From Aphanomyces cochlioides (Eukaryota > Oomycota > Saprolegniomycetes > Saprolegniales > Verrucalvaceae), in contig JAHQRK010000004.1 of NCBI GenBank assembly GCA_019828595.1, positions 1,302,001-1,366,000 of the forward strand: 64,000 bases of DNA. Direction: 5' to 3'. Position 1 is the stretch's first letter; every line of letters starts with the position of its first letter. Positions 1-64,000 of the stretch are shown piece by piece. The notes under the pieces are model-generated. The model was not told the origin of the DNA. It did no database searches and saw only the letters and a program-made list of their open reading frames with translations. Both the position numbers and the translations under genes were made by a program.

Positions 1-2
1 CT

Positions 3-1574
3 ATCCTGCACAGCATATGTCTGCCTGTGTTATGGTACCAACTGGCTTTTGTCCCTGCCGACAAAGACCTGGCCAAAAAGATCGACAAGGCCATGCTTCA
101 ATTTATGCATGGTGAAGAAATCAACCCATCCTCCTCTGTCCATGGCCTCCGTTTGATCAAAAAGGAGATCCTATTCATGCCGAAGAAGTCCGGTGGCTTA
201 GGCCTGCACCATGCACTTGCTTTATGGCAACAACACAACCGCTCTGTCATGATCAGATGCATTCAAGCCATCACCACCCCACCCCGCAAGTCTGCCATGT
301 CCGCCTGGATTACGCCGGGCTATACTCTCCTCGAGAAGGCTTTTCATCCATGGGGTTCCCCCCGAGATCTCCTCTTGGCAAATGGCTCTTCTGCATTCAT
401 CAGACAACTGTACAAGAATCCCAATATCACTCCAATGTGGAAAGCCTTATTGAGTAGCTGGTTTGAATCCCGCTGGACTCCGTACGGCTGTCCAAATCAC
501 ATCTCATCTTTGGATGTTCCCCTTTGGCACAACTCGTATCTGCCTGGACTCGAAGACCTATACGATCAGTGCTCTACATCGACGCAAGACCAAGCCAATG
601 TATTGGCTTCGCTTCACATCACGAAGTTGTCGCATTTGTTGACTCCGTGTCAGCGAGTTTGGCCAGCTTCGATCTTGTTCGACAAAATCAACCGTGCCTG
701 CCGCCAAGCCAATTTTGTCCCTCCAACGAAACAATGGATCTCAATCTTGGTGACCAAGTTATCACGATTGTTTGAGATTGTTTCTGAAGAGGATGCTCCC
801 GTGTTCCACTTGCCGACGCCAAGCTCTGAATGGATGGAATGGCACTGGATGATTCACCCTGACTCGAGTCCGATCTTGTTGGCGTTTGCGACTTCGAAAT
901 CGGCTAAGATCAGAGCTTCTCCAGCTGTCAGCTCGTCCATTCTTCCTACCAAGCATCTCAACCTGCCATCCAACTTTTACGAAGACCCCAAGCGCCTTAC
1001 CCAACTTGCCGCCTTCCTCCAACCCGACCACATCCTCCCTCGATATGGAGAGTTCATTTTCAAGACCCTTCTCCGCGCCAACGCCATGCAATATCTGTTT
1101 CAGTACCAAGACCCCAAGCCGACGTGTGTCTTCTGTCGTGTCAATGAGACGTACGAGCATTTCCTGTTCTCTTGTGGATATGGTCAATCTGTTTGGTATT
1201 TCTTCAAGGCGATCCAGCGACTGCTCGAGTGTTCCTTTCCGTCCACGTGTCTGGAAATGTTCTACGAGACGCCCAAGCCGTCCGATGGATACTACATCCG
1301 TGGCTATCTGAAGATCTGGCCGATTGTCCGAGCCTGCGTGTATTATCAAATATGGCTCCAACGTGCCGATCGCACCTTTCGACCCGACCTCACAGCGAAG
1401 AGTCCGATGGAAGTTGCCATTCATGCTGCCTCTTTGATCAAGCTACATCTACAACACCTCCTGGTTGATCTCCCTCTCAAGAAGGGATACACCAAGGTAT
1501 TCAATGTGCTCAAGCATCTATCTTCGGACCCCTGGTTACGTCAACACGCCATTCCTGACAGCGTCGTTTCATGA
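3..1574 (+). CDS. ORF2 C-terminal part: RT thumb/C-terminal region and zinc motif
   Basis: Open from the window edge to the TGA at 1572-1574 and identical in frame to the end of the complete 1,351-aa ORF2 (17262-21317). It contains the C-terminal zinc motif (Cx2C, seven residues, H, four residues, C; VFCRVNETYEH region near 1123-1180), which L1-type elements carry after the reverse transcriptase. The catalytic RT core lies upstream, outside the window. Diagnostic residues here (WMIHPD, HAIPDS, and HLQH instead of HLQQ) link it to U1 and U2 rather than to copies further right. No frameshift is seen in this part. Confidence 0.9.
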   Translation: MLHSICLPVLWYQLAFVPADKDLAKKIDKAMLQFMHGEEINPSSSVHGLRLIKKEILFMPKKSGGLGLHHALALWQQHNRSVMIRCIQAITTPPRKSAMSAWITPGYTLLEKAFHPWGSPRDLLLANGSSAFIRQLYKNPNITPMWKALLSSWFESRWTPYGCPNHISSLDVPLWHNSYLPGLEDLYDQCSTSTQDQANVLASLHITKLSHLLTPCQRVWPASILFDKINRACRQANFVPPTKQWISILVTKLSRLFEIVSEEDAPVFHLPTPSSEWMEWHWMIHPDSSPILLAFATSKSAKIRASPAVSSSILPTKHLNLPSNFYEDPKRLTQLAAFLQPDHILPRYGEFIFKTLLRANAMQYLFQYQDPKPTCVFCRVNETYEHFLFSCGYGQSVWYFFKAIQRLLECSFPSTCLEMFYETPKPSDGYYIRGYLKIWPIVRACVYYQIWLQRADRTFRPDLTAKSPMEVAIHAASLIKLHLQHLLVDLPLKKGYTKVFNVLKHLSSDPWLRQHAIPDSVVS

Positions 1575-1594
1575 GTGAGCTGACGGCTCACTCA
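1572..1594 (+). promoter_or_regulatory. Stem-loop overlapping the ORF2 stop codon
   Basis: Perfect 9-bp stem (TGAGTGAGC / GCTCACTCA) with a 5-nt loop; its first three bases are the TGA stop codon. Equivalent structures follow ORF2 in every copy. The loop changes (TGACG, TAACG, AAC, ATGACG), while a stem of at least 6 bp survives except in U7 and P2, which have one mismatch in the 9-bp stem. Position and conservation suggest an RNA element, possibly recognised by the reverse transcriptase; this is inference. Confidence 0.7.
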
Positions 1595-1722
1595 CTTCAT
1601 CTCCTGTTCAATGACCACTTTGCCATATTCTGTTTTCCAAGTTCTATTTATACAGTACGAGGCAAATTAGTAAGTCATTAGGGCCTTTGCTCAAAAATAA
1701 GGTTAATACAACTCATTTAACC
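1575..1722 (+). other. 3' UTR of copy U0 (reference description)
   Basis: 148 nt, conserved in all copies. In order: a stem-loop overlapping the stop codon (TGAGTGAGC 1572-1580, loop TGACG, GCTCACTCA 1586-1594); a TATA-like TATTTATA at 1645-1652; a 22-nt stretch at 1655-1676 nearly complementary to the element's 5' end; a single TTAGGG at 1679-1684; AAAATAA near 1694-1700; and a terminal hairpin. It ends in CC with no poly(A) tail. Confidence 0.85.
1701..1722 (+). promoter_or_regulatory. Terminal 3' hairpin of the element
   Basis: GGTTAA (1701-1706) and TTAACC (1717-1722) are exact inverted repeats around a 10-nt loop and form the last 22 nt of the element in every copy. The last two bases, CC, are shared with the downstream sequence at every junction. 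It likely positions the RNA 3' end for target-primed reverse transcription (inference). Confidence 0.75.
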
Positions 1723-4700
1723 ACTGGAGGTCTGGCTACGTTGATACATCCTCACTCTCCTTTGAAGAACGCCACTCAAGTCCCTCATGACAACCCAGTG
1801 CTTCGTGGTCGTTATCTACAAGTGCGATGTACTCTGGGTCCACTGACAGTCGTTCTCCACAATATCTATGCGCCGGCAGCCTTCCAACAACGAGCAAGTT
1901 ACTTCGAAGAATTGCCACGCGACTTTCCTCCACATGCGCTCCACATTGTTGGAGGAGATTTCAACTGCACTCTCAACAAAGATTTGGATTCGTTGAGACC
2001 CAGTACCTCCACCATGGCCGGCACCCTTCAACTGGAACAATGGATGCACAGTTTGTCTCTGGTGGATCTGTTTCGCCGTCAAAACCCCGTGGCAAGAACC
2101 TTCACAAGTCCCACACTCACCAACCGACTCGACTACATCTTTTGTTCGTCCACCTTGGCGGGTCTTCGTCATTGGAAGGCGACGCACATGCCACACGTTC
2201 CACAGGCTGACCACGTGGCTTGTCGTATCATCTCAAAGCGTCAAACATTGCGCCATGGCTCTGGATCATGGAAAGCTCCAACTTGGCTACTTCGTCTACC
2301 ACGAGCGGCCGAGATTGTTCATGGATGTCTGGATCGATTTTTGGACAAGTCTCCAACATTCCACAATATCTCCAAGGCCTACGACATGCTGGTCAATGAT
2401 ATCCGCTCCCAACTCAAAGAATTCCATTCTCAACGATTGGAGAAACAACGTCTGCCGTTGAAGAAGTTAGCTGTCGAGATCGCTTCGCTTTTGCAAGTCC
2501 CCAACATGCGTCAAGATGCAGTGCTGGTGGATCGAGTGCGAGACCTTCAAAAGCAAATTCACGAGCTGCAAGATCGAGACAAGCAGTTTCGTCAAGACCA
2601 GGCGTTCCAACTTCACTTGTACAAAGCAGAGCGCTCGTCCAAGTTCCACTTCATGTCCCCTGTCCCTACCCCCTTGAAGAAGACAGTCTTCAAAGAGTTG
2701 GTGGATGTCAATGGAAATGTTGTCTCCAATCAACAAGGCATGTCTGACGTCCTGGTCGACTACTACAAGGACTTGTTTGCAGCTCCCGAGGTGCAGCGAT
2801 CTGGAGACGAAGTGTCGTCATTTCTGACCCCATTGACTCGACACAAGCAACTGCCAGAGCAAGCCCAGAAAGAGCTGTCGGCTCCCTTGCGCGCCAACGA
2901 GTTCTATCATGCTATTCGACACAGCAGTTCGAACTCAGCGCCAGGTCCCAACGCTCTGCCATTCGAAGTCCTCAAACTTGCACCTCACAAGTGGTCGTTG
3001 GTATTGGAGCTGCTATTCACACACCAGCTCCATTCTCACCCTCGCTTGACTCCCATGCAACTTGTCAGTACGCTGGTGTTGCTGCACAAGAAAGGCCCCA
3101 AGTCACAGGCCAAGAACTATCGGCCCATTAGCCTACTCAACACGGATGTGAAAATCCTGACGAGTATTCTGGCTTATCGACTCCAGCGCCACATTCGACA
3201 CATCATCCACCCGGACCAGCAAGGCTTTATCCGTCGAAGCAATATCCAAACCAATATTGCACGACTGGATGACATGCTGCACCACATCAAACGACACAGT
3301 CCGTCCTCGATGGTGGCACTGCTTGACTTTGAGAAAGCTTTTGATCGCGTGGACCACGCGTACTTGCTCCGCGTCCTCCGTCACTATGGCTTTCCCGAAA
3401 CCTTTGTTGACATGGTTCGCGTACTGTACTCGGGCCGCAAGTCTCGCATCTTGGTGAACGGCTTCTTGTCCAAGCCAGTTCACATCTCACGCGGTGTGTT
3501 GCAAGGTGATCCACTGTCGCCACTTCTGTTTGTGATCGCTTTGGAACCGATGTGCCAACTCCTACGGCAACACTCCAACTATGGCATCAAGTGTGGGGAT
3601 CGCTACCACACTGGGAGTTACTTTGCCGACGACTCGCAACTCTATGCGGCAAATGAGACGTGCCTCCACCGGCAGCTTGCATTGGTTCAAACCTTTTGCG
3701 ACAAGTCTGGTTTCCGACTCAACGTAGACAAGACCCAAATTCTGACCTACAGCCAGTTGAATGGGAACCTTGCCTCACTACAAGTTACTTCCGACAGTCC
3801 CGTGAAGGCTCTTGGTATCTTGGTTGCGCCCAATCTTTCTCCATTGGCACGTTTCAATTACGTGTTTGAGAAGTTTGTGGCTCGCTTGTCTTTGTGGCTC
3901 TACAAGGCTCGAACCATGGCCGGAAAAGTCACTATCCTGCACAGCATATGTCTGCCTGTGTTATGGTACCAACTGGCTTTTGTCCCTGCCGACAAAGACC
4001 TGGCCAAAAAGATCGACAAGGCCATGCTTCAATTTATGCATGGTGAAGAAATCAACCCATCCTCCTCTGTCCATGGCCTCCGTTTGATCAAAAAGGAGAT
4101 CATATTCATGCCGAAGAAGTCCGGTGGCTTAGGCCTGCACCATGCACTTGCTTTATGGCAACAACACAACCGCTCTGTCATGATCAGATGCATTCAAGCC
4201 ATCACCACCCCACCCCGCAAGTCTGCCATGTCCGCCTGGATTACGCCGGGCTATACTCTCCTCGAGAAGGCTTTTCATCCATGGGGTTCCCCCCGAGATC
4301 TCCTCTTGGCAAATGGCTCTTCTGCATTCATCAGACAACTGTACAAGAATCCCAATATCACTCCAATGTGGAAAGCCTTATTGAGTAGCTGGTTTGAATC
4401 CCGCTGGACTCCGTACGGCTGTCCAAATCACATCTCATCTTTGGATGTTCCCCTTTGGCACAACTCGTATCTGCCTGGACTCGAAGACCTATACGATCAG
4501 TGCTCTACATCGACGCAAGACCAAGCCAATGTATTGGCTTCGCTTCACATCACGAAGTTGTCGCATTTGTTGACTCCGTGTCAGCGAGTTTGGCCAGCTT
4601 CGATCTTGTTCGACAAAATCAACCGTGCCTGCCGCCAAGCCAATTTTGTCCCTCCAACGAAACAATGGATCTCAATCTTGGTGACCAAGTTATCACGATT

Positions 4701-5505
4701 GTTTGAGATTGTTTCTGAAGAGGATGCTCCCGTGTTCCACTTGCCGACGCCAAGCTCTGAATGGATGGAATGGCACTGGATGATTCACCCTGACTCGAGT
4801 CCGATCTTGTTGGCGTTTGCGACTTCGAAATCGGCTAAGATCAGAGCTTCTCCAGCTGTCAGCTCGTCCATTCTTCCTACCAAGCATCTCAACCTGCCAT
4901 CCAACTTTTACGAAGACCCCAAGCGCCTTACCCAACTTGCCGCCTTCCTCCAACCCGACCACATCCTCCCTCGATATGGAGAGTTCATTTTCAAGACCCT
5001 TCTCCGCGCCAACGCCATGCAATATCTGTTTCAGTACCAAGACCCCAAGCCGACGTGTGTCTTCTGTCGTGTCAATGAGACGTACGAGCATTTCCTGTTC
5101 TCTTGTGGATATGGTCAATCTGTTTGGTATTTCTTCAAGGCGATCCAGCGACTGCTCGAGTGTTCCTTTCCGTCCACGTGTCTGGAAATGTTCTACGAGA
5201 CGCCCAAGCCGTCCGATGGATACTACATCCGTGGCTATCTGAAGATCTGGCCGATTGTCCGAGCCTGCGTGTATTATCAAATATGGCTCCAACGTGCCGA
5301 TCGCACCTTTCGACCCGACCTCACAGCGAAGAGTCCGATGGAAGTTGCCATTCATGCTGCCTCTTTGATCAAGCTACATCTACAACAGCTCCTGGTTGAT
5401 CTCCCTCTCAAGAAGGGATACACCAAGGTATTCAATGTGCTCAAGCATCTATCTTCGGACCCCTGGTTACGTCAACACGCCATTCCTGACAGCGTCGTTT
5501 CATGA
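1723..5505 (+). pseudogene. ORF2 lacking the first 91 codons (endonuclease-RT)
   Basis: Uninterrupted for 1,260 codons to TGA at 5503-5505, but without its own start, so probably not translatable as a functional protein. The endonuclease motif with the first catalytic Glu (IQETR) is lost. The later endonuclease motifs GGDFN and RLDYI, the RT motifs LLDFEKAFDRVDH, GVLQGDPLSP and YFADDS, and the C-terminal zinc motif are present. Diagnostic residues include FQQRAS, IKRHSPSS, KKEIIF and HAIPDS. The 12-codon stop-free tail of U0 joins it in frame, but without an ATG. Confidence 0.9.
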
Positions 5506-5652
5506 GTGAGCTGACGGCTCACCACTTCATCTCCTGTTCAATGACCACTTTGCCATATTCTGTTTTCCAAGTTCTATTTATACAGTACGAGGCAAATTAG
5601 TAAGTCATTAGGGCCTTTGCTAAAAAATAAGGTTAATACAACTCATTTAACC
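5506..5652 (+). other. 3' UTR of copy U1
   Basis: 147 nt; one base pair of the stop-codon stem region is lost (CTCACCAC instead of CTCACTCAC), leaving a 6-bp GTGAGC/GCTCAC stem. The tail reads TAAAAAATAA instead of TCAAAAATAA. It ends in TTTAACC and abuts U2. Confidence 0.85.
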
Positions 5653-7295
5653 ACAGACCATTGTGATCTCAAGTTACAACTTGTCTACGTGCGTGGAAAT
5701 GGGAGGCACAACGTTTCGACTTGGTGGCAAAGACTTCCTGGTTCCCAAGTACTCGCGTTATGGCAACAACTACTACGTTACGTTCAACAAGGTCAGTCAC
5801 CCTTCGATGGCCAAGGCGATTGTCAAGAAAATGGCTGCATTGACCAAGTCAGTGATAGCAGCATTCAACCCTACTGCTGGTCAGAACATCAAGTCGCCGC
5901 ATTTGAGAGTCATTTTCAAGTCGTCTGCGCCTCCTGCAGTGCTGGTGCCAAAATCCGGCGACGCACTACGCGAAATCACCATTACGGATCCGTCGGGTCA
6001 GCCTTTTGTCGTCGTGTTTCAGCACAAGATCGCTGCTCTGAACAAGACATTGCCTCCGTCGATTGTTTCACGACGTGCAGAGGCCAAGGCTGAAAAAGCG
6101 AAGGCAAAAGCGGCCAAGGCAGCGGCAAAATCTCCTCCGTCAGGAGAAAAAGAACCTGAACATGATGGAGACGATCATGATCAAGACCCTGGAACAAATG
6201 CGGAAGGCGAGGCCGACTCAACTGAGGCATCTGGAGATGGTCAAGAGAGAACAACCACAGCCAACAGCTCCTTCTCATGGCTCTGATGTCGATATGTCTG
6301 GTGACAGCGATCCCCCTAACAACAATGGACAAGACAAACAACAAGAAGATGTGGAAATGTCTACCAACGAATCGCCCGCTCTTGCTCCACCAAGTGAGCA
6401 GCCCAAGAACTCGCTGGACCTTCAATTGGTAACGGGCTACCGGTCTGGACCAGCTCCAAAACGTACTTTGCCTTCGTCCCCACGTTTGGATCCCCTGCCG
6501 ACATCCAACCGTTTTCATATCCTCGAAGACGACGACGTGGGACTCTCGTTTGAAGACTTTGCAGTGCCTCGAATTGTATTGGAAGATTCAAGTGCGCCAC
6601 GCCCGAAAAAGACCAAAGGCAAAGCGAAGAAACAACGACTTAACAAGTCTGCTGCAGCCCACCTCGAATTGGCGAAGAAGATCATTCGAGACAAGAAAGT
6701 CGAAGGCAGTATCACCGAATGTCAACGCATTTTGCGAGATGATCCTCAGCTCGTTGCACATGCTATGTACGCACAAGATGAAGACCTCAGTTTGTTTCAG
6801 TCACTTGTTGCAACCAAGACTATTGAGCGCAAGATGGCTTTGTTAAAAGCTCAAGGCAAGCCTCACAACTACAAACATCACGTCAACTTCATGGCTCAAT
6901 ACAAGATTCACCCGTCAGAAATCTTGGAAGAATTGACCACGGACATACCAGAGATCAAGCGCATCCTCTTTGCACTTGCTACGATTGACTTATTCCTCTC
7001 AAATCGGGCCCCAGACCTCTACACAAACTCGGAGGCACTGACTGTTCTATTGAACCAAGAAGCAACAAGATTGCCTGACACCAACTGCTTGACGGACTGG
7101 TCGCTGTTTGCTTTGATCGAAAACTTCAGCGACAATCTCGAGAAGTTCACTTTGCCGGCTCCCGTCTTGTCGGCCATCTCGATGCTCAAAAGCATCACCA
7201 ACAATTACCACATCGACGAGCTCTGCAGCAAAGCTCACCACTCCATGAACGCCGACGAAATTGATCCCCTCGATTTGGAGGACGATCAACTCTAA
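5653..7295 (+). pseudogene. ORF1 fragment with frameshift
   Basis: Codons from Gln467 (5654) to the TAA at 7293-7295. At 6247-6248 a T of the other copies is replaced by GA, so the frame shifts and ends at 6286; the correct frame resumes and continues to 7295. It keeps half of the central domain, the Ala/Lys-rich helix, the acidic linker, the Lys-rich signal and the C-terminal helical domain. It lacks the N-terminal 466 residues and the start codon, so it is non-functional. Confidence 0.88.
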
Positions 7296-7373
7296 GGCTT
7301 CTATCCCCTGCTTCAATCCATTTCAACCTCCCCTCTGACCCCTCCATTCTACTCATTTTCATCTGTACTCGTG

Positions 7374-10300
7374 ATGATTGACAACAACTTCTCCGATGTC
7401 CCAACTGAACTCGTGGACTGGGACCCACAAATCATCTCCCTCAACACCAATGGCTTCTCCAACAGTCATCGGTACATCCTCGACAAACTATCAAGTGTTC
7501 ACGACGTTTCCTTTATCCAAGAAACCCGTTTCCGCACGCCAAGTCTCCACGACCGTGTTGCGTTCCATTGGCAACGCATCACAAACCACGAAGGCTCTTT
7601 GTTCTTTGAAGAGCCTATTTACCCTGAAGTATCCACGTCGCCAGCCACTGGAGGTCTGGCTACGTTGATACATCCTCACTCTCCTTTGAAGAACGCCACT
7701 CAAGTCCCTCATGACAACTCAGTGCTTCGTGGTCGTTATCTACAAGTGCGATGTACTCTGGGTCCACTGACAGTCGTTCTCCACAATATCTATGCGCCGG
7801 CAGCCTTCCAACAACGAGCAAGTTACTTCGAAGAATTGCCACGCGACTTTCCTCCACATGCGCTCCACATTGTTGGAGGAGATTTCAACTGCACTCTCAA
7901 CAAAGATTTGGATTCGTTGAGACCCAGTACCTCCACCATGGCCGGCACCCTTCAACTGGAACAATGGATGCACAGTTTGTCTCTGGTGGATCTGTTTCGC
8001 CGTCAAAACCCCGTGGCACGAGCCTCAGCCCCAAGTCACAGGCCAAGAACTATCGGCCCATTAGCCTACTCAACACGGATGTGAAAATCCTGACGAGTAT
8101 TCTGGCTTATCGACTCCAGCGCCACATTCGACACATCATCCACCCGGACCAGCAAGGCTTTATCCGTCGAAGCAATATCCAAACCAATATTGCACGACTG
8201 GATGACATGCTGCACCACATCAAACGACACAGTCCGTCCTCGATGGTGGCACTGCTTGACTTTGAGAAAGCTTTTGATCGCGTGGACCACGCGTACTTGC
8301 TCCGCGTCCTCCGTCACTATGGCTTTCCCGAAACCTTTGTTGACATGGTTCGCGTACTGTACTCGGGCCGCAAGTCTCGCATCTTGGTGAACGGCTTCTT
8401 GTCCAAGCCAGTTCACATCTCACGCGGTGTGTTGCAAGGTGATCCACTGTCGCCACTTCTGTTTGTGATCGCTTTGGAACCGATGTGCCAACTCCTACGG
8501 CAACACTCCAACTATGGCATCAAGTGTGGGGATCGCTACCACACTGGGAGTTACTTTGCCGACGACTCGCAACTCTATGCTGCAAATGAGACGTGCCTCC
8601 ACCGGCAGCTTGCATTGGTTCAAACCTTTTGCGACAAGTCTGGTTTCCGACTCAACGTAGACAAGACCCAAATTCTGACCTACAGCCAGTTGAATGGGAA
8701 CCTTGCCTCACTACAAGTTACTTCCGACAGTCCCGTGAAGGCTCTTGGTATCTTGGTTGCGCCCAATCTTTCTCCATTGGCACGTTTCAATTACGTGTTT
8801 GAGAAGTTTGTGGCTCGCTTGTCTTTGTGGCTCTACAAGGCTCGAACCATGGCCGGAAAAGTCACTATCCTGCACAGCATATGTCTGCCTGTGTTATGGT
8901 ACCAACTGGCTTTTGTCCCTGCCGACAAAGACCTGGCCAAAAAGATCGACAAGGCCATGCTTCAATTTATGCATGGTGAAGAAATCAACCCATCCTCCTC
9001 TGTCCATGGCCTCCGTTTGATCAAAAAGGAGATCCTATTCATGCCGAAGAAGTCCGGTGGCTTAGGCCTGCACCATGCACTTGCTTTATGGCAACAACAC
9101 AACCGCTCTGTCATGATCAGATGCATTCAAGCCATCACCACCCCACCCCGCAAGTCTGCCATGTCCGCCTGGATTACGCCGGGCTATACTCTCCTCGAGA
9201 AGGCTTTTCATCCATGGGGTTCCCCCCGAGATCTCCTCTTGGCGAATGGCTCTTCTGCATTCATCAGACAACTGTACAAGAATCCCAATATCACTCCAAT
9301 GTGGAAAGCCTTATTGAGTAGCTGGTTTGAATCCCGCTGGACTCCGTACGGCTGTCCAAATCACATCTCATCTTTGGATGTTCCCCTTTGGCACAACTCG
9401 TATCTGCCTGGACTCGAAGACCTATACGATCAGTGCTCTACATCGACGCAAGACCAAGCCAATGTATTGGCTTCGCTTCACATCACGAAGTTGTCGCATT
9501 TGTTGACTCCGTGTCAGCGAGTTTGGCCAGCTTCGATCTTGTTCGACAAAATCAACCGTGCCTGCCGCCAAGCCAATTTTGTCCCTCCAACGAAACAATG
9601 GATCTCAATCTTGGTGACCAAGTTATCACGATTGTTTGAGATTGTTTCTGAAGAGGATGCTCCCGTGTTCCACTTGCCGACGCCAAGCTCTGAATGGATG
9701 GAATGGCACTGGATAATTCACCCTGACTCGAGTCCGATCTTGTTGGCGTTTGCGACTTCGAAATCGGCTAAGATCAGAGCTTCTCCAGCTGTCAGCTCGT
9801 CCATTCTTCCTACCAAGCATCTCAACCTGCCATCCAACTTTTACGAAGACCCCAAGCGCCTTACCCAACTTGCCGCCTTCCTCCAACCCGACCACATTCT
9901 CCCTCGATATGGAGAGTTCATTTTCAAGACCCTTCTCCGCGCCAACGCCATGCAATATCTGTTTCAGTACCAAGACCCCAAGCCGACGTGTGTCTTCTGT
10001 CGTGTCAATGAGACGTACGAGCATTTCCTGTTCTCTTGTGGATATGGTCAATCTGTTTGGTATTTCTTCAAGGCGATCCAGCGACTGCTCGAGTGTTCCT
10101 TTCCGTCCACGTGTCTGGAAATGTTCTACGAGACGCCCAAGCCGTCCGATGGATACTACATCCGTGGCTATCTGAAGATCTGGCCGATTGTCCGAGCCTG
10201 CGTGTATTATCAAATATGGCTCCAACGTGCCGATCGCACCTTTCGACCCGACCTCACAGCGAAGAGTCCGATGGAAGTTGCCATTCATGCTGCCTCTTTG

Positions 10301-10438
10301 ATCAAGCTACATCTACAACAGCTCCTGGTTGATCTCCCTCTCAAGAAGGGATACACCAAGGTATTCAATGTGCTCAAGCATCTATCTTCGGACCGCTGGT
10401 TACGTCAACACGCCATTCCTGACAGCGCCGTTTCATGA
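7374..10438 (+). pseudogene. ORF2 with 993-nt deletion and frameshift
   Basis: ATG at 7374 follows the conserved 78-nt spacer (7296-7373). Residue 2 is Ile instead of Ser. The reading frame is correct to about residue 217. A deletion then joins GTGGCACGAGCCT to GCCCCAAG with two extra bases (CA); the net loss of 991 nt shifts the frame and gives a stop at 8082-8084. The lost segment carries the RLDYI and ADH endonuclease motifs and the region between endonuclease and RT. Downstream the RT core (DFEKAFDRVDH, FADDS) and zinc motif are intact in another frame to 10438. The end reads DRWLRQHAIPDSAVS. Confidence 0.9.
8021..8033 (+). other. Deletion joint inside U2 ORF2
   Basis: Left side matches ...GAGCCT, right side GCCCCAAG..., with CA between. 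Unlike the element-to-element junctions, this joint shows no shared CC and a 2-nt filler, which looks like end joining or a reverse-transcriptase jump. Confidence 0.8.
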
Positions 10439-10586
10439 GTGAGCTGACGGCTCACTCACTTCATCTCCTGTTCAATGACCACTTTGCCATATTCTGTTTT
10501 CCAAGTTCTATTTATACAGTACGAGGCAAATTAGTAAGTCATTAGGGCCTTTGCTCAAAAATAAGGTTAATACAACTCATTTAACC
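10439..10586 (+). other. 3' UTR of copy U2
   Basis: 148 nt with the 9-bp stop-codon stem-loop (loop TGACG) and terminal GGTTAA/TTAACC hairpin; abuts U3 at GTGGCACG with shared CC. Confidence 0.85.
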
Positions 10587-13500
10587 GTGGCACGAGCCTT
10601 CACAAGTCCCACACTCACCAACCGACTTGACTACATCTTTTGTTCGTCCACCTTGGCGGGTCTTCGTCATTGGAAGGCGACGCACATGCCACACGTTCCA
10701 CAGGCTGACCACGTGGCTTGTCGTATCATCACAAAGCGTCAAACATTGCGCCATGGCTCTGGATCATGGAAAGCTCCAACTTGGCTACTTCGTCTACCAC
10801 GAGCGGCCGAGATTGTTCATGGATGTCTGGATCGATTTTTGGACAAGTCTCCAACATTCCACAATATCTCCAAGGCCTACGACATGCTGGTCAATGATAT
10901 CCGCTCCCAACTCAAAGAATACCATTCTCAACGATTGGAGAAACAACGTCTGCCGTTGAAGAAGTTAGCTGTCGAGATCGCTTCGCTTTTGCAAGTCCCC
11001 AACATGCGTCAAGATGCAGTGCTGGTGGATCGAGTGCGAGACCTTCAAAAGCAAATTCACGAGCTGCAAGATCGAGACAAGCAGTTTCGTCAAGACCAGG
11101 CGTTCCAACTTCACTTGTACAAAGCAGAGCGCTCGTCCAAGTTCCACTTCATGTCCCCTGTCCCTACCCCCTTGAAGAAGACAGTCTTCAAAGAGTTGGT
11201 GGATGTCAATGGAAATGTTGTCTCCAATCAACAAGGCATGTCTGACGTCCTGGTCGACTACTACAAGGACTTGTTTGCAGCTCCCGAGGTGCAGCGATCT
11301 GGAGACGAAGTGCCGTCATTTCTGACCCCATTGACTCGACACAAGCAACTGCCAGAGCAAGCCCAGAAAGAGCTGTCGGCTCCCTTGCGCGCCAACGAGT
11401 TCTATCATGCTATTCGACACAGCAGTTCGAACTCAGCGCCAGGTCCCAACGCTCTGCCATTCGAAGTCCTCAAACTTGCACCTCACAAGTGGTCGTTGGT
11501 ATTGGAGCTGCTATTCACACACCAGCTCCATTCTCACCCTCGCTTGACTCCCATGCAACTTGTCAGTACGCTGGTGTTGCTGCACAAGAAAGGCCCCAAG
11601 TCACAGGCCAAGAACTATCGGCCCATTAGCCTACTCAACACGGATGTGAAAATCCTGACGAGTATTCTGGCTTATCGACTCCAGCGCCACATTCGACACA
11701 TCATCCACCCGGACCAGCAAGGCTTTATCCGTCGAAGCAATATCCAAACCAATATTGCACGACTGGATGACATGCTGCACCACATCAAACTACACAGTCC
11801 GTCCTCGATGGTGGCACTGCTTGACTTTGAGAAAGCTTTTGATCGCGTGGACCACGCGTACTTGCTCCGCGTCCTCCGTCACTATGGCTTTCCCGAAACC
11901 TTTGTTGACATGGTTCGCGTACTGTACTCGGGCCGCAAGTCTCGCATCTTGGTGAACGGCTTCTTGTCCAAGCCAGTTCACATCTCACGCGGTGTGTTGC
12001 AAGGTGATCCACTGTCGCCACTTCTGTTTGTGATCGCTTTGGAACCGATGTGCCAACTCCTACGGCAACACTCCAACTATGGCATCAAGTGTGGGGATCG
12101 CTACCACACTGGGAGTTACTTTGCCGACGACTCGCAACTCTATGCGGCAAATGAGACGTGCCTCCACCGGCAGCTTGCATTGGTTCAAACCTTTTGCGAC
12201 AAGTCTGGTTTCCGACTCAACGTAGACAAGACCCAAATTCTGACCTACAGCCAGTTGAATGGGAACCTTGCCTCACTACAAGTTACTTCCGACAGTCCCG
12301 TGAAGGCTCTTGGTATCTTGGTTGCGCCCAATCTTTCTCCATTGGCACGTTTCAATTACGTGTTTGAGAAGTTTGTGGCTCGCTTGTCTTTGTGGCTCTA
12401 CAAGGCTCGAACCATGGCCGGAAAAGTCACTATCCTGCACAGCATATGTCTGCCTGTGTTATGGTACCAACTGGCTTTTGTCCCTGCCGACAAAGACCTG
12501 GCCAAAAAGATCGACAAGGCCATGCTTCAATTTATGCATGGTGAAGAAATCAACCCATCCTCCTCTGTCCATGGCCTCCGTTTGATCAAAAAGGAGATCC
12601 TATTCATGCCGAAGAAGTCCGGTGGCTTAGGCCTGCACCATGCACTTGCTTTATGGCAACAACACAACCGCTCTGTCATGATCAGATGCATTCAAGCCAT
12701 CACCACCCCACCCCGCAAGTCTGCCATGTCCGCCTGGATTACGCCGGGTATACTCTCCTCGAGAAGGCTTTTCATCCATGGGGTTCCCCCCGAGATCTCC
12801 TCTTGGCAAATGGCTCTTCTGCATTCATCAGACAACTGTACAAGAATCCCAATATCACTCCAATGTGGAAAGCCTTATTGAGTAGCTGGTTTGAATCCCG
12901 CTGGACTCCGTACGGCTGTCCAAATCACATCTCATCTTTGGATGTTCCCCTTTGGCACAACTCGTATCTGCCTGGACTCGAAGACCTATACGATCAGTGC
13001 TCTACATCGACGCAAGACCAAGCCAATGTATTGGCTTCGCTTCACATCACGAAGTTGTCGCATTTGTTGACTCCGTGTCAGCGAGTTTGGCCAGCTTCGA
13101 TCTTGTTCGACAAAATCAACCGTGCCTGCCGCCAAGCCAATTTTGTCCCTCCAACGAAACAATGGATCTCAATCTTGGTGACCAAGTTATCACGATTGTT
13201 TGAGATTGTTTCTGAAGAGGATGCTCCCGTGTTCCACTTGCCGACGCCAAGCTCTGAATGGATGGAATGGCACTGGATAATTCACCCTGACTCGAGTCCG
13301 ATCTTGTTGGCGTTTGCGACTTCGAAATCGGCTAAGATCAGAGCTTCTCCAGCTGCCAGCTCGTCCATTCTTCCTACCAAGCATCTCAACCTGCCATCCA
13401 ACTTTTACGAAGACCCCAAGCGCCTTACCCAACTTGCCGCCTTCCTCCAACCCGACCACATTCTCCCTCGATATGGAGAGTTCATTTTCAAGACCCTTCT

Positions 13501-14002
13501 CCGCGCCAACGCCATGCAATATCTGTTTCAGTACCAAGACCCCAAGCCGACGTGTGTCTTCTGTCGTGTCAATGAGACGTACGAGCATTTCCTGTTCTCT
13601 TGTGGATATGGTCAATCTGTTTGGTATTTCTTCAAGACAATCCAGCGACTGCTCGAGTGTTCCTTTCCGTCCACGTGTCTGGAAATGTTCTACGAGACGC
13701 CCAAGCCGTCCGATGGATACTACATCCGTGGCTATCTGAAGATCTGGCCGATTGTCCGAGCCTGCGTGTATTATCAAATATGGCTCCAACGTGCCGATCG
13801 CACCTTTCGACCCGACCTCACAGCGAAGAGTCCGATGGAAGTTGCCATTCATGCTGCCTCTTTGATCAAGCTACATCTACAACAGCTCCTGGTTGATCTC
13901 CCTCTCAAGAAGGGATACACCAAGGTATTCAATGTGCTCAAGCATCTATCTTCGGACCCCTGGTTATGTCAACACATCATTCCTGACAGCGTCGTTTCAT
14001 GA
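10587..14002 (+). pseudogene. ORF2 fragment with one-base deletion
   Basis: From Val214 to TGA at 14000-14002. A C is missing at 12748/12749 (CCGGGTAT against CCGGGCTAT in the other copies), which shifts the frame downstream of the RT core. The first part is open to 12881 and the correct frame resumes to 14002. RT catalytic residues (DFEKAFDRVDH, FADDS) are in the first part and the zinc motif in the second. The first two-thirds of the endonuclease is missing. Carries IKLHSPSS, as do all copies further right where the site is present. Confidence 0.9.
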
Positions 14003-14150
14003 GTGAGCTAACGGCTCACTCACTTCATCTCCTGTTCAATGACCACTTTGCCATATTCTGTTTTCCAAGTTCTATTTATACAGTACGAGGCAAATTAGTA
14101 AGTCATTAGGGCCTTTGCTCAAAAATAAGGTTAATACAACTCATTTAACC
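14003..14150 (+). other. 3' UTR of copy U3
   Basis: 148 nt; stop-codon stem of 9 bp with loop TAACG (as in U6); ends in TTTAACC and abuts U4, which begins at codon 3 of ORF1. Confidence 0.85.
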
Positions 14151-17100
14151 AACGCCAACAGCTGTTCCGAGCTTCGTGAGACCAACACTCACGGAGTCAC
14201 CATCATTCCAGGTATTGTATCACCTCACCCACTTTCGTCGTCCAATCAGGATGGCGGAAGTGGTGTGAGTAATGTCTCTACACCTAACCCTAGGGCCGAA
14301 GTGGAGGTCGAGTTCGACCCCAATGGCGTCTCTGGAGACCAATCTGCGTCTCGCTCCACCAGCGCTTCACCTGGTGCTCCACTCGCCGGAGTTCCAGGGG
14401 GGGTCAACCTCAGTGGGTCAGTGGTTGACCCCCAGACCACTGTCGTTAACTTGTCTAGCGAAGCCCTCACTCAGGAGGGCGAACCACTGGGGCCTTGTGC
14501 CTGTGGTGGCTGCTTCCCTGGACTCCAATTGGAGTCGATCCCCAGTGAAGGCGGCGAGAAAACGGGGTCCATGCCAGCCCTAGAGGCTACGAGGGCCCCC
14601 CCTATGGGCACACCCTGCGGTTCTGTCTACTTCCCCCCAGGGGCCTCTTCGGAGGGGCGGGGGCGGTATCCCGATTTGGGTTCTCGCCGGAGCAATGGTG
14701 TACCCCAGTCACCGTGCTGCGGGGATGGCATGGATTCCCCTTCTACCCCTGTCACTGGGGGTCTGGCCCCGGCCTTTCTCGTGACCAATGGGACTGAGCC
14801 AGCAGCCACCAACCGCGTCGCCCCCTGTGCTGAGCCTCCTAGAACGGGAGAGGAAGAAGAACAATCTCAAGAGGACGTGGATATGGTCTCTGGAGACGCC
14901 GAGGGGAAGGATTCTACTGAAACCGAAGCCTTAACCGACGAGGGAAATACTCAAATTCACTCGGAGGTTGATGGGTCAGGCGACATTAACGGCCAAGCGA
15001 AGCCGTGTGATACTTCTGGAGAAGTTATTCAAGAGGAACAATCGACAAACAAAGACAATGAACAGTCAAATCAAGACATTGTCGACAAATCCGTTGCTCA
15101 CGGAAATGGCGCTGTTGACCCTCCTTCCGCGGCAGACAAAATACAAGGCGATCAAGAGCAACAAAACGCTGAAAAGGCCAATCCATGGACGCAAAAGACT
15201 CCCGGCAAGGATTCAGCTTCGTCCAAGAAAGATTCCAAGCAAGGCAATGCTCCCAAAGGCGCAAAACACCGCAACACTGGTGCTCATGCTGTTGCCGATG
15301 ACGATATTGCGCGATGCGAGGCCATGGCGGACGCATTCTACAAAGACTCTGGTGACATGGACGCCTTCATTGAAAACATTTTGCTCACCCCCCAGTCCCA
15401 AGTGTACGAGCTCACAGTCAAGTTGGGCGAAGCCTACAAGGACTGGTCCGAAAAAGTCATCTGCGATCAATTTGTCAAGGAAAATCCTGGTTCATTATGG
15501 GGCTCCAAATTTCCGAACATTTTGATCCACAAGAAGAACCCACAGACCATTGTGATCTCAAGTTACAACTTGTCTACGTGCGTGGAAATGGGAGGCACAA
15601 CGTTTCGACTTGGTGGCAAAGATTTCCTGGTTCCCAAGTACTCGCGTTATGGCAACAACTACTACGTTACGTTCAACAAGGTCTGTCACCCTTCGATGGC
15701 CAAGGCAATTGTCAAGAAAATGGCTGCATTGACCAAGTCAGTGATAGCAGCATTCAACCCTACTGCTGGTCAGAACATCAAGTCGCCGCATTTGAGAGTC
15801 ATTTTCAAGTCGCCTGCGCCTCCTGCAGTGTTGGTGCCAAAATCCGGCGACGCACTACGCGAAATCACCATTACGGATCCGTCGGGTCAGCCTTTTGTCG
15901 TCGTGTTTCAGCACAAGATCGCTGCTCTGAACAAGACATTGCCTCCGTCGATTGTTTCACGACGTGCAGAGGCCAAGGCTGAAAAAGCGAAGGCAAAAGC
16001 GGCCAAGGCAGCGGCAAAATCTCCTCCGTCAGGAGAAAAAGAACCTGAACATGATGGAGACGATCATGATCAAGACCCTGGAACAAATGCGGAAGGCGAG
16101 GCCGACTCAACTGAGGCATCTGGAGATCGTCAAGATGAACAACCACAGCCAACAGCTCCTTCTCATGGCTCTGATGTCGATATGTCTGGTGACAGCGATC
16201 CCCCTAACAACAACGGACAAGACAAACAACAAGAAGATGTGGAAATGTCTACCAACGAATCGCCCGCTCTTGCTCCACCAAGTGAGCAGCCCAAGAACTC
16301 GCTGGACCTTCAATTGGTAACGGGCTACCGGTCTGGACCAGCTCCAAAACGTACTTTGCCTTCGTCCCCACGTTTGGATCCCCTGCCGACATCCAACCGT
16401 TTTCATATCCTCGAAGAAGACGACGTGGAACTCTCGTTTGAAGACTTTGCAGTGCCTCGAATTGTATTGGAAGATTCAAGTGCGCCACGCCCGAAAAAGA
16501 CCAAAGGCAAAGCGAAGAAACAACGACTTAACAAGTCTGCTGCAGCCCACCTCGAATTGGCGAAGAAGATCATTCGAGACAAGAAAGTCGAAGGCAGTAT
16601 CACCGAATGTCAACGCATTTTGCGAGATGATCCTCAGCTCGTTGCACATGCTATGTACGCACAAGATGAAGACCTCAGTTTGTTTCAGTCACTTGTTGCA
16701 ACCAAGACTATTGAGCGCAAGATGGCTTTGTTAAAAGCTCAAGGCAAGCCTCACAACTACAAACATCACGTCAACTTCATGGCTCAATACAAGATTCACC
16801 CGTCAGAAATCTTGGAAGAATTGACCACGGACATACCAGAGATCAAGCGCATCCTCTTTGCACTTGCTACGATTGACTTATTCCTCTCAAATCGGGCCCC
16901 AGACCTCTACACAAACTCGGAGGCACTGACTGTTCTATTGAACCAAGAAGCAACAAGATTGCCTGACACCAACTGCTTGACGGACTGGTCGCTGTTTGCT
17001 TTGATCGAAAACTTCAGCGACAATCTCGAGAAGTTCACTTTGCCGGCTCCCGTCTTGTCGGCCATCTCGATGCTCAAAAGCATCACCAACAATTACCACA

Positions 17101-17183
17101 TCGACGAGCTCTGCAGCAAAGCTCACCACTCCATGAACGCCGACGAAATTGATCCCCTCGATTTGGAGGACGATCAACTCTAA
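14151..17183 (+). CDS. ORF1 protein of the LINE, missing only Met-Ser
   Basis: Position upstream of the EN-RT gene suggests a nucleic-acid-binding structural protein (inference). The complete protein, judged from starts at 41491, 49006 and 60260 (-), has 1,012 residues; this copy is open from residue 3. In order: a Gly/Pro/Ser-rich, partly acidic N-terminal third; a mixed domain at about 385-590 with many aromatic and basic residues; an Ala/Lys-rich helix near 605-626; an acidic linker; a Lys-rich segment near 781-798 (PKKTKGKAKKQR) that could be a nuclear signal; and a helical domain to an acidic C-terminus. I see no CCHC zinc knuckle and recognise no named ORF1 family. U3's tail is in frame with it but offers no ATG, so expression would need an unusual start. 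Confidence 0.85.
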   Translation, partial: NANSCSELRETNTHGVTIIPGIVSPHPLSSSNQDGGSGVSNVSTPNPRAEVEVEFDPNGVSGDQSASRSTSASPGAPLAGVPGGVNLSGSVVDPQTTVVNLSSEALTQEGEPLGPCACGGCFPGLQLESIPSEGGEKTGSMPALEATRAPPMGTPCGSVYFPPGASSEGRGRYPDLGSRRSNGVPQSPCCGDGMDSPSTPVTGGLAPAFLVTNGTEPAATNRVAPCAEPPRTGEEEEQSQEDVDMVSGDAEGKDSTETEALTDEGNTQIHSEVDGSGDINGQAKPCDTSGEVIQEEQSTNKDNEQSNQDIVDKSVAHGNGAVDPPSAADKIQGDQEQQNAEKANPWTQKTPGKDSASSKKDSKQGNAPKGAKHRNTGAHAVADDDIARCEAMADAFYKDSGDMDAFIENILLTPQSQVYELTVKLGEAYKDWSEKVICDQFVKENPGSLWGSKFPNILIHKKNPQTIVISSYNLSTCVEMGGTTFRLGGKDFLVPKYSRYGNNYYVTFNKVCHPSMAKAIVKKMAALTKSVIAAFNPTAGQNIKSPHLRVIFKSPAPPAVLVPKSGDALREITITDPSGQPFVVVFQHKIAALNKTLPPSIVSRRAEAKAEKAKAKAAKAAAKSPPSGEKEPEHDGDDHDQDPGTNAEGEADSTEASGDRQDEQPQPTAPSHGSDVDMSGDSDPPNNNGQDKQQEDVEMSTNESPALAPPSEQPKNSLDLQLVTGYRSGPAPKRTLPSSPRLDPLPTSNRFHILEEDDVELSFEDFAVPRIVLEDSSAPRPKKTKGKAKKQRLNKSAAAHLELAKKIIRDKKVEGSITECQRILRDDPQLVAHAMYAQDEDLSLFQSLVATKTIERKMALLKAQGKPHNYKHHVNFMAQYKIHPSEILEELTTDIPEIKRILFALATIDLFLSNRAPDLYTNSEALTVLLNQEATRLPDTNCLTDWSLFALIENFSDNLEKFTLPAPVLSAISMLKSITNNYHIDELCSKAHHSMNADEIDPLDLEDDQL
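14399..14433. repeat. 11-bp inverted repeat in ORF1
   Basis: GGGGGTCAACC (14399-14409) and GGTTGACCCCC (14423-14433) form a perfect 11-bp stem around a 13-nt loop inside the ORF1 coding region. It is also present in the ORF1 copies of P1, P2 and M1. Confidence 0.8.
14521..14536. repeat. 16-bp perfect palindrome in ORF1
   Basis: GACTCCAATTGGAGTC reads the same on both strands. It is one of several inverted repeats in the first 700 nt of ORF1 and is conserved in the other ORF1 5' regions (for example near 41869 and 49380). Confidence 0.8.
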
Positions 17184-17261
17184 GGCTTCTATCCCCTGCA
17201 TCAATCCATTTCAACCTCCCCTCTGACCCCTCCATTCTACTCATTTTCATCTGTACTCGTG

Positions 17262-20200
17262 ATGAGTGACAACAACTTCTCCGATGTCCCAACTGAACTC
17301 GTGGACTGGGACCCACAAATCATCTCCCTCAACACCAATGGCTTCTCCAACAGTCATCGGTACATCCTCGACAAACTATCAAGTGTTCACGACGTTTCCT
17401 TTATCCAAGAAACCCGTTTCCGCACGCCAAGTCTCCACGACCGTGTTGCGTTCCATTGGCAACGCATCACAAACCACGAAGGCTCTTTGTTCTTTGAAGA
17501 GCCTATTTACCCTGAAGTATCCACGTCGCCAGCCACTGGAGGTCTGGCTACGTTGATACATCCTCACTCTCCTTTGAAGAACGCCACTCAAGTCCCTCAT
17601 GACAACTCAGTGCTTCGTGGTCGTTATCTACAAGTGCGATGTACTCTGGGTCCACTGACAGTCGTTCTCCACAATATCTATGCGCCGGCAGCCTTCCAAG
17701 AACGAGCAAGTTACTTCGAAGAATTGCCACGCGACTTTCCTCCACATGCGCTCCACATTGTTGGAGGAGATTTCAACTGCACTCTCAACAAAGATTTGGA
17801 TTCGTTGAGACCCAGTACCTCCACCATGGCCGGCACCCTTCAACTGGAACAATGGATGCACAGTTTGTCTCTGGTGGATCTGTTTCGCCGTCAAAACCCC
17901 GTGGCACGAGCCTTCACAAGCCCCACACTCTCCAACCGACTCGACTACATCTTTTGTTCGTCCACCTTGGCGGGTCTTCGTCATTGGAAGGCGACGCACA
18001 TGCCACACGTTCCACAGGCTGACCACGTGGCTTGTCGTATCATCACAAAGCGTCAAACATTGCGCCATGGCTCTGGATCATGGAAAGCTCCAACTTGGCT
18101 ACTTCGTCTACCACGAGCGGCCGAGATTGTTCATGGATGTCTGGATCGATTTTTGGACAAGTCTCCAACATTCCACAATATCTCCAAGGCCTACGACATG
18201 CTGGTCAATGATATCCGCTCCCAACTCAAAGAATACCATTCTCAACGATTGGAGAAACAACGTCTGCCGTTGAAGAAGTTAGCTGTCGAGATCGCTTCGC
18301 TTTTGCAAGTCCCCAACATGCGTCAAGATGCAGTGCTGGTGGATCGAGTGCGAGACCTTCAAAAGCAAATTCACGAGCTGCAAGATCGAGACAAGCAGTT
18401 TCGTCAAGACCAGGCGTTCCAACTTCACTTGTACAAAGCAGAGCGCTCGTCCAAGTTCCACTTCATGTCCCCTGTCCCTACCCCCTTGAAGAAGACAGTC
18501 TTCAAAGAGTTGGTGGATGTCAATGGAAATGTTGTCTCCAATCAACAAGGCATGTCTGACGTCCTGGTCGACTACTACAAGGACTTGTTTGCAGCTCCCG
18601 ACGTGCAGCGATCTGGAGACGAAGTGTCGTCATTTCTGACCCCATTGACTCGACACAAGCAACTGCCAGAGCAAGCCCAGAAAGAGCTGTCGGCTCCCTT
18701 GCGCGCCAACGAGTTCTATCATGCTATTCGACACAGCAGTTCGAACTCAGCGCCAGGTCCCAACGCTCTGCCATTCGAAGTCCTCAAACTTGCACCTCAC
18801 AAGTGGTCGTTGGTATTGGAGCTGCTATTCACACACCAGCTCCATTCTCACCCTCGCTTGACTCCCATGCAACTTGTCAGTACGCTGGTGTTGCTGCACA
18901 AGAAAGGCCCCAAGTCACAAGCCAAGAACTATCGGCCCATTAGCCTACTCAACACGGATGTGAAAATCCTGACGAGTATTCTGGCTTATCGACTCCAGCG
19001 CCACATTCGACACATCATCCACCCGGACCAGCAAGGCTTTATCCATCGAAGCAATATCCAAACCAATATTGCACGACTGGATGACATGCTGCACCACATC
19101 AAACTACACAGTCCGTCCTCGATGGTGGCACTGCTTGACTTTGAGAAAGCTTTTGATCGCGTGGACCACGCGTACTTGCTCCGCGTCCTCCGTCACTATG
19201 GCTTTCCCGAAACCTTTGTTGACATGGTTCGCGTACTGTACTCGGGCCGCAAGTCTCGCATCTTGGTGAACGGCTTCTTGTCCAAGCCAGTTCACATCTC
19301 ACGCGGTGTGTTGCAAGGTGATCCACTGTCGCCACTTCTGTTTGTGATCGCTTTGGAACCGATGTGCCAACTCCTACGGCAACACTCCAACTATGGCATC
19401 AAGTGTGGGGATCGCTACCACACTGGGAGTTACTTTGCCGACGACTCGCAACTCTATGCGGCAAATGAGACGTGCCTCCACCGGCAGCTTGCATTGGTTC
19501 AAATCTTTTGCGACAAGTCTGGTTTCCGACTCAACGTAGACAAGACCCAAATTCTGACTTACAGCCAGTTGAATGGGAACCTTGCCTCACTACAAGTTAC
19601 TTCCGACAGTCCCGTGAAGGCTCTTGGTATCTTGGTTGCGCCCAATCTTTCTCCATTGGCACGTTTCAATTACGTGTTTGAGAAGTTTGTGGCTCGCTTG
19701 TCTTTGTGGCTCTACAAGGCTCGAACCATGGCCGGAAAAGTCACTATCCTGCACAGCATATGTCTGCCTGTGTTATGGTACCAACTGGCTTTTGTCCCTG
19801 CCGACAAAGACCTGGCCAAAAAGATCGACAAGGCCATGCTTCAATTTATGCATGGTGAAGAAATCAACCCATCCTCCTCTGTCCATGGCCTCCGTTTGAT
19901 CAAAAAGGAGATCCTATTCATGCCGAAGAAGTCCGGTGGCTTAGGCCTGCACCATGCACTTGCTTTATGGCAACAACACAACCGCTCTGTCATGATCAGA
20001 TGCATTCAAGCCATCACCACCCCACCCCGCAAGTCTGCCATGTCCGCCTGGATTACGCCGGGCTATACTCTCCTCGAGAAGGCTTTTCATCCATGGGGTT
20101 CCCCCCGAGATCTCCTCTTGGCAAATGGCTCTTCTGCATTCATCAGACAACTGTACAAGAATCCCAATATCACTCCAATGTGGAAAGCCTTATTGAGTAG

Positions 20201-21317
20201 CTGGTTTGAATCCCGCTGGACTCCGTACGGCTGTCCAAATCACATCTCATCTTTGGATGTTCCCCTTTGGCACAACTCGTATCTGCCTGGACTCGAAGAC
20301 CTATACGATCAGTGCTCTACATCGACGCAAGACCAAGCCAATGTATTGGCTTCGCTTCACATCACGAAGTTGTCGCATTTGTTGACTCCGTGTCAGCGAG
20401 TTTGGCCAGCTTCGATCTTGTTCGACAAAATCAACCGTGCCTGCCGCCAAGCCAATTTTGTCCCTCCAACGAAACAATGGATCTCAATCTTGGTGACCAA
20501 GTTATCACGATTGTTTGAGATTGTTTCTGAAGAGGATGCTCCCGTGTTCCACTTGCCGACGCCAAGCTCTGAATGGATGGAATGGCACTGGATAATTCAC
20601 CCTGACTCGAGTCCGATCTTGTTGGCGTTTGCGACTTCGAAATCGGCTAAGATCAGAGCTTCTCCAGCTGTCAGCTCGTCCATTCTTCCTACCAAGCATC
20701 TCAACCTGCCATCCAACTTTTACGAAGACCCCAAGCGCCTTACCCAACTTGCCGCCTTCCTCCAACCCGACCACATTCTCCCTCGATATGGAGAGTTCAT
20801 TTTCAAGACCCTTCTCCGCGCCAACGCCATGCAATATCTGTTTCAGTACCAAGACCCCAAGCCGACGTGTGTCTTCTGTCGTGTCAATGAGACGTACGAG
20901 CATTTCCTGTTCTCTTGTGGATATGGTCAATCTGTTTGGTATTTCTTCAAGGCGATCCAGCGACTGCTCGAGTGTTCCTTTCCGTCCACGTGTCTGGAAA
21001 TGTTCTACGAGACGCCCAAGCCGTCCGATGGATACTACATCCGTGGCTATCTGAAGATCTGGCCGATTGTCCGAGCCTGCGTGTATTATCAAATATGGCT
21101 CCAACGTGCCGATCGCACCTTTCGACCCGACCTCACAGCGAAGAGTCCGATGGAAGTTGCCATTCATGCTGCCTCTTTGATCAAGCTACATCTACAACAG
21201 CTCCTGGTTGATCTCCCTCTCAAGAAGGGATACACCAAGGTATTCAATGTGCTCAAGCATCTATCTTCGGACCCCTGGTTACGTCAACACATCATTCCTG
21301 ACAGCGTCGTTTCATGA
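17262..21317 (+). CDS. ORF2: AP endonuclease - reverse transcriptase polyprotein (intact)
   Basis: 1,351 aa from ATG at 17262 (GTG at 17259 is in frame, but ATG suits a eukaryote). It would nick target DNA and copy the element RNA from the nick. N-terminal endonuclease: LNTNG near 23-27, IQETR with Glu50, NIYAP near 139-142, GGDFN with Asp170/Asn172, RLDYI 226-230, and Asp254-His255 (ADH where many families have SDH). RT: NYRPISLLNT near 556-565, Asp626 in DFEKAFDRVDH, GVLQGDPLSP near 682-691, and FADD with Asp727/728. C-terminal zinc motif: C1203, C1206, H1214, C1219. No RNase H domain is seen. This layout is that of the L1 group. Private changes: His595 (GFIHRS) and Ile748. A 78-nt C/T-rich spacer separates it from ORF1. 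Confidence 0.95.
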   Translation: MSDNNFSDVPTELVDWDPQIISLNTNGFSNSHRYILDKLSSVHDVSFIQETRFRTPSLHDRVAFHWQRITNHEGSLFFEEPIYPEVSTSPATGGLATLIHPHSPLKNATQVPHDNSVLRGRYLQVRCTLGPLTVVLHNIYAPAAFQERASYFEELPRDFPPHALHIVGGDFNCTLNKDLDSLRPSTSTMAGTLQLEQWMHSLSLVDLFRRQNPVARAFTSPTLSNRLDYIFCSSTLAGLRHWKATHMPHVPQADHVACRIITKRQTLRHGSGSWKAPTWLLRLPRAAEIVHGCLDRFLDKSPTFHNISKAYDMLVNDIRSQLKEYHSQRLEKQRLPLKKLAVEIASLLQVPNMRQDAVLVDRVRDLQKQIHELQDRDKQFRQDQAFQLHLYKAERSSKFHFMSPVPTPLKKTVFKELVDVNGNVVSNQQGMSDVLVDYYKDLFAAPDVQRSGDEVSSFLTPLTRHKQLPEQAQKELSAPLRANEFYHAIRHSSSNSAPGPNALPFEVLKLAPHKWSLVLELLFTHQLHSHPRLTPMQLVSTLVLLHKKGPKSQAKNYRPISLLNTDVKILTSILAYRLQRHIRHIIHPDQQGFIHRSNIQTNIARLDDMLHHIKLHSPSSMVALLDFEKAFDRVDHAYLLRVLRHYGFPETFVDMVRVLYSGRKSRILVNGFLSKPVHISRGVLQGDPLSPLLFVIALEPMCQLLRQHSNYGIKCGDRYHTGSYFADDSQLYAANETCLHRQLALVQIFCDKSGFRLNVDKTQILTYSQLNGNLASLQVTSDSPVKALGILVAPNLSPLARFNYVFEKFVARLSLWLYKARTMAGKVTILHSICLPVLWYQLAFVPADKDLAKKIDKAMLQFMHGEEINPSSSVHGLRLIKKEILFMPKKSGGLGLHHALALWQQHNRSVMIRCIQAITTPPRKSAMSAWITPGYTLLEKAFHPWGSPRDLLLANGSSAFIRQLYKNPNITPMWKALLSSWFESRWTPYGCPNHISSLDVPLWHNSYLPGLEDLYDQCSTSTQDQANVLASLHITKLSHLLTPCQRVWPASILFDKINRACRQANFVPPTKQWISILVTKLSRLFEIVSEEDAPVFHLPTPSSEWMEWHWIIHPDSSPILLAFATSKSAKIRASPAVSSSILPTKHLNLPSNFYEDPKRLTQLAAFLQPDHILPRYGEFIFKTLLRANAMQYLFQYQDPKPTCVFCRVNETYEHFLFSCGYGQSVWYFFKAIQRLLECSFPSTCLEMFYETPKPSDGYYIRGYLKIWPIVRACVYYQIWLQRADRTFRPDLTAKSPMEVAIHAASLIKLHLQQLLVDLPLKKGYTKVFNVLKHLSSDPWLRQHIIPDSVVS

Positions 21318-21465
21318 GTGAGCATGACGGCTCACCACTTCATCTCCTGTTCAATGACCACTTTGCCATATTCTGTTTTCCAAGTTCTATTTATACAGTA
21401 CGAGGCAAATTAGTAAGTCATTAGGGCCTTTGCCCAAAAATAAGGTTAATACAACTCATTTAACC
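21318..21465 (+). other. 3' UTR of copy U4
   Basis: 148 nt; hairpin variant GTGAGC-ATGACG-GCTCAC (6-bp stem), shared with U5 and P1; tail reads TGCCCAAAAATAA. The 5'-complementary stretch is at 21398-21419. Ends in TTTAACC and abuts U5 at site B. Confidence 0.85.
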
Positions 21466-21466
21466 A

Positions 21467-23107
21467 CAGACCATTGTGATCTCAAGTTACAACTTGTCTA
21501 CGTGCGTGGAAATGGGAGGCACAACGTTTCGACTTGGTGGCAAAGACTTCCTGGTTCCCAAGTACTCGCGTTATGGCAACAACTACTACGTTACGTTCAA
21601 CAAGGTCAGTCACCCTTCGATGGCCAAGGCAATTGTCAAGAAAATGGCTGCATTGACCAAGTCAGTGATAGCAGCATTCAACCCTACTGCTGGTCAGAAC
21701 ATCAAGTCGCCGCATTTGAGAGTCATTTTCAAGTCGTCTGCGCCTCCTGCAGTGCTGGTGCCAAAATCCGGCGACGCACTACGCGAAATCACCATTACGG
21801 ATCCGTCGGGTCAGCCTTTTGTCGTCGTGTTTCAGCACAAGATCGCTGCTCTGAACAAGACATTACCTCCGTCGATTGTTTCACGACGTGCAGAGGCCAA
21901 GGCTGAAAAAGCGAAGGCAAAAGCGGCCAAGGCAGCGGCAAAATCTCCTCCGTCAGGAGAAAAAGAACCTGAACATGATGGAGACGATCATGATCAAGAC
22001 CCTGGAACAAATGCGGAAGGCGAGGCCGACTCAACTGAGGCATCTGGAGATGGTCAAGATGAACAACCACAGCCAACAGCTCCTTCTCATGGCTCTGATG
22101 TCGATATGTCTGGTGACAGCGATCCCCCTAACAACAATGGACAAGACAAACAACAAGAAGATGTGGAAATGTCTACCAACGAATCGCCCGCTCTTGCTCC
22201 ACCAAGTGAGCAGCCCAAGAACTCGCTGGACCTTCAATTGGTAACGGGCTACCGGTCTGGACCAGCTCCAAAACGTACTTTGCCTTCGTCCCCACGTTTG
22301 GATCCCCTGCCGACATCCAACCGTTTTCATATCCTCGAAGAAGACGACGTGGAACTCTCGTTTGAAGACTTTGCAGTGCCTCGAATTGTATTGGAAGATT
22401 CAAGTGCGCCACGCCCGAAAAAGACCAAAGGCAAAGCGAAGAAACAACGACTTAACAAGTCTGCTGCAGCCCACCTCGAATTGGCGAAGAAGATCATTCG
22501 AGACAAGAAAGTCGAAGGCAGTATCACCGAATGTCAACGCATTTTGCGAGATGATCCTCAGCTCGTTGCACATGCTATGTACGCACAAGATGAAGACCTC
22601 AGTTTGTTTCAGTCACTTGTTGCAACCAAGACTATTGAGCGCAAGATGGCTTTGTTAAAAGCTCAAGGCAAGCCTCACAACTACAAACATCACGTCAACT
22701 TCATGGCTCAATACAAGATTCACCCGTCAGAAATCTTGGAAGAATTGACCACGGACATACCAGAGATCAAGCGCATCCTCTTTGCACTTGCTACGATTGA
22801 CTTATTCCTCTCAAATCGGGCCCCAGACCTCTACACAAACTCGGAGGCACTGACTGTTCTATTGAACCAAGAAGCAACAAGATTGCCTGACACCAACTGC
22901 TTGACGGACTGGTCGCTGTTTGCTTTGATCGAAAACTTCAGCGACAATCTCGAGAAGTTCACTTTGCCGGCTCCCGTCTTGTCGGCCATCTCGATGCTCA
23001 AAAGCATCACCAACAATTACCACATCGACGAGCTCTGCAGCAAAGCTCACCACTCCATGAACGCCGACGAAATTGATCCCCTCGATTTGGAGGACGATCA
23101 ACTCTAA
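21467..23107 (+). pseudogene. ORF1 C-terminal part (from Gln467), otherwise unbroken
   Basis: Open from CAG at 21467 to TAA at 23105-23107, 546 codons. Contains the second half of the central domain, the Ala/Lys-rich helix, the acidic linker, the Lys-rich segment and the C-terminal helical domain. The N-terminal 466 residues and start codon are missing because the copy begins at site B. The U4 tail does not join it in frame. It probably yields no ORF1 protein. Confidence 0.88.
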
Positions 23108-23185
23108 GGCTTCTATCCCCTGCTTCAATCCATTTCAACCTCCCCTCTGACCCCTCCATTCTACTCATTTTCATCTGTACTCGTG

Positions 23186-26100
23186 ATGAGTGACAACAAC
23201 TTCTCCGATGTCCCAACTGAACTCGTGGACTGGGACCCACAAATCATCTCCCTCAACACCAATGGCTTCTCCAACAGTCATCGGTACATCCTCGACAAAC
23301 TATCAAGTGTTCACGACGTTTCCTTTATCCAAGAAACCCGTTTCCGCACGCCAAGTCTCCACGACCGTGTTGCGTTCCATTGGCAACGCATCACAAACCA
23401 CGAAGGCTCTTTGTTCTTTGAAGAGCCTATTTACCCTGAAGTATCCACGTCGCCAGCCACTGGAGGTCTGGCTACGTTGATACATCCTCACTCTCCTTTG
23501 AAGAACGCCACTCAAGTCCCTCATGACAACCCAGTGCTTCGTGGTCGTTATCTACAAGTGCGATGTACTCTGGGTCCACTGACAGTCGTTCTTCACAATA
23601 TCTATGCGCCGGCAGCCTTCCAAGAACGAGCAAGTTACTTCGAAGAATTGCCACGCGACTTTCCTCCACATGCGCTCCACATTGTTGGAGGAGATTTCAA
23701 CTGCACTCTCAACAAAGATTTGGATTCGTTGAGACCCAGTACCTCCACCATGGCCGGCACCCTTCAACTGGAACAATGGATGCACAGTTTGTCTCTGGTG
23801 GATCTGTTTCGCCGTCAAAACCCCGTGGCAAGAACCTTCACAAGTCCCACACTCACCAACCGACTTGACTACATCTTTTGTTCGTCCACCTTGGCGGGTC
23901 TTCGTCATTGGAAGGCGACGCACATGCCACACGTTCCACAGGCTGACCACGTGGCTTGTCGTATCATCACAAAGCGTCAAACATTGCGCCATGGCTCTGG
24001 ATCATGGAAAGCTCCAACTTGGCTACTTCGTCTACCACGAGCGGCCGAGATTGTTCATGGATGTCTGGATCGATTTTTGGACAAGTCTCCAACATTCCAC
24101 AATATCTCCAAGGCCTACGACATGCTGGTCAATGATATCCGCTCCCAACTCAAAGAATACCATTCTCAACGATTGGAGAAACAACGTCTGCCGTTGAAGA
24201 AGTTAGCTGTCGAGATCGCTTCGCTTTTGCAAGTCCCCAACATGCGTCAAGATGCAGTGCTGGTGGATCGAGTGCGAGACCTTCAAAAGCAAATTCACGA
24301 GCTGCAAGATCGAGACAAGCAGTTTCGTCAAGACCAGGCGTTCCAACTTCACTTGTACAAAGCAGAGCGCTCGTCCAAGTTCCACTTCATGTCCCCTGTC
24401 CCTACCCCCTTGAAGAAGACAGTCTTCAAAGAGTTGGTGGATGTCAATGGAAATGTTGTCTCCAATCAACAAGGCATGTCTGACGTCCTGGTCGACTACT
24501 ACAAGGACTTGTTTGCAGCTCCCGAGGTGCAGCGATCTGGAGACGAAGTGTCGTCATTTCTGACCCCATTGACTCGACACAAGCAACTGCCAGAGCAAGC
24601 CCAGAAAGAGCTGTCGGCTCCCTTGCGCGCCAACGAGTTCTATCATGCTATTCGACACAGCAGTTCGAACTCAGCGCCAGGTCCCAACGCTCTGCCATTC
24701 GAAGTCCTCAAACTTGCACCTCACAAGTGGTCGTTGGTATTGGAGCTGCTATTCACACACCAGCTCCATTCTCACCCTCGCTTGACTCCCATGCAACTTG
24801 TCAGTACGCTGGTGTTGCTGCACAAGAAAGGCCCCAAGTCACAAGCCAAGAACTATCGGCCCATTAGCCTACTCAACACGGATGTGAAAATCCTGACGAG
24901 TATTCTGGCTTATCGACTCCAGCGCCACATTCGACACATCATCCACCCGGACCAGCAAGGCTTTATCCGTCGAAGCAATATCCAAACCAATATTGCACGA
25001 CTGGATGACATGCTGCACCACATCAAACTACACAGTCCGTCCTCGATGGTGGCACTGCTTGACTTTGAGAAAGCTTTTGATCGCGTGGACCACGCGTACT
25101 TGCTCCGCGTCCTCCGTCACTATGGCTTTCCCGAAACCTTTGTTGACATGGTTCGCGTACTGTACTCGGGCCGCAAGTCTCGCATCTTGGTGAACGGCTT
25201 CTTGTCCAAGCCAGTTCACATCTCACGCGGTGTGTTGCAAGGTGATCCACTGTCGCCACTTCTGTTTGTGATCGCTTTAGAACCGATGTGCCAACTCCTA
25301 CGGCAACACTCCAACTATGGCATCAAGTGTGGGGATCGCTACCACACTGGGAGTTACTTTGCCGACGACTCGCAACTCTATGCGGCAAATGAGACGTGCC
25401 TCCACCGGCAGCTTGCATTGGTTCAAACCTTTTGCGACAAGTCTGGTTTCCGACTCAACGTAGACAAGACCCAAATTCTGACCTACAGCCAGTTGAATGG
25501 GAACCTTGCCTCACTACAAGTTACTTCCGACAGTCCCGTGAAGGCTCTTGGTATCTTGGTTGCGCCCAATCTTTCTCCATTGGCACGTTTCAATTACGTG
25601 TTTGAGAAGTTTGTGGCTCGCTTGTCTTTGTGGCTCTACAAGGCTCGAACCATGGCCGGAAAAGTCACTATCCTGCACAGCATATGTCTGCCTGTGTTAT
25701 GGTACCAACTGGCTTTTGTCCCTGCCGACAAAGACCTGGCCAAAAAGATCGACAAGGCCATGCTTCAATTTATGCATGGTGAAGAAATCAACCCATCCTC
25801 CTCTGTCCATGGCCTCCGTTTGATCAAAAAGGAGATCCTATTCATGCCGAAGAAGTCCGGTGGCTTAGGCCTGCACCATGCACTTGCTTTATGGCAACAA
25901 CACAACCGCTCTGTCATGATCAGATGCATTCAAGCCATCACCACCCCACCCCGCAAGTCTGCCATGTCCGCCTGGATTACGCCGGGCTATACTCTCCTCG
26001 AGAAGGCTTTTCATCCATGGGGTTCCCCCCGAGATCTCCTCTTGGCAAATGGCTCTTCTGCATTCATCAGACGACTGTACAAGAATCCCAATATCACTCC

Positions 26101-27241
26101 AATGTGGAAAGCCTTATTGAGTAGCTGGTTTGAATCCCGCTGGACTCCGTACGGCTGTCCAAATCACATCTCATCTTTGGATGTTCCCCTTTGGCACAAC
26201 TCGTATCTGCCTGGACTCGAAGACCTATACGATCAGTGCTCTACATCGACGCAAGACCAAGCCAATGTATTGGCTTCGCTTCACATCACGAAGTTGTCGC
26301 ATTTGTTGACTCCGTGTCAGCGAGTTTGGCCAGCTTCGATCTTGTTCGACAAAATCAACCGTGCCTGCCGCCAAGCCAATTTTGTCCCTCCAACGAAACA
26401 ATGGATCTCAATCTTGGTGACCAAGTTATCACGATTGTTTGAGATTGTTTCTGAAGAGGATGCTCCCGTGTTCCACTTGCCGACGCCAAGCTCTGAATGG
26501 ATGGAATGGCACTGGATAATTCACCCTGACTCGAGTCCGATCTTGTTGGCGTTTGCGACTTCGAAATCGGCTAAGATCAGAGCTTCTCCAGCTGTCAGCT
26601 CGTCCATTCTTCCTACCAAGCATCTCAACCTGCCATCCAACTTTTACGAAGACCCCAAGCGCCTTACCCAACTTGCCGCCTTCCTCCAACCCGACCACAT
26701 TCTCCCTCGATATGGAGAGTTCATTTTCAAGACCCTTCTCCGCGCCAACGCCATGCAATATCTGTTTCAGTACCAAGACCCCAAGCCGACGTGTGTCTTC
26801 TGTCGTGTCAATGAGACGTACGAGCATTTCCTGTTCTCTTGTGGATATGGTCAATCTGTTTGGTATTCCTTCAAGACAATCCAGCGACTGCTCGAGTGTT
26901 CCTTTCCGTCGACTTGTCTGGAAATGTTCTACGAGACGCCCAAGCCGTCCGATGGATACTACATCCGTGGCTATCTGAAGATCTGGCCGATTGTCCGAGC
27001 CTGCGTGTATTATCAAATATGGCTCCAACGTGCCGATCGCACCTTTCGACCCGACCTCACAGCGAAGAGTCCGATGGAAGTTGCCATTCATGCTGCCTCT
27101 TTGATCAAGCTACATCTACAACAGCTCCTGGTTGATCTCCCTCTCAAGAAGGGATACACCAAGGTATTCAATGTGCTCAAGCATCTATCTTCGGACCCCT
27201 GGTTACGTCAACACATCATTCCTGACAGCGTCGTTTCATGA
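23186..27241 (+). CDS. ORF2: endonuclease - reverse transcriptase (intact)
   Basis: Full 1,351 codons, ATG at 23186 after the conserved spacer. All endonuclease residues (Glu50, Asp170, Asn172, Asp254, His255), the RT Asp triad and the zinc motif are present. Differences from the copy at 17262: GFIRRS, FIRRLYKN, WYSFKTIQ and LVQTFC. A putatively active enzyme source if this copy is transcribed; there is no promoter in the copy itself because its 5' end is absent. Confidence 0.94.
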   Translation: MSDNNFSDVPTELVDWDPQIISLNTNGFSNSHRYILDKLSSVHDVSFIQETRFRTPSLHDRVAFHWQRITNHEGSLFFEEPIYPEVSTSPATGGLATLIHPHSPLKNATQVPHDNPVLRGRYLQVRCTLGPLTVVLHNIYAPAAFQERASYFEELPRDFPPHALHIVGGDFNCTLNKDLDSLRPSTSTMAGTLQLEQWMHSLSLVDLFRRQNPVARTFTSPTLTNRLDYIFCSSTLAGLRHWKATHMPHVPQADHVACRIITKRQTLRHGSGSWKAPTWLLRLPRAAEIVHGCLDRFLDKSPTFHNISKAYDMLVNDIRSQLKEYHSQRLEKQRLPLKKLAVEIASLLQVPNMRQDAVLVDRVRDLQKQIHELQDRDKQFRQDQAFQLHLYKAERSSKFHFMSPVPTPLKKTVFKELVDVNGNVVSNQQGMSDVLVDYYKDLFAAPEVQRSGDEVSSFLTPLTRHKQLPEQAQKELSAPLRANEFYHAIRHSSSNSAPGPNALPFEVLKLAPHKWSLVLELLFTHQLHSHPRLTPMQLVSTLVLLHKKGPKSQAKNYRPISLLNTDVKILTSILAYRLQRHIRHIIHPDQQGFIRRSNIQTNIARLDDMLHHIKLHSPSSMVALLDFEKAFDRVDHAYLLRVLRHYGFPETFVDMVRVLYSGRKSRILVNGFLSKPVHISRGVLQGDPLSPLLFVIALEPMCQLLRQHSNYGIKCGDRYHTGSYFADDSQLYAANETCLHRQLALVQTFCDKSGFRLNVDKTQILTYSQLNGNLASLQVTSDSPVKALGILVAPNLSPLARFNYVFEKFVARLSLWLYKARTMAGKVTILHSICLPVLWYQLAFVPADKDLAKKIDKAMLQFMHGEEINPSSSVHGLRLIKKEILFMPKKSGGLGLHHALALWQQHNRSVMIRCIQAITTPPRKSAMSAWITPGYTLLEKAFHPWGSPRDLLLANGSSAFIRRLYKNPNITPMWKALLSSWFESRWTPYGCPNHISSLDVPLWHNSYLPGLEDLYDQCSTSTQDQANVLASLHITKLSHLLTPCQRVWPASILFDKINRACRQANFVPPTKQWISILVTKLSRLFEIVSEEDAPVFHLPTPSSEWMEWHWIIHPDSSPILLAFATSKSAKIRASPAVSSSILPTKHLNLPSNFYEDPKRLTQLAAFLQPDHILPRYGEFIFKTLLRANAMQYLFQYQDPKPTCVFCRVNETYEHFLFSCGYGQSVWYSFKTIQRLLECSFPSTCLEMFYETPKPSDGYYIRGYLKIWPIVRACVYYQIWLQRADRTFRPDLTAKSPMEVAIHAASLIKLHLQQLLVDLPLKKGYTKVFNVLKHLSSDPWLRQHIIPDSVVS

Positions 27242-27389
27242 GTGAGCATGACGGCTCACCACTTCATCTCCTGTTCAATGACCACTTTGCCATATTCTGT
27301 TTTCCAAGTTCTATTTATACAGTACGAGGCAAATTAGTAAGTCATTAGGGCCTTTGCTCAAAAATAAGGTTAATACAACTCATTTAACC
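27242..27389 (+). other. 3' UTR of copy U5
   Basis: 148 nt; GTGAGC-ATGACG-GCTCAC hairpin as in U4 and P1; ends in TTTAACC and abuts U6 at GGCGACGC (site E) with shared CC. Confidence 0.85.
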
Positions 27390-28727
27390 GGCGACGCACT
27401 ACGCGAAATCACCATTACGGATCCGTCGGGTCAGCCTTTTGTCGTCGTGTTTCAGCACAAGATCGCTGCTCTGAACAAGACATTGCCTCCGTCGATTGTT
27501 TCACGACGTGCAGAGGCCAAGGCTGAAAAAGCGAAGGCAAAAGCGGCCAAGGCAGCGGCAAAATCTCCTCCGTCAGGAGAAAAAGAACCTGAACATGATG
27601 GAGACGATCATGATCAAGACCCTGGAACAAATGCGGAAGGCGAGGCCGACTCAACTGAGGCATCTGGAGATCGTCAAGATGAACAACCACAGCCAACAGC
27701 TCCTTCTCATGGCTCTGATGTCGATATGTCTGGTGACAGCGATCCCCCTAACAACAATGGACAAGACAAACAACAAGAAGATGTGGAAATGTCTACCAAC
27801 GAATCGCCCGCTCTTGCTCCACCAAGTGAGCAGCCCAAGAACTCGCTGGACCTTCAATTGGTAACGGGCTACCGGTCTGGACCAGCTCCAAAACGTACTT
27901 TGCCTTCGTCCCCACGTTTGGATCCCCTGCCGACATCCAACCGTTTCCATATCCTCGAAGAAGACGACGTGGAACTCTCGTTTGAAGACTTTGCAGTGCC
28001 TCGAATTGTATTGGAAGATTCAAGTGCGCCACGCCCGAAAAAGACCAAAGGCAAAGCGAAGAAACAACGACTTAACAAGTCTGCTGCAGCCCACCTCGAA
28101 TTGGCGAAGAAGATCATTCGAGACAAGAAAGTCGAAGGCAGTATCACCGAATGTCAACGCATTTTGCGAGATGATCCTCAGCTCGTTGCACATGCTATGT
28201 ACGCACAAGATGAAGACCTCAGTTTGTTTCAGACACTTGTTGCAACCAAGACTATTGAGCGCAAGATGGCTTTGTTAAAAGCTCAAGGCAAGCCTCACAA
28301 CTACAAACATCACGTCAACTTCATGGCTCAATACAAGATTCACCCGTCAGAAATCTTGGAAGAATTGACCACGGACATACCAGAGATCAAGCGCATCCTC
28401 TTTGCACTTGCTACGATTGACTTATTCCTCTCAAATCGGGCCCCAGACCTCTACACAAACTCGGAGGCACTGACTGTTCTATTGAACCAAGAAGCAACAA
28501 GATTGCCTGACACCAACTGCTTGACGGACTGGTCGCTGTTTGCTTTGATCGAAAACTTCAGCGACAATCTCGAGAAGTTCACTTTGCCGGCTCCCGTCTT
28601 GTCGGCCATCTCGATGCTCAAAAGCATCACCAACAATTACCACATCGACGAGCTCTGCAGCAAAGCTCACCACTCCATGAACGCCGACGAAATTGATCCC
28701 CTCGATTTGGAGGACGATCAACTCTAA
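27390..28727 (+). pseudogene. ORF1 C-terminal part (from codon 568)
   Basis: 445 codons from GGC at 27390 to TAA at 28725-28727, unbroken, with no start codon. Keeps the end of the central domain (EITITDPSGQPFVVVF), the Ala/Lys helix, the acidic linker, the Lys-rich segment and the helical C-terminal domain. U5's stop-free tail reads into it in frame. One private change is FQTLVATK for FQSLVATK. Confidence 0.87.
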
Positions 28728-28805
28728 GGCTTCTATCCCCTGCTTCAATCCATTTCAACCTCCCCTCTGACCCCTCCATTCTACTCATTTTCATCTGTAC
28801 TCGTG

Positions 28806-31800
28806 ATGAGTGACAACAACTTCTCCGATGTCCCAACTGAACTCGTGGACTGGGACCCACAAATCATCTCCCTCAACACCAATGGCTTCTCCAACAGTCA
28901 TCGGTACATCCTCGACAAACTATCAAGTGTTCACGACGTTTCCTTTATCCAAGAAACCCGTTTCCGCACGCCAAGTCTCCACGACCGTGTTGCGTTCCAT
29001 TGGCAACGCATCACAAACCACGAAGGCTCTTTGTTCTTTGAAGAGCCTATTTACCCTGAAGTATCCACGTCGCCAGCCACTGGAGGTCTGGCTACGTTGA
29101 TACATCCTCACTCTCCTTTGAAGAACGCCACTCAAGTCCCTCATGACAACCCAGTGCTTCGTGGTCGTTATCTACAAGTGCGATGTACTCTGGGTCCACT
29201 GACAGTCGTTCTCCACAATATCTATGCGCCGGCAGCCTTCCAAGAACGAGCAAGTTACTTCGAAGAATTGCCACGCGACTTTCCTCCACATGCGCTCCAC
29301 ATTGTTGGAGGAGATTTCAACTGCACTCTCAACAAAGATTTGGATTCGTTGAGACCCAGTACCTCCACCATGGCCGGCACCCTTCAACTGGAACAATGGA
29401 TGCACAGTTTGTCTCTGGTGGATCTGTTTCGCCGTCAAAACCCCGTGGCACGAGCCTTCACAAGTCCCACACTCACCAACCGACTCGACTACATCTTTTG
29501 TTCGTCCACCTTGGCGGGTCTTCGTCATTGGAAGGCGACGCACATGCCACACGTTCCACAGGCTGACCACGTGGCTTGTCGTATCATCTCAAAGCGTCAA
29601 ACATTGCGCCATGGCTCTGGATCATGGAAAGCTCCAACTTGGCTACTTCGTCTACCACGAGCGGCCGAGATTGTTCATGGATGTCTGGATCGATTTTTGG
29701 ACAAGTCTCCAACATTCCACAATATCTCCAAGGCCTACGACATGCTGGTCAATGATATCCGCTCCCAACTCAAAGAATACCATTCTCAACGATTGGAGAA
29801 ACAACGTCTGCCGTTGAAGAAGTTAGCTGTCGAGATCGCTTCGCTTTTGCAAGTCCCCAACATGCGTCAAGATGCAGTGCTGGTGGATCGAGTGCGAGAC
29901 CTTCAAAAGCAAATTCACGAGCTGCAAGATCGAGACAAGCAGTTTCGTCAAGACCAGGCGTTCCAACTTCACTTGTACAAAGCAGAGCGCTCGTCCAAGT
30001 TCCACTTCATGTCCCCTGTCCCTACCCCCTTGAAGAAGACAGTCTTCAAAGAGTTGGTGGATGTCAATGGAAATGTTGTCTCCAATCAACAAGGCATGTC
30101 TGACGTCCTGGTCGACTACTACAAGGACTTGTTTGCAGCTCCCGAGGTGCAGCGATCTGGAGACGAAGTGTCGTCATTTCTGACCCCATTGACTCGACAC
30201 AAGCAACTGCCAGAGCAAGCCCAGAAAGAGCTGTCGGCTCCCTTGCGCGCCAACGAGTATCATGCTATTCGACACAGCAGTTCGAACTCAGCGCCAGGTC
30301 CCAACGCTCTGCCATTCGAAGTCCTCAAACTTGCACCTCACAAGTGGTCGTTGGTATTGGAGCTGCTATTCACACACCAGCTCCATTCTCACCCTCGCTT
30401 GACTCCCATGCAACTTGTCAGTACGCTGGTGTTGCTGCACAAGAAAGGCCCCAAGTCACAAGCCAAGAACTATCGGCCCATTAGCCTACTCAACACGGAT
30501 GTGAAAATCCTGACGAGTATTCTGGCTTATCGACTCCAGCGCCACATTCGACACATCATCCACCCGGACCAGCAAGGCTTTATCCGTCGAAGCAATATCC
30601 AAACCAATATTGCACGACTGGATGACATGCTGCACCACATCAAACTACACAGTCCGTCCTCGATGGTGGCACTGCTTGACTTTGAGAAAGCTTTTGATCG
30701 CGTGGACCACGCGTACTTGCTCCGCGTCCTCCGTCACTATGGCTTTCCCGAAACCTTTGTTGACATGGTTCGCGTACTGTACTCGGGCCGCAAGTCTCGA
30801 ATCTTGGTGAACGGCTTCTTGTCCAAGCCAGTTCACATCTCACGCGGTGTGTTGCAAGGTGATCCACTGTCGCCACTTCTGTTTGTGATCGCTTTGGAAC
30901 CGATGTGCCAACTCCTACGGCAACACTCCAACTATGGCATCAAGTGTGGGGATCGCTACCACACTGGGAGTTACTTTGCCGACGACTCGCAACTCTATGC
31001 TGCAAATGAGACGTGCCTCCACCGGCAGCTTGCATTGGTTCAAACCTTTTGCGACAAGTCTGGTTTCCGACTCAACGTAGACAAGACCCAAATTCTGACC
31101 TACAGCCAGTTGAATGGGAACCTTGCCTCACTACAAGTTACTTCCGACAGTCCCGTGAAGGCTCTTGGTATCTTGGTTGCGCCCAATCTTTCTCCATTGG
31201 CACGTTTCAATTACGTGTATGAGAAGTTTGTGGCTCGCTTGTCTTTGTGGCTCTACAAGGCTCGAACCATGGCCGGAAAAGTCACTATCCTGCACAGCAT
31301 ATGTCTGCCTGTGTTATGGTACCAACTGGCTTTTGTCCCTGCCGACAAAGACCTGGCCAAAAAGATCGACAAGGCCATGCTTCAATTTATGCATGGTGAA
31401 GAAATCAACCCATCCTCCTCTGTCCATGGCCTCCGTTTGATCAAAAAGGAGATCCTATTCATGCCGAAGAAGTCCGGTGGCTTAGGCCTGCACCATGCAC
31501 TTGCTTTATGGCAACAACACAACCGCTCTGTCATGATCAGATGCATTCAAGCCATCACCACCCCACCCCGCAAGTCTGCCATGTCCGCCTGGATTACGCC
31601 GGGCTATACTCTCCTCGAGAAGGCTTTTCATCCATGGGGTTCCCCCCGAGATCTCCTCTTGGCAAATGGCTCTTCTGCATTCATCAGACGACTGTACAAG
31701 AATCCCAATATCACTCCAATGTGGAAAGCCTTATTGAGTAGCTGGTTTGAATCCCGCTGGACTCCGTACGGCTGTCCAAATCACATCTCATCTTTGGATG

Positions 31801-32858
31801 TTCCCCTTTGGCACAACTCGTATCTGCCTGGACTCGAAGACCTATACGATCAGTGCTCTACATCGACGCAAGACCAAGCCAATGTATTGGCTTCGCTTCA
31901 CATCACGAAGTTGTCGCATTTGTTGACTCCGTGTCAGCGAGTTTGGCCAGCTTCGATCTTGTTCGACAAAATCAACCGTGCCTGCCGCCAAGCCAATTTT
32001 GTCCCTCCAACGAAACAATGGATCTCAATCTTGGTGACCAAGTTATCACGATTGTTTGAGATTGTTTCTGAAGAGGATGCTCCCGTGTTCCACTTGCCGA
32101 CGCCAAGCTCTGAATGGATGGAATGGCACTGAATAATTCACCCTGACTCGAGTCCGATCTTGTTGGCGTTTGCGACTTCGAAATCGGCTAAGATCAGAGC
32201 TTCTCCAGCTGCCAGCTCGTCCATTCTTCCTACCAAGCATCTCAACCTGCCATCCAACTTTTACGAAGACCCCAAGCGCCTTACCCAACTTGCCGCCTTC
32301 CTCCAACCCGACCACATTCTCCCTCGATATGGAGAGTTCATTTTCAAGACCCTTCTCCGCGCCAACGCCATGCAATATCTGTTTCAGTACCAAGACCCCA
32401 AGCCGACGTGTGTCTTCTGTCGTGTCAATGAGACGTACGAGCATTTCCTGTTCTCTTGTGGATATGGTCAATCTGTTTGGTATTTCTTCAAGACAATCCA
32501 GCGACTGCTCGAGTGTTCCTTTCCGTCCACGTGTCTGGAAATGTTCTACGAGACGCCCAAGCCGTCCGATGGATACTACATCCGTGGCTATCTGAAGATC
32601 TGGCCGATTGTCCGAGCCTGCGTGTATTATCAAATATGGCTCCAACGTGCCGATCGCACCTTTCGACCCGACCTCACAGCGAAGAGTCCGATGGAAGTTG
32701 CCATTCATGCTGCCTCTTTGATCAAGCTACATCTACAACAGCTCCTGGTTGATCTCCCTCTCAAGAAGGGATACACCAAGGTATTCAATGTGCTCAAGCA
32801 TCTATCTTCGGACCCCTGGTTATGTCAACACATCATTCCTGACAGCGTCGTTTCATGA
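28806..32858 (+). pseudogene. ORF2 with in-frame 3-nt deletion and TGA nonsense codon
   Basis: ATG at 28806. A 3-nt deletion at about 30256-30260 removes Phe485 (RANEYHAI). A Trp codon has become TGA at 32130-32132 (WMEWH then stop), cutting off the C-terminal region with the zinc motif. After the stop the frame is open to 32858. Endonuclease and RT motifs lie before the stop. The truncated 1,108-aa product would lack the zinc motif, which in other L1-type elements is needed for efficient mobility (established for the group, inferred here). Confidence 0.92.
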
Positions 32859-33006
32859 GTGAGCTAACGGCTCACTCACTTCATCTCCTGTTCAATGACC
32901 ACTTTGCCATATTCTGTTTTCCAAGTTCTATTTATACAGTACGAGGCAAATTAGTAAGTCATTAGGGCCTTTGCTCAAAAATAAGGTTAATACAACTCAT
33001 TTAACC
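32859..33006 (+). other. 3' UTR of copy U6
   Basis: 148 nt; 9-bp stop-codon stem with loop TAACG as in U3; ends in TTTAACC and abuts U7 at site B. Confidence 0.85.
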
Positions 33007-33007
33007 A

Positions 33008-34648
33008 CAGACCATTGTGATCTCAAGTTACAACTTGTCTACGTGCGTGGAAATGGGAGGCACAACGTTTCGACTTGGTGGCAAAGACTTCCTGGTTCCC
33101 AAGTACTCGCGTTATGGCAACAACTACTACGTTACGTTCAACAAGGTCAGTCACCCTTCGATGGCCAAGGCGATTGTCAAGAAAATGGCTGCATTGACCA
33201 AGTCAGTGATAGCAGCATTCAACCCTACTGCTGGTCAGAACATCAAGTCGCCGCATTTGAGAGTCATTTTCAAGTCGTCTGCGCCTCCTGCAGTGCTGGT
33301 GCCAAAATCCGGCGACGCACTACGCGAAATCACCATTACGGATCCGTCGGGTCAGCCTTTTGTCGTCGTGTTTCAGCACAAGATCGCTGCTCTGAACAAG
33401 ACATTGCCTCCGTCGATTGTTTCACGACGTGCAGAGGCCAAGGCTGAAAAAGCGAAGGCAAAAGCGGCCAAGGCAGCGGCAAAATCTCCTCCGTCAGGAG
33501 AAAAAGAACCTGAACATGATGGAGACGATCATGATCAAGACCCTGGAACAAATGCGGAAGGCGAGGCCGACTCAACTGAGGCATCTGGAGATCGTCAAGA
33601 TGAACAACCACAGCCAACAGCTCCTTCTCATGGCTCTGATGTCGATATGTCTGGTGACAGCGATCCCCCTAACAACAATGGACAAGACAAACAACAAGAA
33701 GATGTGGAAATGTCTACCAACGAATCGCCCGCTCTTGCTCCACCAAGTGAGCAGCCCAAGAACTCGCTGGACCTTCAATTGGTAACGGGCTACCGGTCTG
33801 GACCAGCTCCAAAACGTACTTTGCCTTCGTCCCCACGTTTGGATCCCCTGCCGACATCCAACCGTTTTCATATCCTCGAAGAAGACGACGTGGAACTCTC
33901 GTTTGAAGACTTTGCAGTGCCTCGAATTGTATTGGAAGATTCAAGTGCGCCACGCCCGAAAAAGACCAAAGGCAAAGCGAAGAAACAACGACTTAACAAG
34001 TCTGCTGCAGCCCACCTCGAATTGGCGAAGAAGATCATTCGAGACAAGAAAGTCGAAGGCAGTATCACCGAATGTCAACGCATTTTGCGAGATGATCCTC
34101 AGCTCGTTGCACATGCTATGTACGCACAAGATGAAGACCTCAGTTTGTTTCAGTCACTTGTTGCAACCAAGACTATTGAGCGCAAGATGGCTTTGTTAAA
34201 AGCTCAAGGCAAGCCTCACAACTACAAACATCACGTCAACTTCATGGCTCAATACAAGATTCACCCGTCAGAAATCTTGGAAGAATTGACCACGGACATA
34301 CCAGAGATCAAGCGCATCCTCTTTGCACTTGCTACGATTGACTTATTCCTCTCAAATCGGGCCCCAGACCTCTACACAAACTCGGAGGCACTGACTGTTC
34401 TATTGAACCAAGAAGCAACAAGATTGCCTGACACCAACTGCTTGACTGACTGGTCGCTGTTTGCTTTGATCGAAAACTTCAGCGACAATCTCGAGAAGTT
34501 CACTTTGCCGGCTCCCGTCTTGTCGGCCATCTCGATGCTCAAAAGCATCACCAACAATTACCACATCGACGAGCTCTGCAGCAAAGCTCACCACTCCATG
34601 AACGCCGACGAAATTGATCCCCTCGATTTGGAGGACGATCAACTCTAA
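33008..34648 (+). pseudogene. ORF1 C-terminal part (from Gln467), otherwise unbroken
   Basis: 546 codons from CAG at 33008 to TAA at 34646-34648, with the same domain content as the fragment at 21467. Differs from it at a few sites (for example EASGDRQDEQ against EASGDGQDEQ). Start codon and N-terminal part missing. Confidence 0.87.
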
Positions 34649-34726
34649 GGCTTCTATCCCCTGCTTCAATCCATTTCAACCTCCCCTCTGACCCCTCCAT
34701 TCTACTCATTTTCATCTGTACTCGTG

Positions 34727-37700
34727 ATGAGTGACAACAACTTCTCCGATGTCCCAACTGAACTCGTGGACTGGGACCCACAAATCATCTCCCTCAACAC
34801 CAATGGCTTCTCCAACAGTCATCGGTACATCCTCGACAAACTATCAAGTGTTCACGACGTTTCCTTTATCCAAGAAACCCGTTTCCGCACGCCAAGTCTC
34901 CACGACCGTGTTGCGTTCCATTGGCAACGCATCACAAACCACGAAGGCTCTTTGTTCTTTGAAGAGCCTATTTACCCTGAAGTATCCACGTCGCCAGCCA
35001 CTGGAGGTCTGGCTACGTTGATACATCCTCACTCTCCTTTGAAGAACGCCACTCAAGTCCCTCATGACAACCCAGTGCTTCGTGGTCGTTATCTACAAGT
35101 GCGATGTACTCTGGGTCCACTGACAGTCGTTCTTCACAATATCTATGCGCCGGCAGCCTTCCAAGAACGAGCAAGTTACTTCGAAGAATTGCCACGCGAC
35201 TTTCCTCCACATGCGCTCCACATTGTTGGAGGAGATTTCAACTGCACTCTCAACAAAGATTTGGATTCGTTGAGACCCAGTACCTCCAACATGGCCGGCA
35301 CCCTTCAACTGGAACAATGGATGCACAGTTTGTCTCTGATGGATCTGTTTCGCCGTCAAAACCCCGTGGCAAGAACCTTCACAAGTCCCACACTCACCAA
35401 CCGACTTGACTACATCTTTTGTTCGTCCACCTTGGCGGGTCTTCGTCATTGGAAGGCGACGCACATGCCACACGTTCCACAGGCTGACCACGTGGCTTGT
35501 CGTATCATCACAAAGCGTCAAACATTGCGCCATGGCTCTGGATCATGGAAAGCTCCAACTTGGCTACTTCGTCTACCACGAGCGGCCGAGATTGTTCATG
35601 GATGTCTGGATCGATTTTTGGACAAGTCTCCAACATTCCACAATATCTCCAAGGCCTACGACATGCTGGTCAATGATATCCGCTCCCAACTCAAAGAATA
35701 CCATTCTCAACGATTGGAGAAACAACGTCTGCCGTTGAAGAAGTTAGCTGTCGAGATCGCTTCGCTTTTGCAAGTCCCCAACATGCGTCAAGATGCAGTG
35801 CTGGTGGATCGAGTGCGAGACCTTCAAAAGCAAATTCACGAGCTGCAAGATCGAGACAAGCAGTTTCGTCAAGACCAGGCGTTCCAACTTCACTTGTACA
35901 AAGCAGAGCGCTCGTCCAAGTTCCACTTCATGTCCCCTGTCCCTACCCCCTTGAAGAAGACAGTCTTCAAAGAGTTGGTGGATGTCAATGGAAATGTTGT
36001 CTCCAATCAACAAGGCATGTCTGACGTCCTGGTCGACTACTACAAGGACTTGTTTGCAGCTCCCGAGGTGCAGCGATCTGGAGACGAAGTGTCGTCATTT
36101 CTGACCCCATTGACTCGACACAAGCAACTGCCAGAGCAAGCCCAGAAAGAGCTGTCGGCTCCCTTGCGCGCCAACGAGTTCTATCATGCTATTCGACACA
36201 GCAGTTCGAACTCAGCGCCAGGTCCCAACGCTCTGCCATTCGAAGTCCTCAAACTTGCACCTCACAAGTGGTCGTTGGTATTGGAGCTGCTATTCACACA
36301 CCAGCTCCATTCTCACCCTCGCTTGACTCCCATGCAACTTGTCAGTACGCTGGTGTTGCTGCACAAGAAAGGCCCCAAGTCACAAGCCAAGAACTATCGG
36401 CCCATTAGCCTACTCAACACGGATGTGAAAATCCTGACGAGTATTCTGGCTTATCGACTCCAGCGCCACATTCGACACATCATCCACCCGGACCAGCAAG
36501 GCTTTATCCGTCGAAGCAATATCCAAACCAATATTGCACGACTGGATGACATGCTGCACCACATCAAACTACACAGTCCGTCCTCGATGGTGGCACTGCT
36601 TGACTTTGAGAAAGCTTTTGATCGCGTGGACCACGCGTACTTGCTCCGCGTCCTCCGTCACTATGGCTTTCCCGAAACCTTTGTTGACATGGTTCGCGTA
36701 CTGTACTCGGGCCGCAAGTCTCGCATCTTGGTGAACGGCTTCTTGTCCAAGCCAGTTCACATCTCACGCGGTGTGTTGCAAGGTGATCCACTGTCGCCAC
36801 TTCTGTTTGTGATCGCTTTGGAACCGATGTGCCAACTCCTACGGCAACACTCCAACTATGGCATCAAGTGTGGGGATCGCTACCACACTGGGAGTTACTT
36901 TGCCGACGACTCGCAACTCTATGCGGCAAATGAGACGTGCCTCCACCGGCAGCTTGCATTGGTTCAAACCTTTTGCGACAAGTCTGGTTTCCGACTCAAC
37001 GTAGACAAGACCCAAATTCTGACCTACAGCCAGTTGAATGGGAACCTTGCCTCACTACAAGTTACTTCCGACAGTCCCGTGAAGGCTCTTGGTATCTTGG
37101 TTGCGCCCAATCTTTCTCCATTGGCACGTTTCAATTACGTGTATGAGAAGTTTGTGGCTCGCTTGTCTTTGTGGCTCTACAAGGCTCGAACCATGGCCGG
37201 AAAAGTCACTATCCTGCACAGCATATGTCTGCCTGTGTTATGGTACCAACTGGCTTTTGTCCCTGCCGACAAAGACCTGGCCAAAAAGATCGACAAGGCC
37301 ATGCTTCAATTTATGCATGGTGAAGAAATCAACCCATCCTCCTCTGTCCATGGCCTCCGTTTGATCAAAAAGGAGATCCTATTCATGCCGAAGAAGTCCG
37401 GTGGCTTAGGCCTGCACCATGCACTTGCTTTATGGCAACAACACAACCGCTCTGTCATGATCAGATGCATTCAAGCCATCACCACCCCACCCCGCAAGTC
37501 TGCCATGTCCGCCTGGATTACGCCGGGCTATACTCTCCTCGAGAAGGCTTTTCATCCATGGGGTTCCCCCCGAGATCTCCTCTTGGCAAATGGCTCTTCT
37601 GCATTCATCAGACAACTGTACAAGAATCCCAATATCACTCCAATGTGGAAAGCCTTATTGAGTAGCTGGTTTGAATCCCGCTGGACTCCGTACGGCTGTC

Positions 37701-38782
37701 CAAATCACATCTCATCTTTGGATGTTCCCCTTTGGCACAACTCGTATCTGCCTGGACTCGAAGACCTATACGATCAGTGCTCTACATCGACGCAAGACCA
37801 AGCCAATGTATTGGCTTCGCTTCACATCACGAAGTTGTCGCATTTGTTGACTCCGTGTCAGCGAGTTTGGCCAGCTTCGATCTTGTTCGACAAAATCAAC
37901 CGTGCCTGCCGCCAAGCCAATTTTGTCCCTCCAACGAAACAATGGATCTCAATCTTGGTGACCAAGTTATCACGATTGTTTGAGATTGTTTCTGAAGAGG
38001 ATGCTCCCGTGTTCCACTTGCCGACGCCAAGCTCTGAATGGATGGAATGGCACTGGATGATTCACCCTGACTCGAGTCCGATCTTGTTGGCGCTTGCGAC
38101 TTCGAAATCGGCTAAGATCAGAGCTTCTCCAGCTGCCAGCTCGTCCATTCTTCCTACCAAGCATCTCAACCTGCCATCCAACTTTTACGAAGACCCCAAG
38201 CGCCTTACCCAACTTGCCGCCTTCCTCCAACCCGACCACATTCTCCCTCGATATGGAGAGTTCATTTTCAAGACCCTTCTCCGCGCCAACGCCATGCAAT
38301 ATCTGTTTCAGTACCAAGACCCCAAGCCGACGTGTGTCTTCTGTCGTGTCAATGAGACGTACGAGCATTTCCTGTTCTCTTGTGGATATGGTCAATCTGT
38401 TTGGTATTTCTTCAAGACAATCCAGCGACTGCTCGAGTGTTCCTTTCCGTCCACGTGTCTGGAAATGTTCTACGAGACGCCCAAGCCGTCCGATGGATAC
38501 TACATCCGTGGCTATCTGAAGATCTGGCCGATTGTCCGAGCCTGCGTGTATTATCAAATATGGCTCCAACGTGCCGATCGCACCTTTCGACCCGACCTCA
38601 CAGCGAAGAGTCCGATGGAAGTTGCCATTCATGCTGCCTCTTTGATCAAGCTACATCTACAACAGCTCCTGGTTGATCTCCCTCTCAAGAAGGGATACAC
38701 CAAGGTATTCAATGTGCTCAAGCATCTATCTTCGGACCCCTGGTTACGTCAACACATCATTCCTAACAGCGTCGTTTCATGA
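34727..38782 (+). CDS. ORF2: endonuclease - reverse transcriptase (intact)
   Basis: 1,351 codons, ATG at 34727. All catalytic motifs are present as in the copy at 17262. Private or semi-private residues: STSNMAGT (Asn188), SLMDLF (Met205), YVYEKF (shared with U6), LLALATSK and HIIPNS (both shared with P2), WMIHPD. Expression would depend on an external promoter because the 5' end is missing. Confidence 0.94.
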   Translation: MSDNNFSDVPTELVDWDPQIISLNTNGFSNSHRYILDKLSSVHDVSFIQETRFRTPSLHDRVAFHWQRITNHEGSLFFEEPIYPEVSTSPATGGLATLIHPHSPLKNATQVPHDNPVLRGRYLQVRCTLGPLTVVLHNIYAPAAFQERASYFEELPRDFPPHALHIVGGDFNCTLNKDLDSLRPSTSNMAGTLQLEQWMHSLSLMDLFRRQNPVARTFTSPTLTNRLDYIFCSSTLAGLRHWKATHMPHVPQADHVACRIITKRQTLRHGSGSWKAPTWLLRLPRAAEIVHGCLDRFLDKSPTFHNISKAYDMLVNDIRSQLKEYHSQRLEKQRLPLKKLAVEIASLLQVPNMRQDAVLVDRVRDLQKQIHELQDRDKQFRQDQAFQLHLYKAERSSKFHFMSPVPTPLKKTVFKELVDVNGNVVSNQQGMSDVLVDYYKDLFAAPEVQRSGDEVSSFLTPLTRHKQLPEQAQKELSAPLRANEFYHAIRHSSSNSAPGPNALPFEVLKLAPHKWSLVLELLFTHQLHSHPRLTPMQLVSTLVLLHKKGPKSQAKNYRPISLLNTDVKILTSILAYRLQRHIRHIIHPDQQGFIRRSNIQTNIARLDDMLHHIKLHSPSSMVALLDFEKAFDRVDHAYLLRVLRHYGFPETFVDMVRVLYSGRKSRILVNGFLSKPVHISRGVLQGDPLSPLLFVIALEPMCQLLRQHSNYGIKCGDRYHTGSYFADDSQLYAANETCLHRQLALVQTFCDKSGFRLNVDKTQILTYSQLNGNLASLQVTSDSPVKALGILVAPNLSPLARFNYVYEKFVARLSLWLYKARTMAGKVTILHSICLPVLWYQLAFVPADKDLAKKIDKAMLQFMHGEEINPSSSVHGLRLIKKEILFMPKKSGGLGLHHALALWQQHNRSVMIRCIQAITTPPRKSAMSAWITPGYTLLEKAFHPWGSPRDLLLANGSSAFIRQLYKNPNITPMWKALLSSWFESRWTPYGCPNHISSLDVPLWHNSYLPGLEDLYDQCSTSTQDQANVLASLHITKLSHLLTPCQRVWPASILFDKINRACRQANFVPPTKQWISILVTKLSRLFEIVSEEDAPVFHLPTPSSEWMEWHWMIHPDSSPILLALATSKSAKIRASPAASSSILPTKHLNLPSNFYEDPKRLTQLAAFLQPDHILPRYGEFIFKTLLRANAMQYLFQYQDPKPTCVFCRVNETYEHFLFSCGYGQSVWYFFKTIQRLLECSFPSTCLEMFYETPKPSDGYYIRGYLKIWPIVRACVYYQIWLQRADRTFRPDLTAKSPMEVAIHAASLIKLHLQQLLVDLPLKKGYTKVFNVLKHLSSDPWLRQHIIPNSVVS

Positions 38783-38930
38783 GAGAGCTGACGGCTCACT
38801 CACTTCATCTCCTGTTCAATGACCACTTTGCCATATTCTGTTTTCCAAGTTCTATTTATACAGTACGAGGCAAATTAGTAAGTCATTAGGGCCTTTGCTC
38901 AAAAATAAGGTTAATACAACTCATTTAACC
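38783..38930 (+). other. 3' UTR of copy U7
   Basis: 148 nt; the stop-codon stem has one mismatch (TGAGAGAGC against GCTCACTCA), shared with P2. Ends in TTTAACC and abuts antisense ORF2 with shared CC. Confidence 0.85.
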
Positions 38931-39206
38931 AGTGGCTGGCGACGTGGATACTTCAGGGTAAATAGGCTCTTCAAAGAACAAAGAGCCTTCGTGGTTTGTG
39001 ATGCGTTGCCAATGGAACGCAACACGGTCGTGGAGACTTGGCGTGCGGAAACGGGTTTCTTGGATAAAGGAAACGTCGTGAACACTTGATAGTTTGTCGA
39101 GGATGTACCGATGACTGTTGGAGAAGCCATTGGTGTTGAGGGAGATGATTTGTGGGTCCCAGTCCACGAGTTCAGTTGGGACATCGGAGAAGTTGTTGTC
39201 ACTCAT
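38931..39206 (-). pseudogene. ORF2 N-terminal fragment, codons 1-92
   Basis: Starts at ATG (complement of 39204-39206) and contains LNTNG and IQETR (Glu50) of the endonuclease, then ends at the U7 junction. Break site CCAGTGG is the reverse complement of the CCACTGG at which U1 begins on the other strand. Confidence 0.88.
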
Positions 39207-39284
39207 CACGAGTACAGATGAAAATGAGTAGAATGGAGGGGTCAGAGGGGAGGTTGAAATGGATTGAAGCAGGGGATAGAAGCC

Positions 39285-40453
39285 TTAGAGTTGATCGTCC
39301 TCCAAATCGAGGGGATCAATTTCGTCGGCGTTCATGGAGTGGTGAGCTTTGCTGCAGAGCTCGTCGATGTGGTAATTGTTGGTGATGCTTTTGAGCATCG
39401 AGATGGCCGACAAGACGGGAGCCGGCAAAGTGAACTTCTCGAGATTGTCGCTGAAGTTTTCGATCAAAGCAAACAGCGACCAGTCCGTCAAGCAGTTGGT
39501 GTCAGGCAATCTTGTTGCTTCTTGGTTCAATAGAACAGTCAGTGCCTCCGAGTTTGTGTAGAGGTCTGGGGCCCGATTTGAGAGGAATAAGTCAATCGTA
39601 GCAAGTGCAAAGAGGATGCGCTTGATCTCTGGTATGTCCGTGGTCAATTCTTCCAAGATTTCTGACGGGTGAATCTTGTATTGAGCCATGAAGTTGACGT
39701 GATGTTTGTAGTTGTGAGGCTTGCCTTGAGCTTTTAACAAAGCCATCTTGCGCTCAATAGTCTTGGTTGCAACAAGTGACTGAAACAAACTGAGGTCTTC
39801 ATCTTGTGCGTACATAGCATGTGCAACGAGCTGAGGATCATCTCGCAAAATGCGTTGACATTCGGTGATACTGCCTTCGACTTTCTTGTCTCGAATGATC
39901 TTCTTCGCCAATTCGAGGTGGGCTGCAGCAGACTTGTTAAGTCGTTGTTTCTTCGCTTTGCCTTTGGTCTTTTTCGGGCGTGGCGCACTTGAATCTTCCA
40001 ATACAATTCGAGGCACTGCAAAGTCTTCAAACGAGAGTTCCACGTCGTCTTCTTCGAGGATATGAAAACGGTTGGATGTCGGCAGGGGATCCAAACGTGG
40101 GGACGAAGGCAAAGTACGTTTTGGAGCTGGTCCAGACCGGTAGCCCGTTACCAATTGAAGGTCCAGCGAGTTCTTGGGCTGCTCACTTGGTGGAGCAAGA
40201 GCGGGCGATTCGTTGGTAGACATTTCCACATCTTCTTGTTGTTTGTCTTGTCCATTGTTGTTAGGGGGATCGCTGTCACCAGACATATCGACATCAGAGC
40301 CATGAGAAGGAGCTGTTGGCTGTGGTTGTTCATCTTGACCATCTTCAGATGCCTCAGTTGAGTCGGCCTTGCCTTCCGCATTTGTTCCAGGGTCTTGATC
40401 ATGATCGTCTCCATCATGTTCAGGTTCTTTTTCTCCTGACGGAGGAGATTTTG
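39285..40453 (-). pseudogene. ORF1 C-terminal fragment
   Basis: About 389 codons of ORF1 on the minus strand, ending at TAA (complement of 39285-39287). Contains the acidic linker, the Lys-rich segment and the helical C-terminal domain. Upstream it is fused at 40453 to out-of-frame ORF2 sequence, so there is no proper start. Confidence 0.87.
40453..40453. other. ORF1/ORF2 recombination joint
   Basis: On the + strand ORF1 antisense ending ...GGAGATTTTG meets ORF2 antisense GTCCACGCG..., sharing one G. No CC is involved, so it is unlike the retrotransposition junctions. Confidence 0.8.
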
Positions 40454-41429
40454 TCCACGCGATCAAAAGCTTTCTCAAAGTCAAGCAGTGCCACCATCGA
40501 GGATGGACTGTGTAGTTTGATGTGGTGCAGCATGTCATCCAGTCGTGCAATATTGGTTTGGATATTGCTTCGACGGATAAAGCCTTGCTGGTCCGGGTGG
40601 ATGATGTGTCGAATGTGGCGCTGGAGTCGATAAGCCAGAATACTCGTCAGGATTTTCACATCCGTGTTGAGTAGGCTAATGGGCCGATAGTTCTTGGCTT
40701 GTGACTTGGGGCCTTTCTTGTGCAGCAACACCAGCGTACTGACAAGTTGCATGGGAGTCAAGCGAGGGTGAGAATAAAGCTGGTGTGTGAATAGCAGCTC
40801 CAATACCAACGACCACTTGTGAGGTGCAAGTTTGAGGACTTCGAATGGCAGAGCGTTGGGACCTGGCGCTGAGTTCGAACTGCTGTGTCGAATAGCATGA
40901 TAAAACTCGTTGGCGCGCAAGGGAGCCGACAGCTCTTTCTGGGCTTGCTCTGGCAGTTGCTTGTGTCGAGTCAATGGGGTCAGAAATGACGACACTTCGT
41001 CTCCAGATCGCTGCACCTCGGGAGCTGCAAACAAGTCCTTGTAGTAGTCGACCAGGACGTCAGACATGCCTTGTTGATTGGAGACAACATTTCCATTGAC
41101 ATCCACCAACTCTTTGAAGACTGTCTTCTTCAAGGGGGTAGGGACAGGGGACATGAAGTGGAACTTGGACGAGCGCTCTGCTTTGTACAAGTGAAGTTGG
41201 AACGCCTGGTCTTGACGAAACTGCTTGTCTCGATCTTGCAGCTCGTGAATTTGCTTTTGAAGGTCTCGCACTCGATCCACCAGCACTGCATCTTGACGCA
41301 TGTTGGGGACTTGCAAAAGCGAAGCGATCTCGACAGCTAACTTCTTCAACGGCAGATGTTGTTTCTCCAATCGTTGAGAATGGAATTCTTTGAGTTGGGA
41401 GCGGATATCATTGACCAGCATGTCGTAGG
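40453..41429 (-). pseudogene. ORF2 internal fragment, about codons 310-635, inverted copy of 60322-61298
   Basis: Antisense ORF2 from the linker after the endonuclease to just past RT motif A. Shares at least three rare variants with P1's right part: CAT for CGT in KQHLPLKK (41356; 60395), GAGTTTTATC (40905; 60844), and AGTCCATCC (40503; 61243). It differs by at least two substitutions. Its right edge CCAGCATGTCGTAGG meets an element 5' end exactly as at 60322, in mirror orientation. Confidence 0.85.
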
Positions 41430-41490
41430 ACTTCCGAATTTGCCTCGTACCCCTCAAGTCAAGAAGTTATCAAGTGCCGCCGCGCTCAAA
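41430..41490 (+). promoter_or_regulatory. 5' UTR of the element (P1)
   Basis: About 61 nt before the ORF1 ATG (CTCAAAATGTCC, A at -3). Bases 41429-41450 are nearly complementary to the 3' UTR (20 of 22 positions, with 14 consecutive: AATTTGCCTCGTAC). The identical 5' border in three copies suggests a fixed transcription start. No TATA box is seen. Confidence 0.75.
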
Positions 41491-44400
41491 ATGTCCAACG
41501 CCAACAGCTGTTCCGAGCTCCGTGAGACCAACACTCACGGAGTCACCATCATTCCAGGTATTGTATCACCTCACCCACTTTCGTCGTCCAATCAGGATGG
41601 CGGAAGTGGTGTGAGTAATGTCGCTACACCTAACCCTAGGGCCGAAGTGGAGGTCGAGTTCGACCCCAACAGCGTCTCTGGAGACCAATCTGCGTCTCGC
41701 TCCACCAGCGCTTCACCTGGTGCTCCACTCGCCGGAGTTCCAGGGGGGGTCAACCTCAGTGGGTCAGTGGTTGACCCCCAGACCACTGTCGTTAACTTGT
41801 CTAGCGAAGCCCTCACTCAGGAGGGCGAACCACTGGGGCCTTGTGCCTGTGGTGGCTGCTTCCCTGGACTCCAATTGGAGTCGATCCCCAGTGAAGGCGG
41901 CGAGAAAACGGGGTCCATGCCAGCCCTAGAGGCTACGAGGGCCCCCCCTATGGGCACACCCTGCGGTTCTGTCTACTTCCCCCCAGGGGCCTCTTCGGAG
42001 GGGCGGGGGGGTATCCCGATTTGGGTTCTCGCCGGAGCAATGGTGTACCCCAGTCACCGTGCTGCGGGGATGGCATGGATTCCCCTTCTACCCCTGTCAC
42101 TGGGGGTCTGGCCCCGGCCTTTCTCGTGACCAATGGGACTGAGCCAGCAGCCACCAACCGCGTCGCCCCCTGTGCTGAGCCTCCTAGAACGGGAGAGGAA
42201 GAAGAACAATCTCAAGAGGACGTGGATATGGTCTCTGGAGACGCCGAGGGGAAGGATTCTACTGAAACCGAGGCCTTAACCGACGAGGGAAATACTCAAA
42301 TTCACTCTGAGGTTGATGGGTCAGGCGACATTAACGGCCAAGCGAAGCCGTGTGATACTCCTGGAGAAGTTATTCAAGAGGAACAATCGACAAACAATGA
42401 CAATGACCAGTCAAATCAAGACATTGTCGACAAATCCGTTGCTCAAGGAAATGGCGCTGTTGATCCTCCTACCGCGGCAGACAAAATACAAGGCGATCAA
42501 GAGCAACAAAACGCTGAAAAGGCCAATCCATGGACGCAAAAGACTCCCGGCAAGGATTCAGCTTCGTCCAAGAAAGATGCCAAGCAAGGCAATGCCCCCA
42601 AAGGCGCGAAACACCGCAACACTGGTGCTCATGCTATTGCCGATGACGATATTGCGCGATGCGAGGCCATGGCGGACGCATTCTACAAAGACTCTGGTGA
42701 CATGGACGCCCTCATTGAAAACATTTTGCTCACCCCCCAGTCCCAAGTGTACGAGCTCACAGTCAAGTTGGGCGAAGCCTACAAGGACTGGTCCGAAAAA
42801 GTCATCTGCGATCAATTTGTCAAGGAAAATCCTGGTTCGTTATGGGGCTCCAAATTTCCGAACATTTTGATCCACAAGAAGAACCCACAGACCATTGTGA
42901 TCTCAAGTTACAACTTGTCTACGTGCGTGGAAATGGGAGGCACAACGTTTCGACTTGGTGGCAAAGACTTCCTGGTTCCCAAGTACTCGCGTTATGGCAA
43001 CAACTACTACGTTACGTTCAACAAGGTCAGTCACCCTTCGATGGCCAAGGCAATTGTCAAGAAAATGGCTGCATTGACCAAGTCAGTGATAGCAGCATTC
43101 AACCCTACTGCTGGTCAGAACATCAAGTCGCCGCATTTGAGAGTCATTTTCAAGTCGTCTGCGCCTCCTGCAGTGCTGGTGCCAAAATCCGGCGACGCAC
43201 TACGCGAAATCACCATTACGGATCCGTCGGGTCAGCCTTTTGTCGTCGTGTTTCAGCACAAGATCGCTGCTCTGAACAAGACATTGCCTCCGTCGATTGT
43301 TTCACGACGTGCAGAGGCCAAGGCTGAAAAAGCGAAGGCAAAAGCGGCCAAGGCAGCGGCAAAATCTCCTCCGTCAGGAGAAAAAGAACCTGAACATGAT
43401 GGAGACGATCATGATCAAGACCCTGGAACAAATGCGGAAGGCGAGGCCGACTCAACTGAGGCATCTGGAGATCGTCAAGATGAACAACCACAGCCAACAG
43501 CTCCTTCTCATGGCTCTGATGTCGATATGTCTGGTGACAGCGATCCCCCTAACAACAATGGACAAGACAAACAACAAGAAGATGTGGAAATGTCTACCAA
43601 CGAATCGCCCGCTCTTGCTCCACCAAGTGAGCAGCCCAAGAACTCGCTGGACCTTCAATTGGTAACGGGCTACCGGTCTGGACCAGCTCCAAAACGTACT
43701 TTGCCTTCGTCCCCACGTTTGGATCCCCTGCCGACATCCAACCGTTTTCATATCCTCGAAGAAGACGACGTGGAACTCTCGTTTGAAGACTTTGCAGTGC
43801 CTCGAATTGTATTGGAAGATTCAAGTGCGCCACGCCCGAAAAAGACCAAAGGCAAAGCGAAGAAACAACGACTTAACAAGTCTGCTGCAGCCCACCTCGA
43901 ATTGGCGAAGAAGATCATTCGAGACAAGAAAGTCGAAGGCAGTATCACCGAATGTCAACGCATTTTGCGAGATGATCCTCAGCTCGTTGCACATGCTATG
44001 TACGCACAAGATGAAGACCTCAGTTTGTTTCAGTCACTTGTTGCAACCAAGACTATTGAGCGCAAGATGGCTTTGTTAAAAGCTCAAGGCAAGCCTCACA
44101 ACTACAAACATCACGTCAACTTCATGGCTCAATACAAGATTCACCCGTCAGAAATCTTGGAAGAATTGACCACGGACATACCAGAGATCAAGCGCATCCT
44201 CTTTGCACTTGCTACGATTGACTTATTCCTCTCAAATCGGGCCCCAGACCTCTACACAAACTCGGAGGCACTGACTGTTCTATTGAACCAAGAAGCAACA
44301 AGATTGCCTGACACCAACTGCTTGACGGACTGGTCGCTGTTTGCTTTGATCGAAAACTTCAGCGACAATCTCGAGAAGTTCACTTTGCCGGCTCCCGTCT

Positions 44401-44528
44401 TGTCGGCCATCTCGATGCTCAAAAGCATCACCAACAATTACCACATCGACGAGCTCTGCAGCAAAGCTCACCACTCCATGAACGCCGACGAAATTGATCC
44501 CCTCGATTTGGAGGACGATCAACTCTAA
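41491..44528 (+). pseudogene. ORF1, full length but with one-base deletion
   Basis: ATG at 41491, TAA at 44526-44528. One base is lost near 42006-42012 (GGGGGCGG became seven G), giving a stop at 42127-42129; the rest is open in the correct frame. P2 carries the same lesion, U4 and M1 do not. The original protein would be 1,012 aa. Private residues: DALIENILL, KKDAKQGN, PGEVIQEE. The shared frameshift shows P1 and P2 are related at this site or were homogenised, unless it is a sequencing error in the G-run. Confidence 0.9.
41518..41542. repeat. Hairpin near the ORF1 start
   Basis: CTCCGTGAG (41518-41526) and CTCACGGAG (41534-41542), perfect 9-bp stem with a 7-nt loop. In U4 the first arm is CTTCGTGAG, which still pairs as RNA through G-U. 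Confidence 0.7.
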
Positions 44529-44606
44529 GGCTTCTATCCCCTGCTTCAATCCATTTCAACCTCCCCTCTGACCCCTCCATTCTACTCATTTTCATCTGTA
44601 CTCGTG

Positions 44607-45549
44607 ATGAGTGACAACAACTTCTCCGATGTCCCAACTGAACTCGTGGACTGGGACCCACAAATCATCTCCCTCAACACCAATGGCTTCTCCAACAGTC
44701 ATCGGTACATCCTCGACAAACTATCAAGTGTTCACGACGTTTCCTTTATCCAAGAAACCCGTTTCCGCACGCCAAGTCTCCACGACCGTGTTGCGTTCCA
44801 TTGGCAACGCATCACAAACCACGAAGGCTCTTTGTTCTTTGAAGAGCCTATTTACCCTGAAGTATCCACGTCGCCAGCCACTGGAGGTCTGGCTACGTTG
44901 ATACATCCTCACTCTCCTTTGAAGAACGCCACTCAAGTCCCTCATGGCAACCCAGTGCTTCGTGGTCGTTATCTACAAGTGCGATGTACTCTGGGTCCAC
45001 TGACAGTCGTTCTCCACAATATCTATGCGCCGGCAGCCTTCCAAGAACGAGCAAGTTACTTCGAAGAATTGCCACGCGACTTTCCTCCACATGCGCTCCA
45101 CATTGTTGGAGGAGATTTCAACTGCACTCTCAACAAAGATTTGGATTCGTTGAGACCCAGTACCTCCACCATGGCCGGCACCCTTCAACTGGAACAATGG
45201 ATGCACAGTTTGTCCCTGGTGGATCTGTTTCGCCGTCAAAACCCCGTGGCACGAGCCTTCACAAGTCCCACACTCACCAACCGACTCGACTACATCTTTT
45301 GTTCGTCCACCTTGGCGGGTCTTCGTCATTGGAAGGCGACGCACATGCCACACGTTCCACAGGCTGACCACGTGGCTTGTCGTATCATCACAAAGCGTCA
45401 AACATTGCACCATGGCTCTGGATCATGGAAAGCTCCAACTTGGCTACTTCGTCTACCACGAGCGGCCGAGATTGTTCATGGATGTCTGGATCGATTTTTG
45501 GACAAGTCTCCAACATTCCACAATATCTCCAAGGCCTACGACATGCTGG
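44607..45549 (+). pseudogene. ORF2 of P1, first part (interrupted by M1)
   Basis: ATG at 44607; codons 1 to ~314, containing the whole endonuclease (IQETR, GGDFN, RLDYI, ADH). It is split at CCTACGACATGCTGG, which is duplicated at 60322-60336 where the gene continues. Without M1 the reading frame would be continuous. Local variants: VPHGNP and LHHGSGS. Confidence 0.9.
45535..45549. repeat. TSD of M1, left copy (15 bp)
   Basis: CCTACGACATGCTGG, repeated at 60322-60336 on the other side of M1. The last GG is also the complement of the CC that ends M1's 3' tail. Confidence 0.88.
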
Positions 45550-45695
45550 TTAAATGAGTTGTATTAACCTTATTTTTGAGCAAAGGCCCTAATGACTTAC
45601 TAATTTGCCTCGTACTGTATAAATAGAACTTGGAAAACAGAATATGGCAAAGTGGTCATTGAACAGGAGATGAAGTGAGTGAGCTGTTAGCTCAC
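45548..45695 (-). other. 3' UTR of copy M1
   Basis: 148 nt on the minus strand. The stop-codon stem is the longest seen: TGAGTGAGCT / AGCTCACTCA, 10 bp with loop AAC, because TGACG changed to TAACA. Ends (leftmost) with the complement of TTTAACC, sharing GG with P1. Confidence 0.85.
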
Positions 45696-48600
45696 TCATG
45701 AAACGACGCTGTCAGGAATGATGTGTTGACGTAACCAGGGGTCCGAAGATAGATGCTTGAGCACATTGAATACCTTGGTGTATCCCTTCTTGAGAGGGAG
45801 ATCAACCAGGAGCTGTTGTAGATGTAGCTTGATCAAAGAGGCTGCATGAATGGCAACTTCCATCGGACTCTTCGCTGTGAGGTCGGGTCGAAAGGTGCGA
45901 TCGGCACGTTGGAGCCATATTTGATAATACACGCAGGCTCGGACAATCGGCCAGATCTTCAGATAGCCACGGATGTAGTATCCATCGGACGGCTTGGGCG
46001 TCTCGTAGAACATTTCCAGACACGTGGACGGAAAGGAACACTCGAGCAGTCGCTGGATTGTCTTGAAGGAATACCAAACAGATTGACCATATCCACAAGA
46101 GAACAAGAAATGCTCGTACGTCTCATTGACACGACAGAAGACACACGTCGGCTTGGGGTCTTGGTACTGAAACAGATATTGCATGGCGTTGGCGCGGAGA
46201 AGGGTCTTGAAAATGAACTCTCCATATCGAGGGAGAATGTGGTCGGGTTGGAGGAAGGCGGCAAGTTGGGTAAGGCGCTTGGGGTCTTCGTAAAAGTTGG
46301 ATGGCAGGTTGAGATGCTTGGTAGGAAGAATGGACGAGCTGACAGCTGGAGAAGCTCTGATCTTAGCCGATTTCGAAGTCGCAAACGCCAACAAGATCGG
46401 ACTCGAGTCAGGGTGAATCATCCAGTGCCATTCCATCCATTCGGAGCTAGGCGTCGGCAAGTGGAACACGGGAGCATCCTCTTCAGAAACAATCTCAAAC
46501 AATCGTGATAACTTGGTCACCAAGATTGAGATCCATTGTTTCGTTGGAGGGACAAAATTGGCTTGGCGGCAGGCACGGTTGATTTTGTCGAACAAGATCG
46601 AAGCTGGCCAAACTCGCTGACACGGAGTCAACAAATGCGACAACTTCGTGATGTGAAGCGACGCCAATACATTGGCTTGGTCTTGCGTCGATGTAGAGCA
46701 CTGATCGTATAGGTCTTCGAGTCCAGGCAGATACGAGTTGTGCCAAAGGGCAACATCCAAAGATGAGATGTGATTTGGACAGCCGTACGGAGTCCAGCGA
46801 GATTCAAACCAGCTACTCAATAAGGCTTTCCACATTGGAGTGATATTGGGATTCTTGTACAGTTGTCTGATGAATGCAGAAGAGCCATTTGCCAAGAGGA
46901 GATCTCGGGGGGAACCCCATGGATGAAAAGCCTTCTCGAGGAGAGTATAGCCCGGCGTAATCCAGGCGGACATGGCAGACTTGCGGGGTGGGGTGGTGAT
47001 GGCTTGAATGCATCTGATCATGACAGAGCGGTTGTGTTGTTGCCATAAAGCAAGTGCATGGTGCAGGCCTAAGCCACCGGACTTCTTCGGCATGAATATG
47101 ATCTCCTTTTTGATCAAACGGAGGCCATGGACAGAGGAGGATGGGTTGATTTCTTCACCATGCATAAATTGAAGCATGGCCTTGTCGATCTTTTTGGCCA
47201 GGTCTTTGTCGGCAGGGACAAAAGCCAGTTGGTACCATAACACAGGCAGACATATGCTGTGCAGGATAGTGACTTTTCCGGCCATGGTTCGAGCCTTGTA
47301 GAGCCACAAAGACAAGCGAGCCACAAACTTCTCAAACACGTAATTGAAACGTGCCAATGGAGAAAGATTGGGCGCAACCAAGATACCAAGAGCCTTCACG
47401 GGACTGTCGGAAGTAACTTGTAGTGAGGCAAGGTTCCCATTCAACTGGCTGTAGGTCAGAATTTGGGTCTTGTCTACGTTGAGTCGGAAACCAGACTTGT
47501 CGCAAAAGGTTTGAACCAATGCAAGCTGCCGGTGGAGGCACGTCTCATTTGCCGCATAGAGTTGCGAGTCGTCGGCAAAGTAACTCCCAGTGTGGTAGCG
47601 ATCCCCACACTTGATGCCATAGTTGGAGTGTTGCCGTAGGAGTTGGCACATCGGTTCCAAAGCGATCACAAACAGAAGTGGCGACAGTGGATCACCTTGC
47701 AACACACCGCGTGAGATGTGAACTGGCTTGGACAAGAAGCCGTTCACCAAGATGCGAGACTTGCGGCCCGAGTACAGTACGCGAACCATGTCAACAAAGG
47801 TTTCGGGAAAGCCATAGTGACGGAGGACGCGGAGCAAGTACGCGTGGTCCACGCGATCAAAAGCTTTCTCAAAGTCAAGCAGTGCCACCATCGAGGACGG
47901 ACTGTGTAGTTTGATGTGGTGCAGCATGTCATCCAGTCGTGCAATATTGGTTTGGATATTGCTTCGACGGATAAAGCCTTGCTGGTCCGGGTGGATGATG
48001 TGTCGAATGTGGCGCTGGAGTCGATAAGCCAGAATACTCGTCAGGATTTTCACATCCGTGTTGAGTAGGCTAATGGGCCGATAGTTCTTGGCTTGTGACT
48101 TGGGGCCTTTCTTGTGCAGCAACACCAGCGTACTGACAAGTTGCATGGGAGTCAAGCGAGGGTGAGAATAAAGCCGGTGTGTGAATAGCAGCTCCAATAC
48201 CAACGACCACTTGTGAGGTGCAAGTTTGAGGACTTCGAATGGCAGAGCGTTGGGACCTGGCGCTGAGTTCGAACTGCTGTGTCGAATAGCATGATAGAAC
48301 TCGTTGGCGCGCAAGGGAGCCGACAGCTCTTTCTGGGCTTGCTCTGGCAGTTGCTTGTGTCGAGTCAATGGGGTCAGAAATGACGGCACTTCGTCTCCAG
48401 ATCGCTGCACCTCGGGAGCTGCAAACAAGTCCTTGTAGTAGTCGACCAGGACGTCAGACATGCCTTGTTGATTGGAGACAACATTTCCATTGACATCCAC
48501 CAACTCTTTGAAGACTGTCTTCTTCAAGGGGGTAGGGACAGGGGACATGAAGTGGAACTTGGACGAGCGCTCTGCTTTGTACAAGTGAAGTTGGAACGCC

Positions 48601-48942
48601 TGGTCTTGACGAAACTGCTTGTCTCGATCTTGCAGCTCGTGAATTTGCTTTTGAAGGTCTCGCACTCGATCCACCAGCACTGAATCTTGACGCATGTTGG
48701 GGACTTGCAAAAGCGAAGCGATCTCGACAGCTAACTTCTTCAACGGCAGACGTTGTTTCTCCAATCGTTGAGAATGGAATTCTTTGAGTTGGGAGCGGAT
48801 ATCATTGACCAGTATGTCGTAGGCCTTGGAGATATTGTGGAATGTTGGAGACTTGTCCAAAAATCGATCCAGACATCCATGAACAATCTCGGCCGCTCGT
48901 GGTAGACGAAGTAGCCAAGTTGGAGCTTTCCATGATCCAGAG
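45696..48942 (-). pseudogene. ORF2 of M1, main part (interrupted by P2)
   Basis: From about codon 269 (GSWKAPTW, near 48930) to TGA (complement of 45696-45698), unbroken. Carries the linker, RT core (DFEKAFDRVDH, FADDS) and zinc motif. The first 269 or so codons lie at 56322-57143. Variants: SKAYDILV, RQDSVLV, HRLYSHPR, SLDVALWH, KKEIIFMP, WYSFKTIQ. Confidence 0.9.
48930..48942. repeat. TSD of P2, left copy (13 bp)
   Basis: CCATGATCCAGAG, repeated at 56322-56334. The CC also belongs to P2's terminal TTTAACC on the right side. Immediately after it P2 begins with (T)GACTTCCG. Confidence 0.88.
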
Positions 48943-48943
48943 T

Positions 48944-49005
48944 GACTTCCGAATTTGCCTCGTACCCCTCAAGTCAAGAAGTTATCAAGTGCCGCCGCGC
49001 TCAAA
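48944..49005 (+). promoter_or_regulatory. 5' UTR of P2
   Basis: 62 nt, the same as in P1 and M1, ending in CTCAAA before the ATG. 48944-48965 is the stretch complementary to the 3' UTR. One extra T at 48943 separates it from the TSD. Confidence 0.75.
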
Positions 49006-52000
49006 ATGTCCAACGCCAACAGCTGTTCCGAGCTCCGTGAGACCAACACTCACGGAGTCACCATCATTCCAGGTATTGTATCACCTCACCCACTTTCGTC
49101 GTCCAATCAGGATGGCGGAAGTGGTGTGAGTAATGTCGCTACACCTAACCCTAGGGCCGAAGTGGAGGTCGAGTTCGACCCCAACAGCGTCTCTGGAGAC
49201 CAATCTGCGTCTCGCTCCCCCAGCGCTTCACCCGGTGCTCCACTCGCCGGAGTTCCAGGGGGGGTCAACCTCAGTGGGTCAGTGGTTGACCCCCAGACCA
49301 CTGTCGTTAACTTGTCTAGCGAAGCCCTCACTCAGGAGGGCGAACCACTGGGGCCTTGTGCCTGTGGTGGCTGCTTCCCTGGACTCCAATTGGAGTCGAT
49401 CCCCAGTGAAGGCGGCGAGAAAACGGGGTCCATGCCAGCCCTAGAGGCTACGAGGGCCCCCCCTATGGGCACACCCTGCGGTTCTGTCTACTTCCCCCCA
49501 GGGGCCTCTTCGGAGGGGCGGGGGGGTATCCCGATTTGGGTTCTCGCCGGAGCAATGGTGTACCCCAGTCACCGTGCTGCGGGGATGGCATGGATTCCCC
49601 TTCTACCCCTGTCACTGGGGGTCTGGCCCCGGCCTTTCTCGTGACCAATGGGACTGAGCCAGCAGCCACCAACCGCGTCGCCCCCTGTGCTGAGCCTCCT
49701 AGAACGGGAGAGGAAGAAGAACAATCTCAAGAGGACGTGGATATGGTCTCTGGAGACGCCGAGGGGAAGGATTCTACTGAAACCGAAGCCTTAACCGACG
49801 AGGGAAATACTCAAATTCACTCTGAGGTTGATGGGTCAGGCGACATTAACGGCCAAGCGAAGCCGTGTGATACTTCTGGAGAAGTTATTCAAGAGGAACA
49901 ATCGACAAACAAAGACAATGACCAGTCAAATCAAGACATTGTCGACAAATCCGTTGCTCAAGGAAATGGCGCTGTTGACCCTCCTTCCGCGGCAGACAAA
50001 ATACAAGGCGATCAAGAGCAACAAAACGCTGAAAAGGCCAATCCATGGACGCAAAAGACTCCCGGCAAGGATTCAGCTTCGTCCAAGAAAGATTCCAAGC
50101 AAGGCAATGCCCCCAAAGGCGCGAAACATCGCAACACTGGTGCTCATGCTATTGCCGATGACGATATTGCGCGATGCGAGGCCATGGCGGACGCATTCTA
50201 CAAAGACTCTGGTGACATGGACGCCTTCATTGAAAACATTTTGCTCACCCCCCAGTCCCAAGTGTACGAGCTCACAGTCAAGTTGGGCGAAGGCTACAAG
50301 GACTGGTCCGAAAAAGTCATCTGCGATCAATTTGTCAAGGAAAATCCTGGTTCGTTATGGGGCTCCAAATTTCCGAACATTTTGATCCACAAGAAGAACC
50401 CACAGACCATTGTGATCTCAAGTTACAACTTGTCTACGTGCGTGGAAATGGGAGGCACAACGTTTCGACTTGGTGGCAAAGACTTCCTGGTTCCCAAGTA
50501 CTCGCGTTATGGCAACAACTACTACGTTACGTTCAACAAGGTCAGTCACCCTTCGATGGCCAAGGCGATTGTCAAGAAAATGGCTGCATTGACCAAGTCA
50601 GTGATAGCAGCATTCAACCCTACTGCTGGTCAGAACATCAAGTCGCCGCATTTGAGAGTCATTTTCAAGTCGTCTGCGCCTCCTGCAGTGCTGGTGCCAA
50701 AATCCGGCGACGCACTACGCGAAATCACCATTACGGATCCGTCGGGTCAGCCTTTTGTCGTCGTGTTTCAGCACAAGATCGCTGCTCTGAACAAGACATT
50801 GCCTCCGTCGATTGTTTCACGACGTGCAGAGGCCAAGGCTGAAAAAGCGAAGGCAAAAGCGGCCAAGGCAGCGGCAAAATCTCCTCCGTCAGGAGAAAAA
50901 GAACCTGAACATGATGGAGACGATCATGATCAAGACCCTGGAACAAATGCGGAAGGCGAGGCCGACTCAACTGAGGCATCTGGAGATGGTCAAGATGAAC
51001 AACCACAGCCAACAGCTCCTTCTCATGGCTCTGATGTCGATATGTCTGGTGACAGCGATCCCCCTAACAACAATGGACAAGACAAACAACAAGAAGATGT
51101 GGAAATGTCTACCAACGAATCGCCCGCTCTTGCTCCACCAAGTGAGCAGCCCAAGAACTCGCTGGACCTTCAATTGGTAACGGGCTACCGGTCTGGACCA
51201 GCTCCAAAACGTACTTTGCCTTCGTCCCCACGTTTGGATCCCCTGCCGACATCCAACCGTTTTCATATCCTCGAAGAAGACGACGTGGAACTCTCGTTTG
51301 AAGACTTTGCAGTGCCTCGAATTGTATTGGAAGATTCAAGTGCGCCACGCCCGAAAAAGACCAAAGGCAAAGCGAAGAAACAACGACTTAACAAGTCTGC
51401 TGCAGCCCACCTCGAATTGGCGAAGAAGATCATTCGAGACAAGAAAGTCGAAGGCAGTATCACCGAATGTCAACGCATTTTGCGAGATGATCCTCAGCTC
51501 GTTGCACATGCTATGTACGCACAAGATGAAGACCTCAGTTTGTTTCAGTCACTTGTTGCAACCAAGACTATTGAGCGCAAGATGGCTTTGTTAAAAGCTC
51601 AAGGCAAGCCTCACAACTACAAACATCACGTCAACTTCATGGCTCAATACAAGATTCACCCGTCAGAAATCTTGGAAGAATTGACCACGGACATACCAGA
51701 GATCAAGCGCATCCTCTTTGCACTTGCTACGATTGACTTATTCCTCTCAAATCGGGCCCCAGACCTCTACACAAACTCGGAGGCACTGACTGTTCTATTG
51801 AACCAAGAAGCAACAAGATTGCCTGACACCAACTGCTTGACGGACTGGTCGCTGTTTGCTTTGATCGAAAACTTCAGCGACAATCTCGAGAAGTTCACTT
51901 TGCCGGCTCCCGTCTTGTCGGCCATCTCGATGCTCAAAAGCATCACCAACAATTACCACATCGACGAGCTCTGCAGCAAAGCTCACCACTCCATGAACGC

Positions 52001-52043
52001 CGACGAAATTGATCCCCTCGATTTGGAGGACGATCAACTCTAA
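49006..52043 (+). pseudogene. ORF1 of P2, one-base deletion
   Basis: ATG at 49006, TAA at 52041-52043. The G-run deletion near 49518-49527 is the same as in P1 and gives a stop at 49642-49644; the rest of the 1,012-codon frame is open. Variants: ASRSPSASPG and LGEGYKDW (both shared with M1). Confidence 0.9.
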
Positions 52044-52121
52044 GGCTTCTATCCCCTGCTTCAATCCATTTCAACCTCCCCTCTGACCCCTCCATTCTAC
52101 TCATTTTCATCTGTACTCGTG

Positions 52122-55100
52122 ATGAGTGACAACAACTTCTCCGATGTCCCAACTGAACTCGTGGACTGGGACCCACAAATCATCTCCCTCAACACCAATG
52201 GCTTCTCCAACAGTCATCGGTACATCCTCGACAAACTATCAAGTGTTCACGACGTTTCCTTTATCCAAAAACCCGTTTCCGCACGCCAAGTCTCCACGAC
52301 CGTGTTGCGTTCCATTGGCAACGCATCACAAACCACGAAGGCTCTTTGTTCTTTGAAGAGCCTATTTACCCTGAAGTATCCACGTCGCCAGCCACTGGAG
52401 GTCTGGCTACGTTGATACATCCTCACTCTCCTTTGAAGAACGCCACTCAAGTCCCTCATGACAACCCAGTGCTTCGTGGTCGTTATCTACAAGTGCGATG
52501 TACTCTGGGTCCACTGACAGTCGTTCTCCACAATATCTATGCGCCGGCAGCCTTCCAAGCACGAGCAAGTTACTTCGAAGAATTGCCACGCGACTTTCCT
52601 CCACATGCGCTCCACATTGTTGGAGGAGATTTCAACTGCACTCTCAACAAAGATTTGGATTCGTTGAGACCCAGTACCTCCACCATGGCCGGCACCCTTC
52701 AACTGGAACAATGGATGCACAGTTTGTCTCTGGTGGATCTGTTTCGCCGTCAAAACCCCGTGGCAAGAACCTTCACAAGTCCCACACTCACCAACCGACT
52801 CGACTACATCTTTTGTTCGTCCACCTTGGCGGGTCTTCGTCATTGGAAGGCGACGCACATGCCACACGTTCCACAGGCTGACCACGTGGCTTGTCGTATC
52901 ATCACAAAGCGTCAAACATTGCGCCATGGCTCTGGATCATGGAAAGCTCCAACTTGGCTACTTCGTCTACCACGAGCGGCCGAGATTGTTCATGGATGTC
53001 TGGATCGATTTTTGGACAAGTCTCCAACATTCCACAATATCTCCAAGGCCTACGACATGCTGGTCAATGATATCCGCTCCCAACTCAAAGAATTCCATTC
53101 TCAACGATTGGAGAAACAACGTCTGCCGTTGAAGAAGTTAGCTGTCGAGATCGCTTCGCTTTTGCAAGTCCCCAACATGCGTCAAGATTCAGTGCTGGTG
53201 GATCGAGTGCGAGACCTTCAAAAGCAAATTCACGAGCTGCAAGATCGAAACAAGCAGTTTCGTCAAGACCAGGCGTTCCAACTTCACTTGTACAAAGCAG
53301 AGCGCTCGTCCAAGTTCCACTTCATGTCCCCTGTCCCTACCCCCTTGAAGAAGACAGTCTTCAAAGAGTTGGTGGATGTCAATGGAAATGTTGTCTCCAA
53401 TCAACAAGGCATGTCTGACGTCCTGGTCGACTACTACAAGGACTTGTTTGCAGCTCCCGAGGTGCAGCGATCTGGAGACGAAGTGTCGTCATTTCTGACC
53501 CCATTGACTCGACACAAGCAACTGCCAGAGCAAGCCCAGAAAGAGCTGTCGGCTCCCTTGCGCGCCAACGAGTTCTATCATGCTATTCGACACAGCAGTT
53601 CGAACTCAGCGCCAGGTCCCAACGCTCTGCCATTCGAAGTCCTCAAACTTGCACCTCACAAGTGGTCGTTGGTATTGGAGCTGCTATTCACACACCAGCT
53701 CCATTCTCACCCTCGCTTGACTCCCATGCAACTTGTCAGTACGCTGGTGTTGCTGCACAAGAAAGGCCCCAAGTCACAAGCCAAGAACTATCGGCCCATT
53801 AGCCTACTCAACACGGATGTGAAAATCCTGACGAGTATTCTGGCTTATCGACTCCAGCGCCACATTCGACACATCATCCACCCGGACCAGCAAGGCTTTA
53901 TCCGTCGAAGCAATATCCAAACCAATATTGCACGACTGGATGACATGCTGCACCACATCAAACTACACAGTCCGTCCTCGATGGTGGCACTGCTTGACTT
54001 TGAGAAAGCTTTTGATCGCGTGGACCACGCGTACTTGCTCCGCGTCCTCCGTCACTATGGCTTTCCCGAAACCTTTGTTGACATGGTTCGCGTACTGTAC
54101 TCGGGCCGCAAGTCTCGCATCTTGGTGAACGGCTTCTTGTCCAAGCCAGTTCACATCTCACGCGGTGTGTTGCAAGGTGATCCACTGTCGCCACTTCTGT
54201 TTGTGATCGCTTTGGAACCGATGTGCCAACTCCTACGGCAACACTCCAACTATGGCATCAAGTGTGGGGATCGCTACCACACTGGGAGTTACTTTGCCGA
54301 CGACTCGCAACTCTATGCGGCAAATGAGACGTGCCTCCACCGGCAGCTTGCATTGGTTCAAACCTTTTGCGACAAGTCTGGTTTCCGACTCAACGTAGAC
54401 AAGACCCAAATTCTGACCTACAGCCAGTTGAATGGGAACCTTGCCTCACTACAAGTTACTTCCGACAGTCCCGTGAAGGCTCTTGGTATCTTGGTTGCGC
54501 CCAATCTTTCTCCATTGGCACGTTTCAATTACGTGTTTGAGAAGTTTGTGGCTCGCTTGTCTTTGTGGCTCTACAAGGCTCGAACCATGGCCGGAAAAGT
54601 CACTATCCTGCACAGCATATGTCTGCCTGTGTTATGGTACCAACTGGCTTTTGTCCCTGCCGACAAAGACCTGGCCAAAAAGATCGACAAGGCCATGCTT
54701 CAATTTATGCATGGTGAAGAAATCAACCCATCCTCCTCTGTCCATGGCCTCCGTTTGATCAAAAGGAGATCATATTCATGCCGAAGAAGTCCGGTGGCTT
54801 AGGCCTGCACCATGCACTTGCTTTATGGCAACAACACAACCGCTCTGTCATGATCAGATGCATTCAAGCCATCACCACCCCACCCCGCAAGTCTGCCATG
54901 TCCGCCTGGATTACGCCGGGCTATACTCTCCTCGAGAAGGCTTTTCATCCATGGGGTTCCCCCCGAGATCTCCTCTTGGCGAATGGTACTTCTGCATTCA
55001 TCAGACAACTGTACAAGAATCCCAATATCACTCCAATGTGGAAAGCCTTATTGAGTAGCTGGTTTGAATCCCGCTGGACTCCGTACGGCTGTCCAAATCA

Positions 55101-56175
55101 CATCTCATCTTTGGATGTTCCCCTTTGGCACAACTCGTATCTGCCTGGACTCGAAGACCTATACGATCAGTGCTCTACATCGACGCAAGACCAAGCCAAT
55201 GTATTGGCTTCGCTTCACATCACGAAGTTGTCGCATTTGTTGACTCCGTGTCAGCGAGTTTGGCCAGCTTCGATCTTGTTCGACAAAATCAACCGTGCCT
55301 GCCGCCAAGCCAATTTTGTCCCTCCAACGAAACAATGGATCTCAATCTTGGTGACCAAGTTATCACGATTGTTTGAGATTGTTTCTGAAGAGGATGCTCC
55401 CGTGTTCCACTTGCCGACGCCAAGCTCTGAATGGATGGAATGGCACTGGATAATTCACCCTGACTCGAGTCCGATCTTGTTGGCGCTTGCGACTTCGAAA
55501 TCGGCTAAGATCAGAGCTTCTCCAGCTGTCAGCTCGTCCATTCTTCCTACCAAGCATCTCAACCTGCCATCCAACTTTTACGAAGACCCCAAGCGCCTTA
55601 CCCAACTTGCCGCCTTCCTCCAACCCGACCACATTCTCCCTCGATATGGAGAGTTCATTTTCAAGACCCTTCTCCGCGCCAACGCCATGCAATATCTGTT
55701 TCAGTACCAAGACCCCAAGCCGACGTGTGTCTTCTGTCGTGTCAATGAGACGTACGAGCATTTCCTGTTCTCTTGTGGATATGGTCAATCTGTTTGGTAT
55801 TTCTTCAAGGCGATCCAGCGACTGCTCGAGTGTTCCTTTCCGTCGACTTGTCTGGAAATGTTCTACGAGACGCCCAAGCCGTCCGATGGATACTACATCC
55901 GTGGCTATCTGAAGATCTGGCCGATTGTCCGAGCCTGCGTGTATTATCAAATATGGCTCCAACGTGCCGATCGCACCTTTCGACCCGACCTCACAGCGAA
56001 GAGTCCGATGGAAGTTGCCATTCATGCTGCCTCTTTGATCAAGCTACATCTACAACAGCTCCTGGTTGATCTCCCTCTCAAGAAGGGATACACCAAGGTA
56101 TTCAATGTGCTCAAGCATCTATCTTCGGACCACTGGTTACGTCAACACATCATTCCTAACAGCGTCGTTTCATGA
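52122..56175 (+). pseudogene. ORF2 of P2 with two one-base deletions
   Basis: ATG at 52122. The first lesion, near 52268, is in the IQETR motif (CCAAAAACCC for CCAAGAAACCC) and destroys the frame at the catalytic Glu. A second, at about 54762, shortens an A-run (ATCAAAAGG for ATCAAAAAGG) after the RT core. Frames are open from 52346 to 54802 and from 54778 to 56175. RT and zinc motifs are recognisable in the separate frames. Variants: FQARAS, LQDRNKQF, NGTSAFIR, DHWLRQHIIPNS. Confidence 0.92.
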
Positions 56176-56323
56176 GAGAGCTGACGGCTCACTCACTTCA
56201 TCTCCTGTCCAATGACCACTTTGCCATATTCTGTTTTCCAAGTTCTATTTATACAGTACGAGGCAAATTAGTAAGTCATTAGGGCCTTTGCTCAAAAATA
56301 AGGTTAATACAACTCATTTAACC
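56176..56323 (+). other. 3' UTR of copy P2
   Basis: 148 nt; stop-codon stem with the TGAGAGAGC mismatch shared with U7; TCTCCTGTCCAATG differs from TCTCCTGTTCAATG in other copies. Ends in TTTAACC, the CC being part of the TSD. Confidence 0.85.
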
Positions 56324-56334
56324 ATGATCCAGAG
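56322..56334. repeat. TSD of P2, right copy (13 bp)
   Basis: CCATGATCCAGAG after P2's 3' end; M1's ORF2 continues from here on the minus strand. Confidence 0.88.
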
Positions 56335-57143
56335 CCATGGCGCAATGTTTGACGCTTTGAGATGATACGACAAGCCACGTGGTCAGCCTGTGGAACGTGT
56401 GGCATGTGCGTCGCCTTCCAATGACGAAGACCCGCCAAGGTGGACGAACAAAAGATGTAGTCGAGTCGGTTGGTGAGTGTGGGACTTGTGAAGGTTCTTG
56501 CCACGGGGTTTTGACGGCGAAACAGATCCACCAGAGACAAACTGTGCATCCATTGTTCCAGTTGAAGGGTGCCGGCCATGGTGGAGGTACTGGGTCTCAA
56601 CGAATCCAAATCTTTGTTGAGAGTGCAGTTGAAATCTCCTCCAACAATGTGGAGCGCATGTGGAGGAAAGTCGCGTGGCAATTCTTCGAAGTAACTTGCT
56701 CGTTGTTGGAAGGCTGCCGGCGCATAGATATTGTGGAGAACGACTGTCAGTGGACCCAGAGTACATCGCACTTGTAGATAACGACCACGAAGCACTGGGT
56801 TGTCATGAGGGATTTGAGTGGCGTTCTTCAAAGGAGAGTGAGGATGTATCAACGTAGCCAGACCTCCAGTGGCTGGCGACGTGGATACTTCAGGGTAAAT
56901 AGGCTCTTCAAAGAACAAAGAGCCTTCGTGGTTTGTGATGCGTTGCCAATGGAACGCAACACGGTCGTGGAGACTTGGCGTGCGGAAACGGGTTTCTTGG
57001 ATAAAGGAAACGTCGTGAACACTTGATAGTTTGTCGAGGATGTACCGATGACTGTTGGAGAAGCCATTGGTGTTGAGGGAGATGATTTGTGGGTCCCAGT
57101 CCACGAGTTCAGTTGGGACATCGGAGAAGTTGTTGTCACTCAT
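56322..57143 (-). pseudogene. ORF2 of M1, N-terminal part
   Basis: ATG at complement of 57141-57143, about 274 codons to the P2 insertion point after RHGSGSW. Contains all endonuclease motifs (IQETR, GGDFN, RLDYI, ADH). It continues at 48942 to the left of P2. Variants: TQIPHD, FQQRAS. Confidence 0.9.
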
Positions 57144-57221
57144 CACGAGTACAGATGAAAATGAGTAGAATGGAGGGGTCAGAGGGGAGGTTGAAATGGA
57201 TTGAAGCAGGGGATAGAAGCC

Positions 57222-60200
57222 TTAGAGTTGATCGTCCTCCAAATCGAGGGGATCAATTTCGTCGGCGTTCATGGAGTGGTGAGCTTTGCTGCAGAGCTCG
57301 TCGATGTGGTAATTGTTGGTGATGCTTTTGAGCATCGAGATGGCCGACAAGACGGGAGCCGGCAAAGTGAACTTCTCGAGATTGTCGCTGAAGTTTTCGA
57401 TCAAAGCAAACAGCGACCAGTCCGTCAAGCAGTTGGTGTCAGGCAATCTTGTTGCTTCTTGGTTCAATAGAACAGTCAGTGCCTCCGAGTTTGTGTAGAG
57501 GTCTGGGGCCCGATTTGAGAGGAATAAGTCAATCGTAGCAAGTGCAAAGAGGATGCGCTTGATCTCTGGTATGTCCGTGGTCAATTCTTCCAAGATTTCT
57601 GACGGGTGAATCTTGTATTGAGCCATGAAGTTGACGTGATGTTTGTAGTTGTGAGGCTTGCCTTGAGCTTTTAACAAAGCCATCTTGCGCTCAATAGTCT
57701 TGGTTGCAACAAGTGACTGAAACAAACTGAGGTCTTCATCTTGTGCGTACATAGCATGTGCAACGAGCTGAGGATCATCTCGCAAAATGCGTTGACATTC
57801 GGTGATACTGCCTTCGACTTTCTTGTCTCGAATGATCTTCTTCGCCAATTCGAGGTGGGCTGCAGCAGACTTGTTAAGTCGTTGTTTCTTCGCTTTGCCT
57901 TTGGTCTTTTTCGGGCGTGGCGCACTTGAATCTTCCAATACAATTCGAGGCACTGCAAAGTCTTCAAACGAGAGTTCCACGTCGTCTTCTTCGAGGATAT
58001 GAAAACGGTTGGATGTCGGCAGGGGATCCAAACGTGGGGACGAAGGCAAAGTACGTTTTGGAGCTGGTCCAGACCGGTAGCCCGTTACCAATTGAAGGTC
58101 CAGCGAGTTCTTGGGCTGCTCACTTGGTGGAGCAAGAGCGGGCGATTCGTTGGTAGACATTTCCACATCTTCTTGTTGTTTGTCTTGTCCATTGTTGTTA
58201 GGGGGATCGCTGTCACCAGACATATCGACATCAGAGCCATGAGAAGGAGCTGTTGGCTGTGGTTGTTCATCTTGACCATCTTCAGATGCCTCAGTTGAGT
58301 CGGCCTTGCCTTCCGCATTTGTTCCAGGGTCTTGATCATGATCGTCTCCATCATGTTCAGGTTCTTTTTCTCCTGACGGAGGAGATTTTGCCGCTGCCTT
58401 GGCCGCTTTTGCCTTCGCTTTTTCAGCCTTGGCCTCTGCACGTCGTGAAACAATCGACGGAGGCAATGTCTTGTTCAGAGCAGCGATCTTGTGCTGAAAC
58501 ACGACGACAAAAGGCTGACCCGACGGATCCGTAATGGTGATTTCGCGTAGTGCGTCGCCGGATTTTGGCACCAGCACTGCAGGAGGCGCAGACGACTTGA
58601 AAATGACTCTCAAATGCGGCGACTTGATGTTCTGACCAGCAGTAGGGTTGAATGCTGCTATCACTGACTTGGTCAATGCAGCCATTTTCTTGACAATTGC
58701 CTTGGCCATCGAAGGGTGACTGACCTTGTTGAACGTAACGTAGTAGTTGTTGCCATAACGCGAGTACTTGGGAACCAGGAAGTCTTTGCCACCAAGTCGA
58801 AACGTTGTGCCTCCCATTTCCACGCACGTAGACAAGTTGTAACTTGAGATCACAATGGTCTGTGGGTTCTTCTTGTGGATCAAAATGTTCGGAAATTTGG
58901 AGCCCCATAACGAACCAGGATTTTCCTTGACAAATTGATCGCAGATGACTTTTTCGGACCAGTCCTTGTAGCCTTCGCCCAACTTGACTGTGAGCTCGTA
59001 CACTTGGGACTGGGGGGTGAGCAAAATGTTTTCAATGAAGGCGTCCATGTCACCAGAGTCTTTGTAGAATGCGTCCGCCATGGCCTCGCATCGCGCAATA
59101 TCGTCATCGGCAATAGCATCAGCACCAGTGTTGCGATGTTTCGCGCCTTTGGGGGCATTGCCTTGCTTGGAATCTTTCTTGGACGAAGCTGAATCCTTGC
59201 CGGGAGTCTTTTGCGTCCATGGATTGGCCTTTTCAGCGTTTTGTTGCTCTTGATCGCCTTGTATTTGTGTCTGCCGCGGTAGGAGGATCAACAGCGCCAT
59301 TTCCTTGAGCAACGGATTTGTCGACAATGTCTTGATTTGACTGGTCATTGTCATTGTTTGTCGATTGTTCCTCTTGAATAACTTCTCCAGGAGTATCACA
59401 CGGCTTCGCTTGGCCGTTAATGTCGCCTGACCCATCAACCTCAGAGTGAATTTGAGTATTTCCCTCGTCGGTTAAGGCCTCGGTTTCAGTAGAATCCTTC
59501 CCTCGGCGTCTCCAGAGACCATATCCACGTCCTCTTGAGATTTTTCTTCTTCCTCTCCCGTTCTAGGAGGCTCAGCACAGGGGGCGACGCGGTTGGTGGC
59601 TGCTGGCTCAGTCCCATTGGTCACGAGAAAGGCCGGGGCCAGACCCCCAGTGACAGGGGTAGAAGGGGAATCCATGCCATCCCCGCAGCACGGTGACTGG
59701 GGTACACCATTGCTCCGGCGAGAACCCAAATCGGGATACCGCCCCCGCCCCTCCGAAGAGGCCCCTGGGGGGAAGTAGACAGAACCGCAGGGTGTGCCCA
59801 TAGGGGGGGCCCTCGTAGCCTCTAGGGCTGGCATGGACCCCGTTTTCTCGCCGCCTTCACTGGGGATCGACTCCAATTGGAGTCCAGGGAAGCAGCCACC
59901 ACAGGCACAAGGCCCCAGTGGTTCGCCCTCCTGAGTGAGGGCTTCGCTAGACAAGTTAACGACAGTGGTCTGGGGGTCAACCACTGACCCACTGAGGTTG
60001 ACCCCCCCTGGAACTCCGGCGAGTGGAGCACCAGGTGAAGCGCTGGGGGAGCGAGACGCAGATTGGTCTCCAGAGACGCTGTTGGGGTCGAACTCGACCT
60101 CCACTTCGGCCCTAGGGTTAGGTGTAGAGACATTACTCACACCACTTCCGCCATCCTGATTGGACGACGAAAGTGGGTGAGGTGATACAATACCTGGAAT

Positions 60201-60260
60201 GATGGTGACTCCGTGAGTGTTGGTCTCACGGAGCTCGGAACAGCTGTTGGCGTTGGACAT
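57222..60260 (-). pseudogene. ORF1 of M1 with compensating frameshifts
   Basis: ATG at complement of 60258-60260, TAA at complement of 57222-57224; the total span of 3,039 nt equals 1,012 codons plus stop. A one-base deletion near 59503 (GAGGGAAGG for GAGGGGAAGG) and a one-base insertion near 59268 (GACACAAATAC for GACAAAATAC) leave about 240 nt out of frame, and the first shift ends in an early stop. Outside this stretch the protein matches the other copies. It does not have the G-run deletion of P1 and P2. Variants: NTGADAIADDD, EGKADSTEASEDGQ. Confidence 0.9.
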
Positions 60261-60321
60261 TTTGAGCGCGGCGGCACTTGATAACTTCTTGACTTGAGGG
60301 GTACGAGGCAAATTCGGAAGT
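60261..60321 (-). promoter_or_regulatory. 5' UTR of M1
   Basis: About 61 nt on the minus strand, identical in its border to P1 and P2. 60301-60322 is the complement of the 5' terminal stretch that pairs with the 3' UTR. Confidence 0.75.
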
Positions 60322-60336
60322 CCTACGACATGCTGG
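60322..60336. repeat. TSD of M1, right copy (15 bp)
   Basis: CCTACGACATGCTGG directly after M1's 5' end (complement of GACTTCCG). The match with 45535-45549 shows M1 inserted into P1's ORF2 by a staggered cut. Confidence 0.88.
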
Positions 60337-63300
60337 TCAATGATATCCGCTCCCAACTCAAAGAATTCCATTCTCAACGATTGGAGAAACAACATCTGCC
60401 GTTGAAGAAGTTAGCTGTCGAGATCGCTTCGCTTTTGCAAGTCCCCAACATGCGTCAAGATGCAGTGCTGGTGGATCGAGTGCGAGACCTTCAAAAGCAA
60501 ATTCACGAGCTGCAAGATCGAGACAAGCAGTTTCGTCAAGACCAGGCGTTCCAACTTCACTTGTACAAAGCAGAGCGCTCGTCCAAGTTCCACTTCATGT
60601 CCCCTGTCCCTACCCCCTTGAAGAAGACAGTCTTCAAAGAGTTGGTGGATGTCAATGGAAATGTTGTCTCCAATCAACAAGGCATGTCTGACGTCCTGGT
60701 CGACTACTACAAGGACTTGTTTGCAGCTCCCGAGGTGCAGCGATCTGGAGACGAAGTGTCGTCATTTCTGACCCCATTGACTCGACACAAGCAACTGCCA
60801 GAGCAAGCCCAGAAAGAGCTGTCGGCTCCCTTGCGCGCCAACGAGTTTTATCATGCTATTCGACACAGCAGTTCGAACTCAGCGCCAGGTCCCAACGCTC
60901 TGCCATTCGAAGTCCTCAAACTTGCACCTCACAAGTGGTCGTTGGTATTGGAGCTGCTATTCACACATCAGCTTTATTCTCACCCTCGCTTGACTCCCAT
61001 GCAACTTGTCAGTACGCTGGTGTTGCTGCACAAGAAAGGCCCCAAGTCACAAGCCAAGAACTATCGGCCCATTAGCCTACTCAACACGGGTGTGAAAATC
61101 CTGACGAGTATTCTGGCTTATCGACTCCAGCGCCACATTCGACACATCATCCACCCGGACCAGCAAGGCTTTATCCGTCGAAGCAATATCCAAACCAATA
61201 TTGCACGACTGGATGACATGCTGCACCACATCAAACTACACAGTCCATCCTCGATGGTGGCACTGCTTGACTTTGAGAAAGCTTTTGATCGCGTGGACCA
61301 CGCGTACTTGCTCCGCGTCCTCCGTCACTATGGCTTTCCCGAAACCTTTGTTGACATGGTTCGCGTACTGTACTCGGGCCGCAAGTCTCGCATCTTGGTG
61401 AACGGCTTCTTGTCCAAGCCAGTTCACATCTCACGCGGTGTGTTGCAAGGTGATCCACTGTCGCCACTTCTGTTTGTGATCGCTTTGGAACCGATGTGCC
61501 AACTCCTACGGCAACACTCCAACTATGGCATCAAGTGTGGGGATCGCTACCACACTGGGAGTTACTTTGCCGATGACTCGCAACTCTATGCGGCAAATGA
61601 GACGTGCCTCCACCGGCAGCTTGCATTGGTTCAAACCTTTTGCGACAAGTCTGGTTTCCGACTCAACGTAGACAAGACCCAAATTCTGACTTACAGCCAG
61701 TTGAATGGGAACCTTGCCTCACTACAAGTTACTTCCGACAGTCCCGTGAAGGCTCTTGGTATCTTGGTTGCGCCCAATCTTTCTCCATTGGCACGTTTCA
61801 ATTACGTGTTTGAGAAGTTTGTGGCTCGCTTGTCTTTGTGGCTCTACAAGGCTCGAACCATGGCCGGAAAAGTCACTATCCTGCACAGCATATGTCTGCC
61901 TGTGTTATGGTACCAACTGGCTTTTGTCCCTGCCGACAAAGACCTGGCCAAAAAGATCGACAAGGCCATGCTTCAATTTATGCATGGTGAAGAAATCAAC
62001 CCATCCTCCTCTGTCCATGGCCTCCGTTTGATCAAAAAGGAGATCCTATTCATGCCGAAGAAGTCCGGTGGCTTAGGCCTGCACCATGCACTTGCTTTAT
62101 GGCAACAACACAACCGCTCTGTCATGATCAGATGCATTCAAGCCATCACCACCCCACCCCGCAAGTCTGCCATGGCCGCCTGGATTACGCCGGGCTATAC
62201 TCTCCTCGAGAAGGCTTTTCATCCATGGGGTTCCCCCCGAGATCTCCTCTTGGCGAATGGCTCTTCTGCATTCATCAGACAACTGTACAAGAATCCCAAT
62301 ATCACTCCAATGTGGAAAGCCTTATTGAGTAGCTGGTTTGAATCCCGCTGGACTCCGTACGGCTGTCCAAATCACATCTCATCTTTGGATGTTCCCCTTT
62401 GGCACAACTCGTATCTGCCTGGACTCGAAGACCTATACGATCAGTGCTCTACATCGACGCAAGACCAAGCCAATGTATTGGCTTCGCTTCACATCACGAA
62501 GTTGTCGCATTTGTTGACTCCGTGTCAGCGAGTTTGGCCAGCTTCGATCTTGTTCGACAAAATCAACCGTGCCTGCCGCCAAGCCAATTTTGTCCCTCCA
62601 ACGAAACAATGGATCTCAATCTTGGTGACCAAGTTATCACGATTGTTTGAGATTGTTTCTGAAGAGGATGCTCCCGTGTTCCACTTGCCGACGCCAAGCT
62701 CTGAATGGATGGAATGGCACTGGATGATTCACCCTGACTCGAGTCCGATCTTGTTGGCGCTTGCGACTTCGAAATCGGCTAAGATCAGAGCTTCTCCAGC
62801 TGCCAGCTCGTCCATTCTTCCTACCAAGCATCTCAACCTGCCATCCAACTTTTACGAAGACCCCAAGCGCCTTACCCAACTTGCCGCCTTCCTCCAACCC
62901 GACCACATTCTCCCTCGATATGGAGAGTTCATTTTCAAGACCCTTCTCCGCGCCAACGCCATGCAATATCTGTTTCAGTACCAAGACCCCAAGCCGACGT
63001 GTGTCTTCTGTCGTGTCAATGAGACGTACGAGCATTTCCTGTTCTCTTGTGGATATGGTCAATCTGTTTGGTATTCCTTCAAGACAATCCAGCGACTGCT
63101 CGAGTGTTCCTTTCCGTCCACGTGTCTGGAAATGTTCTACGAGACGCCCAAGCCGTCCGATGGATACTACATCCGTGGCTATCTGAAGATCTGGCCGATT
63201 GTCCGAGCCTGCGTGTATTATCAAATATGGCTCCAACGTGCCGATCGCACCTTTCGACCCGACCTCACAGCGAAGAGTCCGATGGAAGTTGCCATTCATG

Positions 63301-63449
63301 CTGCCTCTTTGATCAAGCTACATCTACAACAGCTCCTGGTTGATCTCCCTCTCAAGAAGGGATACACCAAGGTATTCAATGTGCTCAAGCATCTATCTTC
63401 GGACCCCTGGTTACGTCAACACATCATTCCTGACAGCGTCGTTTCATGA
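60322..63449 (+). pseudogene. ORF2 of P1, second part
   Basis: Open from the TSD to TGA at 63447-63449, about 1,042 codons, containing the linker, complete RT core and zinc motif, all in frame with the part at 44607-45549 once M1 is taken out. Variants: KQHLPLKK, SLLNTGVKIL (Gly for Asp next to the first RT motif), SAMAAWITPG, LLALATSK, WYSFKTIQ. No internal stop. Confidence 0.9.
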
Positions 63450-63597
63450 GTGAGCATGACGGCTCACCACTTCATCTCCTGTTCAATGACCACTTTGCCA
63501 TATTCTGTTTTCCAAGTTCTATTTATACAGTACGAGGCAAATTAGTAAGTCATTAGGGCCTTTGCTCAAAAATAAGGTTAATACAACTCATTTAACC
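63450..63597 (+). other. 3' UTR of copy P1
   Basis: 148 nt with the GTGAGC-ATGACG-GCTCAC hairpin shared with U4 and U5; ends in TTTAACC and abuts ORF1 site B. Confidence 0.85.
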
Positions 63598-64000
63598 ACA
63601 GACCATTGTGAGAAAGAGCTGTCGGCTCCCTTGCGCGCCAACGAGTTCTATCATGCTATTCGACACAGCAGTTCGAACTCAGCGCCAGGTCCCAACGCTC
63701 TGCCATTCGAAGTCCTCAAACTTGCACCTCACAAGTGGTCGTTGGTATTGGAGCTGCTATTCACACACCAGCTTTATTCTCACCCTCGCTTGACTCCCAT
63801 GCAACTTGTCAGTACGCTGGTGTTGCTGCACAAGAAAGGCCCCAAGTCACAAGCCAAGAACTATCGGCCCATTAGCCTACTCAACACGGATGTGAAAATC
63901 CTGACGAGTATTCTGGCTTATCGACTCCAGCGCCACATTCGACACATCATCCACCCGGACCAGCAAGGCTTTATCCGTCGAAGCAATATCCAAACCAATA
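63598..64000 (+). mobile_element. LINE fragment: ORF1 stub fused to ORF2 (runs off window)
   Basis: Begins at site B like U2, U5 and U7. After 14 nt of ORF1 it jumps to ORF2 at GAAAGAGCTG (63611/63612, one shared base), a deletion of about 3.1 kb of element sequence. ORF2 is then open from Lys474 (63613) through NYRPISLLNT to the window end. Variant AGCTTTATTC links it to P1 right and M1. Confidence 0.88.
63613..64000 (+). pseudogene. ORF2 fragment from codon 474
   Basis: 129 codons in the ORF2 frame, covering the start of the reverse transcriptase (LLHKKGPKSQAKNYRPISLLNT, HPDQQGFIRRSNIQTN) up to the window edge. The upstream endonuclease is deleted, so it is a pseudogene at least at its 5' side. 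Confidence 0.87.

Follow-up and report, generated by a model that had tools for sequence, protein, structure and literature searches.

Aphanomyces cochlioides is a water mould and a pathogen of sugar beet. The stretch of its DNA analyzed here (64 kb, referred to as the window) contains nested copies of a LINE, the features of which are collected in Table 1. The single ORF2 of this element holds both an APE-type endonuclease (EN) and a reverse transcriptase (RT) domain, as expected for the L1 clade, and the closest solved chains over EN and RT were those of LINE-1 ORF2p, with human LINE-1 as the top match (3.5e-61). Target site duplications (TSDs) of variable length (~13–17 bp) and several 5′ truncations are also in keeping with this clade. 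Two other L1 traits were not found: the tails read consist of TTTAA followed by target, the poly(A) or A-rich tail being usual in the clade but not universal, and the nick site is not T-rich as in human L1 (5′-TTTT/A) but /YC(A), i.e., 5′-TGR^. On the basis of these pairwise matches we describe the element as an L1-like LINE. The RNA fold of its 3′ UTR was unremarkable (z −0.73), and 3′ UTR structure was therefore dropped as a candidate guide.

Table 1. Features of the LINE in the window. Element positions refer to the copy at 48943–56323; targets are numbered by their first C.
Feature	Position	Strand	Evidence
ORF2, 1352 aa, APE-type endonuclease and reverse transcriptase	17259..21317	+	Pfam PF03372 (1.1e-7), PF00078 (1.2e-36)
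3′ UTR, 146 nt, terminal TTTAA, without poly(A)	56176..56321	+	
Target CC, element +3450; TTTAA last base 1720	1721..1722	+	Flank vs. intact copy
Target CC, element +1458; TTTAA last base 5650	5651..5652	+	Flank vs. intact copy
Target CC, element +3816; TTTAA last base 10584	10585..10586	+	Flank vs. intact copy, TSD
Target CC, element +68; TTTAA last base 14148	14149..14150	+	Flank vs. intact copy
Target CC, element +1458; TTTAA last base 21463	21464..21465	+	Flank vs. intact copy
Target CC, element +1762; TTTAA last base 27387	27388..27389	+	Flank vs. intact copy
Target CC, element +1458; TTTAA last base 33004	33005..33006	+	Flank vs. intact copy
Target CC, element -3456; TTTAA last base 38928	38929..38930	+	Flank vs. 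intact copy, TSD
Target CC, element -4121; TTTAA last base 45550	45548..45549	-	Flank vs. intact copy, TSD
Target CC, element -4000; TTTAA last base 56321	56322..56323	+	Flank vs. intact copy, TSD
Target CC, +1458 TSD, then another 5′-truncated copy; TTTAA last base 63595	63596..63597	+	
Full-length copy, inserted in minus-strand copy; 5′ end (T)GACTTCCG, 3′ end TTTAA	48943..56321	+	TSD CCATGATCCAGAG both sides
Full-length copy, split by copy 48943–56321, inside plus-strand copy	45550..60321	-	TSD CCAGCATGTCGTAGG both sides
Full-length copy, split by minus-strand copy 45550..60321	41430..63595	+	Flanks compared
5′-truncated copy within plus-strand copy	8026..10584	+	TSD CCGTGGCACGAGCCT both sides
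Nested complex, right-hand part; start 16.8 kb left of window	1..38928	+	Outer TSD CCAGTGGCTGGCG(AC), both ends

The nested complex in the left part of the window has eight 3′ junctions, seven of them head-to-tail and the last abutting a minus-strand copy. The left and right flanks of the full-length copy ending at 63595 form no TSD, indicating that one side has been rearranged. The original prediction held that all 11 3′ junctions share CC with the adjoining sequence. All 11 tails lie where it placed them (its positions being those of the second C) and read TTTAA|CC, against a chance expectation of 0.05; CC is followed by A in nine and by G in two, and eight distinct element positions are used in both orientations, as had been claimed. 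Ten of the 11 flanks map straight onto an intact copy, where CC precedes the mapped A or G. The flank of junction 63595 consists of 15 bp, CCACAGACCATTGTG, from element position 1458 and is directly followed by a copy starting at 4596. CC makes up 6.1% of dinucleotides (both strands), so that its presence at 8/8 distinct targets has a chance probability of ~2e-10.

We then read target letters across a larger sample, from a reference copy rather than from the very copy hit. An unselected set of tails (30 of 34 on contig C1, 23 of 23 on C3 and 37 of 41 on C4 among the matches listed, the 11 of the window, plus one in the 20 kb left of it) gave 62 distinct self-targets, which in the intact copy read CC at 60, TC at one and AC at one. 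Any CC junction, taken singly, is ambiguous, and CC could be taken for the element's own 3′ end, its match to the target being due to chance or aligner ambiguity. This reading has next to no chance of being correct, given CC in intact copies at 60/62 unselected sites against 6.1% expected; CC as part of the element is ruled out by the junctions at TC targets, which read TC.

The whole sample comprised 213 junction rows, of which 31 (unmapped or mapped late) were set aside: non-self flanks, together with L010, L047, L070, L090 and the window junction at 63595, which have small differences or rearrangements. The other 182 collapsed to 121 distinct sites; overlapping loci duplicate some junctions, which is harmless once they are collapsed. 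Sixty flanks were later additions, 40 picked for T at +3 and 20 for C or G, and the background was stratified accordingly. The 121 self-targets read CC (101), TC (16), CT (2), AC (1), and TT (1). The majority of other copies turns one CT into CC and the TT into TC. L069 (ATG|CTATG) is one site with neither CC nor TC.

In the 76.2-Mb genome there are 739 exact matches to the 18-nt tail; CC comes next in 688 (by subtraction), T in 42, A in five, and C and then another base in four. CCA accounts for 482 of the 688 (70%, also by subtraction) vs. 357/904 CCN within the element. Twenty-six of the 42 T-type tails were read, 25 as TC and one as TAT, and both A-type tails with a readable TSD begin ACC. 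A start in poly(A) was dropped as a candidate since A comes next in so few tails. The predicted CC rule thus holds across the genome, but in a slightly looser form with a TC minority; junctions without CC, had they been common, would have spoken against it, and targets with neither CC nor TC are rare.

The TSDs begin exactly at the target YC, including one of the TC type (L040 and L060, TCAGGAGGGCGAAC), and in copies in non-element DNA the left TSD, 7.3–7.4 kb upstream, begins CC in 3/3 tested. Because the TSD starts with YC at the cut site, CC opens the target and does not belong to the element. Since numerous insertions have hit pre-existing copies, the empty site can be read in the genome for most of the insertions analyzed.

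It was also considered whether the breakpoints go back to a small number of ancestral events copied by segmental duplication or unequal crossing-over. Consistent with this, some junctions have clearly been multiplied: the window contains that at +1458 four times, the left halves 1-1473 and 1-80 recur at a 1.55-kb period, and nine tails on contig C4 are spaced ~907 bp apart. However, there are 121 distinct positions in both orientations, more than one duplication can supply, the TSDs are complete, and non-self insertions exist. Duplication cannot place YC at each new position and therefore fails as the sole cause, a role we consider very improbable for it, although it adds to copy number. The breakpoints derive from nested insertion and not from one duplication, with some multiplied by recombination.

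The bases around the target carry further signal. At the 101 CC sites, positions −3 to −1 have a biased base composition (p ~0.0005, the minimum attainable with 2000 draws), a value that is optimistic because this block was chosen post hoc, after the per-position results had been seen, and seven blocks were tested. A preference was also detected at +4 to +6 (p 0.0015), and none in the remaining five three-position blocks. The 16 TC sites, at which power is low, have no −3 to −1 signal (p 0.27, 0.36, and 0.73 per position). A comes next in 12 of the 16 vs. 4.2 expected. Inheritance of TC by descent was not seen in a nearest-neighbor test of low power (2.0 of 13 TC copies with a TC nearest neighbor vs. 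3.2 expected), for which 12 of 78 copies (seven TC) were left out as poorly aligned and the other 66 collapsed to 51.

Based on these data, it is probable that the site is set by an APE-type endonuclease nick at 5′-(T)GR^ together with a precise, tail-less RNA 3′ end. What the data show directly is the target sequence, the TSDs, the nesting and a sharp 3′ boundary. The L1-like LINE, lacking a poly(A) tail, would move by target-primed reverse transcription. First-strand nicking by the endonuclease would take place at 5′-(T)GR^, corresponding on the element strand to /CCA, more rarely to /CCN and, for a few per cent, to /TCN. With the resulting 3′ end as primer, reverse transcription would start at the terminal A of the RNA (...UUUAA), and a second-strand cut ~13–17 bp beyond would create the duplication with YC at its start. 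We infer the role of the endonuclease as the reader of YCA, the order of the strand cuts and the RNA 3′ end. The original prediction of a very short requirement for priming is borne out as regards a tiny target site (TSDs, 5′ truncation, 121 sites, non-self 3/3), which agrees with target-primed reverse transcription. The GG:CC pairing that it put forward is less likely; CC starts the target duplication.

In that pairing model ...UUUAACC is the end of the RNA, whose CC has to base-pair with a primer terminating in GG-3′; the two-base duplex fixes both site and register. CC at 688/739 tails agrees with it. A search for tails shortened by one base or by two gave 0 for each, which fits pairing and the favored model alike, and the sharp start is also easily accounted for by pairing. 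There are precedents as well: RNA-target pairing has been proposed for SART1 (excerpt of PMC7265360), and human L1 priming is efficient with ~4 matching primer bases, compensated terminal mismatches being tolerated (excerpt of PMC3649969). Against it, TC targets retain their T (junction TTTAA|TC) and TC copies are not mutual nearest relatives in the small sample of 13. Among the 121 sites there was no clear addition of CC onto a CC-less target, the one candidate being L199 at −846, where the other copies read CT in 8/32 and CC in 24/32. Finally, the −3 to −1 preference concerns bases across the nick, which are unable to pair with the RNA. We favor endonuclease preference, which accounts for TC retention, TC non-clustering and the −3 to −1 bias without pairing, and regard pairing as rather unlikely; as CC sits exactly where pairing would occur, the target sequence alone cannot separate out any help that it gives. 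Under pairing, CC could be acquired when transcription runs on into the parent copy's flank, which is itself nearly always CC. It is doubtful, more so than pairing in general, that the RNA ends ...UUUAACC by such two-base read-through, with letters from the last target picking the next and two base pairs sufficing; if true, a two-letter address that is inherited and can evolve would accompany the LINE without being part of its sequence.

The element can be set against known systems. 5′ truncation is shared with human LINE-1 copies and an APE endonuclease with the SART1/R1-type LINEs, whereas the endonuclease of R2 is of the restriction-like type and its target one site in rDNA, in contrast to the APE endonuclease and many sites of the A. 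cochlioides element. Zepp of Coccomyxa/Chlorella has a poly(A) tail. Human LINE-1 TSDs in cells are of similar length (~15 bp; PMC4245944, in part), but human L1 nicks at 5′-TTTT/A and primes in poly(A) (PMC3649969, in part), unlike the fixed tail-less end described here. The exact start of SART1/R1 is tied to the target, with RNA-target annealing proposed (PMC7265360, in part), and in this resembles our element. However, SART1 and R1 have one defined target, SART1 also having poly(A), while the element requires 2–3 bases at over a hundred positions; the single defined target of the SART1, R1, and Tx1 types is replaced by 121 distinct self-targets and non-self sites. R2 also starts exactly, its RT needing no primer match, and the same excerpt (PMC3649969) leaves undecided whether LINEs as a rule depend on primer-template pairing, as human L1 does, or on guidance of the start without pairing, as R2 does. 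Many near-identical insertions with empty sites in sister copies provide a natural test of site choice and of the start of copying. Given the YC rule, its TC minority and a signal to either side of the nick, a simple assay would distinguish endonuclease choice from RNA pairing.

Families at 61–74% identity (P0004–P0010) occur in A. astaci, among others. A second LINE family, intended as a control with another tail, is present in the genome (copies 93% identical to P0014; P0014 and ORF2 of the first element share 43% identity). All 10 copies read further share ~1.7 kb past ORF2 at 99.6–99.9%, some in 10.4-kb tandem units, and for this reason no insertion end was found in these 10 copies. In two of 20 copies (L147 and L151) agreement with the first row stops 157 and 362 bases in, at what may be ends or indels.

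A survey of Aphanomyces transposable elements lists LINE and SINE among them (PMC5907361, in part), and none of the best-ranked papers in our literature search concerned this element or Aphanomyces centromeres. Zepp (Coccomyxa/Chlorella) and ZeppL-1_cRei (Chlamydomonas) are likewise L1-type LINEs with nested, mostly 5′-truncated copies within copies, forming dense clusters, one per chromosome, that are believed to be centromeric (PMC3446292, PMC8226300); the excerpts of these papers do not mention a YC target rule. The A. cochlioides element has Zepp-like nesting but differs in residing in an oomycete and in lacking poly(A). Its arrays are candidate centromeres. On most large contigs the tail matches listed sit in one block plus a few isolated copies, and several blocks touch contig ends.

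The window (C34:1302001-1366000) is almost wholly composed of a single LINE, copies of which are 99.0–99.8% identical and end at ...CTCATTTAA, without poly(A). Its ORF2, 1352 aa in copies other than the full-length one at 48943-56321, combines APE endonuclease and reverse transcriptase domains, with LINE-1 ORF2p being the best relatives among solved structures; four frames lying upstream matched no Pfam family at E 0.1. All 11 element tails were found where the original prediction had placed them, at eight distinct target positions in both orientations, each followed by CC that the intact element also carries at the matching place. Four insertions in or reaching into the window could be delimited by target-site duplications (TSDs; see table), all of which start with CC.

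Copies and element-dense regions, with hosts and TSDs (first four rows, window positions; remaining rows, contig positions)
Feature	Location	Size	Context	TSD
Full-length copy	48943-56321	~7.38 kb	inside minus copy	CCATGATCCAGAG
Minus copy hosting 48943-56321			inside plus copy	CCAGCATGTCGTAGG
Truncated copy	8026-10584		inside plus copy	CCGTGGCACGAGCCT
Whole complex	16.8 kb left of window to 38928		inside one minus copy	CCAGTGGCTGGCG
Element-dense stretch	G000:C34:1073736-1366000		among matches listed	
Example dense block	C12, 3.50-3.68 Mb		among matches listed	
Example dense block	C23, 2.23-2.42 Mb		among matches listed	
Example dense block	C8, 1.41-1.67 Mb		among matches listed	
Example dense block	C45, 1.81-2.08 Mb		among matches listed	

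Several window pieces fit nested insertions with TSDs, which rule out a single duplication as the source of the breakpoints. However, strict pairing of left with right halves fails in the large complex, whose left side carries repeated 1-1473 and 1-80 blocks, and the flanks of copy 41430-63595 are mismatched, indicating that recombination (or assembly error) multiplied some junctions; therefore, only distinct positions were counted. In G000:C34:1285197-1296342 (L073, L074), which spans from 16.8 to 5.7 kb to the left of the window, the 1-1473 and 1-80 left halves repeat with a period of ~1.55 kb and lack one-for-one right halves, due to either unequal recombination or assembly error. The flank at 63595 consists of 15 bp from site +1458 and then a further truncated copy; this 15-bp TSD (63596-63611) directly abuts that second copy, truncated at 4596, suggesting that the site was hit twice. 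One minus copy is rearranged at 40453, where element position 5083 abuts 1933; this is not a junction at an element 3' end.

Across the genome (76,215,617 bases, 94 contigs) there are 739 exact matches to the tail TTAATACAACTCATTTAA, 378 on the forward and 361 on the reverse strand, against 0 for the control. The following base is not C in 47 cases (42 T, 5 A) and C is followed by another base in four, leaving, by subtraction, 688 tails with CC. These comprise 77 CCT, 129 CCC or CCG and, again by subtraction, 482 CCA, while CCA makes up 357 of the 904 CCN in the element itself. Genome-wide, tails ending TTTA or TTT before a base other than A numbered 0 and 0, which indicates a sharp 3' start, although these two forms are blind to a shift in which the target supplies A. 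Rare tails with TTTAAA before CC occur at L039/L034, L054, L061 and L066; in L034 and L061, the two cases in which a TSD could be read, the target itself is ACC. Nine consecutive tails at G000:C4:245668-252946, all CCG, are spaced ~907 bp apart in tandem repeats of a short unit.

An unselected set of 102 junctions (30 of 34 tails on C1, 23 of 23 on C3, 37 of 41 among the matches listed on C4, the window's 11 and one to its left) comprised 100 CC, one TC and one AC. The 88 that map to the element, with target letters read in intact copies, represent 62 distinct targets, 60 CC, one TC and one AC (binomial p ~3e-70 against 6.1% CC). With the addition of loci picked as non-CC or as CCT/CCS, the whole sample reached 121 distinct targets: 101 CC, 16 TC, two CT, one AC and one TT. 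The CC rule is real, strong and genome-wide, but slightly broader than originally claimed, being YC (CC or TC) and best CCA. The target at L069 (CTATG) has neither CC nor TC. Target and junction disagree at three of the 121: L071 (target CC, junction CA), and L064 and L199, whose sites are polymorphic among copies, with majority forms giving TC and CC, respectively.

The element stops at TTTAA and the YC is the target's. Junctions at TC targets show TTTAA followed directly by TC, and readable TSDs begin TC (L040, L060) or TCC (L067), while among the 121 targets there was no clear case of CC added to a target without it; for L199 to be such a case, its host copy would have to be of the minority CT type, seen in 8 of 32 other reads. 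These findings count against pairing of a GG-3' primer with an RNA ending in CC, as was proposed, and we consider RNA-target pairing doubtful as the main determinant of the site. If the RNA carried its parent's flank and the site were chosen by pairing, kinship among TC copies would be expected, but they were not clustered (2.0 of 13 nearest neighbours TC versus 3.2 expected, p 0.75, at low power).

Pairing is limited to the primer side of the nick, with -3 to -1 lying on the other side, yet these positions are non-random at the 101 distinct CC sites, A being favoured at -2 and avoided at -1 (p ~0.0005, the floor of 2000 draws with background matched for the +3 base, and optimistic since the block was picked after per-position results were seen). 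Positions +4 to +6 are also non-random (p 0.0015); five other three-position blocks gave no signal at these sites, nor did -3 to -1 at the 16 TC sites. A after YC is enriched in CC and TC contexts alike, in distinct targets and genome counts. Base preference on both sides of the nick looks like protein recognition spanning it, and the site evidence favours the endonuclease over pure pairing. Pairing is possible and may still help, but is not the simplest reading. For SART1, annealing between RNA and target has been put forward (PMC7265360); human L1 is described as priming well with ~4 matching primer bases and R2 as requiring none (PMC3649969).

Nested insertion, TSDs, a sharp 3' end and the /YC(A) target are observed. 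The endonuclease would probably nick the first strand at 5'-TGR^, with reverse transcription starting from the last A and a second cut ~13–17 bp away.

Three C1 copies have a non-element right flank, for which we predicted that the CC-starting flank recurs at the left end. CC-starting 13-mers lie upstream of the three junctions at distances of 7,391, 7,396 and 7,285 bases, where a full-length or near-full-length copy would put its left TSD, so that all three fit by 13-mer match, although two of these 13-mers are not unique in the genome. The upstream 4.4–4.5 kb is all element in each. Several insertions (L004, L008, L054, L066, L067, L076, L077) hit one recurring non-self target, around ACAAA..TGCATCTCGATGCCACTTTTTCTCC, which appears to be another repeat from the same blocks.

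Like Zepp and ZeppL of green algae, which are described as nested, self-landing L1-type LINEs in one cluster per chromosome, thought to be centromeric (PMC3446292, PMC8226300), the Aphanomyces element is nested and lands in its own copies. Among the matches listed, it forms one dense block on most large contigs, plus a few isolated copies. By analogy with Zepp, these blocks are candidate centromeres, but this is only a lead since the centromere-enriched element reported for the oomycete Phytophthora sojae is a Copia-like LTR transposon (PMC7082073). Among the papers listed on oomycete or Aphanomyces genomes, centromeres and LINEs, PMC5907361 and PMC7082073 included, none was a study of this element, as judged mostly by titles and the beginnings of abstracts. 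A second LINE-type ORF2 family, on contigs C15, C24, C27 and others of G000, has 93% identity to the protein P0014, itself 43% identical to this element's ORF2; it lies partly in 10.4-kb tandem units, and ~1.7 kb beyond the ORF is common to all 10 copies read further.
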